64,000 nucleotides of DNA, from contig OX387190.1 of the NCBI GenBank assembly GCA_947561395.2, positions 21,570,858-21,634,857 on the forward strand, in the 5' to 3' direction. The position numbers and the translations under genes were made by a program. A model generated the notes under the pieces. It did not search any database. It was not told the DNA's origin and worked only from the letters and a program-made list of their open reading frames with translations. This document shows positions 1 through 64,000 of this stretch, piece by piece (the stretch's first letter is position 1; every line of letters starts with the position of its first letter). Source of the stretch: Buxus sempervirens. Its lineage: Eukaryota > Streptophyta > Magnoliopsida > Buxales > Buxaceae.

Positions 1-69
1 CTGTGGGTTGAGCCGGCCGGAGGAGACGAGGGGAGGGAGGAAGATGATGAGGAGGAGGAGGAGACCCAT
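1..69 (-). CDS. N-terminus of a secreted protein (partial, runs off left edge)
   Basis: On the minus strand an ATG at position 69 opens 23 uninterrupted codons to the window edge. The peptide starts MGLLLLLIIF and continues with a Pro/Val/Ser stretch, the h-region of a secretory signal peptide, with a plausible cleavage site near VSSG. The 50 bases upstream of the ATG are rich in CTC repeats, as is common in plant 5' UTRs. The family cannot be told because only the signal peptide is present. Base composition is much more GC-rich than the DNA to its right, which fits a real exon. Chance openness of such a short stretch cannot be excluded. Confidence 0.5.
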   Translation of the reverse strand, partial: MGLLLLLIIFLPPLVSSGRLNPQ

Positions 70-1023
70 GCGGAGAGAGAGAGGAGGAGGAGTTTGATGA
101 TGGAAGACGCGTGAAGGTGATAGAGTGGCTCGTCCGTTTTTCTCCATGTTTTAAGCTTTTTTAAGGTTTCTAATTCACTTGGGCATCTGGGATTAGCGTT
201 GACTGAGGAAGCGCGGTAAGGACGCCGACATGTTAACCGGTGGGTGGTGGTGGTGGTGACAACCGCGGTGGGGTCACTTACGGGCCTTCTGCGTAGTTGA
301 AGAGCTAGGTAGACTGGGGTCATAGGTTTGCTGACGTAGGAGGGATATGGTCAACGTGACAGGAAGGGAAGATGAGAGTCTTAGCTTAGGGCTTGGTGTA
401 GTTTTATTTGTAATTTTATTAGGGGAAAATTTTATAATTTTCGTGCTAAGGGCACGTTTTGAGCAAAGAATTAAAGAATCTAAAATAAGAGTTATTAATC
501 AATTCTGAATTTTGGTTGTAGGAAAAGGATTGTCTTTTTTTTTTTGGGTTAATTGTAAAAATATTGAAAAGTATACTTTTTTTTTTAATGAAAATTATAC
601 GTGATTTTTTTTTTTTTGAGTGAAAATTATATGTGATTGCGGGATGAAATTGTCTGCTGCCATTTATTGCAGTGGACCCTACAATTTAAATGAGATTATT
701 TTACGTGGAGTATCTTATGATTAACGTTCTATTCTTATCCAAAAAAAAAATGATTAACGTTCAACATTTTCAAAAGCAAAATCTTTGCAGCCGTTTGATG
801 ATCCACATGATATCACCTCGACCAAGCTGCGAGGTTTATTATTGTAAAAAGCGACAGACGATTTCAAACATGCGATTGTATGTTGCAATTGTAGGTGTGA
901 TTAGTGAGAGGGCGGGAATAGGTGACCCACTATCTACAGGTCTTCGGTTAACAGCCTAATGACCGAAGAAATGGGTCACCGGTCGCTTCTTACTTTAATC
1001 TCATCATTTGTGATTGCATCAAT
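70..1023. other. Upstream region of the partial gene, no further gene seen
   Basis: From about 400 onward the DNA is AT-rich with poly-T runs (536-546, 581-590, 606-617). It presumably holds the promoter of the minus-strand gene at 1-69. No convincing ORF or TATA box placed with confidence. A MITE-like unit lies inside at 643-869. Confidence 0.4.
643..869. repeat. MITE-like element (GAAATCGTCTG family)
   Basis: The left end reads GATGAAATTGTCTGCTGCC and the right end, reverse-complemented, GTTTGAAATCGTCTGTCGC: imperfect terminal inverted repeats. The same terminus is seen at 3930-4098 and near 57285-57515, so it is a dispersed small family. No transposase; the superfamily is not assigned and the ends are approximate. 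Confidence 0.35.
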
Positions 1024-1193
1024 GCAATCACAAATGATTTTCATTCAGGGGAAAGGTTTGGAAATTGAGATAAAAGGAAAGTGAGAATCAGCTCTTAAAC
1101 TTATCTTTGCAATCACAAATGATTTTCATTCATGGGAAAGGTTTGGAAATTGAGATAAAAGGAAAGTGAGAATCAGCTCTTAAATTTATCTTT
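1024..1193. repeat. 85-bp tandem direct duplication
   Basis: Two almost identical 85-bp copies start at 1024 and 1109. Both contain the words GCAATCACAAATGATTTTC and GAAAGTGAGAATCAGCTC and differ at only a few positions. The second copy ends about 5 bp before the target site of the solo LTR at 1204. Confidence 0.9.
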
Positions 1194-1203
1194 GCTACAC
1201 TTG

Positions 1204-3849
1204 TGTAGCAAACCGGTCAAAAGAAAGTAATAATAAACATAATATTGAACTTAGTCAACTTTTGACTGGTCAAGGGTCATTCCATTTGGGGATTTTAATT
1301 GGTGCTAGTGTAAAACTCTCCCTTGTGGCACATACACATTAGAAAGCCTTTATTTTGAAAGAGATGAAACCCAAAAAGGGGGAGAATACCGTACTCTCCA
1401 AACCTTTTGTCCCTTGCCCTAAAAGAGTCAAAACCGTACTCTCTCCAAACCTATTTGTCCCTTTGCTTTCTTTTACTCTTCCTCAAGAAGCACAAAACCG
1501 TAGGTAAGCCTTGTCATTTTTTCAAGCTCTCTATACCTCCTTCCAAGTTTCTTATTATTTTTTTATTTATCTATTTCTTCAATGCTGATTATAGGAGGAT
1601 TAGAAGAAGAAAAGAAGGAATAGGAGAAACCCTAAGAGATTTGCAGCTGGATTAAGGTAAGGGTTTTACTTTCATTTAGATGATGAAAAATGTGAGATCT
1701 TTGATAAAATAACTACTAGGAATTTTAATTAATTTCTGCATGCTTGTTAAATTGTTGTGGGGTTTAATCTGAATTTTAAATAATTTCTGCACATTGTTAA
1801 ATCATTGTGGGATTTAATCTTTTGTTTGTGATGTTTATTTAAATATTAAAGCCTAGTTGATTTTTACATCTTGTAGTGTTTTCCAATAGTTAATTTAGGA
1901 AATATATATATGGCTATACTCGTTGAATGATAATGTCATGACTCATTTTTTTATTATTTTTATGTGATCGTTAAATGGCAATGTACATGATTCACCTTTT
2001 TGATTGCTTTTACATGATCATTGAATAACAGTGTTAATGATTCAATTTTTTTATTGTTTTCTACGTGATACGTTTTCTGCAGGATTCACCTTTTTCTGTT
2101 TTAGGTGATTTGTTTTCTTGTGCTGCCATATTGCTTTAATGGCAAAGGACAATTTTTATATATAGTAAAACAAAAAAAAAAGTGAAATATTACCCATAAA
2201 AACAAAAAAACAAAAAGGTGAAAGGATGTTACAGGGCTGTCTTGAGATTCACATGGCTGTGGCTGCTTTTCACCTAATCATGCTAATGGCAATGAGACCA
2301 TGTAGAACCATCCTATTTTAACATATCATGGTCATAAGGCTATTTGAGATCATGGTAATCATTCAATGATGCCATGAGTTCTCTTTTGTCATCACATAAC
2401 CCATTGAATCACCAGATAACTTACTTGTCACATTGACTCATACTTACTTATATCTTTCTTAAAAACATCACAGGGCTACAGTAGCCATGGATTTTTATTT
2501 GTATTTTCAAATAATGCATGGCTTCCGTGGTATGGCTTTGGCCACATTCTCATAACAGAATTGGCTAAAAAGCCATGGCTTAAAGTCAACTCATATCAAA
2601 CCTTTTAGTTCATAGTGTCAATCACATACAATTATTTTAATTGCATATAACCTTGAGGGTGTGAAATTTCAGATGTGGATTTACATTTTAATAGAATGTT
2701 GATTCCAACTTCAATTCTAACATGCCTAGTTATCAATGTGGAATGTATGCTATGCGGTGTTTTGCCATATTATGAGTGTAGTTATTTTGTCCTTGTAAAG
2801 ATTATACTATAATTGTTGTGTTATCATTTATAAGAGCCAATAGTTATTTGTTATCTCTGGTTACAATTTATTCGGTTCAAGAAAGGTATTCTTTTAAGCT
2901 TGGGTGATTATAGTAGATCATAAGAATTGTGACAAAATTTCTAATCATGATACTGTGTGGTCAATTGTAAATAAGGAATTGACATGTTGATAAATAACGT
3001 AACCGTATATCTTTATTTTAGTGATTACTCATGAAGAATGATCATCTTAGTGATAAGTTGGTGTTCTTGGGGTTTGAGTCCCTAAATTTTAAGGAATAAG
3101 GTTGGGCGCTTGTGTCCCATGGGTTGAAAGCCCCTAAAACTATGATGTACACGTGGAGTTTATGAAAGTCTGATCCCTGCTATATTAAAGTGGGATCCAA
3201 GAGCTTGATCGAAATTCTGGTTAGATTTGATATGAGAATCATTAGAATAAAGACCCCCATAATTTGTATTTCATAATATAATAATTAATTAATTGACACT
3301 GATGCTGTGCACTTAAATGAATTATTATGATGTTTATGTTGAATGCATATAATGTGGAACATCATGAATTATCGTGCAAAATCTAATTATATCAATTTTA
3401 TGCATAGAATGAGATTTGTTATGTTTAAACTTAATTGACTAGAGATTTTACATTATTAGTTCATATAAATTAAAGTAAATCTTCTTACTGGGCTGTGAGC
3501 TCACCCCTTTGCGGAAATAAACAATTTCAGGTCAGTTGCAGGACCAGAGTTGGAAGAAGCCTAAGTGAAAGTTCATGAAGTTCTATGGCTAATAGTTTAA
3601 TAGTATTAGAATCCTTGGATTTAGATGTCGTATTATTAAGGATTTATTTTATTTCAATTGGGTTTGTTAATTTGAGATTTTATGTTATGATGGGTTGTTG
3701 AAGACATTTTCCTAGATTTTATTAGGTATTATTACTGTCATCTTGGGGATTGTGTTATTTTTATAAATTAGTGTTATTGGTATTTTTAAGTCACGTTTCG
3801 GTGCTTTGCGATCATACTATTTTATGTGACCAAAGATCGGGGCGTGACA
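1204..3849 (+). mobile_element. Solo LTR (2646 bp) with TSD ACTTG
   Basis: The unit starts TGTAGCAAACC and ends CGTGACA, the TG...CA ends of an LTR. It is flanked by the 5-bp direct repeat ACTTG (1199-1203 and 3850-3854). No retrotransposon ORF lies inside and there is no second copy in the window, so it is best explained as a solo LTR left by LTR-LTR recombination. The GGGGCGTGACA-type 3' end resembles plant Ty3/gypsy LTRs, but the lineage is not assignable. Orientation is inferred from that end only. Confidence 0.7.
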
Positions 3850-3929
3850 ACTTGTCCCTATTTGTAATTAATGTGATGAGATTAAAACCTGTCCTTACTT
3901 GTAATGTGATGACTAAAGTTGGGAGTGAT

Positions 3930-4098
3930 GGGAGTGAAATCGTCTGCAAAGCAGACTGATTTGACCGTGAGATGCTGCCAACTGACACATTTACATAAAT
4001 GAAAAAAATATGACCGTGAGATGCTCCACATGGCAGCATCTCACGGCGATTGCAGTCTGCAAGGCAATAAGGCATTGCAGACGATATCATTCGATCCC
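3930..4098. repeat. MITE-like element with internal inverted repeats
   Basis: Left end GGGAGTGAAATCGTCTGC is matched in inverse by a right end containing GCAGACGATATCATTCG and GATCCC. Inside, GTGAGATGCTGCCA and GTGAGATGCTCC face a complementary TGGCAGCATCTCAC, giving a secondary hairpin. Similar words recur at 57330-57460. Non-coding; superfamily not assigned. Confidence 0.5.
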
Positions 4099-5776
4099 TA
4101 AAGTTGTATTTAATAGTATGAAGACATATACCCTGTTATTAGTATTCTAGGATGATTTAAAATTGTATTTAAACTTGTATAATGATTACTAGGATACATG
4201 TATGTTTTAATCATTATTGTAGAATACAAATTCAATCATTATGATACAAGTTTTGGGTATAACCCTCTAAATGTTGAGTGTAACTTTAATCTTTGTGCTT
4301 AAATCTTGCCATTATAATCCAAATCATTGTGGTTAAATCTTCTCATTACATGTTTCTATTGCCTTTATCTTAAACTTTTAAAAAATTTTCCTTAATATTT
4401 AAAAAGGTACATGTTTACTTTTTCTAAAGTTTCCCAGTACTAATGTTTAAGAGGAGAATTCTATTTGCCTTTGTAACAAGCGCTATACTTTTATAATTTT
4501 GATTGTAAGGATATGTTTAGGGCGTAGAATATTAAAGAATCCAAAATGAGTATTTGATTGCTTAGAATTTTCAATAATTGACAAAGTAAGGATATTTCAT
4601 ACCAGCCACTGAATGGAATAATTTATGAAAGTCTTTATTCTCAATAGTAAAATATTTGAATATTTAAAAAGATTTAAGTTTCAGAAGTTTGACCTAAGTT
4701 TTTCTATAGCTTAACCTTCTAATAAAAAAAAATAAAGAAATCAAGGTGATTTGACTATAGACTTTCTATCATTTTTCTTTCATTTTTAAAAGTTGCCGAC
4801 ATTTTAAATGTTGCCCACTTTCAAAAGCAGTTGAATATAAATTGTAATTAATGTGGGTCCTACATTAAAGAATGTATTGGTTAGAATTTTAAAGAAATAC
4901 TGATACATGGAGATACGTATGATCTTACGTACTTCTGTTGCTTTTCAAACACTTCATCCCCTCCCTCCACACAAACGCACCGGCAAAGGGCACCAAAAGA
5001 AAAGTAAAAAAAAAAAAGAAAAAGATGGGACCCTTCATTCTAAAGGCATAACAAAGCCTGAGTTGGAAAGTAAGAAAGGCACTTTTCTTTCATTTTTTTT
5101 CCTTTTATTTTGAGAGCCCTTCTTAGAAAAATAGAGCTCTATTGAAAAATTACTTTCCGACATTTTCAATGAATCAGACATGAATTTCGATAGAAAAATC
5201 AACTATTACATAAGCTAAACCTATAATATAAAAATTACAGTATTTGCATTTTTTTTCCTATATGTTTTTTTCTTTCATTCTCCTTTCTTCATCACTTCAT
5301 AGTTTTTACGTAGTGGCAATACTGTATAGTTCCTTTTCTATCCATGTTTTATATTTGCAATCTTGAATTAATATGTTGTTTTTTCATCATAATATTCAAT
5401 TAATTTAGTCAATTTGCCAATTTTTTTAAAGTTTTTCCTTTTTATTAAGAAGAATATTAAACATATTTTTTACTTTTACTGTTTTGCGTCAATATTTGAC
5501 ATTTCATTTTCATGAGTGTGATACAAGTTTTAAAATTAGCTTTATAATATTATAGATATTTATCAATTGTTTTATGCTTCTAAAATTTGTTAAAATTATT
5601 TGTTTGGTTAGAATTCTATGGTCTACTCTCATTCACTCAAATATATATATATATATACCCATCCATTGATTCAAACATACAGCCAAGGTCCACCTAATTT
5701 ATTATATTGTATTAACAATAGTAACTAAATTGTCGTATATATGTTAAGACAAAACATACATATTCACACGCCATAG
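4099..5776. other. AT-rich spacer, no gene seen
   Basis: AT-rich DNA with poly-A/T runs and a short (AT)n microsatellite at 5642-5658. Open frames here are short, lack recognizable domains and look fortuitous. Confidence 0.5.
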
Positions 5777-6142
5777 TGCCACGGGTTGGGCGCTTGCCAT
5801 TTGACCCAAAAGCTTAAGATGCTAGGTGATGCTGCCTACCCACCCTTATATGGCTCAAGATCTCCCTTTTCCTATCTGATGTGGGACTAAGGCCCATAAA
5901 ATTCTCCCCCACTCGAATCCAGTTTCACCCTCGAAGCGGGTTAGACCACACTGCCTGCTGTGCCTTGAAGTGTTTGGCGTGGAACCGGGTCAGGAATTGG
6001 GCTGCTCCGATACCACTTGTCACAGGCTGGGCGCTTGCCATTCGACCCAAAAGCTTAAGCTGTTAGGTGATGCTGCCTACCCACCCTTATATGGCCCAAG
6101 ATCTCCCTTTTCCTATCTGATGCATGACGGAGACCCGTGACA
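5777..6142 (-). mobile_element. TRIM: miniature LTR retrotransposon
   Basis: Two direct repeats of about 125 bp (5777-5901 and 6018-6142) share GGCGCTTGCCAT, GACCCAAAAGCTTAAG and the following block. They flank about 115 bp of internal DNA. On the minus strand, two bases inside the right-hand repeat, is TGGTATCGGAGC (6015-6004). This differs by one base from the initiator-Met tRNA primer-binding site TGGTATCAGAGC used by many plant LTR elements. A purine tract (GTGGGGGAGAA) lies beside the other repeat, as expected of a polypurine tract. No coding capacity; the flanking ATAG repeat is imperfect as a target duplication. Confidence 0.68.
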
Positions 6143-6558
6143 ATAGGCTCCCAAGAAATATTTCTTGGCTCCAATCCTACAGTGAGATACTCATGATTGT
6201 ATGAGGCAATAGAAAGATAGTAAAATTTTAAAATTTATCGTATCTTATGGTTTTCTCCAACATAAATTTAAAATGAAAATTTTCAAAACCTAGCAAATAC
6301 TTCTTCAACCTAACAAACACCTGAAGAATATTATGAATAATATATATATACACACACGCATGTATTTATGTATGTATATGTATCAATGTAGTATAATTAT
6401 GAACGACTTTAATTATTTAAACACTTTTATTGACATATATCTTGATTGACTTGTGTAGACACCCCAAATTGCACTACAAAATAAGAAAATAATTGAAAAT
6501 TTTAATTGGAATTTAAAACAGGTCAAAATTGCATAAAATTTCATCAATCATGCATTAC

Positions 6559-6659
6559 CCGTATTTTACTTACGGGCTGATCTCACCCGTAATTCCTATA
6601 TGGGCATGCTGCGCCCGTATTAAGAATGCGGACACCACTTGCCCGCAATATATTTACGG
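6559..6659. promoter_or_regulatory. Dyad array: CCG/CGG half-sites every 14 bp (LTR A)
   Basis: CCG occurs at 6559, 6587, 6615 and 6643. CGG (TGG in one case) occurs at 6573, 6601, 6629 and 6657. The eight half-sites therefore alternate orientation exactly every 14 bp. Flanking bases extend the symmetry to CCCGTA...TACGGG in the first unit. The array lies about 200 bp upstream of the TATA box in U3, where enhancers usually sit. Its function is unknown. Confidence 0.7.
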
Positions 6660-6861
6660 GCGCAGGAGATTTATGCGAATTTGATCCTTGCTCGATTTTT
6701 GAGCCTTATCTTCAGTACAATATTTCTTTAGATGAGCGAATTATCTCTTTTATTCGTTCGAATTATCCTTGTTGGCCATGGATGGGCATTATCCCTATTT
6801 TTCAATCCAATCTGGTGGATCATGGTATATCCCTCTGGACCAGCCTTAGCCCTGGGTTTGC

Positions 6862-6871
6862 CTATAAATAG
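6862..6871 (+). promoter_or_regulatory. TATA box of LTR A
   Basis: CTATAAATAG preceded by TGC and followed by AGG. The same context occurs in LTRs B, C, D and E, which marks the U3/R promoter of the family. Confidence 0.75.
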
Positions 6872-8011
6872 AGGTGAGATCCTTAAGCAAAGCGCCATGA
6901 AAATTTGAAGTCCAAGGAGCTCCAAGAGAAGAGAGGAATCCCTGCTGCTTTGCTTGCTCAATCCAAGTAAGTCCCTTTTCCCTTTTATTTTCTGTCTTCA
7001 ATTCTAGAGATAATAGGATCTTCTCCATTGCTGTAGAATAAGGCCATCTTGTACTTGTATTCTCAAACCTGCCTCCAAGTACCTCAAGAATCCTCTCTAG
7101 TCGTAAAACGTGAAGAGAGAGCTAGGGGAAAGGGGAACAGGTGGATCCCTAGAATAGAACCCCATATCTGGTTTTCTCCTTTTTTCTAGAATAAGGCCTT
7201 TGAGTGTGATTGTATACCCAAACCTATCTCTAAGTACCTCAAAAATCTTCTCTAGCCGTAAAACGTGAAGAGAGAGCTAGGGGAAAAGAGAACAGGTGGA
7301 TCCATAGGGTAGACCTCCATGTGCTCTAATTTGTGAGATATGGCTGCTTTGAATAACCTGATCATGTTTTAATGGTTTTTATTTTGAATCTGAATGAATC
7401 ATATGAATCCATGATGTTTATAACATGAGATCCCCACTTTTTTCTAGAATTTGGATTTTCACCACTTTTGCACCTACAGCTCTGTTTTCGTGATTTTTGT
7501 GATATTAGGCTAAGATCCTTGATCTATATGATAGATCTGGATTCAGAGGCCTGAAAATAACTTCTAGGGTTTCATGATGTTGTTTTTGAATCCTTTTTCA
7601 CTTTTGAGAGAAGACCCTACGGTCTAAGTTCTCCCCTTTTGATGTTCTTCATCAACGTGGGTATTTTTAGTTTTGATTTCTTGATTTAATGTGAAATTTG
7701 GGCTATATCTATGTCCTGGAATGTTCAAGTTCAATTCTGCAATATTTTATAAAAATCATATTTTTCTAGATTTCCAGAATTTAACTTGAAGCCAGATTTT
7801 TTAAGTTTTCATTTTAGATTGGTTTTATTTGATTTTATCTCAATTTTATTTTAATCATGAAACCCTAGGAATGGTATGATCATATTTGAAAATTCTAAAT
7901 CAATCAGGCTATTCATATGAAAAAAACCATACACTTTTGTCTTTTTGTGATTTTTGTAGCAAGCCTTTTTTATTTTTAACATGAACAATGCCTGGCAACC
8001 ACCTTGTGTAG

Positions 8012-8046
8012 ATGAATAGGGGTGCCTAACACCTTCCCCTATTCAT
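8012..8046 (+). other. Conserved RNA hairpin in LTR A
   Basis: Perfect 11-bp arms ATGAATAGGGG / CCCCTATTCAT enclose a 13-base loop containing GCCTAACACC. The same hairpin with altered but pairing arms is found in LTRs B (11339), C (17452, minus) and E (62070). Confidence 0.65.
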
Positions 8047-9125
8047 AACCTAATCCCCTTACCCATCTCTGGTTGTTTTTTTAATAGGGTTATTTTTACC
8101 CTAAATTTGCCTTTTTGTGCTTATTTGATATTTTGGTATCCATTCACACCTAAACAGAATGATGGCGACTCTGTGTTTTTTACCAATCCCGTGTGATGAT
8201 CAGGAAGTCATTGAATTGATTTTCCCATGTCTCACAACTTGGAATTATTATCTAGTAACTATTTGTTAATTTATACCGACCCCTAAAATACACAATTATT
8301 TCAAATGCAAGATATGATTTATACTATTATTTAAAGCACAAACTACCTAAAGTGTTTTTTATTTCCACATACAAGAATATCCTCTTCTAAAATCTTTAAT
8401 TTCAAAAATATCCTTTTTTTTATTAGTGATATGAGTCATTTAATATATTATGCACCTTGTAGACTTCTTCTCCAAAACTTATCTAAGTAAAAGAATTTTA
8501 ATAATTGGAATTACTAATAACATCCTACAAAATTAAACTTCTTGTCTAAATAGTATGTATCTAACTCCAAGGGGACGTTTGGTAGAGATTATAGATTGCA
8601 ATAATGTGTTTTCAACCCTAATAACAAGAGGAAGATCTACAATATATAATACGGTTCATACTCCATATTCTAGTGTAGACACCCAAAAATTGCACGATTT
8701 TTGATAAATCTTGAAGGAGAGAAATATTTTATTGAATTTTCAATTCTTAGCATTGGGTTTGAGATCCTTAACCCATTTGAATCCAAAGCCGCAAAGGAAA
8801 AGGCCCGAATTCAATCTTTTATGCAAAGTCAAACTTTTTCGGGTTGAATTTTGTTGACTTTTGACCCCAGAAAATGAAATATTTTTTAAAGCAAGATTTG
8901 AAGATAATTTTTCCCGGTAATTAGGTTTTTAGCAATGTTATTGCATAAATGAATTTTTTGAGATTTTAAATCTTGACAAATACCTTTGTATCAACATGTT
9001 GAATCTTTTTACCGGACCTGAAAAACTGGAATTTAGCCTGGAACTGGAAAGTTGACTTTTTATTCACTTGGAATTTGGGTCTGGAAATATTTTTAATGGA
9101 CTCAAATGGGGGGGGGGGGTGTTTG

Positions 9126-9207
9126 CTTATTTACATGTAATATCTTAAGTAAATGGAGATTAAAAAATACGAGGACATTTACTTAAACGATATTACATGT
9201 AAATAAG
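9126..9207. repeat. Long inverted repeat in U3 of LTR B
   Basis: Arms of about 30 bp beginning CTTATTTACATGTAATATC face the inverse GATATTACATGTAAATAAG across about 20 bases. The element recurs almost unchanged in LTR E (60019-60100). Confidence 0.8.
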
Positions 9208-9253
9208 CCTGGCCTGTGCAGTTAAGGCTCAAAACCAACCAAAAAGGTGTTAA

Positions 9254-9514
9254 CCGTACTGAATGTGCGGTTTTGGTTAATTTGGTCTGAACCGCCCTGT
9301 ATGTACGGTTGCAACCGCACACACAGCACGGTTGATATTCATGCTTGTTGCGTGAGCTGCCACGTGGCTTCCGGAAGCTTCAGCCGTTGAGACACGTCGA
9401 CAGCAATCATGACGAGCGTAACTGAATTGAACCGCCGTGTATGTGCGGTTTGGTTGAATTTGCATGGAAACCGTATTAGAGTGACGGTTCTGTGAAACCG
9501 CACTGAGTATACGG
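9254..9514. promoter_or_regulatory. Dyad array: CCG-N11-CGG units with irregular period (LTR B)
   Basis: Six dyads have CCG at 9254, 9292, 9315, 9432, 9471 and 9498, each followed by CGG exactly 14 bp later. Arms here read AACCG...CGGTT. Unit spacing is 38, 23, 117, 39 and 27 bp, looser than in A, D and E, but the 11-base interior is always kept. The TATA box lies about 200 bp downstream. Confidence 0.65.
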
Positions 9515-11558
9515 TTTTGGCTGTTTCGGGGATTTGCAAAATGGCTCAATTTCTGAGCCTTATTTACGCATATTACCTCTCTCTCAAGGACTTGAACTCC
9601 CTATTTCACCCTCCGAAACTTGCTGAATTACTCCAATTCAAGCCTTGAAGGAGAATTGGAATAATCTAGAAGGCTTTTTTGGCCTACCTTTGGGACTCTT
9701 TTACCCTTGGCTTTGCCTATAAATAGAGGGGTCCTCCTCTTGCAAATGGCTGATAATTTGAAGCTTGGAAGCTCTGCAAGAAGAGAGGAAACTCTGCTGG
9801 ATTGCTGCCTCAAGTACTCAAGTCATCAAAGGTAAAGCTCCATTTGGTTTTATTGCCTCCTCTTTACATTTCCAACTCCCAACTTCTACCTTTCTGTAGT
9901 GTAAGGCCTTGGGTGTTGTTTTATAGCCCCAAACCTCTTCCAAAGTACCTGGGAATCCTCTCTAGCCGTAAAACGTGAAGAGAGAGCATTGGGAAAAGGA
10001 AGATGGGATGGATCCTTTAGGATTAGAACCTAAATGTGATGAAGAGCATGTTTAATGGTTATTTTGAACCTATGGTTGCTTTTCTAATTTGATCATGTTT
10101 TAGATTTGGAGAAGAGATGTGATCCATGCTATCTATAGCAATGGATTTTAATTTTCTCCTAGATATGTGTTTTTACCAATATCACACACTTTTTCACTGT
10201 TTTGCATCAAATAGGCTAGATCTTGGATTCTCCATGCTCAATATGGAAAATCTGAGATCTCTAGCCTTAGAATGAATTTTTAGGACTTCATGAGTTGTTT
10301 TTCACAATTTCAAGTTATTTTGGTCGAATCTACTTGCACACATGCACTGGTTTCACACTTTTACTCAAGGTTTTTCAAAACAGGGCAGCATCTGTACCAT
10401 GTCTTAGAATGCTCATAACTTCATCTTCCGGATGAATTTTTGAGTGATTCTAAAGACATGTGATAGATGGGAAAGCCTACTTTGTATCTGGAAATTTTCA
10501 TTCATTTTTATGAAGCCAATTTTTGACACCATCTGTTCAAAGTCTGTAAGTCAGTTCAGCCCAGATTGCTGAACTTGCCGCTTTGATGGTGCACCGTTTG
10601 CTCAATTTTAATCCGTTTTGAGTGATTCTAATTTCTGAGTTTTCCTTAAGAAGTCTATTTTCATTTCCAACTGGTTTCAGCAGATTTCGATTTGATTTGA
10701 GGCTTGTGTGCTAGATTGACTCAGAACTGATCTCTGGCACAGTCCAGAGCTAATCTGTGGTCTTCTAGGCCTGTTCAAGAGAGCACACAAGCCACATCTG
10801 GATATAGTTTGGGGTGAGGCTTATTTCTTTGGAAAGATGGCACCACATACTTCCTCCATACCAATTTTCATGGATTTGTATTGAGCCAAACTCCACGAAT
10901 AGGACTTTGAAAATGCCTACTCATCGCTTTTTCTGAGTTATAAACAGCAGATTTCAGATGTGGATTTCTCTCTCATTTTAAGTCGGATTGAGCTGAATTT
11001 TTTACTGCATACTCTACTATATACCAGTTTTCAAATGGCTTTGGTTTCATTGGATTTGGATTTAAATTGAGTGAGTTATGGTTAATCGAAGCTTTCAAGT
11101 TCTCATAATCTGATTTTTCCAGATTTGCCTTGAATTGATTTTGCTTCAATTTTTACCTTGATTTTTATTCACTCATGAAGTTCTAAGAGGTGATATATCC
11201 ATGGAGAGAGTTCATATTTATTGGACTACTCATGTGGAATAATTACTTACATTTTGCTTATTTTTAAGCATCCTTTGTTTTTTTTTATTAGTAAACAATC
11301 TTTAGCATAAGCAAGCATGTGGCAACCGTCTTAGACGGATGAGTGGGGGTGCCTAACACCTTCCCCTGCTCATAAATAATTCCCCTTACCTGATCTCTGG
11401 ATTTTTCCTGGTATAGAGCTACTTTGGCTCTATTTGGCATAAATGATCCCTTTGGTGTCCATTCACACCTTAAGATGGATGGTGGCGACTCTTTACATTT
11501 ATCGATCCCCGCGTGACGATATCGGAGGTCATCCTAGGTGACATTTCCATGTCTCACA

Positions 11559-13940
11559 TCTAGGTTTCATTTCGTTGCCACTCCTAAAGTATGGATGATT
11601 TAAAATATATTCGTCAATATTTCTATTATCACCAGTTCCCTGGATGAAAAATTATGTTGCTCATTATTTAGGATGGTGATTCCAATATAGTTGGATATAT
11701 CGGGTCATCAACATCATCTTTAAGTAGAAGGGATCATAATACAACAATAAAAGTAATAAAATAATATACCTTTATAGTTATTTTATTATTAATATATTGA
11801 TAATTATCAAATACTTATTTTAATAAATTAAAATATATTAATTATTTTGTTAGTAATTATCAAAACAATTATAACTATTTTTAATAATGTATATTATTAT
11901 AATTAAAATATTTTTTATTAATATATGTTATTATAATACATTAATGTAACTAATACATTTTATTAATTACGTAGTTAATAATCGTCAAAATACTTATTTT
12001 AGTTATTTAAATTCTACTTATTATTAGAATAATTAATATATTTGATGTGAGACTTAAGGCCATAAAATATAGTGTGTGAAAAATGGAGCTTTGATATATT
12101 TTAATAACTGAAAACAATTATTATGTTTAATATATTGAAATCAATACATTAATGTAACTAATACATTATATTAATTATGTAGTTAATAATCATCAAAATA
12201 CTTATTTTATTTATTTAAATTCTATTTATTATTATAATAATTAATATATTTGATGTGAGACTTAAGGCCATAAAATATAATGTGTGAAAAATGGAGCTTT
12301 GATATATTTTAATAACTAAAAACAATTATTATGTTTTGTATATTGAAATCAATTTTATTCGAGAATTTTGTATACGGTTAATTTACTTATATTTAATATA
12401 TTTGATTGGATTTCAATTCTTTCTTCAAAGTTAGCTTGAAAGTTTGTGGCTTCATGGAAAGACACAAAGTTGCAAAATGCAATTGTTATTCTAAATAGTT
12501 GAACATTGTTTTCTCATGCTAGAGTATATCATGAGATTATTATGAATAGTTTCTCACACATTTTATATTTTGAATAATACTAACAAATTACATACATGAA
12601 TCAAACTTATAAATATTGCCTAAAATGATTACTACTCCACAACCTTCACCAACGCCTTTCCGTTGATGCCAATTTCTATACCTTTATAATATACATTTCT
12701 TCAATAAAATAGGTAAATCTATTTTCATCAATAAGTAAAAAAATTTTACTCATTGTTTCTCAATCTAACTTTTGTTTAATTTTGCTTTTCTTTTAACAAA
12801 TTATTCTAACACTTGGTTAATTTTGTTTGCCTTTTACATAGTACGTGATTGAGATATTGGAGCAAGCTAAATATTATGCAATTGCAAGGTAAATAACTTA
12901 TTGTATTATTTTTGTAAATGTAAGGTAATAGAAAAATTAGCAATAATATGACTAATATATTAATTAATAGTTATCCATCTATTGAATGAATTAGGATAAT
13001 AAATAACTTATTTTATTTTTCTAGGGTTTTTTTTTTTTTTGCTTTAGTTTTTTGTATGTTTCTTTTGGGGTGGAATCTTATAAGGTATATTGGTGTATGT
13101 GAAATTGACATAACTGATTCCACTTTTTGGACGCATTTGGATTATTTAGTCAAAATAAAATTTACATGGATTATGTGTGCAGCAGACACGTGGAATAGAG
13201 TGTGATTTTTTCCTAATGGGTCGTATCTATATCCTTGTAAGTTGGTCAAATTCGAATTCAATTATTCAAATAATAGAGCCATTTATAATCACATTCGAAT
13301 TTAAACCTTGCATATAGGAAAACGCTATCACATATTTAATTAGTTTTGTATATCTTCAAAATTAATCGAATTCCAATTTGAATCATTATAGAGGTACTAA
13401 TCTGTATTATTTATTTTTTGTGGTAAAAATATGTATTATAGATTTTTAACGTGAATACATCCACAATATTGATTGGAGAAGATAGCTTTTGAATTTGCCA
13501 AGTATGCAAATAATATTTCATCAAATATCGACACCTGTTTAATTTTTTCGATATTTCTTAGAGTTTTAGAAATAAAAATGATAGTTTAATTCAAGGCATA
13601 AAAAAAATTTAGTTTGTTTTAGTGTTTATAATAAATAAATAAATATTTATTTATTTATTTTGAAATTAAACTAAAAAATTAAAATTACCAAAATAACAAA
13701 ATATTCTTGTAAGTTTCATTCGCAGTTGATGATAGAACATAAAATCTTAAAGGGCTGAGAAATCAAGATCAATCACTCCTTTCTAAACACGAAACTAAGA
13801 TGATATTCGACACCTTAATTCCGAATCCAAGAGTTACTGATCAGAATCTTTATAGCTAACTTGATAAACTAACTTTTCTTATAAAAAATGAATAATGTTA
13901 ATACTCTCATCTTCTTATCAATTTATTTAAGAGTGCAAAA
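11559..13940. other. AT-rich spacer, no gene seen
   Basis: Very AT-rich DNA with long runs of A, T and TA words. All frames are broken. It contains the tandem duplication at 11939-12353. Confidence 0.5.
11939..12353. repeat. 208-bp tandem duplication
   Basis: Two copies begin CATTAATGTAAC at 11939 and 12147. Both contain GATGTGAGACTTAAGGCC (12044 and 12252) and AAAAATGGAGCTTTGATA. They differ by scattered substitutions, so the duplication is not very recent. Confidence 0.85.
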
Positions 13941-15060
13941 CAGGGTTTTGACTCTAAATACACCTAGAGGGGGGTGAATAGGTGCAGTACAGCGGAATAA
14001 AAAATATTCTATTAATTAAAGACAAGTCCTCAATTAATAGGCATGAACAAATCCTCAGATCTATTCTAGAAAATAAATACTAAGTAACAAGCCACCCAAA
14101 TTGCAAAACAAATAAAGCATGTGAAGAAATAAACAATACAAGCAATTTGGTGACGAAGGGAAAACTCTATGAGAACTCTCACTAGAGAAAAACCCTCCGG
14201 ACTATGCAGGAGCCACCTAAAAGATCCAATATGAAAAGAAGACTTACAACCTGTAGTTCAGACGACTCAACATCCCTATGCTAGACTTTGCAACTTACAG
14301 ACTTGAAAGTATCTGAGGAACTCCTCAGATTTGCTCTACAGCAACACTTTAGAACTCTGAAGATCTTCTCACACGATCACCCAAACGAACTCGCCTAGTA
14401 TCCATAGGAACTCTCATGATTCAATCTCCCCAACCCGGAACTCCAATGCTTTAAATAAGGAAGAATAGAAGGTTTGATGGCTCAAAGAAAGAAAGGAAGA
14501 AAAGAGGTTTCTCTTTCTCATACACAACAATCTAGGGTTCCAAAAACGACTTAGGTAACCCTAAAGGAACGTCTAAACAATCCTTATATAGGTTAGAAAG
14601 AAGTAGAAAAGGAATAGGAAACAAATCAGAAAATATCAAAATTTTATAACTGATTTTCTGTATTGAACGTTCATCGAACGCGGCTCTAATGTTCAATATG
14701 TAAATCTACTCCACCTCTTCTTGTTCAAACAAAAGCCTCACGTTGAGTTAGAATAGCATGAAAGGTTGAACGACAAGGCGCACGTTGTCGAACGCAACTC
14801 TCGGGTTTCTCTACAGACTTTGAACGGTAGAACTCCACAGCTAACGTTGTCGAACGCAACTCTCTGTTTTGTCTGCAGAACTAAAATGGTCGAACGGTGC
14901 TTCAAACGTTATCTAACGTTCATCATAACTTCTTCAATTTGACTCCGATTTTGACACCGTTTGAACCATGACTCCTATGACCTATTCTAACCAACTTAAA
15001 CACTTTAAGCACATACTTTTTGACACTGAATAAGCCAAACTAAAATATAAAACCTAACAA
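13941..15060. repeat. Probable LTR-retrotransposon-derived block
   Basis: The segment opens with CACCTAGAGGGGGGTGAAT, a phrase I know from plant LTR retroelements. It continues with moderately GC-rich non-coding DNA containing several repeats of the words TCGAACG and AACGTT, ending near AAAACCTAACA. No clean TG...CA ends or target duplication could be placed, so borders and class are uncertain. Confidence 0.35.
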
Positions 15061-17260
15061 AGTAAAATATTTAAGAGACCTACTTGTTATTATATAATAT
15101 AGTATGTTAGAGAATATGAGATTTCAATATCTATTGTTTTTAGAATATAAATAAAAAGCAAGTTGGTTCGAATGCCAAACTGTGAACTCAAAGTAACTCA
15201 AGTTATATGGAAACAGAGGTCGCAATATACTTGAAACTTGATTTGGTTTCTGATGCTTCATTGATCCAGTGGAATATGTTATATAAGAATGCTAATGTGC
15301 ATTATTAATATTTTTGGAAAATCGACACAATTGTGTGTCAATGTATTGATATACTATGTGTTGCTCTTTAATAGAAGAAGGTGGTTGAATTAGTGAGTGT
15401 TGCTTGCTGATGATTGTTTGGCTTAAATAACATTGAAGGAGATCTAAAGTAGGCTTTAACGTCTTATTGTATTGTTTTGGTAGTGTTTACGTTTCTGTGA
15501 GAATATCTTTTTTCCATCGAATTCTCATTGGTTTTTACCTTATGGATTTGTTTCTTGGATTTTAACAAGTTTTTCATTCTTGAAAGGACATAATAAGATT
15601 ACATTACTGTAATTGAGATTGTTTTCATTTTCTTATAACATTGTACTCTATCTGTCTCAACACCTTGCTTATGAAATCGTTGTGTCCTTTATTTTCTTTA
15701 ATATGTTATGTAATATTGTGATGACATTTTTAGGTGGTAATTTGTGTATGAAGAACAAGTGAGAAGTGAAATAGGGAAATGATGATTGTTAGGGGCTTTG
15801 GAGGAGGAATGAGTTTGGAGAAGGGAAAATCAAGTGAGATGGAGAGTGAAGAAGAAAATAACAGGACTTTTGGAATAAGAGGATCCTAGGTTTTTTTTTT
15901 TTTGTAAAATGCATCTCTTTTAAGCTACATCTATTGGACTTTGTCTCAAGTTCTTTGAGGTTCGTAAACTATTATATTTATTAAGAATGATTATTATAAT
16001 TTGACTAGGAGCTGTTTGAAGTTTCATAAAAATATAATACTGAGATTTGAAAAGGGTCCTTGTAATAACTTAACTTAGCTGATATTAGTTGAATGCACTA
16101 CAAAATTTTGGATGAAAAGGGTCCTTGTAATAACTTAACCATATCTAGCTTTGTAGGAGTAATGCCTCCAACAGATACATCGGCTTCTGCTTCAATCACA
16201 TAAGTTCAATCCATTCAATCGTCAAAGATAAGCCCTAGCTACCTCTTTAGCTGGATTCTTCTCTCCCAATCGGCTTTACATCAGCATTTCTCAACTCGGC
16301 GTAGGGAAGTTCAACGAGGATTCACGAACTGAGGTTCCAATGAGCGTTCTTTTTGGAGATCTCATCCAAACATTTTTTATTTTCTTTTGCAATCGATCTG
16401 AGGTTCTAATTCATCCGACTATTACAAAGCTTCCTGATTGGTTGCTGACCTCAGGTGATTCAATCAACGACTTCTCGTGTTTTGCCGACTCGTTCCAGAT
16501 AAATTGGATAGATCGTCTTGTCGATTTGCAGCCTTTGTTGAGACATTTCTAGGTATTATACCTGAGCCTCTATTGATTTTCGAACTTGATTTCGTCTTTC
16601 TTAAATTTCTTTGTTTATACAAATTAGAGAGACATTTTTCTCTCAACGTACGTCTATTTGAGCTATGCCATGGAGCCATGAAGAGGCTGATTTTCTCTAT
16701 CCATATTATTTTGTCCTTGCTTTTGTCCATATTGTTGCATTTTTTTATGCTGTTTTTCATGTAAAAGTGTCTCTTTTAAGATGGTGGAATATCAAGGGGT
16801 CATTCAAGACTAAATTCCTTATTACATCCAGGATTTCTTTTATTTGGAGAAGCTTGGCTGCTAAGGGGGACTATGGTAGGAAAAGAAAAGAGAAGAATGT
16901 TGGGAATTTTGCTGAAAGCTCCTCAAGACTATTAACATCTAGTACAGAAACTCCAAAATCTTTGAAGCTTGAGCATAATTGCAAAGAACTCATCAAATCA
17001 GAACTTTGAAAAAATATAACAAGGTCAAGGTAACTCATGGAGTTTAGAAAAAGCTCAGGGCAAGAAAAAGAGCATACATGAGGGAAATAAAGAAACATAT
17101 ACCAACCAAAGAGAAGATGGGGAGAACCTTAAATTACATGATGAAAACAAAGAGAATAATGATATCAATGACAAAGATAGAGAAAAGAACCAGATTGAAA
17201 GGACAAGGATGAACTTGGTGGGTTGATCTTCATATGAAATTCAAAGACAAGATTGTTTCT
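15061..17260. other. Spacer without a recognisable gene
   Basis: Mixed AT-rich DNA. Short open frames at 16340-16764 and 16665-17009 encode no domain I recognise. The second is Lys/Ser-rich and could be a remnant of something coding. No target duplications were found. Confidence 0.4.
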
Positions 17261-17451
17261 ACTATTGTGAGACGTGGAAAATCACCTATGTGACTTCCTA
17301 ATCATCACATGGGTTAATAAGTTGAAGGAGTCGTCACCATTCAATTTAAGGTGTGAATGGACAACAAAATGATCATAAAAGATAAGAAATAGAGCCAAAA
17401 AGTAGCTCTACTTTATGGTTAAATCCAGAGATTGGGTAAGGAGATTAGGTT

Positions 17452-17487
17452 ATGAATTAGGGGAAGGTGTTAGGTACCCCTATTCAT
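17452..17487 (-). other. Conserved RNA hairpin in LTR C
   Basis: On the minus strand ATGAATAGGGG pairs with CCCCTAATTCAT (one bulged A) around a 13-base loop containing ACCTAACACC. It matches the hairpins of LTRs A, B and E. Confidence 0.6.
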
Positions 17488-18884
17488 CCACATAAGGTGG
17501 TTGCCAAATGCTATTCATACTTTAAAAAATTGCTTGCAAGTAAAAATAAACCCAAAGTACTAAAAAGACAAAAGTATGTATGGTTCTTCCATATGAGTGG
17601 TCCAATTGATTCTGGACTATCTATATGAATGTACCATTTCTAGGGTTTCATGATCGAATAAGAAATCAAAATGAACTCAAAGAAAATAAGCCTAAAGCTA
17701 AACTTGGAAAACCAACTTTAGGTTAAATCATTAAAGCTTTGTAAACTCAACTGATCAAAAGTCTTCCAATCCAAACTTAAATCGACTAAAATCAAAGCCA
17801 TTTGAAGGTTTATATAAAGTAGAAAACACAGTAGAAATTTCACTCAAATCTAATAAAATCGAAGGAAATACCTTTGCTGAAATCCAACGTTATAAAACTA
17901 CAAAGACAATGAATGGCGACATGATACAAGTTGAAACCACTTGAAATACATTGAAGAACAAACTCATAATCATTTAGGGTACAAATCTGGCTTAGATCTC
18001 TCATTAATTGGAGAGGAAAGCCAAATCTACCCATGTTGACGAAAAACATTAAAATATGAGAGATTAGACCATAAGGTCCACTCTAAAAGATTAAAGCCAT
18101 TCGAAATCAATTCATAAACCTCTGAGAGATTATTCTAAGGCTTTTGATCTCAGATCTACCATATTGAACACAGTAAATCTAAGATCTATGCCTATTTCAA
18201 CCAGAAATCCAGTGATATATGTATAGTTGTGTGAGAAATCAGAATTTTAGGAGGAAAAAGGGGATCTAATGCTATGGACAGCATAGATCCATATGATTCC
18301 TCCAGATTTGAAACAAAATCACAAAAATACAACCACACACAGAATATCAAAAGACATACAAAAGGATCATCACCAAAAAGGGTTCTAACCTAAGGATCAA
18401 TTCCTGTTCTTGTTTCCCCTAGCTCTCTCTTCATGTTTTACGACTAGAGAGGTGCTTAAGGTACTTAGAGAGAGGTTTGGGGCTACAAACACATACAGGT
18501 CTCTATGCTACAGAAAGGTAGAAGAAAAGACTATCCTAAGATTAAAAAAAAGAAAAGAGAAGAGCAGAGGTTTACCTTGGTTGCTTGAGAGAGTAGAGAG
18601 GCAGGGGATCCCTTCTTCTCCAGGAGCTCTTCAAGCTTCAATTTCCAGCCCTTTGCTAGAGGGGAGACCCTCTATTTATAGGTAAGGCCAAGGGTACAAG
18701 AGGTCACAAGGGTAGGCCAAAGTTTCTTTCTAGATTCTTCTAACTCAATTTTAAGGCATGAGTTGGAGTAAATCTATAAGTTTCGGAGGGTAAATAGGGG
18801 AGATCAAGTGTCCTAGAGAGAGGTAGGAATGGTAAATAAGGCTCAGACGCCGAGCCTTTGCGCATTGGCCAAATTTGTGCGTAT

Positions 18885-18987
18885 CCGCATATATCATGCG
18901 ATTTTATCCAAACTACATTATATATGCGGGTACAGTCAAAACCGCATACTCTCTGCCGACAAAGGCAAATCCGCACAATGTATGTAG
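18885..18987. promoter_or_regulatory. Decayed dyad array of LTR C
   Basis: On the 14-bp grid the half-sites read CCG (18885), CGA (18899), CTA (18913), CGG (18927), CCG (18942), CCG (18956), CCG (18971) and TAG (18985). Four of eight keep the expected triplet, two of those with a 1-bp shift. It lies about 200 bp upstream of the TATA box. Confidence 0.45.
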
Positions 18988-19627
18988 GTAGCACCAATTT
19001 TGAGATTCCAACATGTGTCAAAACTTAGTTAAAGTGCTTTAAACATATTTTCATTTATTTTCTCATATTGTAGTGCAATTTGGGGTGTCTACAGCTATCA
19101 TGTCAGTTTTTAGGTGTTCTAAATTTGTATGAAGGTCATATTGCTATTGAAAATATTGTTTCTAAGATTTTATATTGAATTATTTATATTCAAATATACT
19201 TATAAGCTTGATTTTAAGTGTTTTTTTAGGTGTTTTAAGTTTTATCTATCCTTTTTGAACCAATTTTCCTATTATTATTCTTGGAAAAAAAAAGTGAATA
19301 GGAAAATTTCACAGAACTCATTTCATTATTTGTTAACCAAATACTTGTCTAAGTTAGAATTCTTTTTGTTATGTATTAACCAAACGGAATTAGAAGCTTT
19401 CAAAATTAATTCGTAAATTGAGTTTCAGGAACTCATTCTCAAAATGAATTCCTAATTCATAATGAATGCCAAACAAGGCCTTAGGTTTTTGAAAAAGTTG
19501 AGGCAATTTTGATTGTTCAACCCTTTTATTAATAAAATTTTTCAATAGTGTGTAGGGGCTATTTTACAAAGATGCATGTTTTGTCCGACACGATTTCCAA
19601 GGGGCCCTACTCTCACTTATATATAGT

Positions 19628-20725
19628 TGTTGCTCCAAAAATGGGCCGGTGTGGACACGTGTCTGTGTTGATGATGTGTCTCTACGCGGGCGTGCCAGTA
19701 TCGTTTGATACAAATGATTTTGGGTTGAACCCTGACCCCGGGCACCTGTTCCGAATCTGAACCGGAATCGGTCCAGTCGTACTGCAAGTCACCTGTAATA
19801 AAACGCGTCAGGCGATGTTATGAAGACTAGGGGTCCGGTCTTCGTTTGGGTTCTTGTAAGCGTTTGAAAGCGAAAGCAACTAATGGCACACAAATCCTTT
19901 TATTATAAAATCGGCCGAATAGCCGAAAGCGACAACAGATAATCCTCAAAATGGAAACAAAAGTACAAAAGAAAATCGACAGGGCTTGCAGGACCGGCCT
20001 GTCCTGGTCTTATAGCCGTAATCGGGTATAAGCGCAAGAGGAAGGGGGTGGCTGCTAGCAAAGCCAATTCAGGGGGTTCACCTTGGATTGCTGCTTACCC
20101 GAAAATACACGAGTCACCTGGCGTGAACAGAGCGAGTCTCGGGACCGGCTGCTCGGGATTCTGTAAAGACAGAACTGCGAGTCAGGGGCGGCCTCAACTT
20201 ACTCTCCGGTGGCAGGATTCTGGTGTTAATCGGAGTAAAGAGGGGTCGAAGATGTCATTGCGACTGGAAGCAGTTAGAGAAGTCCTAATTTATCCGTCTG
20301 TATTAGAGGGGATAAAGAATCACGGATGATCAAAATAATATAATAACCGGTTGCGGTTGTGTGGATTGTGTCCTTGAGCTCTTCGAATTGGGGCCTTTTA
20401 TAGCCGCTCCTTGACGGTTGCTCAACGTCCTACTCTCGCACGATCTTCATGGCGGTTGGTTATCTTCAGTTCTCTGTTTCAAAGTGATAACCGCCCGGCC
20501 ATGATCTAAAAATAGTTTTATTCTTGAACGGCCGATGGCACGATCTTCTGATATTTATGGTTTTGTTGTATTAGCTCACGTGGCTCGAACCGCATTCTTC
20601 AGTATGCGTGCTGACGTGGCCTGCTCAACCCTTCAAAGTCTACGGGCCTTGATGTCGTGGCCTAATCAAGCCACCTAGGCACCACGTGTCCTTCTCTTAT
20701 TCGTCGGTTATATAGGGTGTAAACA
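19628..20725 (-). repeat. 3' LTR of the Tat element
   Basis: 1098 bp, matched by 32223-33320 with about 12 substitutions seen by eye and no length change. It is preceded on the minus strand by a purine tract (AGTAGGGGGGCAA, 20738-20726), the polypurine tract. Confidence 0.95.
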
Positions 20726-20738
20726 TTGCCCCCCTACT
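20726..20738 (-). other. Polypurine tract of the Tat element
   Basis: Minus-strand AGTAGGGGGGCAA abuts the 3' LTR start TGTTTACACC. This is the position and composition of a plus-strand primer. Confidence 0.75.
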
Positions 20739-20873
20739 TACTTGTGACGCCGCCATCGGCCGGCGTGATGAGTAAGTATTTCGGGTTTTTCAAAATTTGT
20801 CCGTCGTTTGATGTGAAAAGATCGCGCCGTTTCCCTACGATCGTAATGATGAAACTTTTCGGATTTCTTCTTC

Positions 20874-20880
20874 TATAAAG
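20874..20880 (+). promoter_or_regulatory. TATA-like box for the antisense ORF
   Basis: TATAAAG on the plus strand, about 70 bp before the ATG at 20949. It lies between the 3' LTR and the opposite-strand ORF, so that ORF may have its own promoter. Confidence 0.45.
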
Positions 20881-20948
20881 TACCACAGCCGAGATTTTAC
20901 TTTACTCTTTCTTTTTGGCTGTTTGTCTTTTCTTCTTCTTTGTCTTCA

Positions 20949-22469
20949 ATGGCGGGCACTCTCATATACTATCCTTCTACAGTCGAAGTTTTCGACGGCT
21001 CGATATCTGTAGGCCCCTTCGTTTGTGCCAGTAATGCTCCTTTGGAGGCCCCGACTGAGAAAGTGAGGGGCCCTTTACTCTTTACTGACGAGAAGAATCT
21101 CAATCTACCTCTTCACTTTCGAAATTGGCCGACTGCTTGGAAAGCCTGGGTTGACCGCATGAAGGATCGTTTTGCCGTTGTTTGGCGTAAGACAGGTATT
21201 TATGACATGATTATCTTTTCCTGTCACTCTATTCCCTGCTATCGCGATCTTCTCTGCGCTATGAGTTCATTCTGGAATGCTCAGACCAATACCTTCAATT
21301 TCCCTTGCGGAATGATGACTCCTACTATCATGGATGTCTGCTTTATTACTGGTTTCTTCGCAACTGGTCATGAGATCCGGGTCGGTATGGCGGATCTTAA
21401 AGATTAGCAGCATTTACCTCCGATGGAAGTGGGTGACAAAGGGAAAGAGGTAAAAAAGAAAAGAAAGCAACCCCCAACGAAGAATAACAGGGCTTCCAAG
21501 AAGGTGCGATCTTCTCGGCAAAAGGGTATTGTTTTGTCCGAGAACGAACCTCCACCGTCAGAGAGCGAATCTCCACCGACTTCAATTCATTCTTCTTATC
21601 GGTCCTATATCAAGGACTGTGCCAAATTCCGGCCTCCAGCTTATGCAGATGAGGTGGAACACTTCTACTTTCTCCTTTACTTTTTCTGCAACTTTGTATT
21701 CTGTTCCAAGGCCCAGGCAGTTACCAAAGAGTATTACTCATTGGTTAAGTTAATTCTGGGTGAGTATGAAGTTGCCCTTGCTCCTTACTTTTTATCCGTT
21801 TTGTACCGTTCACTTCAAGAGTTTGTTCATGGCACCCTTCAGAATCCTGGGGGGCCATTGTGGTTCCTCCAATTTTGGGCGTATCACTATTTTCCATCCC
21901 AGTTTTATGCTCAAGTACCGATCACTCCCAACATGCCTTCTGATTTTGGTGGCTACGCCTGTTTGGCTGCCACTCCAGCTGTTCTATCTTTTTCTGAATG
22001 TTTCCGTTTCTTTTTTAATCTTCATCATTTTCCTACTCCTCCTTTTGAAGTCTCCGCAAATTCTCCCGGTTTCCTTTCAATGGTAGATGACATAACTGAC
22101 GAGCAGCATCTTATCTGGGCCAGTTTTCTGAAGGCTCGAAATTTAAATTATGCTGTGAAGTCGATTAACAAGAAACCGGGGTTTGAGGTATACTTGCCCA
22201 ATTGTGTCGGCCGGCAATTTCAATGTGAACAGAGGATCCCCTTATTTGATGTGGATGGTTTGTTCACAATTGATGCCAAATCTGTCGATCGGCCGTCTGT
22301 CACTGTAGCCGAAGCTGCCGACATGGAAGATGCTTATAGAGTTGCCGCCGTTGAATTTCAACTTCCCTTTCTTGAAAGAATGGCGAGCATTGCCTTAGTA
22401 TTTATAGACCGATCGTTAGAAAGAAGATCAATGGGTCTAAGCGGATCTCGAAGAGATTTCCTATTTTAG
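20949..22469 (+). pseudogene. Antisense extra ORF with plant mobile domain (one internal stop)
   Basis: Encoded opposite to gag-pol, between the 3' LTR and the end of integrase. The frame is open from the ATG at 20949 (MAGTLIYYPS) to 22469 except for a TAG at 21405-21407, and both halves are in the same frame. The first half contains FWNAQTNTFNFPCGMMTPT followed by DVCFITGF. This fits the plant mobile domain (aminotransferase-like PMD), where an FxxxTNTF...GEMT-like block precedes a DV..LTGL block. The second half has a Lys-rich segment, then GPLWFLQFWAYHYFP, a typical PMD C-terminal block. Opposite-strand extra ORFs at this place are known from Tat-lineage elements. It ends 85 bp from the convergent pol stop. 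The stop follows KD and precedes QHL; CAG to TAG is a likely origin. Function unknown. Confidence 0.72.
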
Positions 22470-23547
22470 TCTAATCCGCACTGTATGTCGGCGCCTCGAT
22501 TTGACAATGCCATTTATTTGGCGTTGCAGGTACCGAACAGTATATATTTTATTTTATTCCTGATTTTCCTCAGGTTGGTTATTGATTTCGCGGCTTTCCC
22601 ATAGAGTGGGAAAGTACCGTTTCAAAAACTGGCCGTTGATAATTTTCTTTTCTTGGCCATCCAATGACTGTATATGGTATGCCCCCCGGGCAATACCTTG
22701 CTGACTTGTAATGGTCCTTCCCACGTGGGGGACCATTTTCCATATAAAGAATCTTTTTTCCCTATTGGCAGAAGGGTTTTCTACACTAAATCTCCTTGAG
22801 CGAATGATTTGTGTTTTACTCGGCGATTATAGGATCTTGCAATCCTTTGCTTGAGGGCTCTCTGCCGATCCAGGGCTAGCCTCCTCATCTCTCCCAAGTC
22901 TTCTAATTCAACTAACATTGCTTCCGTGTAATCCTTGGGAGTGAAATTATTCTGAATAGCCACTGTTAGCACCTGATTTTTGCACCCCAAAAAATGCAAA
23001 AAAATGAAATTTTAATTAAAAAGTCAAACCCTGAGGGGACCAAAATTTGACTTTTTGATCCAAAGAAAATTGGCCATCAAACTTCCTTTCATTGAAAAGA
23101 GCATTTTGACACGGTTCTAACGCAACTGAGTTTGCCAGAATCGGGGTCCGGATGAGGAAGTTGTGATCTGGTCAAACTTTTGGGGAAGCGAAATTTGACT
23201 TTTCGCTCGACCCCAATTCAGCTGCCAAACTTAATCCCAGTGGATAGTATGTTCCGAACTGATTCCAACGACACCAAATTTGCTGAAATCGGACATCGGA
23301 CGGAAAAGTTATGGGCAGTTGAAATTTCAAAGAAAGTTGCCCATGTGGCAAAACAGCAGCAAAAAGCAGAATAAAGGAGTTAAATAAATAAAATAATCAT
23401 TTAATAGACATATCTTTATTTTTTTAATATTATTTTAATAAGAGAATCTCGTTTTATAATAAAATAATCAAAAAATCGGATAAAAATCTTTAAATAAACC
23501 AAATTGAATAAAGGTTTGAAATCCAAACATTTTAAAAACGTGCTGGA

Positions 23548-23748
23548 CCGTATTTGAAGTACGGGCGAGGCATGCCCGTACTTCAACTACGGGCAAGCTT
23601 CTAGAAGAGGACGCGTGGCGGGACACGCGTCCCGTACGGAAGAATCTGCGATAATTGCAAATATTCGTTTTTCGCCCGTATTTGAATTACGGGCAAGGCA
23701 CGCCCGTACTTGAAGTACGGGCAAGGCATGCCCGTAGTTCAAATACGG
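23548..23748. promoter_or_regulatory. Dyad array D1 (CCG/CGG, 14-bp grid) just upstream of TATA
   Basis: Half-sites CCG 23548, CGG 23562, CCG 23576, CGG 23590. After a gap the grid resumes with CCG 23676, CGG 23690, CCG 23704, CGG 23718, CCG 23732, CGG 23746. Arms extend to GCCCGTA...TACGGGC. The TATA box follows only about 15 bp after the last half-site. Confidence 0.75.
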
Positions 23749-23762
23749 GCACGAAAATTTTG

Positions 23763-23773
23763 CCTATAAATAG
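23763..23773 (+). promoter_or_regulatory. TATA box of LTR D
   Basis: CCTATAAATAG in the same TGCCTATAAATAGAG context as in LTRs A and B, directly after dyad array D1. Confidence 0.75.
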
Positions 23774-24541
23774 AGAGGCCACCCCCCTCATTTGAACAAG
23801 CTGGTCCCTTTGGCCTTCCCCCCTCTCCTTCCTTGCCATTTTTACGCCGAAGCCCTGCCTCCACTCTGTCAGCATCTATCCCAATGACCAAAATGCCCCT
23901 GGAGTGCTGCTCAACCTCCTGTTTCACCCTTTTTACATCAGAAACCCAATGAACCCCTGTTCAAACCAATCCGTGAAATCCAACGGAGGTGCGGAAGCGC
24001 TGCCAAAATCGTCCGGAAGAGCTAACACACATCAAGAATAATCCAAAGGTTGCACTGTAAGCATCTCTACAATTTTAAGTAAATTTCTATTACTTTTGGC
24101 TATCTCCTAAAGTTCTTATCTGTTTTGATTTTATTATGTCATATCTAACATATTTGTTGGCTGCTGTATGTGGTGAGAAATTTGATCTAAAGTGATCATT
24201 CCCATGTCAAAAAAGGAGGAAGTAACCAAAGATTATCAAAGGCGTCATAGGAATGAATATGAATTGATTTTTGGTTACCATTACAAGAGGAGCTATGAAC
24301 CTAAGATTCCCTGTAAATTCCCCCTTTCCCATCCTTGAATTTGGCTGCAAATAATCAAGAGAAAATCTTGATGCTTCAAGAAAAACAAAAGGAAGAAGGA
24401 AAAATGGCCGTTTAGGCCAAATGAAGGAAATGAAGGATTCTGAAGGCCCTGGAATCATCACAGAAGTCATTGGAGTTCCCAGGAAGATGGCCGGACACAT
24501 CCCAGGCGGAATTGGCAGCAAAAATGCAAAATTAGCTGTGT

Positions 24542-24642
24542 CCGTAAACTCAGAGCGGTCCAGGCACAACCGTAGTTAATCTACGGTCTGGCTTGAACCG
24601 TATTAAAATTACGGTTCAGCCCAGACCGTGATTGAAATGCGG
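24542..24642. promoter_or_regulatory. Dyad array D2 (eight perfect half-sites, 14-bp grid)
   Basis: CCG at 24542, 24570, 24598 and 24626; CGG at 24556, 24584, 24612 and 24640. All eight half-sites match and all spacings are exactly 14 bp. Arms read ACCGTA...TACGGT in the second and third units. It lies about 780 bp downstream of the TATA box, in the transcribed part of the LTR. Confidence 0.75.
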
Positions 24643-26859
24643 TCAAACCTGTAAATAACTTAAAAAATTAATTTTTCGAACCCGGTTGGACCCAATCCGA
24701 CCCATTTAAGCTTGACCCGACTAATTGGGCTTCTTTGGTAATTTCAAGCCAATTCTTGAGACTGTGGGCCTAAGTGGGCCCACCAAGGCTTTGTGGGCCC
24801 TCCAATGGGGGCCACATCCCGACTAGCCTAACCAAGGCCCATTTTCACAAATGGGCTAAGGCCACTTAACTAACAGCTCATGGGCCAAATCCCAGCCCAT
24901 TGGGCCCTAAAAGACATCAACCCGCTAAATTGTGTAAATATAATTGAATCTTTAAACCAAATGGCCAAAATCCAATAAGGGTTACCCAATAACCCGGACT
25001 GGGCCTTGGGCTTGACTTAAGCCCAACTCGGAGTCCACTAGGCCTTCCAACGGGGCCCATACCAGACCCACTTCACTAATTAATAAAAGATAAAATCAAA
25101 TAAAAAAGGGGACCCACACCACCAGAGGGTCCCACTCATACCAAATAAGTGTGCATGCTGGTTTAGGAAGGGTGAGACTTAAGTTGACTCAAGACCAAGG
25201 AGACCCACGGGACCTGTCAATTGACGGGGCGGGCTAGGATGTCTTCGGACTTCCCTAGACGTAACCGAGAACTTGCTCAGATCTCTAATAAAGCCGCAGA
25301 CCAGAAAATTAGGCCCGGATAGGTGCCCTTTTGTGTCTGCCTGCACCTCTCAGGCAGTGGCGACTCTAAACCAGTCCCGAGGCGAGCATCACTTCTTCAT
25401 GCACCTCGTCGTGCGGCCCGAAAAATGGGGTGCGCACAGCCACCCTCAACGATTTGACCGTGATCTCGGCCGGAATAACTGCCTCATGACCGAAGGTTAA
25501 GGCAAAAGGGGTAATTCCAATAGACGTCTTGTAAGACATTCGATACGCCCACAATGCTTCAGATAGGAGTTTATGCCAACTTCTTGGCTTATCTTCAATC
25601 ATCTTTCTCAGGATATTTTTCAACACCTTATTTGTTGCTTCAGCTTGTCCATTTGCCTGTGCGTAATAAGGTGTAGATTGAATCATTCTGATGCCTTATG
25701 TTTTGGCAAATTCAGTCACTTCTTGTCCTACAAAAACGGTGCCTGAATCGGTCGTGATGGTTTCGGGGATACCGTATCTGTGAATTATCTGTTCCTTGAT
25801 AAACTCAATCACATCCGATTGTTCCACTTTTTTCAAAGGTTTGGCTTCCACCCATTTGGTGAAGTAATCGGTGGCTACTATGATGAAGTTGTGTAGACCA
25901 GTCGAAGGAGGATACACTTTTCCAATTAAATCCATTGCCCAACCTCTGAAGGGCCATGGCTTGACTATGGTTTGCAATTCGAATGCCGGCACCCTCTGAA
26001 CTGGTCCATGTTTCTGACATTCCTGACATCCTGCAGCGAACATCTGACAATCTTTCAAGATTGACGGCCAGTAATAACCATGCCGACGTAATAACCATCG
26101 CATCTTGACTCCTGCTTGGTGTGCGCCACAAATCCCTTCGTGTACTTCGGCCATTATTAACATGGCTTCTGTTGGGTTAACACACCTAAGTGGGATGTCC
26201 TCAATACTCTTTTTATATAACTCATCGCCCAGAATGAAATAGTTGGCAGCTTTCCTTTTGGTCGATCTGCTAGTCTTTATAGTAGGATCTTTAAGATATC
26301 CCCAGATCTCACCTCTCCAATCCTGTCTTATTGTCTGGTTACAACATGCCAGTGAATCCACCAGAAATGGTCTTTTCTCGGAGTTGGGGAGAGATTGTAT
26401 GGTCACCGTTCTAACTGAATCGCGCAGTCTGAGTCCGGATGCCAACTGGGCCAGTTCATTAGCTTGATAGTTTTCCTTCCTTGGCCGAATTCTATTGAAC
26501 TGCTGGGCCAAGAATCTCGCCCTTCGCAGCAACAGTACTAATGACTCGCTATTGCAGTTATATATGCCCTCCATTTGCTTCAAGACGAGTTGGGAATCCC
26601 CAACAATATTAACCGCTCGAACACCCATTTCCCGTAGAATTTCCAACCCTATAATTGTAGCTTCAAACTCTGCTTGATTATTTGTGGATAATTCTTCAAG
26701 TTGAAATGCATGTTCGTGCTTGTCGCCGGTTGGTGAGGTTATTACTACTCCGATCCCAGAAGCGAACTCTGTTTTTGAGCCATCAAATTCCAGTGTCCAT
26801 GGTTGGAATTCGGCATAGCAAAAACTGGCATGAAATACTGGGATATCCAATTCTTTTTC

Positions 26860-28596
26860 CTATACACTAGATGGATGATCGGCCAAAAAATCGGCCAATG
26901 CTTGTCCTTTTACCGCTTTCTGCGGTACATATTTGAAGTCGAACTCCATCAGAGTCAGGGTCCATTTTCCGAGTCTACCACTCACTGTAGGCCGAGTGAG
27001 CATGTACTTGACCATGTCAGTGGCTGCTATGACGAAAATTTCTTTGGCCGACAGGAGATAATGTCGTAATTTGGTAGCTGCATAATAGAGTGTGAGACAT
27101 AACTTCTCTAGATTAGTGTATCTCTCTTCCACTGGAGTTAGGAATCTGCTAAGGTAATAAATGGCCTGCTCATATCCTTGATCGTTTTCTTGGGCCAACA
27201 AAACTCCAACAGAATCGCTCGCAGCTGCTATATAAAGCTTTAGCGGCCGTTCTTTTGAAGGTGGCACCAAGACCGGTGGGGTTGCCAAATACTGTTTAAT
27301 GCCTTCAAAAGCGGTTTGATGGTCCTCATTCCAAATAAACTCTTCAGTATTCTTGATCTTCAATAATGGGGATAGGACCCTGATCTTCCCGACCAGGTTT
27401 GAAATGAATCTTCTCAAGAAATTCACTTGGCCGAGCAACCTTTGTAGCTGTTTCTTATTGGCTGGTGGCTTGGCTTCTATGACCGACTTTGCCTTATTTT
27501 TGTCGACTTCAATTCCTCTTTGGTGTACGAGAAAGCCTAGGAAATTTCTGGCCGATACACCAAAAGCACACTTTAACGGATTCATTTTCAGGTTGTACTT
27601 ACGAAGTCGTTCAAAAACCTGCTTTAAATGCTGCAAGTGGTCCGTTTCGGTCTGAGACTTTATCACCACATCGTCAATATATACCTCAAGTATTTGACCG
27701 ATCATGTCATGGAAGATGAGATTCATTGCCCTTTGATAGGTTGCGCCATCATTCTTCAACCCGAAAGGCATAACTACCCAACAATAAGTTCCTAATGCTC
27801 CACGGCATCGAAACGCCGTTTTAGCTACATCTTCCTCGGCAATAAAGATTTGATTATATCCTGAATGGCCGTCCATAAATGACAAAAACTTATGCCGTGA
27901 TGCATTATCAACTAAGAGATCTGCGATCGGCATTGGATATTCGTCCTTGGGCGTTGCAGAATTCAGATTGCGGAAATCAATACATACCCTAATTTGACCA
28001 TTCTTTTTTATTACAGGTACAACGTTTGAAAGCCACTCGGCGTATCGTATCGGCCTAATAAACCCGGCTGATAAAAGCCATTCTATTTCAACCTTTACTT
28101 TACATACCACGTCGTCACCCATCCTCCTTGAAGGTTGTCTGAATGGTTTAAATTCTGGCTTGATAGGGAGCCTGTGTTCTACCATTTTTCGGTCCAATCC
28201 TGGCATCTCTTGGTAAGTCTAGGCAAAACAGTCCGAATATTCGGCTAACAATCGTCTCATTTCTTGTCTGACCGAAGGTGGTAGTAACTTACTTATGAAA
28301 ACAGGCTTTTGTTCCGCCTCTGTCCCCAGGTTGATTTCTTCTAATGGATCTTGGGTATCTACCTTCAGGTCTTCTAATTTGGCTGGTGCTGCTTGTAGGT
28401 CAACGAGAGTAATCTCATTCCGGTCTTGTACCCTTTCATCTTCTTGTTCATTAATGAATTCGGCCGAATTTATCATTATCTCGTCGTTTTCCAGCCATTC
28501 TTGTTCCTGCTGCAATTTCCCTATCTTTTCTTCCTGCATGTAAGCCGTCATCTTTCTTAAGACGGCTTCCGCGACTTCTAATGGTTTAACCATCAT
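26860..28596 (-). pseudogene. pol middle part: reverse transcriptase and first RNase H
   Basis: The N-terminal piece (28596-28219) ends DCFA, then a TAG (28219-28221) stands where relatives have Trp (DCFAWTY). From 28206 the RT is continuous: RVCIDFRNLN, FMDGHSGYNQI, MPFGLKN and the catalytic YIDDVVIKS. The first RNase H follows (LYIAAASDSVGVLLAQE, TNLEKLCLTL, FKYVPQKAVKGQALADFLADH). A second stop (TAG, 26860) separates it from the archaeal-type RNase H, in the same frame. The upstream protease ORF is in another frame; the shift lies near 28586-28596. Catalytic residues appear intact, but the ORF is broken. Confidence 0.93.
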
Positions 28597-30139
28597 TTGG
28601 TAGTTCTTTGAGTTCGGCGACTGCGGCTACCTCTGTAATCTGTAGTTGCGCCGTTTGTAGTATAGCCGAATTTGAAGTAATCGGCTGCCCATTCTTGTCA
28701 TATCCACTAAATGAAATTGGTTTTACCCCTTCGTTATAAAGGGATGCATGTGCGGCGTTGGAATCTACGGCAAATGGCCGCTGGTCGGCTTTTACTTCTT
28801 CGGTCTTGCCATTCTTCCAAAACAGCAACGATTGGTGCAAATAAGATGGTACACATTTGTTCGAATGGATCCAATCTCTTCCCAGCAATGCGTTGTATCC
28901 GGCAGATGATTCAATTACGAAGAATGCCATAAGAGATTGCCGTGTCCCAACCGTTAGTTCGATTGGGAGGATTCCTCTAGTTCCTGTAATACCTCCTGCA
29001 AAGTTAGTGACGGTGATCTCGGAAGAAATTAAATCCGAATAAGACTTACCTAATTTCTTCAATGTGGAGATTGGGATGAAATTTATTGCTGGCCCATTAT
29101 CAATTAGAATTCTATTGATAGGGATTCCGTTCATGTGCGCCTTTATAAATAAAGGTTTCAGATGTTGAGTCATGGTTAAGGATGGTTCAACGAAACATAC
29201 CTCTCCCACCAGATCGATTTTGTCACCATCGGCCGGTTTCTGGTCTTTTTTCTCTTCTTCGAGATGTTCCGGATCAATCACATACAAAGCTACTGGGTCT
29301 TCCTCCTCCTGGATCTCCTCTAACCGTGGTAACTCCATGCTGGCCCCAAAAGTCATAGGTAAAGTGAGAACCATATGACAGTCAAGTGGTATCGGGGGCA
29401 TCCGACCGAAACAGATTTCGGCGATTGATGCATCAACACTCAACGGAGGTTGACTCAGCGACTCACTGATCTCGTCTTTGGGAGTTTCGAGCGTCAATTC
29501 CTCCGTTATTTCTACCGTAGAAGGAGTTGAGATCCTGCTGTACTGTGTTAACAATTGTTCAACTAACAATTGTTCTCCTTCTCCTCCGGCGAAATTGTCT
29601 GTCAATTCCTCGTCCGAAACCAGCCTTTCGGTCACTGCATTGGAATCGTGTTCGGGCGTAGTATCTGGAGGGATTGGTGAATCAGGCGGGCTCTTTTTGA
29701 GCCTTTGTGGTTTCGGAATGCGCCTTTTGGCAACAAACCTAGATGACCAATATGGCTCAGATGATCCAGTACTCTGTTCCTGGTATCGTCTCTTAGCTTG
29801 CTGTCGCTGCCAGCGTCGCTTCTGCGTTCTGGTCAGTTCTGCGATACTTGCCTGCGCATGGAAAGGAAATTTAGGATGAGTCAATCTTTTCCAGTGACCA
29901 TCCTGCATAATAGGTGGTTTTACCATTCTGGGTTTGACCCTGTTTACCATCCTATATTGTTCGTGAGTCATGTAGCCGCTATCCCTAGCGGAGCTATAGG
30001 TGGCTGCCGTCCTTGTCGGCGAGCCTACTTGTCTTCCAGAAGTTAAGTACAAGGGTCTCTTGCCCCCCTGAGTGTGGCGTGCATCTTCATACTTGACTGA
30101 TTTCCCTTTGTATTGGGAATATCGGTATTCTGCTATCAC
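28586..30139 (-). pseudogene. Protease region of the Tat element
   Basis: An open frame of 517 codons in the same frame as gag. After a long acidic, low-complexity linker, the retropepsin-like domain has ILIDNGPAINFIP. DNG takes the place of the usual D-S/T-G catalytic motif, as commonly seen in this lineage. Later come GTRGILPIELTVG and YNALLGRDWIH, the flap-side and C-terminal protease motifs. An in-frame TAA at 30143 separates it from gag. The end overlaps the RT ORF in a different frame by a few bases. Whether that is a lesion or a natural frameshift cannot be told from one copy. Confidence 0.85.
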
Positions 30140-30142
30140 TTT

Positions 30143-32173
30143 TTACTTGCAGTCTTGGCAAAGGAGGCCTGGTGACATTTCTATTTTCTCCGGAATCTTG
30201 CATGATGTATCTTTATTAATGGAAGAATCCTCAGAGGATTTAGCAGCCGTTTCCGGTCGCTTTTTGGTTGCAGCTTGATTGGAAGATAATTCAGAAGGAA
30301 CCGAAGCCAATTTCTTTGTTGTTTTCTCATTGAAGTCTGGCTTCCTGTCTTCTTCTGTCCTGGGTTCGCGTCTGGACTTATGCCACCACTCACCCCAGAT
30401 TTCACCTCTCCTCTCTTGACGCCATGACCGTCCTTGTGTAGGTGGATACCTCCAATGGTTTCTTGGTCGTAAATTCACCTGGTTTTGCACTGGTTTTACC
30501 GTTTTCCCCCATTTCCCTGATGAGGATCCATCCAGGTCGACTTTAACTGCTGGAGTGCGTTTTGGCAAACCAATGGTAACCATATTCGCCGACACCTCTT
30601 TAGGGAATGGTTGTGTGTCAACCTGCATCTTTTCTTTGTCGGTTTCTGCAAACTTCAGGAGCCCTTTATCAATATTCTCCTGTATCACATTACGAAGCAC
30701 AGTACATTCATTAGTTTCATGAGTTTTCACCCCGTGCCATTTACAAGCTTTACCCTTGGCCGCCACATTGGCTGGGATAAAAGGATGGTCTTTGGTCAGT
30801 CTGAAGAATCCTTGTTTCAAAAGGTATTCAAATACTTCAGCCGTCTTATTTATGTCAAAGGAATAATTTCAGCTAAAAGTACTCGTCTCCTTTGTTGCTT
30901 CTGTATCCTTGGTTTTTCGGATAAGAATCGGACAGGTAATTGATTGTTTTCCCACGACCTCTACAACTCCGTATTCAAAGTTCGGGTCCTTGTAATAAGA
31001 CCCGTAAGACGAGACTTTCTTTTCGTTGTCTTCTTGTAATAGCCACTCGTATTTGGTGGCTCTGGCCGACAACTCAAATAAGTCTTCGAACTGTTCACCT
31101 TCGAATTTCTTCCGAAGTTCAAAGTGTAGTCCGTTTAAAGCCAAATTTGCAAATTCCGATTTTGGTAAAAGAATTCGGCATTTGTTTTTCATATATTTAA
31201 AGCGAGCAATATATTTATCGGCCGATTCCCCTGGTTGTTGTCTTAACCGAGCAAGATCAACCATGGTCACTTCGGGCTCCGTACGATAAAATTGGGAGTG
31301 GAATTTCTCTTCCATCATTCCCCAATTTGTAACTGAATTGGCCGGTAAGGTAATATACCATGTAAAGGCCTGTCCGGTCAATGAGTTTCCAAATAGTCTA
31401 AGTCTAAGGAAATCATTACCGGACGCCTCTCCACATTGAACCGTAAATCGGCCAATGTGTTCAATGGTAGATTGTTGACCTTCTCCTGAAAACAAAGTGA
31501 ATTCGGGAATTTTGTATCCCCTAGGGAATTCAAATTGTTGGTCAATCTAGCCTGGGTAAGGTTTCCTATAAATTGGCCTAGTCATTCGTCGGTGATATTG
31601 ATCTCCGATCATTTCTTGAATTACATTTTGGATGTAATTACGGTTTACGGCCATATTTCTTACCCCGATATCTTCTCTATGGTTCTCCTGTGCTTCCCTT
31701 TGTCCCATGGGCCGCACCTCGATCGGAGGCACATTGGGATGAACTGGGACACCAGGAGGTATTTCTCCCCTAAAAGCGGCGGTGTTGGCTTGTTCGTTTC
31801 GGCCGCTTACACCTAGGTTCATGATCGGTGGCTGTTCCGGGATATTTATCCTTTCGTGAGCATTTGACCCCGCAGCCGATGTTTCGGCTCGTTCGGTCAT
31901 CATGACCGGTCTTGCCATTGTAGAGAAACCTTCCTGTAAAACCGCTAGGATTCTACCATTATCAGAAGAAATTTTGTTAATACCCTGGCCAAAGCCTGCC
32001 ATTTGTTGGCTGAGACCTTGTATGGCCTGAATAAGTCGCTCATTAAGGTCCGGCTGAGAACTCGAAGGTCCTTCTTCCGGGACCTCTGAAGCATAAAGAG
32101 GATTTACCTGAGATTCGGCAGGTTCCTCTGGCGCTGCATTTTCAGCATGCCGAGTACTTCTTCTTGCCGCCAT
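30143..32173 (-). pseudogene. gag of the Tat element, with in-frame stops
   Basis: The probable start is the ATG at 32173 (MAARRSTRHAEN), about 50 bp inside the 5' LTR. A stop (TAG, 31547) follows PYPG where Trp is expected. The Retrotrans_gag-type core (31495-30869) contains FLRLRLFGNSLTGQA, NWGMMEEKFHSQFY and ESADKYIARFKYMKNKC. A TGA at 30869 again replaces a likely Trp (FS-stop-NYSFD). The third piece (30820-30143) has a C-X2-H-X4-H-X4-C zinc-knuckle-like motif (CKWHGVKTHETNEC) and a basic tail. All pieces are in one frame. The assignment is firm; the protein is not producible from this copy. Confidence 0.88.
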
Positions 32174-32196
32174 TAGTGCTCTTTCAAAAACTAATG

Positions 32197-32214
32197 GTCC
32201 CACCGGGCGTGCCA
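32197..32214 (-). other. Primer-binding-site candidate of the Tat element
   Basis: The minus-strand TGGCACGCCCGGTGGGAC lies eight bases after the 5' LTR end. The TGG start and location fit a tRNA primer-binding site, but I cannot name the tRNA with confidence. Confidence 0.5.
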
Positions 32215-32222
32215 AAAAGGGA

Positions 32223-33320
32223 TGTTCCTCCAAAAATGGGCCGGTGTGGACACGTGTCTGTGTTGATGATGTGTCTCTACGCGGGCGTGCCAGTATCGTT
32301 TGATACAAATGATTTTGGGTTGAACCCTGACCCCGGGCACCTGTTCCGAATCTGAACCGGAATCGGTCCAGTCGTACTGCAAGTCACCTGTAATAAAACG
32401 GGTCAGGCGATGTTATGAAGACTAGGGGTCCGGTCTTCGTTTGGGTTCTTGTAAGCGTTTGAAAGCGAAAGCAACTAATGGCACACAAATCCTTTTATTA
32501 TAAAATCGGCCGAATAGCCGAAAGCGACAACAGATAATCCTCAAAATGGAAATAAAAGTACAAAAGAAAATCGACAGGGCTTGCAGGACCGGCCTGTCCT
32601 GGTCTTATAGCCGTAATCGGGTATAAGCGCAGGAGGAAGGGGGCGGCTGCTAGCAAAGCCAATTCAGGGGGTTCACCTTGGATTGCTGCTTACCCGAAAA
32701 TACACGAGTCACCTGGCGTGAACAAAGCGAGTCTCGGGACCGGCTGCTCGGGATTCTGTAAAGACAGAACTGCGAGTCAGGGGCGGCCTCAACTTACTCT
32801 CCGGTGGCAGGATTCTGGTGTTAATCAGAGTAAAGAGGGGTCGAAGATGTCACTGCGACTGGAAGCAGTGAGAGAAGTCCTAATTTATCCGTCTGTATTA
32901 GAGGGGATAAAGGATCACGGATGATCAAAATAATATAATAACCGGTTGCGGTTGTGTGGATTGTGTCCTTGAGCTCTTCGAATTGGGGCCTTTTATAGCC
33001 GCTCCTTGACGGTTGCTCAACGTCCTACTCTCGCACGATCTTCATGGCGGTTGGTTATCTTCAGTTCTCTGTTTCAAAGTGATAACCGCCCGGCCATGAT
33101 CTAAAAATAGTTTTATTCTTGAACGGCCGATGGCACGATCTTCTGATATTTATGGTTTTGTCGTATTAGCTCACGTGGCTCGAACCGCATTCTTCAGTAT
33201 GCGTGCTGACGTGGCCTGCTCAACCCTTCAAAGTCTACGGGCCTTGATGTCGTGGCCTAATCAAGCCACCTAGGCACCACGTGTCCTTCTCTTATTCGTC
33301 GGTTATATAAGGTGTAAACA
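32223..33320 (-). repeat. 5' LTR of the Tat element
   Basis: 1098 bp, same length as the copy at 19628-20725, with about 12 substitutions by eye. The outer end TGTTTACACC is followed by the target duplicate ATAGT. Confidence 0.95.
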
Positions 33321-33340
33321 ATAGTATAGATTTAGCATCA

Positions 33341-33545
33341 ACAAATATATATGGATGTATGTATATATGTTACCTGTATATGTATATATATATATATGTA
33401 TATATTGTATATTTATAATACTGATGTGTGTGTGGGTGCGCGTGTGTGTGCGTGTGTAAGGGCACGTGCGTGCGTGTGTGCGTGGGTGTGTGTGCGCGCG
33501 TGTGGCATGTGGGTGTGTGTGTGCGCCCGCGGCGTGTGTGTGGGG
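33341..33545. repeat. Microsatellite tract: (TA)n then GT/GC-rich
   Basis: TA/TGTA repeats up to about 33420 are followed by GTGTGC/GTGCGT repeats to 33541. Open frames across it (Cys/Val/Arg-rich or Thr/His-rich) are simple-sequence artefacts. Confidence 0.85.
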
Positions 33546-34386
33546 CCAAGCTTTTAAACCCAAATTCGAACCAAATTGTCGGTTTACTACTTTTGGAACC
33601 AAAACCGATCCAAAAACATTAAAACCAATTAGGTCAAATAATCAATAAGAATTGACACCTTTTGGGATCAGTAGTATCATTTACATAAGCTTTGCCAACG
33701 AGCTGGCTAGGGTCGCCCAAGCTGAAAATGACTTTATCAACGTGGGTTCAGTCCTCGTAAGGGGAGGGCTAGAGAGTACGACTTGACTCATTAAGGACGC
33801 CGACAACATGTGAATGAACACGCCACAAAGATGTGGATTTTGTCAACGACGGCTTAAATCTTTGAGGATGTTACTGAAATATCTGCTTTCACATTCTGGA
33901 AGAACTAGGAGACAAAAGATCATTTTTCTTTTCTTGGTAAAACGAAAGATCATTTTCAAAAGCCAGCATAGATAACTTCAGAACCCCTTGACGGTGCCAC
34001 CTGCGCTGATGGTAAAGTCTTGCGGCTGATGACAGCGACAGTTGCAGAAGCTTGTGGACTGTTAGAAGGTCTAAGAATGGCCTTATCGATTTTTGCTCGA
34101 TAAGTCAATCTACTTTTGCGCGTAAATTCTTAAGGTGATAGGCGTAAAATCTTAAGATGATAGAATGAAAACTTTTTTTTTTTGGTCTTTTTTTTTGGTA
34201 GTCAACATAATTACGTTTTTAGGAGGGTTCAAATATGATATTTTAATAAATTTCGCAGCTAATTATCTGACAAATTTTGCTGTAAATAATTTCTTGTATC
34301 TATGGGTTAAGAAACATTCAGTGTTTTTAAACCAAATTTTGTATACAGATTTTATAAGTGGAACTTTTCAAAGAACATTCAAACAA
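33546..34386. other. Spacer, no gene seen
   Basis: Mixed-composition DNA between the microsatellite and the Helitron. No domain-bearing ORF, TIR or target duplication was recognised. Confidence 0.4.
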
Positions 34387-36313
34387 TCTATATATTAAAG
34401 GAAAGGGGGTGGCGATTGACGTGTCACCCCCCGTTGCTTCGGAGGCTCGGGACAGCCTCGCGCGCTTCGGCGTTCCCGAGCCTCCCAATAAATCAGACAA
34501 AAAGCGGCCGTACTTTTTTATTTTGGTTTCAAACGACAAAAATAATTCACATTCAGTGTTTAAGTTTTTTTTAATTTAAAATCAGGCGTATTTTCTTATA
34601 AAGCGCCGCAATGTTTGACTTTTCGGTTTTACAAAATAATTTAGATTTAGTCATATACTTTTTATAATAATTCCAAATCAGTAATAAACAAAAAAATCTT
34701 TCGTTTTTCGGTTTAAAGCATTTATTTAACTGCCGTAACTTTTGACTTTCTTCGGTTTTTAAAAATAATTTAGATTTAGTCATATCATTTTATAATAATT
34801 TCAAATCAGGAATAAACAAAAACAACTTCCGATTCAGTTTTAAAGCATTTATTTAATAAAAAAAAAAAACGTGCCGCAACTTTTCGTTCTTCGGTTTTTG
34901 AGTCCCTCTTTCTACATCTCCTTCTGTCTCCCCTTCTCGGTCTCTATCCTCCTTTCGTCCCTCTCGCTTTCTCACTCACTCCCATTGTGGAAGGGGGATA
35001 CGGGAGCGGGAGTTCCTTCTCCCGCAAGTTTCCACTTGCAGCCTCCGGGCTCTTCTTGACTGTTCCAGAGGCTCTTTCTTGAAACCTCTTTCGAAGGTCC
35101 TAGAATTGCCAGATCCCTTTCCTTCCTCTCTATCTCCTATCTTCCTTTCTGATCTTCTCTCTCTTGTCGAAAGCCCTTGCTATATTTCCCTGGCAATGGC
35201 GAAGTCATTGGCGGTGGTTGCGCAAAAAATAATAATAATAAACTTTTTTTCTTCATTAAGTACACAAAGCATGAGTGAAGTTCTTTTCTATATCATCTGA
35301 AACAACTATTTTTAAAGAATTTAGAACCACCCCGGTGACGTTTCGTTTGCCAAATCTAGCAAACTCTTTGCATTAGAAATCTCATTGCCTTGATTAGGAG
35401 CAGCACCCTCTGACATGGCTTCGACTTATCAAAAGCCTAAAATGACAATTATGGAAAAGTGCCAAGATTTGGGATCTGAATATTGAATTTATTGTGTTGA
35501 CCCCAACTATTTGGGATGTGGCATTTTTTCTAATGTTAAGACTTTGTTATTGTTTTCAATTTTGAGTTTGCTATTTCCTAATGAGCTATTCAACTATTTA
35601 TTAATATGTTATTATTATTATTATTTTGGCAATGTAGACAATTCAATTTTTTCACCAAAAGTTTTTTTTTAATAGTAGTACTCTAATTAGCTGGACATCT
35701 TTCATTGCATGGATAGACATTGATTCGCATTGTCAAACAGATCAAACTACTGCCACTCCTATGACTTGATATATTGCTTCCTAGAAAATCCCACAAAATT
35801 CAACGTTTACAATTTATGAAATTATCAGATCTTTTAATAAACAACATTTTTAATGCTTAATAGTAGTCACATATCTTTTGGTTTTACTTTATTCTTATTC
35901 TATTTCATTTTCATTTCAGGACCTCACAACTGTTTCATGGAGCTTGCAATGTTTTATAAGAAGGGAATTCTTATATCCATTTTCAAGACAATATAAATAT
36001 AACTACTACTCCTATGACTCACACTTTTGAAGTTTCCTGTACATAGCACATACTACTAATCCATGTATTTATATCCATTTTCACGTTCATGTAACTATAT
36101 GAGGTTTGTCACACCAGGTGTATTTTAAAGTTCTTATGAGATAGTGTTTGCCGTTTAGATAATTAATTCTAATTCTGTTATATATTGTTAATATATTAAC
36201 TTTCAAGTTCTACCAAAAAATAATATTAACTTTCAAGATAATATATTAAATAATTTATTTTTTAATAATTTTTCGAACCTATTTGCCCGTGCAAAGCACG
36301 GGCAGAATGCTAG
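34387..36313 (+). mobile_element. Non-autonomous Helitron (1927 bp)
   Basis: The 5' end is TCTATATATTAAAGG after an A. The 3' end has the hairpin GCCCGTGC-AAA-GCACGGGC (36285-36303), six bases, then CTAG (36310-36313) followed by T. 5'-TC, a subterminal hairpin, CTAG and insertion between A and T are the Helitron signature, with no target duplication. Inside are two to three copies of a roughly 130-bp AT-rich repeat (about 34590-34880, with TTTTCGGTTTT, AATAATTTAGATTTAGTCAT and AAGCATTTATTTAA). A CT-rich stretch (34900-35210) looks like a captured plant 5' UTR/first-exon region. No Rep/helicase. Confidence 0.85.
36285..36303 (+). terminator. Helitron 3' terminal hairpin
   Basis: GCCCGTGC/GCACGGGC, perfect 8-bp arms with an AAA loop, six bases before the CTAG end. 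In Helitrons this hairpin marks the rolling-circle transposition terminus. Confidence 0.85.
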
Positions 36314-39300
36314 TAATAAATTAAGATGTTAAGGTTTCCCCACCCAAAAAAAAAAGGTCTTTTGTGGTTGTCGTACCCACGATCTGGTTTTCCACTCCGC
36401 GCTTATCAAAGTGAAGTAATGCTCGACAGTCAAAATAAAGTGACACCATCTTTTAAGTAAGTGACCATTTTCGGAAAGATTTTTGATAAAAAAATTTTAT
36501 AAATACGGCCGGGTTAAAAAGTGACCCTTATTCTTAATTTTCCAATCTTTAAAGACTCCGTAGTACATGGTTAGAGAAGAGCATTATCAAAAAAAAAAAA
36601 CATGGTTAGAGAAGAGCGACTACTGCGCGGCTCGACGAGCATTGTGAAGAGCGACCGACGTCCCTCATCGATTGACTTTCTGCAGAAGCTTTCTCTGAGG
36701 CTAATGGCGGTGTAATCTTCTTGCTAATCGTTCTCCTAGCATGGTTCTCTTCTCCCTATCCGCCTTCTAAGCTCCATCGGGTTCCATTGCTATCACGCTG
36801 ATTACTTTCTGGTTTCTTCTACTCCTTAGTGTTGATTGTTCTCGTTTGTTTTCATTTCCACCTTTCTTCGGCAACCTGGATCTTCCTGACTGGAATTCTG
36901 CTAGAAAGAAGCGTAAACTCCAGCCATCTTTATCTATTTCTCTGTCTGATTCAGAAGACTTCCGAGGGAGTCTTCTTTCATGAAGGCTTTGTTCTGGAAC
37001 TGTCGCGGGTTGGGGAGACCTGCAACTCAGCAACACTTGATGAATCAAATTAGTAATGACTCCCCAGACTTAGTTTTGTTGTCAGAAACCTTAGCATCGG
37101 AGAAGATGGCCAAAAGAGTTGCAAAAAAGTCAAAGTTTCCAAATTATTTTGTTCAACCGTCGGTTGGTCGTGGGGAGGGCTTTCTATTATTATGGTTAAA
37201 CAATATCTCTCTAACGACTTGTTTTGTTACTAATTGGCTCATTGAAATGCAGATCTCTTTTGAAGGAAAAACTTACCAAGCAATATTCTTACATGCCAGT
37301 TCCCTCCTTGTACAGCAGAGGCAGCAATGGGCCTTGATTGAGAATTTATGTAATTCTTTTAATGGACCTTCTTTAATCTTTGGTGATTTTAACGCTATGT
37401 TGTCAAATGCAGAGAAGCGTGGTGGTGCTCCTTTAAATCTGAGCCCAACAGAAGCTTTTTCACAATTCATTCAGAATTGTAATCGATGTGAGTTACCTTT
37501 AAAAGGTCCCCAATTTACTTGGACGAACGGGCAGTATGGTTTCCATAGCATTTCGGAGAGGTTGGATAGGGGGTTCGTCACTACTTTTTTTTATTTATTC
37601 CCCAACCCCATCCTTTTCTCACATGCTATTATAGCTTCGGATCATAGTACCATGCTTCTTGATCTTTACCATGAAAACAGGTTGAGGCGTCGCCCATTTC
37701 GTTTTGAAGCTTTTTGGCTTCAGGAAGACACCTATCATGGGTTCCTGGAGAAGATATGGTCTCAGCTCAACCCTTCTATGCCTGTTTCAAGAAAGCTTCA
37801 ATTGTTAGCCTTTGAGTTGAAGAAGTGGAATAAAAATGAGGTGGGTAATATCCACAGGAAACTCAACCATTTGAAGGACCAGATTCAAGCTGTACAAGAA
37901 GCCATCTCACATTCAGGAAATCATCAGTTGTCTTTGACTGAGAGGACACTCCAAAATGAATATGCAAAGTTGCTATCTCAACAGGAGGTTTTCTGGTATC
38001 AAAAATCAAGGGTAAAGTGGTTAACATGCGGGGATCAGAATACGAAGTTTTTTCATAAGTCTACTATTATCCGTCGTCATAGAAATTTTATTCATTCACT
38101 CAAAACATCGGATAATGTTGAGATAATTGATCAGAAACAACTGCAGAACCATATTATTAATTATTTTGAATCTGTATTCAGGGCTCAAGCTCCATGGACG
38201 GATATGCATTTGCCAGGCCTTATTCCAAAGCAAATCTCTGATCTTAATAATACGATCATAGGCCAGGTACCCTCGGCAGAAGAGGTATGGTCTGTTGTGA
38301 AAAATTTCTCCCCCTATAAAGCTCCAGGTCCTGATGGCTTCTCAGCCATCTTTTATCAGCATTCCTGGGAGACCATTGGTAATGATGTGGTGTCCACTGT
38401 ACACATTTATAGTTCTTATCCCCAAGGTAGATAACCCCAGATCACTTTCCCAGTTTAGACCTATTAGCCTTTGCAATGTTTTATACAAGATCATAGCAAA
38501 AATTTTGGTCCTAAGGCTGAGACCTCTCCTTCCTAATCTGATTGCTCCCAATCAGTCTGCCTTTGTTCCGGGTAGACTAATTAGGGACAATATTTTGATC
38601 CATCATGAGGTTATTCATTCTTTCATGAAAGGAAAGAAAAGGCCCAAAAAGGCTAAAAAGAAGAAAAGGAGAACTCATCAACGAGGACTTTTTGCATTAA
38701 AATTAGACTTCGATCGCAAAGGCATACGACAGAGTTAACTGGGATTTTTTGAGGTCAGTGCTTATTGCTTATGGTTTTAACCTTCATGTAACTAATCTCA
38801 TCACGAAGTGTGTGCAATCTACATCCTATTGCATACTTTTCAATGGCACACCAGTAGGGGAGATTTGTGCTACAAGAGGAGTTCGGCAGGGGACCCTCTG
38901 TCCCCCTATTTGTTTATTCTTTGTCAACAGGTGTTGACCCTGGCTATCTCTCGGTTGGAAATGGATGGACGTTATACAGGTATCAGAATTAAACGCCAAA
39001 GTCCTTCCTTGACTCATCTCATGTATGCTGATGACATTATTGTATATGGTCATAATTGTCCTCGTGAAGCACATGCTCTTGTAAGACTGTTACATAGATA
39101 TTGTTGCGAGTCTGGCCAGGAAATCAACCTTTCAAAATCTTCAATATTTTTCAGTAAGAGCACCACACATGAACAAAGAATAGCAATGAAGTCCTTATTT
39201 AATATTCATGAAGGTAATAAGGTTGACAGGTATCTCGGCTTACCTGTGATTCATAAGAAGCCAGCGTCAAGAGACTGTCGGGATCTTATAACTAGGCTTA

Positions 39301-39342
39301 CTAACCGATTGGCTAGCTGGAAAGCTACTCTGTTGTCACAGA

Positions 39343-39715
39343 CCACCGGTGGAACCACGTTGTGTTTAGGGGGGGGGGGGGGGGGGGGGAGGGGAATTGG
39401 CCCCCCCCTAACTTTTATTTTTTAATAAAAAGTGCATACATTTTATATATTTTTTAATTAAAATTTATGTTTTGCCCCCCCTAAAATTTCTGGTTCCCCC
39501 CCCCCCCCAATCCTTTGAAAATTTTTATATTTTATGAGATTCCTTTCTAAAATTTCTGGTTTGCCCCCCCAATTTATTGAAATTTTTATATTTCATGAAA
39601 ACCCCCTCTAAAATTTCTGGTTTGCCCACCCCCAACTCATTAAAATTTCTATATTTCATGAAAAGTTAATTGAAAATTTTTTTTGCCCCCCAGATTTGGA
39701 GTCCTAGTTCCGCCA
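39343..39715. mobile_element. hAT-like MITE inside the LINE
   Basis: The 373-bp insertion is flanked by GTCACAGA (39335-39342) and CTCACAGA (39716-39723), an 8-bp duplication with one mismatch, typical of hAT elements. The right end reads GTTCCGCCAC, like the widespread hAT terminus GTGGCGGAAC. The left end (CCACCGGTGGAACC) is degenerate. Its removal restores the LINE frame (LLSQ then MRRTVLIQS). It holds a run of about 21 G (39369-39389) and several poly-C runs. Confidence 0.65.
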
Positions 39716-41285
39716 CTCACAGATGAGGAGGACAGTTCTAATCCAGTCTGTTCTTTCTGCTATGCCGTTACATTTTATGCATTGTTATCTGCTTCCTATT
39801 TCTACTCTTAACAGACTGGATCAGTTAGCAAGGGGCTTCTTCTGGCAGAACAGTCCTAACAAGAAATTGATTCCGACTATTTGCTGGGACAGGATAACAA
39901 CGTCATGGCGTGAAGGAGGTTTAAACATCAAGAAAGCCAATTTAATGAACAGAGCCCTTCTACTAAAAGCTGCTTGGCAATTACATACAAATCACTCTAG
40001 CCTGTGGTCTAAACTAATGCAAAGTGTTTATTTTCCAGATGCTTCATTCATGGATGCTGTAGCACGACCAAGCCAATCGTATGTTTGGCGGCAACTACAG
40101 AAGTTGAAGGACTTCATATCGCAGGGATGTAGATGGATGATAGCCACGGGTGACTGAGTGGACTTATTAAGACATAGATGGCTTGGGAATGGTGATCTGT
40201 TACCACAACCAGATGACAATAGTGGCCAAGCTATATCACGGGTAAGTGACATAATTGATCCTATATCGGGAAACTGGAATTTGAACATCATAAGTTCCTT
40301 ATGGCCTTCATCTATAGTATCCGAAATCACAGCCACCCCTATTACTCCTTCACTAAACCTAGATAAAGCAGTGTGGCGCTTCACATCCACTGGTAGATTC
40401 TCTGTTTCGTCGGCATACCGCATGCTCTATCAGAATTCCTTCTCTGATGAGGGACTTTGGCTGAAGGTTTGGCATATTCATAGCCCTCCTCGTTTTAAAT
40501 TATTTTTGTGGAAAAGTATTCATAGAGTGATCCCCTCGGCTAACCTGTTATCAAGCAGAATTCCGATGATCTCTGATGTCTGCTGTTTTTGCGAAAGCAA
40601 GGGGGAAACGGTGGAGCATATCTGGCTTCATTGCCCCTTTTCAAGAGCAGTCTGGCTTGCAACTATAGGAGGATCGATTCAAGATGCTACTCCCCAGCTG
40701 CAATTCAATCAAGGTTCCGAAATGTGGTGAAAGTTATCTCTAGATCTTTTAGAGATAGAGCCGATGAAACACTTACCAAGGTTGTTGTTATCTTTGGATG
40801 GGTTATATGGATGCATCGAAATGGAGTGCTCTTCAATCATGCTACAACTAGTGTATTCCAGGTAATAAGGCACTTCAATAATTTAACCTCTGAGATCCTG
40901 AGCTTATGTCAAGCAAAAACTGAGTTTTTCCCAGGTTCCCAACAAATCCCAGTTCAGTGGATTGCTCCCCCACATCTCATGGTTAAAATTAACTTTGATG
41001 GATCATACAGAAAGGGTACTTCGATGTCAGGGATTGGTGTCATTGCTCGGAACTATGAAGGAAGATTTATAGCTGCAGTTGCTTAGAGATGCTATGTGGA
41101 TTCTCCTTTGCAAGCTGAAGCCATAGCGGTGCTAGAGGCTATTCGTATGGCATATGCGATGGACTTTCGGAACATTCTGCTGGAAGGTGATTCTTTATCC
41201 TTGATCAAGCTCTTAATTGATTGGAGACAAGGCACCAAAAATGAAGAAGACATCCCATGGAAGATTCTCCCGTTGCTGCTTATTT

Positions 41286-41642
41286 CCAATTAAAAAAATT
41301 TTAAGTAAAAAATTAGGGGATTACGTTGCGTGTCCCTTATAAAAAAAAAAGGATATATATATATATATATCTATCTGGGATTACTAATATATTATATATA
41401 TTAAAAATGTTAAGTTTATTCATAAAAAGAGTTAGTGTTTACTGTATTTTTGTTTTCAATTTTATATGGACAAAATTAAAGGGTAAAATAGGAAAATGTA
41501 AAGCACAATAGGATTTTCCACCAGTTTTCATAAATTTTCCGGATGCATCCAAACACCTTTCAGGAAAATTAACTTTCAATTTCCGGAATATTATTTTCCC
41601 AATTGACTATCCAACTTAATCCGGCTATCGAAACATAGCCTA
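41286..41642. mobile_element. Second insertion in the LINE RNase H domain
   Basis: LINE coding sequence stops at PLLL... near 41285 and resumes at about 41643 with GDKFQSF-like codons and YREGN. The intervening 357 bp are AT-rich, with a TA microsatellite (41353-41370) and no coding content. Target duplication and terminal repeats were not resolved, so class and borders are uncertain. Confidence 0.5.
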
Positions 41643-42059
41643 TGGGATAAGTTTCAGAGTTTTCACATTCAACACACATACAGGGAGGGGAACATGGCCG
41701 CTGATTTCCTTGCAAACTTTAGTATTGATGTTTACTCATGTTTATGGACTAAGAGGCCTCCTAGAGAACTGTGTGGTATCTTAGCTGATGAGGCAAGGAA
41801 TTTTGTGTACTACCGTTCTGTTAAGTAAATAAAACTCCTCGTTTCACTATCAAAAAAAAAAAAAATCTTTAAAGACTCCATATCTACTCAATAAATACCC
41901 ACCCATGACCTCTGCAACTGCCTATTACTTTAAAAGTTTAAGAGTGTATGAGCCATCCTTAATATTAGCAAGAAGATAAGCCATAGCATGGATAAGAGGT
42001 CAATATTATTATTGGAAAGAGTTTCAATCAGACATTCTTCTGATTAATTGGATACATGA

Positions 42060-42466
42060 TTATGTGATGCAAAAACAATGTTTTCCTCCTGTTGCAGGGT
42101 CTGGAACACACTGAGAGGCACGGGGGTCGCGGCCTAGAGCAGCACACAGATGGTAACAGTCTGGATCAGTTTGGCAAGCCTCACCAAAGTCACATCCATC
42201 ACCAATAGAACCGTTGCTTTCTGCACCAATTAATGGAAACAAAAAAAATCTCTCACTATCAGCACAGATATTGTAGTCAACTAAAGGAGAGGAATTGAAG
42301 AAAAAGATATATAGTGAGAAACAGACGAGCTAAGAATACAAGGAAAAGGAAAAGAAACAAAGAGTGAGAGAGAGAGAGATAATAACTAACCAGAAAATTG
42401 TGCAGAAAGAACAAGAGAAAGAATGAGGATAGAAATAAGATGAAGCTTGGATTTTGCCATTTTCAT
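42060..42466 (-). CDS. Defensin-like cysteine-rich secreted peptide, two exons
   Basis: Exon 1 (42466-42391, 76 bp) encodes MKMAKSKLHL followed by a Leu/Ile/Ser-rich signal peptide. The donor is GTTAGT and the acceptor TTGGTGCAG. Exon 2 (42220-42060, 161 bp) encodes the mature peptide. A single phase-1 intron separating signal and mature parts is the classic plant defensin-like layout. The 78-residue product has seven Cys: GDGC, GEAC, PDC, HLC, SQC and HCFC. CYHLC (CxxxC) and CFC (CxC) give a cysteine-stabilised alpha-beta pattern. The odd count is notable: the paralogue at 50258 has CCC where this has CFC. Role, by family only: a secreted antimicrobial or signalling peptide in the apoplast. 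Subfamily not identified. Confidence 0.85.
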
Positions 42467-42854
42467 GTCAATATATTATGCTTAAGATTGAGAGTAGTTG
42501 TGTATTAATGAGAGGATCTATTGCAATCTTTCCCTCTGATCTCATAATTAATAATTTTCCCAAGTTGATCTATCTAGAAACTTTTGGTGAAAGGTAGGTT
42601 ATTTTTGGAAAGGAAAAATAAGGTAAGAAATGATAATGTTCAAGAGTCTGAAGGAGTTGCCTAAATTAATTAATGAAAAATGAGACATACAAAGAGAATT
42701 AGGATCAAATTAATAAACAATGAAGATTCTAAAATTATGGGCTTACCATTAAGCATCCAACCCGATTTAATAAAGCCCTCTTAGTGGAATGGGCCGTGAA
42801 GGTTGTATAACACTGGGCTTTGGTAGGCCACAATAATTATTATCTTATTTTCGC
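42467..42854. other. Upstream region of the first defensin-like gene
   Basis: AT-rich promoter-side DNA. The part from about 42571 onward is repeated at 49136-49580 (TTTTGGTGAAAGG, AAGAAATGATAATGTTCAAG, CTTACCATTAAGCATCCA), showing a segmental duplication. Confidence 0.6.
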
Positions 42855-43105
42855 TAGTACATGTCGACGCTATTTTGGTGACAAGCAACAAGGAAGAAGT
42901 CATTAGGGATCTTCTTTCAGCTTTGGGTTATGAATTCTCAATAAGATTTAGGGAGCCTTAAATATTTTCTTAAGGTTGAGGTTCAATCCTTGGTATTTTT
43001 ACTTTTTCATGGAAAATATATTTTGAACTCCAACGATCGAGCTCATCATATGGACAGTGCTAAGCCTTGCTCTACAGTACCCATGGCAAGCACTACATAA
43101 AATCC
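42855..43105 (+). pseudogene. Copia reverse transcriptase remnant
   Basis: Conceptual translation with frame changes gives VDAILVTSNKEEVIRDL, LGYEFSI, then a KYFLKVEVQSL-like piece. This is the region after the YVDD motif of Ty1/Copia RT (KDLGxLKYFLGxEV). GKYILN and an AHHMDSAKPCST-like piece follow. Short, frameshifted remnant. A sister copy lies at 49400-49620. Confidence 0.65.
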
Positions 43106-43499
43106 TAATGCTACATAATATCGAAGAATAGTGGGGGCTCTTCAGTAATTACTAGTAGATACATGTGTAGTACTGCACGTACCTAGAAAGGGAAGGGATA
43201 GAGGGAGATATGAGAGGGAACAATTGCAAAACTGATTGTTTAATTTTGAAAAATTTGAGGCCGTTTTGACCATTGTATCCTTTTATTATTGAATCTTCTC
43301 AATGATGTTTAAGGGCTATTATGGAAAGTCAAAAATTTTAGTTGATGCGATTCCCAAGTAGGCAATTCGCGTTATATATAGTATGGATCTATTAGTCAAG
43401 CTAATATGCTTTTTGTTGTTAACAATGTATGATAATTTATGCATGAGCCTAGCTATTAATAATTAATGAATGACAATTAAAAAGATATTTCATTAGCTT

Positions 43500-43700
43500 A
43501 AAGTAGGGTTGCTTATCGAGGTCGGCTTGGCACGGCATAGGTACGGTTAGTTTGTGCCTATTGGGCCACAGGCCGGGCATGGCACGGCCTGCCTAGGAAA
43601 TGGGTCATGCCGTGCTTGGCCCATTTACCAATATACTCGGCATAGCACGGCTAAGGGTGGGCCGTAGCCCGTGGGCTAACGGGACACCTGCAGGCCACAC
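43500..43700. repeat. Imperfect GGC/GCCGTG-rich repeat
   Basis: Short words such as GGCACGGC, GGCCGGGC, CATGCCGTG and GGGCCGTAGCCC are repeated in both orientations. This is a low-complexity TE-like block, not coding. Confidence 0.45.
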
Positions 43701-43874
43701 GTAATAGTTTAAAAAAAACCAAAAAAAAAAAAACTAAAAAGGTTTTTGAAAAAAAAAAGTCATTTATGTAGCATACATAAACAAGCCTTGAAAATGCAAC
43801 AATACTTACATATTTTGGTGAACCGGGAGGAGTCGCAAAGGTGTTACTTCCTTAATGCTTGGACATGGGAGGAA

Positions 43875-43942
43875 TGTTTATGTGTATCAGCTATTGACAT
43901 GTGGCTCAATAGCCACATGTCAATAGCTAATACACATAAACA
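43875..43942. repeat. Near-perfect hairpin (32-bp arms)
   Basis: The arms begin TGTTTATGTGTAT and meet at GTGGCT-CAAT-AGCCAC. One mismatch in 32 bp and a 4-base loop. Confidence 0.85.
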
Positions 43943-44027
43943 AGACTGTAATCCATGTTGGCCCGACCCGATTAGCATCCATATGCTCCGCAAAACCTTA
44001 CATTGTCTAGACTTGAAGAGCTATTTA

Positions 44028-44087
44028 AAAATGGTTCTTCACATCTAAATAGAGTTTGAACTCTATTCAGATGTGAAGAGCCATTTT
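44028..44087. repeat. Near-perfect hairpin (29-bp arms)
   Basis: AAAATGGTTCTTCACATCT pairs with AGATGTGAAGAGCCATTTT, extended through ATAGAGTT/AACTCTAT across a TG loop. Two mismatches, both allowing G-U pairing in RNA. Confidence 0.85.
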
Positions 44088-44140
44088 GAAATAAAACTTA
44101 ATTACTAGGACAAAAAGAAAATGAAGAAAAAAATTATTAT

Positions 44141-44235
44141 AAGAGTCTTGTTTAGAGATTTGCCAACGGTCGGCTGTGTGAGCATGTGAGCACTTTGTTG
44201 GTGCGCCATTGGCAAAATCTCTAAACAAGACTCTT
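44141..44235. repeat. Hairpin (about 30-bp arms, 36-base loop)
   Basis: AAGAGTCTTGTTTAGAGATT faces AATCTCTAAACAAGACTCTT, continued by TTGCCAA/TTGGCAA. One indel and one mismatch. Confidence 0.85.
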
Positions 44236-44394
44236 AGAAGAGATGAGAGATTGTAGAAGAAGTGTGGTTTGGAGTGGAAGGGTTAGGCATATTTATAGAA
44301 AACCAAAAGTGGTTTTTTACTACCTTTACCCTCAAATATGACTGTTATTTGGCTTTTGGAAGCACTACAAAAAAAAGGTGATATAACAACACTA

Positions 44395-44650
44395 ATATAA
44401 GGGCACTTATAAAAAAGTGCCGTTATAAGTGCCTAAATACGGCATTTCATATGTAAATGCCGTTATAAAACAATTTATTACGGCATTTTCCTAGTGAATG
44501 CTGTTATAAAATAATTTACTACGGCATTCTTTAACTGAATGCCCTGATAAAACAATTTGTTACGACACTTATCTATCAAATGCCGCTATACAATAATTTA
44601 TAAAATATTGTATTACGGCAATTTACTATGAAATGCCGCTATAAATATAA
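44395..44650. repeat. Left subterminal repeat zone of the CACTA element
   Basis: At least eight occurrences of ACGGCA(T/C)TT or its inverse (TGCCGTTATAA) within about 250 bp, mirrored by a similar zone at 48800-49075. Confidence 0.8.
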
Positions 44651-45255
44651 AATAATTATTAAAAATAAAGTAATTTTTTTGGGTAAATTTATTTAATTGA
44701 TGTATTATGAAAATAATTCAGATTTAGTCATGAAATTATGTGAAAGAAGACTAATTTTTAATTATGTAAAGAAAACATAATTAATTACCAATTAGAAAGA
44801 ATTAGATGATTGAATATAAATTAGTTTAAAAAAACAACCCTAAAAACCGATTTTTCATTTTTGTTGTCGGGCGAGATGAGAGAGAACAGTGGACACTGGA
44901 CACGCAACTTTCTGCTGCCATCTTCAAGTTGTTCTGCGGCGTCTCCTTCTTCATATTGATCTCCTTCGCGATCTATTTTGAGCACCGTGGGGCTATGGAT
45001 CTTGAGACCGAAAGAGAATTGCCTGCTATTTATTCAAACTCACTGAGGTATTCTTACTGTGTGTTTCCGTACCTCTGTCGTTACCGTTTCTCTCTGGCGA
45101 TTCTCACGAATTGAGTGGAGTGTGTTTTGCTGTTGCTAGTCTTCTTCAAGTAGTGCATCAGAAATTTCAGACCTTAATTAATTCTTCGTTTTGATCTTTG
45201 ATCCTCTTGAATCTTCTAGAATCACACAGTCGCAGACGATTTCTTTCTCCTGATC
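44651..45255 (+). other. CACTA interior: captured 5' UTR-like DNA and unrecognised exon-like stretch
   Basis: 44929-45114 is open (FCGVSFFILISFAIYFEHRG, then MDLETERELPAIY) and GC-richer than its surroundings. It could be a captured exon of a membrane-protein gene that I do not recognise. 45115-45255 looks like the 5' UTR belonging to the ATG at 45256. Confidence 0.35.
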
Positions 45256-45295
45256 ATGTTCGTCAATAAGCTTGTGGAGAAGGCCTCCAAGAAAG
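45256..45295 (+). pseudogene. Captured first exon, tomosyn/Lgl-like
   Basis: ATG at 45256 opens MFVNKLVEKASKK and ends in a consensus donor G|GTAAGTG. From memory, plant tomosyn-like (lethal giant larvae / SRO7-type WD40) proteins begin MFV-K-LVEKASKK, an unusually conserved start. Only 13 codons and the UTR are present; the rest of the gene is absent. The identification rests on a short string, so it could be coincidental. Confidence 0.5.
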
Positions 45296-46439
45296 GTAAG
45301 TGACTGATTGATGATCTCCTTAGGCTATTTTTAACATCTTCTCTGAAAATAAGAAGTCGTGTTCAAGATATCCTGTTAATATATGATGCATTTTAGATCT
45401 AATCTCCAATGCCTTTTTCCTTCTTAATTTCCTCTTCTAGTTTTCTCCTGCATTTGATCGATGTAGTTATTTCGTCTCGACGTTGATCCAATTAAGATAA
45501 TGTTTTCTGCTCTTGAAATCTATACTTGAAGTGTAAAATTGTCCTTTGACTCCAGAATAAATCGATCGATTAGGTTATTTCTCTTCCTTAAATTCGTGAG
45601 TTCTGCTTTCCGATCAGAAACAGGAACAGTCTGGCCTTTTTGCGATTCTCTCTCTGTAGATCGTTAATCCCTGTGGAGGTTTGAGATAAATTGAAACATT
45701 CTTTAATGACCAGATTCGACATGTATCTCAGGCTGCCATAGCTCTTTCTCTGAACTTATATATAGATAGATTCCAACCCTAAATCATTCCAGTTGGTGTC
45801 GGCTATGCTTTATTCGCGGACTACTCTGTTCTTCTGAATGCTTTCTTTTCGAAAATTTCGACCTTCGTTTTGTTTTCTCGTTTCAATTTTGGACGCTTTG
45901 AATCGAGACTGATTCGAGCTTTCAGTGACCCTGTGATCTTATCGGTTAGATTTCTCCAGATAATTTCTTTTCGAAACTGCTCATGAAATCTCAGGAATCG
46001 ATTCTTTTATTCTTTTTCGTTTATTTGGATATCACTTGTTCTGTTTTCTTGTGCTTCAGAGGTTGCTTTGATGTCTCTGATTGATTTTTTTGCCTTTGGT
46101 TTGTCTCTCAGTGAAAGCTAACGTCGCATGTTATCTGTCTGTTGATGGTTATCTAATTTGCTTTGAAGCATCGAATCGCCGATTAGAAGGAAAATTTCAG
46201 AGGTTTAGAATCCATCTTTGGTATTTCAATTTATCTCAAACCTTAAAATTTCTCAAATTGGGTTTTCATTAGGGAGTTTGCTTGCTTACATTGCTCTTTG
46301 ACCTCAGCTTCATTTGTCAAGCAGGGAATTGAAAAGGGGACTTGCGTTGGTTTTGCAAGATTATATGTCATTGGTTTTGCGTTGGTTTTTCTGTGTTAGT
46401 GAGATGAGATCACATAATGACTTTAAAACCAATTTTCAG
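45296..46439 (+). other. CACTA interior: intron-like DNA
   Basis: T-rich, intron-like sequence with multiple short open stretches (for example 46081-46272) that carry no motif known to me. It ends in the acceptor TTTTCAG at 46439. Confidence 0.4.
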
Positions 46440-47396
46440 GGATCCAAATCTCCACTTTGTTGAGTCACCTGCTCTTGCACCTCCTGAAGTTCAAATTGAC
46501 ATGGCCACCCAACAACTGTAAGTGATCAAATTCTTGCTATATTTCTCATATTTTGAAGTTGCATTCTGTTCCATCAAGAACTCCCTGGTGATATATTTAT
46601 GTTATGGCAGCTAACATTGTGAACTGTACATGTCACCGTATTCTTTAGTAATCAGATTTCATACTACTATATCAAGTGATTTAGATAGATTGAACTAGTG
46701 CTCTGCCATGTATTATGAACCAAAAATGAAGATCAAAGTTCCACTTTTTAAGTTTTTTTATTTTTTATTTTTCATAAGTTTGTCTGATGCTAATTAATAT
46801 TCAATTCAAATATCAGCATAATGGTTCTGTTATTAATTTAAAACTATACAATTCCATATTACTGACATTTTTACAATGAAGGTCTAGACCCAAACCCGGC
46901 TGAATCATATAAAAATATTGTTCTTCAGTTTATACTTGAAAATCTTGTTTAGATTTTCAGTTTATTGATTATCAGTGGTGTAATTGATATTCTTGAAATA
47001 ACTTATCTCACCTATAACTTGTTAATATTGTGGGGGACAAAACCCATCCTTTTGTATTACTTGAACTGTTAAATTTAAAAGGTTTAGAACTGATTTATTT
47101 TAGATGCCGCCCACAATGTAGTAATATTTAGCCTTGATAAATTTAATAGATGTAATGGGTATAGAACTTATAACAGTCTACAGCAGCAGGCTACTTAGTA
47201 TATATATGCTTTGTAGATAAAGGATGGATATGTTCTTTTTCTGCTTGCAGAATTTTGTTGGTAGATAGTATTTGAGATCGTGTGACCTTTGCTAAAACCA
47301 GAACTTTCTCTACTTATTTGTTGCAGACATGAAGCAGAGTTGGCAGCAGCTGCTACACAGTCTCTTCCCGATGATGATGATGAGGCCTTTGAGTAA
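46440..47396 (+). pseudogene. Captured last two exons of a Ran GTPase gene
   Basis: Exon 46440-46517 encodes [16 protein letters not shown] and VQIDMATQQ, ending CT|GTAAGT. Exon 47327-47396 encodes HEAELAAAATQSLP, then DDDDEAFE and a stop. The split Leu codon is correctly restored by splicing. This is the invariant C-terminal tail of plant Ran, the small GTPase of nuclear transport. The whole G domain is missing, so it is a fragment, not a Ran gene. Reading frame and splice sites are intact, so capture was fairly recent. The native stop and about 400 bp of 3' UTR-like DNA follow. Confidence 0.88.
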
Positions 47397-48004
47397 TTGT
47401 TCAAGATTTCCGGCTGAATTTTGTTTGGCTTTTCCCTTGTTCTTTAGTGATGTGCAGGATTTGTTCCTTAGACTTGTGCTCTCTTCTTTTGACAATGAGA
47501 GAGGTGGCTCAGGTCATTGTAGGCTTTGTGCAGGCTGCAAAGAGATTGAAATCTGTCTGCAAGTGAGCTTGAGATGGATCAATCAGGATGCTTTGCATTT
47601 GGTTATTGACGCTAACAGATACTGGTATCCTTATGTCTTCTTCCCCCAAGTTTCTAGTTATGTCTGTAACATATGTATCAATGGGCTGGCTTCCTTTTCC
47701 TGTTTCATTTTGTTAGTAGTCTGCTTTCCTTTTGATGTGGGCAGAGAATGTGGTTGGAGGAACAGCAATCCCCTACCCACATGCATATGTAGAAATTCGT
47801 GACAAATCACTAAAGCTTCATTGTTTCTCATTTGGTATACCTAACAGTCACAGGTTCATCAATTCTATTGCATATTTGTAATTGTGGTTAGAACTTAGAA
47901 GATTGTGATATAAATAAACAAGGTCAATTTTGTGTTTCCTTATACCAAAATTTCTTTTGCCTTCAAAAATTTGATGCTCGTCTTTGAACTCTTCTCATTT
48001 CCAG
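47397..48004 (+). other. CACTA interior: 3' UTR-like DNA and possible exon
   Basis: 47397 onward fits the Ran 3' UTR. Near 47746-47853 an AG is followed by an open stretch (ENVVGGTAIPYPHAYVEIRD) that may be a captured exon of another gene. I do not recognise it. Confidence 0.35.
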
Positions 48005-48512
48005 GATTGTGGATGGAAAGGTTGGGGAGAGAGATCATATGGAGGATATGGAAGCGTAAAGCGTGCCAAAGCAGCTGATTTTCTGGTAGAAAACCTCTAA
48101 TTTGGTATTCTGCCTTCTTAAGTTTTATACATTAATGTCATTATTTTCTGTCCTCCCCTGAGATTTTGTATATTAACATTGCCATCAAAGAAATTACAAG
48201 GAAGCACTTTTTTCCCTCTCCTATTGTCACATGCAAACCCCATACACTAATATATGGCTAATATTTTGTCAGGTTAGGTCATGGGTGGAACAAATGATTC
48301 CTGGAGTTAACAACCGTATAATTTCCTATATTATTGGATTTGACAGCCTGAAGGCTGCAAGCACTGATGAATATAGTTCACAGGAAAGAGATAGTGAAGA
48401 CATAAGGCTACACATGGATGGACTTTTTGAGCTGAAGGAGCATGCAGTTCATTTTGTTAATGAGATTACAGCTCTGTACACAAATGGGCCAGCCGGTGGT
48501 GGAGGGATCTGG
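48005..48512 (+). pseudogene. Captured exons of an AtuA-like (DUF1446) gene
   Basis: Exon 48005-48085 (acceptor CCAG, donor GTAGAA) encodes DCGWKGWGERSYGGYGSVK, then RAKAADFL. Exon 48273-48512 (acceptor GTCAG) encodes VRSWVEQMIPGVNNRIISY, IGFDSLKAAS, DIRLHMDGLFELKEHAVHF and ALYTNGPAGGGGI. By memory this matches the middle of plant proteins of the acyclic-terpene-utilisation AtuA-like family (PF07287), where ...FTALYTNGPAGGGGIS is conserved. The exons are in frame with each other. The remainder of the gene is absent. The family name is less certain than the exon structure. Confidence 0.55.
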
Positions 48513-48699
48513 TTAAATATTTAAAGCATCTTACGCATTTATTTTCATTTTGTTAACACAATATGCTTATTGAATAATTTTCTTTATTTGTTGCTTGGAG
48601 TTGATAAACCTTAGAATTGATAAACTACTAGGCCTATAATGGGCATTATAATATTGTATGTAATATTGTTTTAAATCACGAAGCTAATTTTTTTTTTTT

Positions 48700-48735
48700 G
48701 GGGGGGGGGGGGGGGGGGTGGGGGGTGGGGGGTGG
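48700..48735 (+). repeat. Poly-G / (GGGGGGT)n tract
   Basis: About 19 G followed by TGGGGGG repeats, capable of G-quadruplex formation, preceded by a T-run. It lies just inside the right subterminal zone of the CACTA element. Confidence 0.9.
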
Positions 48736-49135
48736 ATTTTTTCTTTTTTTTTTTGGGGGTGGGGTAAATTAAATTTTTTTAAAATTAATATACTTTTAGC
48801 GGCATTTGGTGGTTGTCGCTAAAGCCTTCAATTGTTGATACACTTTATTACGACACTTTAAAAAAAAATGCCGTAATAGCTTATATTTTTACGGCATTTT
48901 TAAATGCCGTAAAAAGTCACTTTATAGCGGCATATTCTGAAGTGTCGTTATAAGTTGTCGCTATAACATAATGCAACACCACTTGAAACGGCACTTTACT
49001 AAAACGCCGTTATATGTTATAACGGCATTTTTCTATATTATAAGGGCACTTTTGAAGTGCCGTAATAAAAAGACTTTTTTTGTAGTGAAGGGTAGAAATG
49101 ATCATTTACAAGCAATTACAAATATACCTCCTAAT

Positions 49136-49620
49136 ATGGCTTTTGGTGAAAGGCAGGTTATTTTTGGAAACGGAAAATAAGGTAAGAAATGATAATGTTC
49201 AAGAGTGTGAAGTAGTTGCCTAAATTAATTAATGAAAAATGAGAGAAACAAAGAGAATTAGGATCAAATTAATAAACAATGAAGATTCTAAAATTGTGGG
49301 CTTACCATTAAGCATCCAGCCCGATTTAATAAAGCCCTCTTAGTGGAATGGGCCTTGAAGGTTGTAAAACACTGGACTTTGGTAGGCGACAATAATTATT
49401 TTCTTATTTTCGCTCGTACACATGTCGACGCTATATTTTGGTGACAACTGACAAGCAACAAGGAAGAAGTCATTTGGGATCTTCTTTCAGATTTGGGTTA
49501 TGAATTCTCAATTAAGATTTAGGGACCTTTAAAATATTTTCTCAATGTTGAGGTTCAATCCTTCAACGATGGTATTTTACTTTTTCAAGGAAATTATATT
49601 TTTCGCACCAGAGGAAATGC
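49136..49620. repeat. Second copy of the defensin-upstream segment with Copia RT remnant
   Basis: 49136-49580 repeats 42571-43000 with scattered changes and small indels. It includes a Copia RT piece (NKEEVIWDLLSDLGYEFS, LKYFLNVEVQSF). This copy continues with GDGILLFQGNY-like codons absent from the first copy. Confidence 0.75.
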
Positions 49621-50257
49621 ATTCATAAAAGTTCTTCCATAAAGCAACTCATTTCGATAGTGAAATCTATAATCTGAGATATGAAGTCCTCACAAGGAAA
49701 AATACCAAGAAAAGACACAGATATATATTTATTTGTAATATATATATATATAAAGCGAGAGAGAATAGGCCTCTTGGGAAGCGTGCCAATAACTTTTCAC
49801 GACTTTCTAAAAGACCCTTACCGTTCATTGTTAAGGAATAATGAATAAGGGTTAAACTAGTCAAAACTCTATCTATTCGTTTAAAATGTGAACAGCTACA
49901 AAATTGTTCTCTCCCTCTATGTGTATAACAGCACATGCACCCTGCTGCTAGTATCAAGAACAAGAAGAGAGACTCCATAGATATTGTTGAGAAACGTGCA
50001 ACATGAATTAATAGTAATCAAAAAACAGAAAAAGAGAGAAAATATACAAATCTATTTATGTATGACGAAATTTGCACTATATTTCAATTGGGGTTAGGTA
50101 ATTACAAGTAACCCTAATCTAGTATTCTCGAAATCCCAAAGATATCCCCTGTACTGTATGGGACCCAGATATAAGTATCAGCTACAGTACTACTCCAACA
50201 AGGCCTTTTATTATTGCAATCTAAGATCACCCAGTATTGCTTAGTTAAAAGACATAA
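49621..50257. other. 3' flank of the second defensin-like gene
   Basis: AT-rich, no coding domain. About 49545-50270 is repeated at 53155-53690 (AAAGTTCTTCCATAAAGCAA, GATATTGTTGAGAAACG, CCCAAAGATATCCCCTGTAC). Confidence 0.6.
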
Positions 50258-50592
50258 TTAAACTATGCAACAACAATGTTTTCCTCCTGTAGTATGGTCT
50301 GGGATGCACATGACAACTCGAACAAGGCCTCCAAAATTACACTTAGCAACACAATCTTCATCAGACCGGCAATGTCCTCTAAAAGCACATTGGACATCAG
50401 GATAATAAATGATCTCTGCATCAAGAATGAAAAACCCATAATCACAAGTTCATTAACCAAGTGTTTCACATGGACGCGCTTTTAACAGATTGTGCCATAA
50501 AAAAGAAGACACTAACCTGCAGATTCTGCAATGAGAACAAGAGGAAGCAGAAACATAGCAGTGAATACAAGCTTGGATGCTGCCATTTTCAT
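50258..50592 (-). CDS. Defensin-like cysteine-rich secreted peptide, two exons (paralogue)
   Basis: Exon 1 (50592-50517, 76 bp) encodes MKMAASKLVFTAMF and a hydrophobic signal peptide. The donor is GTTAGTG and the acceptor GATGCAG. Exon 2 (50415-50258, 158 bp) encodes the mature part and ends at TAA. Exon 1 has exactly the length and intron phase of the gene at 42060. The 77-residue product has eight Cys: VQC, GHC, EDC, AKC, VMC and KHCCC. CVAKC (CxxxC) and the terminal triple Cys give the CS-alpha-beta frame plus one extra Cys. TTGGKHC.CI near the end aligns with ATGGKHCFCI of the paralogue, while the middle is strongly diverged. Likely secreted defence or signalling peptide. Confidence 0.83.
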
Positions 50593-51740
50593 ATCAATAT
50601 CTGCTGCTAGTTTCAGATTATGAATGACCAAGAGCAGGCTGTGACGATTATCACGTAAACTTTACAAACCCAGAAATTATGTATCACACCATTGTGCTGA
50701 TCATTGGACAGATCACGTTTATGTTCAATGTCCAAGCTTGCCTGGTTTGAACGTCACCCACGTTTGTAGAGTCATGTGCCAATTAAAAACCTCTAAAAGC
50801 CCAACCTACCCGTTCCGGCCCAATTTTAAAATTAAAGGGCTAAACGCAGCCTTAGTAATATATGGGACGTATGTTTATGAGAATTGGCGCCTGCTTTGGT
50901 TGTGAGCTACTGTCATGTACGTGGAAGATCTCACGGTCAGTTGTTTTTTCATGTGGGTCACACTTGCTACATTTATAACACTGAAAAAATACTGGCTGTG
51001 AGATAGGGTTGTCAATGGGTTGGATCCTGATCCGATTATCGCCCAGTTCTGATTAAATATATCCAGATCTTTATCCAAACAAATGTCCAATGGATCAAAT
51101 ACGGATCAATAGATTAGATCCATTTAATAGTCAGATTTGGATTTTACTATATCCATCCGATAAAAATCAGAATTCGATTAAATTTAAGGTACGATTGAAA
51201 TTTTTAGAATTTTATAAATGTGTTTAAGTAAATAGGCTAACATATTATATGAAAAAGTAGTAGGTTTAAAAAAAGGCCAATTTAATCGGATTTGGATACG
51301 GATTTTATAACCATATTTGGATTCGGATTCAATAACAAATATGAAGGATCCGTCAGATATTTAATCGGACTCGGATATCCTACAACTTAATCAGATTCGG
51401 ATCTTGGTGGATCCGGTCGACTAGTAACTCTCTTATTTGGTGCATGTAAGTATTTGTGGGTTCCATTGGTGATGACAAGGAGGGGCTGAGTGCAGGTTTT
51501 TTTTTTGGGTAAATTAGTGCAGGTTTAGGCAAACTCGCTCGTAATCAATGAGAAAATTTAATTCCTTACTAAATTATCAAGATGCTGGGCTTGGCCAGCA
51601 AGCCAACACCCCCAACAATCCCCACTCCCAACACCTATTAATTTGAGCTAACTCCTATGACTGCATGCTAACATCTACCGACTAGAGCTAACCGCAGGCC
51701 AATCTACCACACCCGCAACACCTGTGCAACCTACAAACTA
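50593..51740. other. Upstream region and spacer
   Basis: The promoter side of the second defensin-like gene, then AT-rich DNA rich in GGATCC/GGAT-type words (51020-51420), resembling a degenerate repeat. No gene seen. Confidence 0.4.
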
Positions 51741-51947
51741 TGGGTGCAACTCGGTTCGGTTAAAACCGAACCCAAACCGACTTCGGTTCGGTTTGGTTCG
51801 GTTTGGTTTCGGTCCAAAAATCCTTAAACCGAACCGAATTCATGTATTTCGAACCGAACTGAACCGAACCGAACTGAACCGAATTCATATATATAGATAT
51901 ATATATTATAATATATAATCTATGTTATATATATATATATATATATA

Positions 51948-52007
<60 letters not shown>

Positions 52008-52283
52008 AAACTTTCAAAGTTTATCTTTAAACTTTAAGGATATTACAAAAAAAAAACACCTGTTTGAGACAAGAATATATTGGTCTAACCCGAACCGAAC
52101 CGAACCGAATAGTTTTCATGTAATTCAGTTCGGTTCGGTTTGGGTTTCGGTTTTTCTATATATTTTCAGTTCGGTTTTCGGTATAATAGTTTTGGTTTTC
52201 AATTCGGTTCGGTTTAACTATATATTTTCAGTTTGGTCTTTGGTTGACATCTACCTGGACCGAACCGAACCGAGTTGCACCCC
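51741..52283. mobile_element. MITE with 20-bp TIR and CGGTT repeats
   Basis: GGGTGCAACTCGGTTCGGTT at the left is exactly inverted at the right. Internal sequence is made of CGGTT/AACCG repeats in both orientations around a large (AT)n microsatellite (about 51928-52004). CTA occurs on both sides as a possible short target duplication. Long frames across it are simple-sequence artefacts. Confidence 0.75.
51928..52004. repeat. (AT)n microsatellite
   Basis: Nearly pure TA repeat of about 75 bp inside the MITE. Confidence 0.95.
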
Positions 52284-52729
52284 TACTACAAACCACAAAA
52301 TGTTCATGCTAACATCTACCCGACTAGAGCTAACCGTAGGCCAACCTACCACACCCCCAACACCTGTGCAACCTACAAACCACAAATGTTTTCCAAGGAG
52401 ACTTGGATTTGAGCCTTTGACCTGGTCTTTGACATCAATTTTTAGGCTCAAGAGTTTACTACCATGCCAATAGCTTAAGTTTTTAGTCGTGATGCAACTT
52501 TATTTTCTTATGGCATTATCAAAATGTTGGGTTTGTGGAATTTAGTCAAGTATGGTGCTGAATAACTACAAAATGTTTTGAACAATAGTTCTGTATAATT
52601 TTTGGTTGCCATTATGGCAATGATGTATATTTTAGTTGCCATAGTGGCAAAGATGTACGTTCCCATACACTTTTTGGAATAAAATTACTTAATTTTCAAA
52701 AAAAAAAAAAATTTGCTGGGCTTTGGGTC

Positions 52730-53165
52730 AAAGCCCCCAACAGCAACAAAAAATTTTAATCAGATGGTTATTAAGATCATATGCCAAACCAAATCATTAT
52801 TGCCTAGATAGATCCTAAGTAGGGCTCACAAGTTAATGGTACATCACAACCTTCCAACACCCACTACTATGTGAATTATTTTCCACAAACTAGTCTACCC
52901 ACATATCTCAAAACCCTTGTATCTACCAAGGTAACTGTGTATATAATATTTGCACTGATGCCCAAAAAAAAAAAAATGATTATGCATTCCAAATATCATG
53001 ACCAACCATAGAACCAAAAAGGGCTGATGATATACAGATCCAAATCCAATGACAAGGGGCCCTGTCCTCGGGCCAAAAATTGAGGGCAAGTCTAATACGA
53101 CCAAGACTTTTGTCTGACAAGTCAAACCACTGAAACAAGGTACGTACGGGCACATTGTCCTTCCA
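52730..53165. repeat. Segment duplicated at 53975-54485
   Basis: Both copies contain AACAGCAACAAAAAATTTTA, GGTTATTAAGATCATATG, CAAATCATTATTGCCTAG and AATGACAAGGGGCCCT in the same order and orientation. Confidence 0.85.
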
Positions 53166-53690
53166 ATTTTGAGGTTTAATCCTTCAACTATGGTATTTTA
53201 CATCTTCAAGGAAATTATGTCGTTTTTTTTTGGGTAATGATCAAGGAAATTATATCTTTCGCACTAGCTAGAGGAAATGCCTTCATAAAAGTTCTTCCAT
53301 AAAGCAACTCAGTTCGACAGTGAAATAATATGAGAAATTAATGAAGCCCTAGCAAGGAAAAACACCAAGAGAAGACACCATATTTATATCAAGAACATGA
53401 AAAGAGACTCCTACAGATATTGTTGAGAAACGAGCATCATGAATTAATAGTAATTTCCACTATATTTCAATAGAGGTTAGGTAATTACATCAAACATGCT
53501 AAACCTAATCTAGTATTCTTGAAATCCCAAAGATATCCCCTGTACTATATGGGACCCAGATACACACTCCAACATAGATACCAGAGTAGGAAAATTATTG
53601 ACTTCAATGCAAGGAAGCCTTTAATTCTTGTAATGTAAGATCAGCCATTATATTGCTTAGTTAAAAGACATAATTAAACCATGCAACATT
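53155..53690. repeat. Truncated third copy of the defensin-flank segment
   Basis: Matches 49545-50270 in order but stops at TTAAACCATGCAAC, exactly where the defensin coding sequence would begin. It is replaced there by unrelated repeat DNA. The defensin exon is therefore missing from this copy. Confidence 0.75.
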
Positions 53691-54824
53691 TGCTAATTGG
53701 AGCTAATTCCAACACCTGTGACTGCATGCTAACACCAACCAATTAAAGCTAACTGCAAGCCAATCCGCACTACGTACCCCTAACACTTGCGCATTGTAGG
53801 CTAATAAGGGTTAACGTACAACACCTACAAACCACTTTATGTTTTCCAAGGGACTTGACTCGAGACCTGGTTGATACGGATTTGCAAGCTCAAGAGCTTA
53901 TCACTATGCCAATAGCTTAAATTATTAGTGGGGATGCAATTTTATTTCCTTAAAGGATACGGGGTTTTGGCCCAACACCCTCAACAGCAACAAAAAATTT
54001 TAATAAGATGGTTATTAAGATCATATGCAAAACCAAATCATTATTGCCTAGAGAGATCCTAAGTAGGGCCCACTAACTAATGGTATATCACAACCTTCCA
54101 ACACCAACTAGAATTATTTTCCACCAAAAAAAAAAAATCAACTAGAATTATTTTTCATAAAAAAAAAAAAAGTAGAATTATTTTCCACGAACTAGTCTAC
54201 CCACATATCTCAAACAACCAATCTATCTAGCAACATAACTGTGTATATAATATTTGCACTAATGCCAAAAACAAAACAAAAAAAGTTGTGCATTCCAAAT
54301 ATTGAGATGAAAGGTATAAGCATGACCAACCATAAAACCAAAAAGGGGTGATGAATATAGATCAAAATCCAATGACAAGGGGCCCTACCCTCGTGCCAAA
54401 AATTTAGGGCAAGCCTAATACTACCAAGACTTATGCCTGACAGGTCAACCAACTGAAACAAGGTAGGGGCACGTTGCATGTCCTTCCAATTTGGATACAT
54501 GCAACTCAAACAAAACCATTGCAGACTTGTCTCCCTAATCCCACATCTCTTCTCCACACAAATGAAAGAAACACAGAAGAACTTGACTCCACAGATTGTT
54601 GATAGAGAGTGATAAGGGTACAGATGAGTTCATCAGCATCTTCATTAATTGCAAAGTAGATCTCAATAATAGTACTTTTCTGCATGTCTTCTTCTATCTT
54701 ATTTTTTCTTCTCTCAGCTCTTTCTCCCCAACAAATCTTAGAAGAAATTGACACAATGAAGAATCCATATGGGCGTCTTTACAAGAAACTTAAACTCGAT
54801 CATCTTTATTCTGCTAGCTTTACA
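53691..54824. repeat. Repeat-rich spacer, second copy of 52730-53165, and FAMA 3' region
   Basis: 53700-53940 repeats words also at 51650 and 52310 (CTGCATGCTAACA, AGAGCTAAC). 53975-54485 is the second copy of 52730-53165. 54500-54824 is the likely 3' UTR side of the FAMA gene. Confidence 0.6.
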
Positions 54825-56356
54825 TCATATGGAGTTATTTGTATGGATAAAACTGAATATATGTTGAACCGAATTCGCAATATCTTCTGCCGTAAACCTT
54901 GATTCGTTTGAAACCTGCACATAACATAAGGATTTGATCATGTACAAAGAAGGATATGATATATACTATATAAGTTTCGATATCAAATTCTTGACTAAAA
55001 AAATCCATATATACCTTGATATTGAAGGAATAGAGAACAGTTTGTTCTATGGTGGTGATGTTGGTATGAAGGATATTGAGTTGCAGGTCTTCAAGGGCTG
55101 CTATTGTCTTAAGAAGCTGACCTGGCCTTCTCCTAGATAGGATCTTGATTAGGGCATCAAACCCTAAGAGCTTAACTTCAACATCTGCTAAACATGACTT
55201 GTTCTCAGCTGTTTCTTCATGAAGTCCAGCCTCATATTCAACCAGCTTGGTAGGATCATTTGTAGGAGGCAAAGGAGGAAAGAATGGTGGTTGAGGCTGT
55301 TGAATTGCAAGATGGGACTCCCCTATCTGTCTTGGAGCATCGGTGTTGCCAAAGAGTCGTCTTTGTTTTTGAGATTCTAAGCATTGAAGTAGTTGTTCCA
55401 ATTCTCTTAAAAACTCAATTGCACCTCCGATAATGGATGCTTGATCTCCCTATGATTGATAGAAACCAATTAAAAAAATTTCATGTCTTTAATCAAAATA
55501 AAGTCAAAAGAACTTATAAAGAGAATAATAATTCCGTATCTTATGGATGCAATTACCCTTTGTACATATGATGCCGGCATGAGAGACCTTAGAACTCGAA
55601 GGTGTTCGTTCATCTGCTTCCGGCGATTTCGTTCGACTGCAATGTGAGTCATCCTTTGGCTCTCCACCTCCTCGCTCGTCTTGGTCATCCTTGGCCTCTT
55701 ACGCCGATTCTTGGCTTCTGCTACCGGACTCTTCTGAAGACTCCCTCCAAGAAAATGAAGCTGCACTGAGGCATCCTCTGACATTTGAGCTTCTTCATCG
55801 TCTCCCTCATCTCTTCCAACCGCTGCTGCCTTGCTTTCAATATTAACTCCTTTAAATTTCTCCCCATTATCCAAAACTGGTGCAGGAACCATGAAATTCT
55901 GATCCTGCAACTTGTCACCCAACACAGGAAACTTAAGAAAGTAGACCGGATCAATCCCGTTTTCTTCTTCTGATATCTTTGCCTGATTTAGGCCTAATTT
56001 AGGTCCAAACTCGGCAAATTGCATCACTTCGGCAAAGCTCAATCGATCAAAAGATGTGGAACTACAGAAATCAGAAGATATTTGGCTTGGTGGAGGATTA
56101 TTCAGCATGTAATCCACCATTCCCGTTGTGTTTTCACCTGAATCATCTCCAATATGTGGCTTCATGAGCTGATGGTGGTGATTTAGAGAGTAATCTAGCC
56201 CTGTAAACCTTGCCGGCAAACCAGCCTGCAATAATTCAGGGTTGGAGTAAAGAAATAACATGCTCATGAAAAGATTGATCAACGAAAGATAAACAAACAG
56301 TAGAAAAGTGAAACACCGAGAGTTCTTGTACCGAGTAGTTCTCTTCTTCTTTCTCC

Positions 56357-56358
<2 letters not shown>
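54825..56358 (-). CDS. FAMA: FAMA-type bHLH transcription factor, four exons
   Basis: Exons on the minus strand: 56358-56332 (MEKEEENYS), 56225-55557, 55449-55015 and 54914-54825. Introns have GT/AG ends, all exons are in phase, and the product is 406 residues (Arabidopsis FAMA is of similar length). Motifs: GMVDYMLNN and [18 protein letters not shown] (N-terminal FAMA signatures), [13 protein letters not shown], a Lys/Arg nuclear-localisation stretch (KNRRKRPR), and the bHLH from about residue 200 ([16 protein letters not shown]) across the exon 2/3 junction ([18 protein letters not shown]). LQCLE at 253-257 is the LxCxE motif used to bind retinoblastoma-related protein. A C-terminal ACT-like domain begins near 317 ([20 protein letters not shown]). 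Family role: terminal guard-cell differentiation, with ICE1/SCRM partners, in the nucleus. No lesion seen. Confidence 0.96.

Positions 56359-56361
<3 letters not shown>

Positions 56362-56390
<29 letters not shown>
56362..56390. repeat. (AT)n microsatellite directly upstream of the FAMA start codon
   Basis: About 14 TA repeats ending a few bases before the ATG at 56358, so within the 5' UTR if transcription starts upstream of it. Confidence 0.9.
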
Positions 56391-56393
<3 letters not shown>

Positions 56394-57284
56394 AGCTTGA
56401 CTCAACCTGAGTTAATTCAGTCCACGACTCCACGTAAAGACAATCCCTTCTGAAGTTGCAGAAATTTGAGACCCCACCAGAAGAAAAAGATAAAAGAAGT
56501 GTGATAAAATGGTGGATTTACACCAGGTGAATCGACAGGTTTAGGATAGGAGGGTTTGGAGATTGAAAAATTCACTCTCAATAGTTTATGAAGCGAACGA
56601 TGGGAATCCAAATAGAACAAATACAAATGGGCAGGCAGAAATTGCACCAGTAACCTTACTGTAAAGGAGAAACAAGAAGGAAAATCAAATGGGGTTTTGT
56701 CCTTTGAAGCACAGAATCATACTGAAGCATGGGTATCACCATGACTCTGAAAATTTTTGCAAAAATTTAAGTGCATGGGGTGATGAGGTTGTCCTCATAT
56801 ATGCACCAGATGGTTCTGTTAAGAGGGTTTTGAATATTTCAAGAGGAGCCTGTTTTCATCAAATGAATAGAGTGAGAGAGATTAAAGTCCCCACCTCAAT
56901 CCACCTCTTCTTATTAAAATCTTTCACAGATTCACAGGCCAACAACGCTCTCATCTTACTTTTCTTTCTCTGTCGTATTCTTCCTCCCTTATCACATGAC
57001 ACCTCTTTAATCTTAGACTGAAATTTAAATTTGAAGAAGGCCGTGCTGTCTACTGAAATCTTCCAGCGTTAAGCAACTTGGTGAGGGACCGATCAAGTTC
57101 ACGAGTAGCTACACTTTTTGGAGAATCCCGCTTGCTCAAACGATTACATCCATTCACTCACACATCATACACTAAGAAGTTTCAACCACAAAAATCATTT
57201 TCCACCTGCCAAAAATGGCTCCCACATAGATCCTTAACAAGTTGGAATTACTGTCCATGTGGCACACCCATAGGTCCCACTCCC
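56391..57284. other. FAMA upstream region
   Basis: Presumed promoter of the minus-strand FAMA gene. A plus-strand open frame at 56689-57021 (110 codons) has no motif I recognise and is probably fortuitous. No TATA box could be placed confidently. Confidence 0.4.
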
Positions 57285-57515
57285 TGAGTTGAAATCGTCT
57301 GTCTTGCCTCCCTGATTTGCTCCCTGATGTGGTTGTGAGATGCTGCCATGTGGACCATCTCATGGCCAATGTTTTTTCACATGTTATAAATGTATCAAGT
57401 GGACCCTACATAAAGAAACAGTGTTCGTAAGATGCTCCACATGGTAACATCTCATGACCACCTTAAGAAACACTTCAGGGAAACATGGCAGAGGATTTCA
57501 TTCCCCACTCCCTGG
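57285..57515. repeat. MITE-like element (GAAATCGTCTG family)
   Basis: The left end contains GTTGAAATCGTCTGTC and the right end GGCAGAGGATTTCATTCCCC in inverse orientation. The interior has GTGAGATGCTGCCATG and ATGCTCCACATGG, as in the copy at 3930-4098. Confidence 0.4.
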
Positions 57516-58061
57516 GTTGACAGAAAGGACAATGGATGCAACAAACAGTGCTCCATGTGACAAAAAGCAAGGCTCACCAGGAAACTAAACCTGGTGAGAC
57601 ATAGAGACAGCCTTTTCACCAATTCAAAAACAAAGGAAGATTTATTTACAAGGTATGGTACCGTGCATACACGCAAGGTTTGTCATAGAAAGACTCTGTG
57701 GGAGGGAATGATGGACGGTGCAGCTTAGCTTCTATCTACAATGTTATTTGTAGCATATATAGGATGCCGTTCACTTATTGTTTATTCATTTTTTTAGGTT
57801 TTATTTTTTTGTGTAGGACCCACATTAAATGGCACTACTTCAAAACTATAAATAAAAATGTAGATAGAGGCTGTACAGTCCGCCTTCCACTCTGGGACCT
57901 AGCATATACCATTGATCGTCCTCTGTAAGTCACAAAGAATGACTGTGATTAGCCTACATCATCACCCTCAAATGACTTGGCATATTATTTTTTCATTTTG
58001 TTAGAACTTAGTAGTACATGTTTCTTTTTACTGTCTAGAAATGAAAGTACACCTTGAAAAG
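57516..58061. other. Spacer, no gene seen
   Basis: Non-coding mixed-composition DNA between two MITE-like units. Confidence 0.35.
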
Positions 58062-58398
58062 AATTGGTTTTTAGTGATATTTTTTGGAAATAATTTAGAT
58101 TCAGTTGCCCAATTCTTTTTAATTGAAATCAGTGATACTTTTTTAAAATAATTGGGAATCAGTGTCATTTTACTATTCATGAAGAATTTCTTGCAAAATA
58201 CCCACAAAAAACTTTGAAAACCTTTTTACTCATTTTGTTATAAGTGAAGTTTGCAAGTCTTCTGAGGGCATTTTCGAAAGAAATTCTTCATGAAACACTG
58301 ATTCTCAATTATTTAAAAAAGCATCACTAATTCTCAATTAACAAGAATTTGATAACTGAATCTGAATTATTTGAAAAAAGTATAACTAAAAACCAATT
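58062..58398. mobile_element. Foldback MITE with about 130-bp inverted arms
   Basis: Left AATTGGTTTTTAGTGATA and right TATAACTAAAAACCAATT are inverse. Further blocks (AAATAATTTAGATTCAGTT / AACTGAATCTGAATTATTT; ATGAAGAATTTCTTGCAAA / GAAATTCTTCATGAAACAC) pair in order. GAAAAG near both ends may be the target duplication. Non-coding. Confidence 0.7.
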
Positions 58399-59572
58399 TA
58401 GGAAAAGAGCTACAAATAGTAGAAGTTATGTTGGAGCAAATGCGTGCAAAATATGCAAGACAACTGGATGAAGAAGGCAGAAAAAAGGGTGATTCAAGCT
58501 AAGGCGAGGATCAAGAGGAAACTCGAAATAAGCAAGCTAGCTAGTGTGAGGCCTGCTCTAGAGATGGATGCCAGGCAGCAGGATTTGTAAAGAAGAATAA
58601 AGCATGCCATAAGGGCCAAAATAAATATGGTTACCCCAAGAAGGCTTCAAGCTGATATGGGGAAATGCATGCAATCCCAAACAATAACAGGATTAATAAT
58701 GTACCATAATAATAATAATAGCAGGGTTAGTAAAATAACGGATAAGACCTTACTATAATTAGTTAGGCCTCGATTGGTATTCATTCTTGTTACGGGGAAT
58801 GAGTCCCATAAACAAATTATAACAAGTTACTTTTCTCCTTTCATGTTTATTATTTATTCCATTTAGTTTTAATGACTTCTTCCTTTGTTAATTTTTTGAT
58901 TGTCATACCTTTTCATTTAATTTTATTATTTTCTTTTTAACATTTTTACTTATTAATTTGAGCTGTTTCTTCAGTCATTGAAACTTAGAAATGTTTTTGG
59001 TAATTTATTTATTTTTCCTATTCCCAGTTAGATCTTCTACTAAATGTGTCTGTAGCTACTTTGGAAAAAAATACTAAAAGAATTTGATATCAATCTCTTT
59101 TCTTGATATTAAAATTATATGCCCCTGTAAAGTAACCAAAAAAAAATAATAATAATAATTGAGACCCTTGCTATATATAAAACATGGTAAATAAAGATGA
59201 ATTATAGGAAAAGGAAAAATAAGAATCAAATAACTTAGTAATACTTAAAGAACTATAAATCTGTAAAACTATGAAGTATAAAAGAATAGCAAGACATATG
59301 CAAGAACAAAAGATTTAGTTGAAATCTTTACCATGTAGAAAACCTGGTAAATAAATATGAATTATTGGAAAAAGGAAAATAAGATCTAATAACTCATTAA
59401 TACTTAAATAACTAAAACATAGTAAAACTCTAATATAAAGGTAAATAAGAGGAAGCTCGCCGGAAATCTCAATTTGAAACATTCTGGCTTTGACCGAAAA
59501 TTCAATTCGGTTATACTAAAAACCCTTTATAACCGAAATATTATTTCGGTCATAAGTAAATATATGTTTATC
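58399..59572. other. AT-rich spacer, no gene seen
   Basis: No domain-bearing ORF. A word group around ACATGGTAAATAAAGATGAATTA is repeated imperfectly at about 59180 and 59340. Confidence 0.4.
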
Positions 59573-60018
59573 TGTAGACACCCCAAAATTGCACGGTTTT
59601 TGATAAATCTTGAAGGAGAGATATTTTATTGGAATTTTCAATTCTTTGCATTGGGTTTGAGGTACTTAACCCATTTGAATCCAAAACGGAAAAGGAAAAG
59701 GCCCGAATTCAATCTTTTGTGCAAAGTCAAACTTTTTCCGGGTGAATTTTGTTGACTTTTGACCCCAGAAAATGAAATATTTTTTAAAGCCAGATTTCAA
59801 GCTAATTTTTCCCGGTAATCAGGTTTTTAGCCATGTTATTGCATAAAAGAATTTTTTGAGATTTTAAATCTTGGCGAATACCTTGGTTTTAACATATTGA
59901 ACCTTTTTTCCAGACCTGAAAAATCGGAATTTTGCCTAGAACTGGAAAGTTGAATTTTTATTCACTTGGAATTTGGGTCTGGAACTATTTTTAATGGATT
60001 CAAATGGGGGGGTGTTTG

Positions 60019-60100
60019 CTTATTTACATGTAATATCTTAAGTAAATGGAGATTAAAAAATACGAGGACATTTACTTAAACGATATTACATGTAAATAAG
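60019..60100. repeat. Long inverted repeat in U3 of LTR E
   Basis: Same unit as 9126-9207: CTTATTTACATGTAATATC ... GATATTACATGTAAATAAG with about 30-bp arms. Confidence 0.8.
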
Positions 60101-60141
60101 TGTTGCCTGTGTTAAAATTTGGAAAAAAGGCTTTTTTCCTT

Positions 60142-60283
60142 GTATCCGGCAACTCAGGCCGGATACAAGTACCTTTCTTTGTATCCGGTGGAACATACCG
60201 GATACAAGCAGTGCTTAGTGTATCCGGTATTGTATACCGGATACCTTAAGGACCTTGTGTATCCGGCCTGATATACCGGATAC
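60142..60283. promoter_or_regulatory. Dyad array E1: four palindromes, exact 39-bp period
   Basis: GTATCCGG-N9-CCGGATAC starts at 60142, 60181, 60220 and 60259. Arms are identical in all four; the nine-base centres (CAACTCAGG, TGGAACATA, TATTGTATA, CCTGATATA) and the 14-base linkers differ. It lies about 155 bp upstream of the TATA box. Confidence 0.8.
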
Positions 60284-60439
60284 GCAAGTTTTGCTCAAAA
60301 TTAGGGTTTTCCGAGAGCTTTTCACTTTTACCATCATGTCCCTCATTAAATGAGGGGAAATCGCGGAAATAACCTTAGGGTTTAGGTTGGAGGGGTTCTA
60401 GACATTAAGTTGTGTCTACCAATGACCTTAGCCCTTGCC

Positions 60440-60447
60440 TATAAATA
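60440..60447 (+). promoter_or_regulatory. TATA box of LTR E
   Basis: TATAAATA in the family context TTGCCTATAAATAGG. Confidence 0.75.
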
Positions 60448-62069
60448 GGAGTCTCCTCCTTGAGCAAATGACACACAACTCTTGTTTTGAATTCTCGCAA
60501 AGAAGAACTCCAAGAGAAGAAGAAAACCGCTGTGGAATCGTCTCCAGCACTCAGGTAAGCCTCAACTTTTCTTTTTATTTTCTGTCTTTACATTCCTAGA
60601 TCTAGATCTCTTCTTCTACCTTTCTGTAGTGTAAAGCCTTGTTTGTATGTGTGGAAATCCTTCCCCGGCTCAAAGTATCTCAAGACTCCCCTAGCCGTAA
60701 AACGTGAAGGCGGATCTAGGAGAAACGAGACTGGGGATTGACCCTAGTGCTAGAACCTATGTAGCATAAGGCCTTTTTGATTGATTGTAAACCGTTCCAT
60801 ATTCAAAGTACCCTTGATTATCTTAAAGAGAACAGAGGGAAACGATAATGGAACGGAACCCTAGGCTATGCTAGAACCTATTTTATTGAATCTATATGCA
60901 TGTGTATGGATCTTGCTTGGTTTTTTTCACTTTTGCACACATATCACTATTTTGGCGGGATAGGCTCATATTTGGGGTTTATTGCATTTATTGTGATAAA
61001 TCTCAAATAAATGGCCTGAATCAATTCTGGAGTGTTTTTAAATGTTTTTCAAAGGTTTTGGATTCATATCACACGAATCTCACACACTTTGTCAATTTTC
61101 GGATTTGATTTTCTTCAAAAATGGCTTAGCTTGACAGCACCTGTACCCTTACTTCGGACGTCCGTAACTTCATCATCCGGATGAATTTTGGGGCGATTCT
61201 AGAACCATGGGAAAGGTGAGGCTATCTAGTTTATGTCCACCAAATTTCATGATTTTCTATCTAGCCGATTTTTGACACCTCTCTGTCGAAGTTAAGTGGA
61301 CAGTTCAGGTCCAAGTACAGAACTTGTCACTTCGACGGACCGCCATGTGTTTGTTTTAAGTCCGATTCGAGTGATTTTTATTTCTGAGTACTCCTTTATG
61401 AGTCTATTTTCAAATCCAGTTGGTTTCATAATTTTTGAACTCCATTTGAATTATTGGTAGCCGATTTACTCAGAACTGCTCATTTGCATTTTTCTGGGTA
61501 AATCTGTGATCTTCGGGGCCTGTTCGGGAGACCACCCAAGGCACACCCGAAGGGATTTTTGTATGAGGCTAGTTTCTATGCAAAGATGGCCATACAAACT
61601 TCAATCACACCAAATTTCGTGGACTTTTATGTAGTGGATTTTCCTAGACAATTTTCCAAAGTTGCCCACTTACCACTTTTAAAAATCCCCAGCAGCAACT
61701 TCAAAGGAGCATAACTCCTAGATTTTTCATCGGAATGAAATGAAATTTTGTACTAGACTCTTGTTTACCCTAATCTTTCAAATGGATTTGGTTTGGGTCA
61801 ATTTAGAATCGGATTTGAATGATTTCAAGGCAAATGGTATAATTTTTACCAAATTTGATTTAACTTGGTTTTGAGCAATTTGTGCTTTGATTTCCATCTT
61901 TTGAGATATTCCAGAAATGATATTGACATAAGAGAGGATCTAAAATCCATTTAGATCTTCATGTGAAAATATCATACATTGTTCCTTTTTCAAAGCTTTT
62001 TCATGATTTTTAGCAAGCTTCTTATTTTCTTTTTAGCATGAACATACACTTGGCAACAACTTCGTGTGG

Positions 62070-62104
62070 ATGAGTGGGGGTGCCTAACACCTTCCCCCGT
62101 TCAT
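62070..62104 (+). other. Conserved RNA hairpin in LTR E
   Basis: ATGAGTGGGGG and CCCCCGTTCAT pair as RNA (two G-U pairs) around a 13-base loop with GCCTAACACC. Confidence 0.6.
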
Positions 62105-62323
62105 AATCTAATCCCCTTACCCATCTCTGGATTTGATTTTCAAGTAGGGTTATTTTTACCCTAGAATTTGTCTTTTGGCTATTTTTGCCTTACTTTTGAA
62201 CTCTTTTGGTGTCCATTCTCACCCCAAAATCTCGAATGGTGGCGACTCTCCCAATTTTTGCGTTGAGCCCGTGTGTTGACGGAGGGACGATCACTCCGGT
62301 GATTTTTTCCCATGTCTCACAAC

Positions 62324-62341
62324 TGGCGACTCTGCTGGGGA
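62324..62341 (+). other. Primer-binding site of element E
   Basis: TGGCGACTCTGCTGGGGA, two bases after the LTR end. Its first ten bases are repeated inside U5 of LTRs A, B, D and E. Confidence 0.75.
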
Positions 62342-62587
62342 CTGTGGATTTAAGCCGTTTTGTGTATTTGTTCATGCTTTTTCTTACTTTTGAATGCTTG
62401 CTATTTTGTTTAATTTATTGGTGTATATTAGTGTATTCTAAATCTGATTGGGATGCTTTTAAATTTTACATTGATAAAGGCATGTGTGTATGCTTGAATA
62501 TGCTTAGGATCATGTTTAGGGCCTTACCTTGTTGTGCATGCCTACTTGTTTTTTTGTTTGCCTTGTGTTAGGAGGTTCTTAGTGCCA

Positions 62588-62960
62588 TGATTTGAGCATG
62601 AAAACATTGAGCAAAAATCTGTAAATACAGTAGCCATTAGGATGGTTTTCAAGCATGTTTTCCCTCATTAAAACACTTTTGTATCATGTCAAGTAGTTGC
62701 TAAATTTTTAGGCATTAATTTGGGGTATAAGTGATACACTTTGAGCATGAAAGCAATAAAAAAAAATCTGGAAATTCTAGTGTATGATTTGAGAGATTTC
62801 AAGCATATTTTACCTCATTGAAACACTTTTGAACCATGCCAAGTAAGTGCTAAAATTTTAGGCTTCAATTTGGGGTAAATGGTACACTTTGAGCATGAAA
62901 AAGAGCATAAAAATCTGGAATTTTAGGAATGCTTTTGGGTTTCAAGCATGTTTACATGAT
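62588..62960 (+). repeat. Imperfect tandem repeat in the leader of element E
   Basis: TTTGAGCATGAAA starts units at 62591, 62750 and 62888 (periods 159 and 138). Each is followed by AAAATCTG, TTTCAAGCAT and, in the first two, ACCATGCCAAGTA-like words. Confidence 0.7.
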
Positions 62961-63713
62961 TTAATTGTTGTTTGTGCAAATAACATGTTTTGTATACCAC
63001 TTTTTGGGCATGTAATATTTTTGTGCATATTTAGTTGTTTTGGTGCTTGCTTGCTTGTATTTAGCTTCATTATTTTGTCATATGTACCTTGGCTTGAAAT
63101 TGAATGCATGGCTACGAAAAAGAGTGGCAAGGGGCTGGGACGTTATGAATGTTACCACAATTTCAAATTGCACTTGAGCACTTGAAACAATTTGCACAGC
63201 CTACCCTTTACCTATTAGGAAGTTGAACCATGAATGTGTGTAGCTTGGCGCACCGAGGTCGTGACTTCGGAAAGCGAAAGTGAAAACATTTACCTTAGAA
63301 TTTGTGTCAATGATGTGATGACAATGGGATCTGTGATTCGATTCCGGGCATCACTAGACTTGAGTTCTAAGTTGCCAATTAAGCCAAAACCCAAAAACCA
63401 TACGCTTGAAGGTGGAGAAACACGTTTTCGGCTAAAAGCACACAATTGCGTTTGGGGAATTGGGTGTAAATGTGGGAAGGCCGTTTGCATGGTTTACAGG
63501 CCAAGGTATAATGTGAATACCATATTGAATGAAGGTAATGCAAGGTGGCAAGGTAAAACCATGTTCCTTTCCTAAATTTGGGGAATTTTGCAAGTATGGT
63601 GTCCAAGCCCAATTTGGGGCAAGTTTTGAAGGTCAAATTAAGGTGAATATCAATTGGGAATGAAAAAAAAACTAATCGGGTGAAAAAATGAGTCAAAAAG
63701 GGCCATTTCGGCA

Positions 63714-63855
63714 ATAACCGGCAACTCAGGCCGGTTAATAACAGCTCTAATCATATCCGGTATATATTTCCGGATACAAAGGCATATGCATATATCCGGT
63801 TATGATGACCGGATACAATAAGGCATATTCTTATCCGGAATATTATACCGGATAC
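63714..63855. promoter_or_regulatory. Dyad array E2 in the leader: four palindromes, exact 39-bp period
   Basis: Units start at 63714, 63753, 63792 and 63831. The core is ATCCGG-N9-CCGGAT (AACCGG-N9-CCGGTT in the first). The first centre CAACTCAGG is identical to that of the first unit of E1. Arms are less uniform than in E1. Confidence 0.75.
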
Positions 63856-64000
63856 ATTCAAAAAATGCACAAATTGGCTTTTCAGACCAAATTTTCAGAA
63901 CAAAATGCCTAAAACACTGTGGATAACCCTTAGGCACCCCGAAAATAACATAAGAAATGTTCCCAAAAATACAAAATCAAAAAAAATATATACAAAAAAA

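Follow-up and report, generated by a model that had tools for sequence, protein, structure and literature searches.

The window analyzed here, a stretch of 64,000 nucleotides from the Buxus sempervirens genome, contains five long terminal repeats (LTRs A to E), four of which are solo while the fifth is the 5' LTR of an element (element E) that runs past the window end. Its 3' LTR, lying beyond that end, is 99.25% identical to LTR E over the first 2667 bp. In the interior of element E, gag is the sole recognized domain, and a comparison of this element with the window's reverse transcriptase returned no match. The gag is 69% identical to that of a gag-pol-bearing relative at C1:7883569, and the probable kinship of LTRs A to D and element E with the Tat/Ogre branch rests on this identity together with the likeness of the LTRs.

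Table 1. LTRs, dyad arrays, and associated features of the window
Feature	Position	Strand	Remarks
LTR A, solo LTR	6454..8236	+	target-site duplication ACTTG
Dyad array A	6559..6659	+	sites 6559, 6587 (worn, on grid), 6615, 6643; step 28; words CCGYA
TATAAATAG of LTR A	6863..6871	+	220 bp past start of last array A dyad
LTR B, solo LTR	8674..11558	+	target-site duplication TCTAG
Dyad array B	9254..9514	+	6 sites; AACCGYA/AACCGCC; steps 38, 23, 117, 39, 27
TATAAATAG of LTR B	9718..9726	+	220 bp past start of last array B dyad
LTR C, solo LTR	17266..19093	-	imperfect target-site duplication ACTAT/GCTAT
Worn dyad array C	18885..18987	-	four degenerate sites placed by eye (18885, 18913, 18942, 18971); steps 28, 29, 29
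LTR D, solo LTR nested in another gypsy element	22964..25438	+	target-site duplication GCCAC
Dyad array D in U3	23548..23748	+	5 sites, two step-28 runs 100 bp apart; CCCGTA
TATAAATAG of LTR D	23765	+	beside array D
Array D2 within LTR D, past TATA	24542..24642	+	4 sites; step 28; mostly ACCGTA
Dyad pair outside LTR E, 23 bp upstream	59494..59549	+	sites 59494/59533; step 39; ACCGAAA
LTR E, 5' LTR of element E	59573..62321	+	
Dyad array E in U3	60146..60279	+	4 sites; step 39; words GTATCCGG
TATAAATAG of LTR E	60440	+	downstream of array E
Primer-binding-site-like sequence of element E	62324..62341	+	
Leader array F, internal to element E, non-LTR	63718..63851	+	4 sites; step 39; words TATCCGG, first unit AACCGG

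The window has 31 CCG-N11-CGG dyads, whereas 100 dinucleotide shuffles average 1.86 (sd 1.16, maximum 6), and the runner-up among CCG/CGG spacings of 0 to 60 reaches 17 sites. All but four of these dyads (27 of 31) fall in LTR A, B, D, or E or in the leader of element E. An earlier note on this DNA had described an array in the U3 of all five LTRs with a constant half-site offset. Exact sites bear out the arrays in LTR A (three, plus one worn site), LTR B (six in U3; a seventh match at 11509 is isolated near the 3' end of the LTR), LTR D (five in U3 and four further ones downstream of its TATA), and LTR E (four). LTR C contains no exact dyad, and each of its four candidate sites has lost one or two of the six core bases. 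The score of this worn array at step 29 is reached by 0 of 500 shuffles; when the step may be chosen freely from 20 to 45, however, 8 of 200 shuffles reach it, so LTR C taken alone is at most suggestive. Array F, which precedes gag in element E, and the pair upstream of LTR E, the latter outside any element identified, had escaped the earlier note.

The same geometry recurs beyond the window. In a sample of 40 TGTAGACACC places from part of the same genome, with the first 1.5 kb of each examined, the motif search that the earlier note had proposed finds dyads in 31, at spacings of N11 in 110 cases against one each for N10 and N12. Among sampled places with TATAAATAG, 28 of 29 carry dyads, and the arrays end mostly 16 to 210 bp upstream of TATAAATAG (sample maximum 270). 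The nine places lacking dyads have downstream sequence unlike that of the other 31, a difference noticed after the count was made. LTR D itself begins with TGTTAGCACC instead of TGTAGACACC. The fixed-spacing dyad is a real feature, and a general one.

The N11 spacing is unchanged across arrays whose words differ. Words do vary, as previously claimed, although not by free drift: most belong to one of two classes, each with its own step, CCGYA at 28 bp (class I) and ATCCGG at 39 bp (class II). With nine longer gaps left out, 68 of the 70 steps shorter than 130 bp are 27, 28, 55, 56, 38, 39, or 78 bp, and word class agrees with step in 25 of the 26 LTR places where both could be called. The dyads are also mirror-symmetric beyond their cores. 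Within the window, 102 of 132 non-core arm positions match, where base composition gives a chance of 0.265 and pairs at other spacings reach 131 of 308; a count that takes a single LTR from each cluster gives 91 of 116. Moreover, class and step match between the U3 and leader arrays of the three elements examined in this respect (element E, the C1:7883569 relative, and L058/L076), although the class I leader in L076 has just two exact sites of five, with CCGYA fitting two of four exact half-sites.

Within an array, the parts of the repeat unit have decayed unequally. Among the units of array E, arm flanks agree at 41 of 48 positions, compared with 14 of 42 for the spacer and 40 of 108 for the linker; core letters agree at 36 of 36, a figure that is partly circular because the core was used to pick the sites. 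All steps in E are nevertheless exactly 39. In arrays A, D2, E, and F, spacer and linker identity is 0.14–0.37 against 0.58–0.85 for arm flanks, with the register exact, and the first units of E and F have a 9-bp spacer in common while their arms differ symmetrically. Arms and mirror symmetry persist where spacers and linkers have been randomized, as is the case in most arrays. Such constant geometry with varying words supports the earlier note's proposal of recognition by a protein, here taken to be a dimeric DNA-binding one; the genome sample, the flank symmetry, and the matched words and steps of LTR and leader all point to such recognition.

A possible source of this protein is offered by the relative at C1:7883569. 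Its domains at L072:501-2849 comprise RT_RNaseH (192-296), RVT_3 (351-469), Integrase_H2C2 (562-617), and rve (636-733), so that integrase follows RNase H and a second RNase H (aRH); integrase after RNase H is the gypsy order. An aRH between RNase H and integrase defines Tat/Ogre elements (PMC6317226), which places this relative among Tat/Ogre-like Ty3/gypsy elements. In addition, it carries an antisense open reading frame (ORF) encoding a plant mobile domain (PMD) at L073:2243-3259, minus strand (PF10536, 2.9e-13), as in the 57% of Ogre elements reported to have an extra PMD ORF, and an antisense DUF7745 ORF. Arrays that the earlier note had also missed stand upstream of both blocks: one about 1.6 kb upstream of the PMD ORF, the other, together with a TATA-like GCTATAAATGC, about 0.5 kb upstream of the DUF7745 ORF. 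Dyads likewise lie 1.3–1.7 kb upstream of PMD in all seven other copies fetched out of 119 scored matches (the query included), all seven belonging to one family; two of them, L077 and L081, have just two exact dyads in that stretch. The antisense ORFs of the relative consist of fragments lying in several frames, and what seems to be a nested insertion splits its reverse transcriptase.

The window itself contains a full-length PMD-encoding element at 19628-33320. Its LTRs contain no CCG-N11-CGG, so PMD does not require such arrays, and we rejected the PMD gene of this element as the cognate regulator. Searches with its PMD ORF against a protein collection and the PDB gave no matches. At C1:48400-57400, where a PMD match lies beside an LTR, two overlapping dyad matches were found and no array, and the search for a class I (28-bp) element with pol found none. 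The earlier idea that a protein family co-evolves with the elements is plausible; it is favored by the arrays upstream of the relative's antisense ORFs and weakened by the PMD element of the window that has no array.

We give about an even chance to the reading that the arrays are operator (enhancer) arrays at the promoters of a large Tat/Ogre-like Ty3/gypsy family, serving a dimeric protein that is most likely antisense-encoded, with two classes of flank sets. Each dyad would bind one dimer, its two CCG-reading heads 14 bp apart, and the fixed step between successive dyads, in most cases 28 or 39 bp, would presumably let the dimers bind cooperatively. Specificity would be set by the flanking letters (CCGYA with step 28, ATCCGG with step 39), and class I elements are predicted to have a regulator differing from that of class II. 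The protein would derive from the antisense PMD and/or DUF7745 genes of gag-pol-bearing members; these genes would be autoregulated, because the same arrays stand upstream of them, while gag-only elements such as E, having retained the sites, would respond in trans. The arrays, their geometry and classes, and their places in the examined elements are established here, and it is from these that we infer binding, cooperativity, activation or anti-silencing, working antisense genes, and the identity of the protein. We give a smaller, though still appreciable, chance to a stronger version, in which antisense PMD/DUF7745 proteins acting on LTR, leader, and antisense arrays would form a self-contained circuit with two insulated specificity groups, arising by matched change of every array within an element, and with gag-only parasites retaining those arrays that suit their helper.

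A host transcription factor with fixed dimer spacing, for example of the LOB-domain (LBD) family, whose promoter code was captured by the elements, is a serious alternative to which we assign a smaller but appreciable probability. A shared host factor would fit because Sireviruses, though Ty1/copia and hence of another superfamily, also bear palindromic CGG-CCG boxes upstream of TATA, and these boxes match mainly stress-related factor sites in PLACE (PMC2829016, excerpted text). LBD dimers, which combine a zinc finger with a coiled coil, are credited in the excerpted text of PMC10118128 and PMC12461856 with telling palindromic DNA sites apart through a molecular-calipers mechanism, by which they are reported to gauge how far apart the half-sites lie. 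The PDB contains a wheat LOB-family structure (5ly0). However, the LBD word GCGGCG, as given in literature excerpts, is missing from all 110 sampled dyads and from the eight window arrays, and 9 of the 110 contain the core CGGC (or GCCG); LBD proteins were therefore rejected as a definite answer to what binds the arrays. A single host factor would also hardly account for two word classes that each have their own step, or for the matched LTR and leader words inside an element, although two host factors could.

CCG/CGG combines a CG with a CHG site, both being plant methylation contexts. The arrays could thus act as methylation sensors, either because the silencing state gates factor binding or because they attract or repel silencing. 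Sirevirus boxes are reported to form CpG islands (PMC2829016, excerpted text), and element-encoded VANC proteins, on binding to clustered motifs, bring about a loss of methylation (PMC5735166, excerpted text). Methylation sensing alone, however, leaves the fixed N11 and the 28- and 39-bp steps unexplained, and we regard it as improbable in this form, while noting that it is compatible with operator arrays.

Even less credit is due to neutral minisatellites that arose by slippage without function, to which hairpin-templated quasi-palindrome correction could add symmetry without selection. Array D clearly contains tandem duplication (TRF, 88% matches), its spacers and linkers still being partly alike between units (0.29 to 0.62 identical), as are those of the pair upstream of LTR E (0.43 and 0.50), and tandem repeats are frequent in plant Tat-group elements (PMC6317226; PMC11963269; excerpted texts). 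Yet arms outlast spacers in four of the seven arrays compared (A, D2, E, and F), a contrast that is weaker in D and the upstream pair, and N11 recurs with other words, on which grounds pure tandem duplication was rejected. RNA hairpins in the element transcript, in which U3 is transcribed from the 3' LTR, are the least credible reading: every dyad could form a short stem, but hairpins need neither a fixed CCG-to-CGG distance nor fixed steps, and the 26 mismatches among 203 arm pairs (7 G-T against 11 A-C and 8 others) show no wobble bias toward G-U on the sense strand.

Searches of viral contigs with the LTR-start pattern, the primer-binding-site pattern, and the window's reverse transcriptase, and of a genome contig collection with the LTR-start pattern, gave no matches. 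Three stacked dyads at step 28 occur in 17 viral contigs, 15 of them with GC of at least 0.57 (the others being L009, 0.54, and L010, 0.39); these were taken as chance because flank symmetry is at most 2/4 in 55 of the 57 dyads listed. Among the open-licence papers listed by searches on arrays or antisense genes in such LTRs, no report of arrays of this kind was seen beyond the Sirevirus boxes. Papers on Tat/Ogre elements call the role of their extra genes unknown or speculative (PMC6317226; PMC11963269; excerpted texts), and for host PMD proteins the literature, as excerpted, offers only a shared promoter motif. With spacing-locked arrays upstream of PMD/DUF7745 ORFs and of the LTR promoter, there is a concrete target for tests, and the existence of two word-and-step classes provides a natural experiment on joint change of a regulator and its sites.

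Among known systems, the likeness to Gal4 drawn by the earlier note is a loose one. Gal4-type zinc-cluster sites are CGG-N11-CCG, bound by dimers of a factor family known from fungi. Triplet half-sites 11 bases apart are common to both, but the constant unit here is opposite in orientation, and sites oriented as in Gal4 are the less frequent ones, with 11 in the window and 33 in the sample beside 31 and 110 of the constant unit; a Gal4-like reading was rejected for this reason. We take the Gal4-oriented matches to arise between neighboring dyads of 28-bp arrays, where they are expected because half-sites alternate every 14 bp. Arrays of CGG-containing words in inverted pairs also occur in the subterminal repeats of CACTA transposons, to which TnpA binds. 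The window has a CACTA-like element at 44363-49087, with ACGGCATTT/AAATGCCGT dyads; it is a DNA transposon whose clearest unit, CGG-N17-CCG, differs in both orientation and spacing.

The targets of VANC in VANDAL elements are clustered short non-coding motifs, often in tandem repeats, whose words turn over between families (PMC5735166, excerpted text), a description that also applies to the dyad arrays. VANDAL is, however, another kind of element, its motifs are reported as single words of about nine bases ("palindrom" is absent from the main text of that paper), and binding by VANC has been demonstrated, whereas binding to the dyad arrays is predicted. The Retand antisense TRP28 genes lie in Tat-group gypsy elements between pol and the 3' LTR, and their proteins are proposed to bind DNA and regulate (PMC11963269, excerpted text); the ORFs scanned here gave PMD and DUF7745 and no Transposase_28 (PF04195). 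The closest precedent is the repeated palindromic motif (RM) boxes of Sireviruses, which lie upstream of the LTR TATA and of the env-like gene and vary in word between elements (PMC2829016, excerpted text). Here, too, CGG/CCG palindromes form clusters, which precede the LTR TATA and also accompany an extra gene. In contrast to Sireviruses, which are Ty1/copia, the relative has gypsy domain order; the Sirevirus signature is independent of intervening bases in the same excerpt, whereas an 11-base gap and steps of mostly 28 or 39 bp are kept here, and additional arrays stand in the leader and at antisense PMD/DUF7745 ORFs. This parallel raises the question of why CGG/CCG dyads occur in different superfamilies of plant elements.

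The dyad CCG-N11-CGG occurs 31 times in the window, whereas 100 dinucleotide shuffles average 1.86 (sd 1.16, maximum 6); among spacings from 0 to 60, none but N11 has a window count above 17. The plant mobile domain (PMD) and gypsy genes present identify the window as plant DNA. LTR A holds three of these sites, LTR B seven (one of them isolated, near the 3' end), LTR D nine and LTR E four, with none in LTR C; four more lie in the internal region of element E, and the four elsewhere are two isolated sites and a pair upstream of E. Four of the five LTRs (A to D) are solo; the 5-bp target-site duplications (TSDs) of A, B and D are perfect, whereas that of C has one base different. LTR E is a 5' LTR with primer-binding-site-like sequence after it. 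Each of A, B, D and E contains a copy of the primer-binding-site start, TGGCGACTCT, at 73-81 bp from its 3' end, and C, judged by eye, apparently has a degraded version.

Within the arrays, or rows of dyads, the step (the start-to-start repeat distance) is an exact 28 bp in A, one of whose sites is worn, in both runs of D and in D2, the second array of LTR D, and an exact 39 bp in E, in the array of the leader of element E (F) and in the pair upstream of E; LTR B has irregular steps of 38, 23, 117, 39 and 27. Mirror symmetry at the four non-core arm positions beside the triplets was found in 102 of 132 cases (0.77), a count that takes in the worn A site and the worn C sites placed by eye, against 0.265 expected from base composition; the fairer contrast is with CCG/CGG pairs at other spacings outside arrays, symmetric in 131 of 308 (0.43). 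Comparison of the units within A, D2, E and F gives identities of 0.14 to 0.37 for spacers and linkers but 0.58 to 0.85 for arm flanks. The core identity of 100% is partly circular because sites were selected by core, a circularity that does not touch flank identity, symmetry or register. Spacers and linkers are more alike between units in D (0.29 to 0.62) and in the two dyads just before LTR E (0.43 and 0.50), as after recent duplication. The opening units of arrays E and F have a common spacer, CAACTCAGG, and arms that differ yet are each internally symmetric.

The earlier note held that the grid is still visible in worn LTR C, for which the result is suggestive only: none of 500 shuffles matched the array at step 29, but 8 of 200 did so with the step left free. 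The Gal4 orientation, CGG-N11-CCG, has 11 occurrences in the window; the genome sample described below has 33. With a step of 28, CCG and CGG half-sites take turns at 14-bp intervals, and the Gal4 orientation should therefore arise between adjacent dyads; it is from the 39-bp arrays alone that CCG-N11-CGG can clearly be read as the unit. The first 540 bp of LTRs B and E show 92% identity; then, about 35 bp short of the arrays, the two abruptly part, and the arrays themselves differ in words. This mosaic looks like replacement of an array module.

That the dyad rule would extend to other LTRs with the start TGTAGACACC, as the earlier note proposed, was borne out on C1, where 31 of 40 places contain CCG-N11-CGG within their first 1.5 kb, 29 of them two or more times; the 40 places form 13 U3 clusters (7 with dyads, 6 without) and are thus far from 40 independent cases. 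They are the first 42 listed C1 places of TGTAGACACC, minus two inside regions already taken, which are nested LTRs with their own arrays, seen in regions L039 and L049. In the window's own genome (676.5 Mb), where the window spans C12:21570858-21634857, TGTAGACACC has 8417 + 8416 occurrences, versus 554 + 651 for the reversed pattern. Spacing N11 was counted 110 times in the sample, and N10 and N12 once each; the secondary counts (N24 36, N13 22, N17 14) are taken to be half-site combinations within arrays. The motif TATAAATAG lies within 1.8 kb at 29 places, 28 of them with dyads (the miss is L033), and in all 30 occurrences preceded by a dyad at those 28 places the nearest dyad ends at most 300 bp away. 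At the 31 dyad-bearing places the start is TGTAGACACC-CC-AAATT, TGTAGACACC-TGATTTTTGCACC or something close to one of these, unlike the continuation at the nine dyad-less places, a difference spotted post hoc, after the count.

Steps and words fall into class I (words CCGYA, step 28) and class II (words ATCCGG, step 39). Nine of the 79 sampled steps exceed 130 bp and were excluded; 68 of the remaining 70 equal 27, 28, 55, 56, 38, 39 or 78. Word class matches step in 25 of the 26 places where both are callable, the exception being the B-like L065 and one of the 25, L049, being a class I LTR with a nested class II LTR, called by majority; five further places have no callable step, and one of these, L039, is likewise mixed.

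The same agreement holds between LTR and leader, whose arrays share class and step within each of three elements compared and differ between classes. Element E, whose 3' LTR past the window end is 99.25% identical to its 5' LTR, has a gag match in its internal region, where a polymerase match was sought and none found; its leader array F repeats the step and, in three of four units, the words of its U3. A second element, with LTRs (L058, L059) 99.6% identical and a gag sharing 79% identity with the gag of E, gave no pol hit; its U3 carries words of class I with a step of 28, and CCGYA fits two of the four exact half-sites in its leader. The third, a Tat/Ogre-like relative at C1:7883569, carries a class II array in both LTR (L074) and leader, followed by gag, a split RT, then RH, aRH and integrase (L072); the split looks like a nested insertion.

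After its integrase this relative also bears antisense ORFs of DUF7745 and PMD type, beside which lie further ORF pieces in other frames with no domain match. One antisense-strand array is followed at about 16 bp by a TATA-like GCTATAAATGC and at about 0.5 kb by the DUF7745-type ORF, and another precedes the PMD ORF. The PMD ORF has 119 matches, its own place included, that are 88 to 100% identical; they are the ones scored among 3560 candidates. Each of the seven other copies fetched is preceded, at 1.3 to 1.7 kb, by two or three exact dyads with ATCCGG words and a more diverged word, at steps of 39 or 76-78. The distance to a PMD copy of this kind is about 1.9 to 2.2 kb for the sampled class II LTRs L040, L044 and L047.

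Coordinates of elements, arrays and ORFs (window positions, or positions in the named region of the same genome)
Feature	Position	Details
Compared starts of LTRs B and E	B 8674-9218; E 59573-60111	
TGGCGACTCT copies in LTRs A, B, D, E	8163, 11483, 25358, 62240	
Full-length gypsy element hosting LTR D	19628-33320	TSD ATAGT; gag, RT, second RNase H, integrase, antisense PMD ORF
Array D2	24542-24642	downstream of TATA; words slightly different
CACTA-like transposon	44363-49087	ends CACTACAA...TTGTAGTG; TSD AAG; subterminal dyads ACGGCATTT/AAATGCCGT
bHLH-type ORFs (HLH, ACT-like)	54838-56282; L069:4895-5788	two separate loci near superfamily LTRs
Two dyads just outside LTR E	59494-59549	words ACCGAAA; step 39
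Leader sites, L058/L059 element	L076: 1245, 1273, 1301, 1329, 1357	step 28; two exact, three one-mismatch
Leader array, relative	L070:1775-1892	class II
Leader tandem repeats with long open frames (repeated peptide)	L066:141-1486 (E); L070:3349-3939 (relative)	
Antisense DUF7745 ORF, relative	L072:5081-5593	domain match 2.6e-9
Antisense PMD ORF, relative	L073:2243-3259	domain match 2.9e-13
Array upstream of DUF7745-type ORF	L073:485-368	antisense strand
Array upstream of PMD ORF	L073:4967-4851	antisense strand; ~1.6 kb from ORF

The arrays are very probably protein-binding operators. A cooperative dimeric regulator would be expected to leave such traces: half-sites at a fixed distance, mirror symmetry, locked steps and closeness to TATA. 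The 11-bp difference between steps 28 and 39 is about one helical turn, so that adjacent dimers could present the same face to each other at either step. The agreement of LTR and leader arrays would fit a single trans-acting protein reading both in a given element; one array copied off the other would look the same. Given the arrays upstream of the antisense ORFs, the putative PMD and DUF7745 products are candidates for the array-reading protein. Against an element-encoded PMD protein in this role stands the window's other PMD element, the full-length host of LTR D, which is without arrays and has no CCG-N11-CGG in its own LTRs. For the full reading, in which the operator arrays are read by an element-encoded protein, we regard the chances as evenly balanced.

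An N11-locked, two-class system in a Tat/Ogre-like family, placed at LTR, leader and antisense ORFs, seems to be new. Palindromes are known from Sireviruses, those of maize reportedly being the subject of a later paper. In the passages cited here, Sireviruses are described as having palindromic CGG-CCG boxes upstream of the conserved LTR TATA and on the 5' side of env (PMC2829016), Retand elements as carrying antisense genes for proposed DNA-binding regulators (PMC11963269), and 57% of Ogre elements as containing a PMD (PMC6317226). MAIN and MAIL1, PMD proteins of the host, have a role in silencing, and the genes that their mutants express at a lower level have a common promoter motif (PMC7156037). 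Among the papers cited here, VANC of the VANDAL transposons (PMC5735166) is the nearest demonstrated case in which a protein of a mobile element co-evolves with clusters of motifs.
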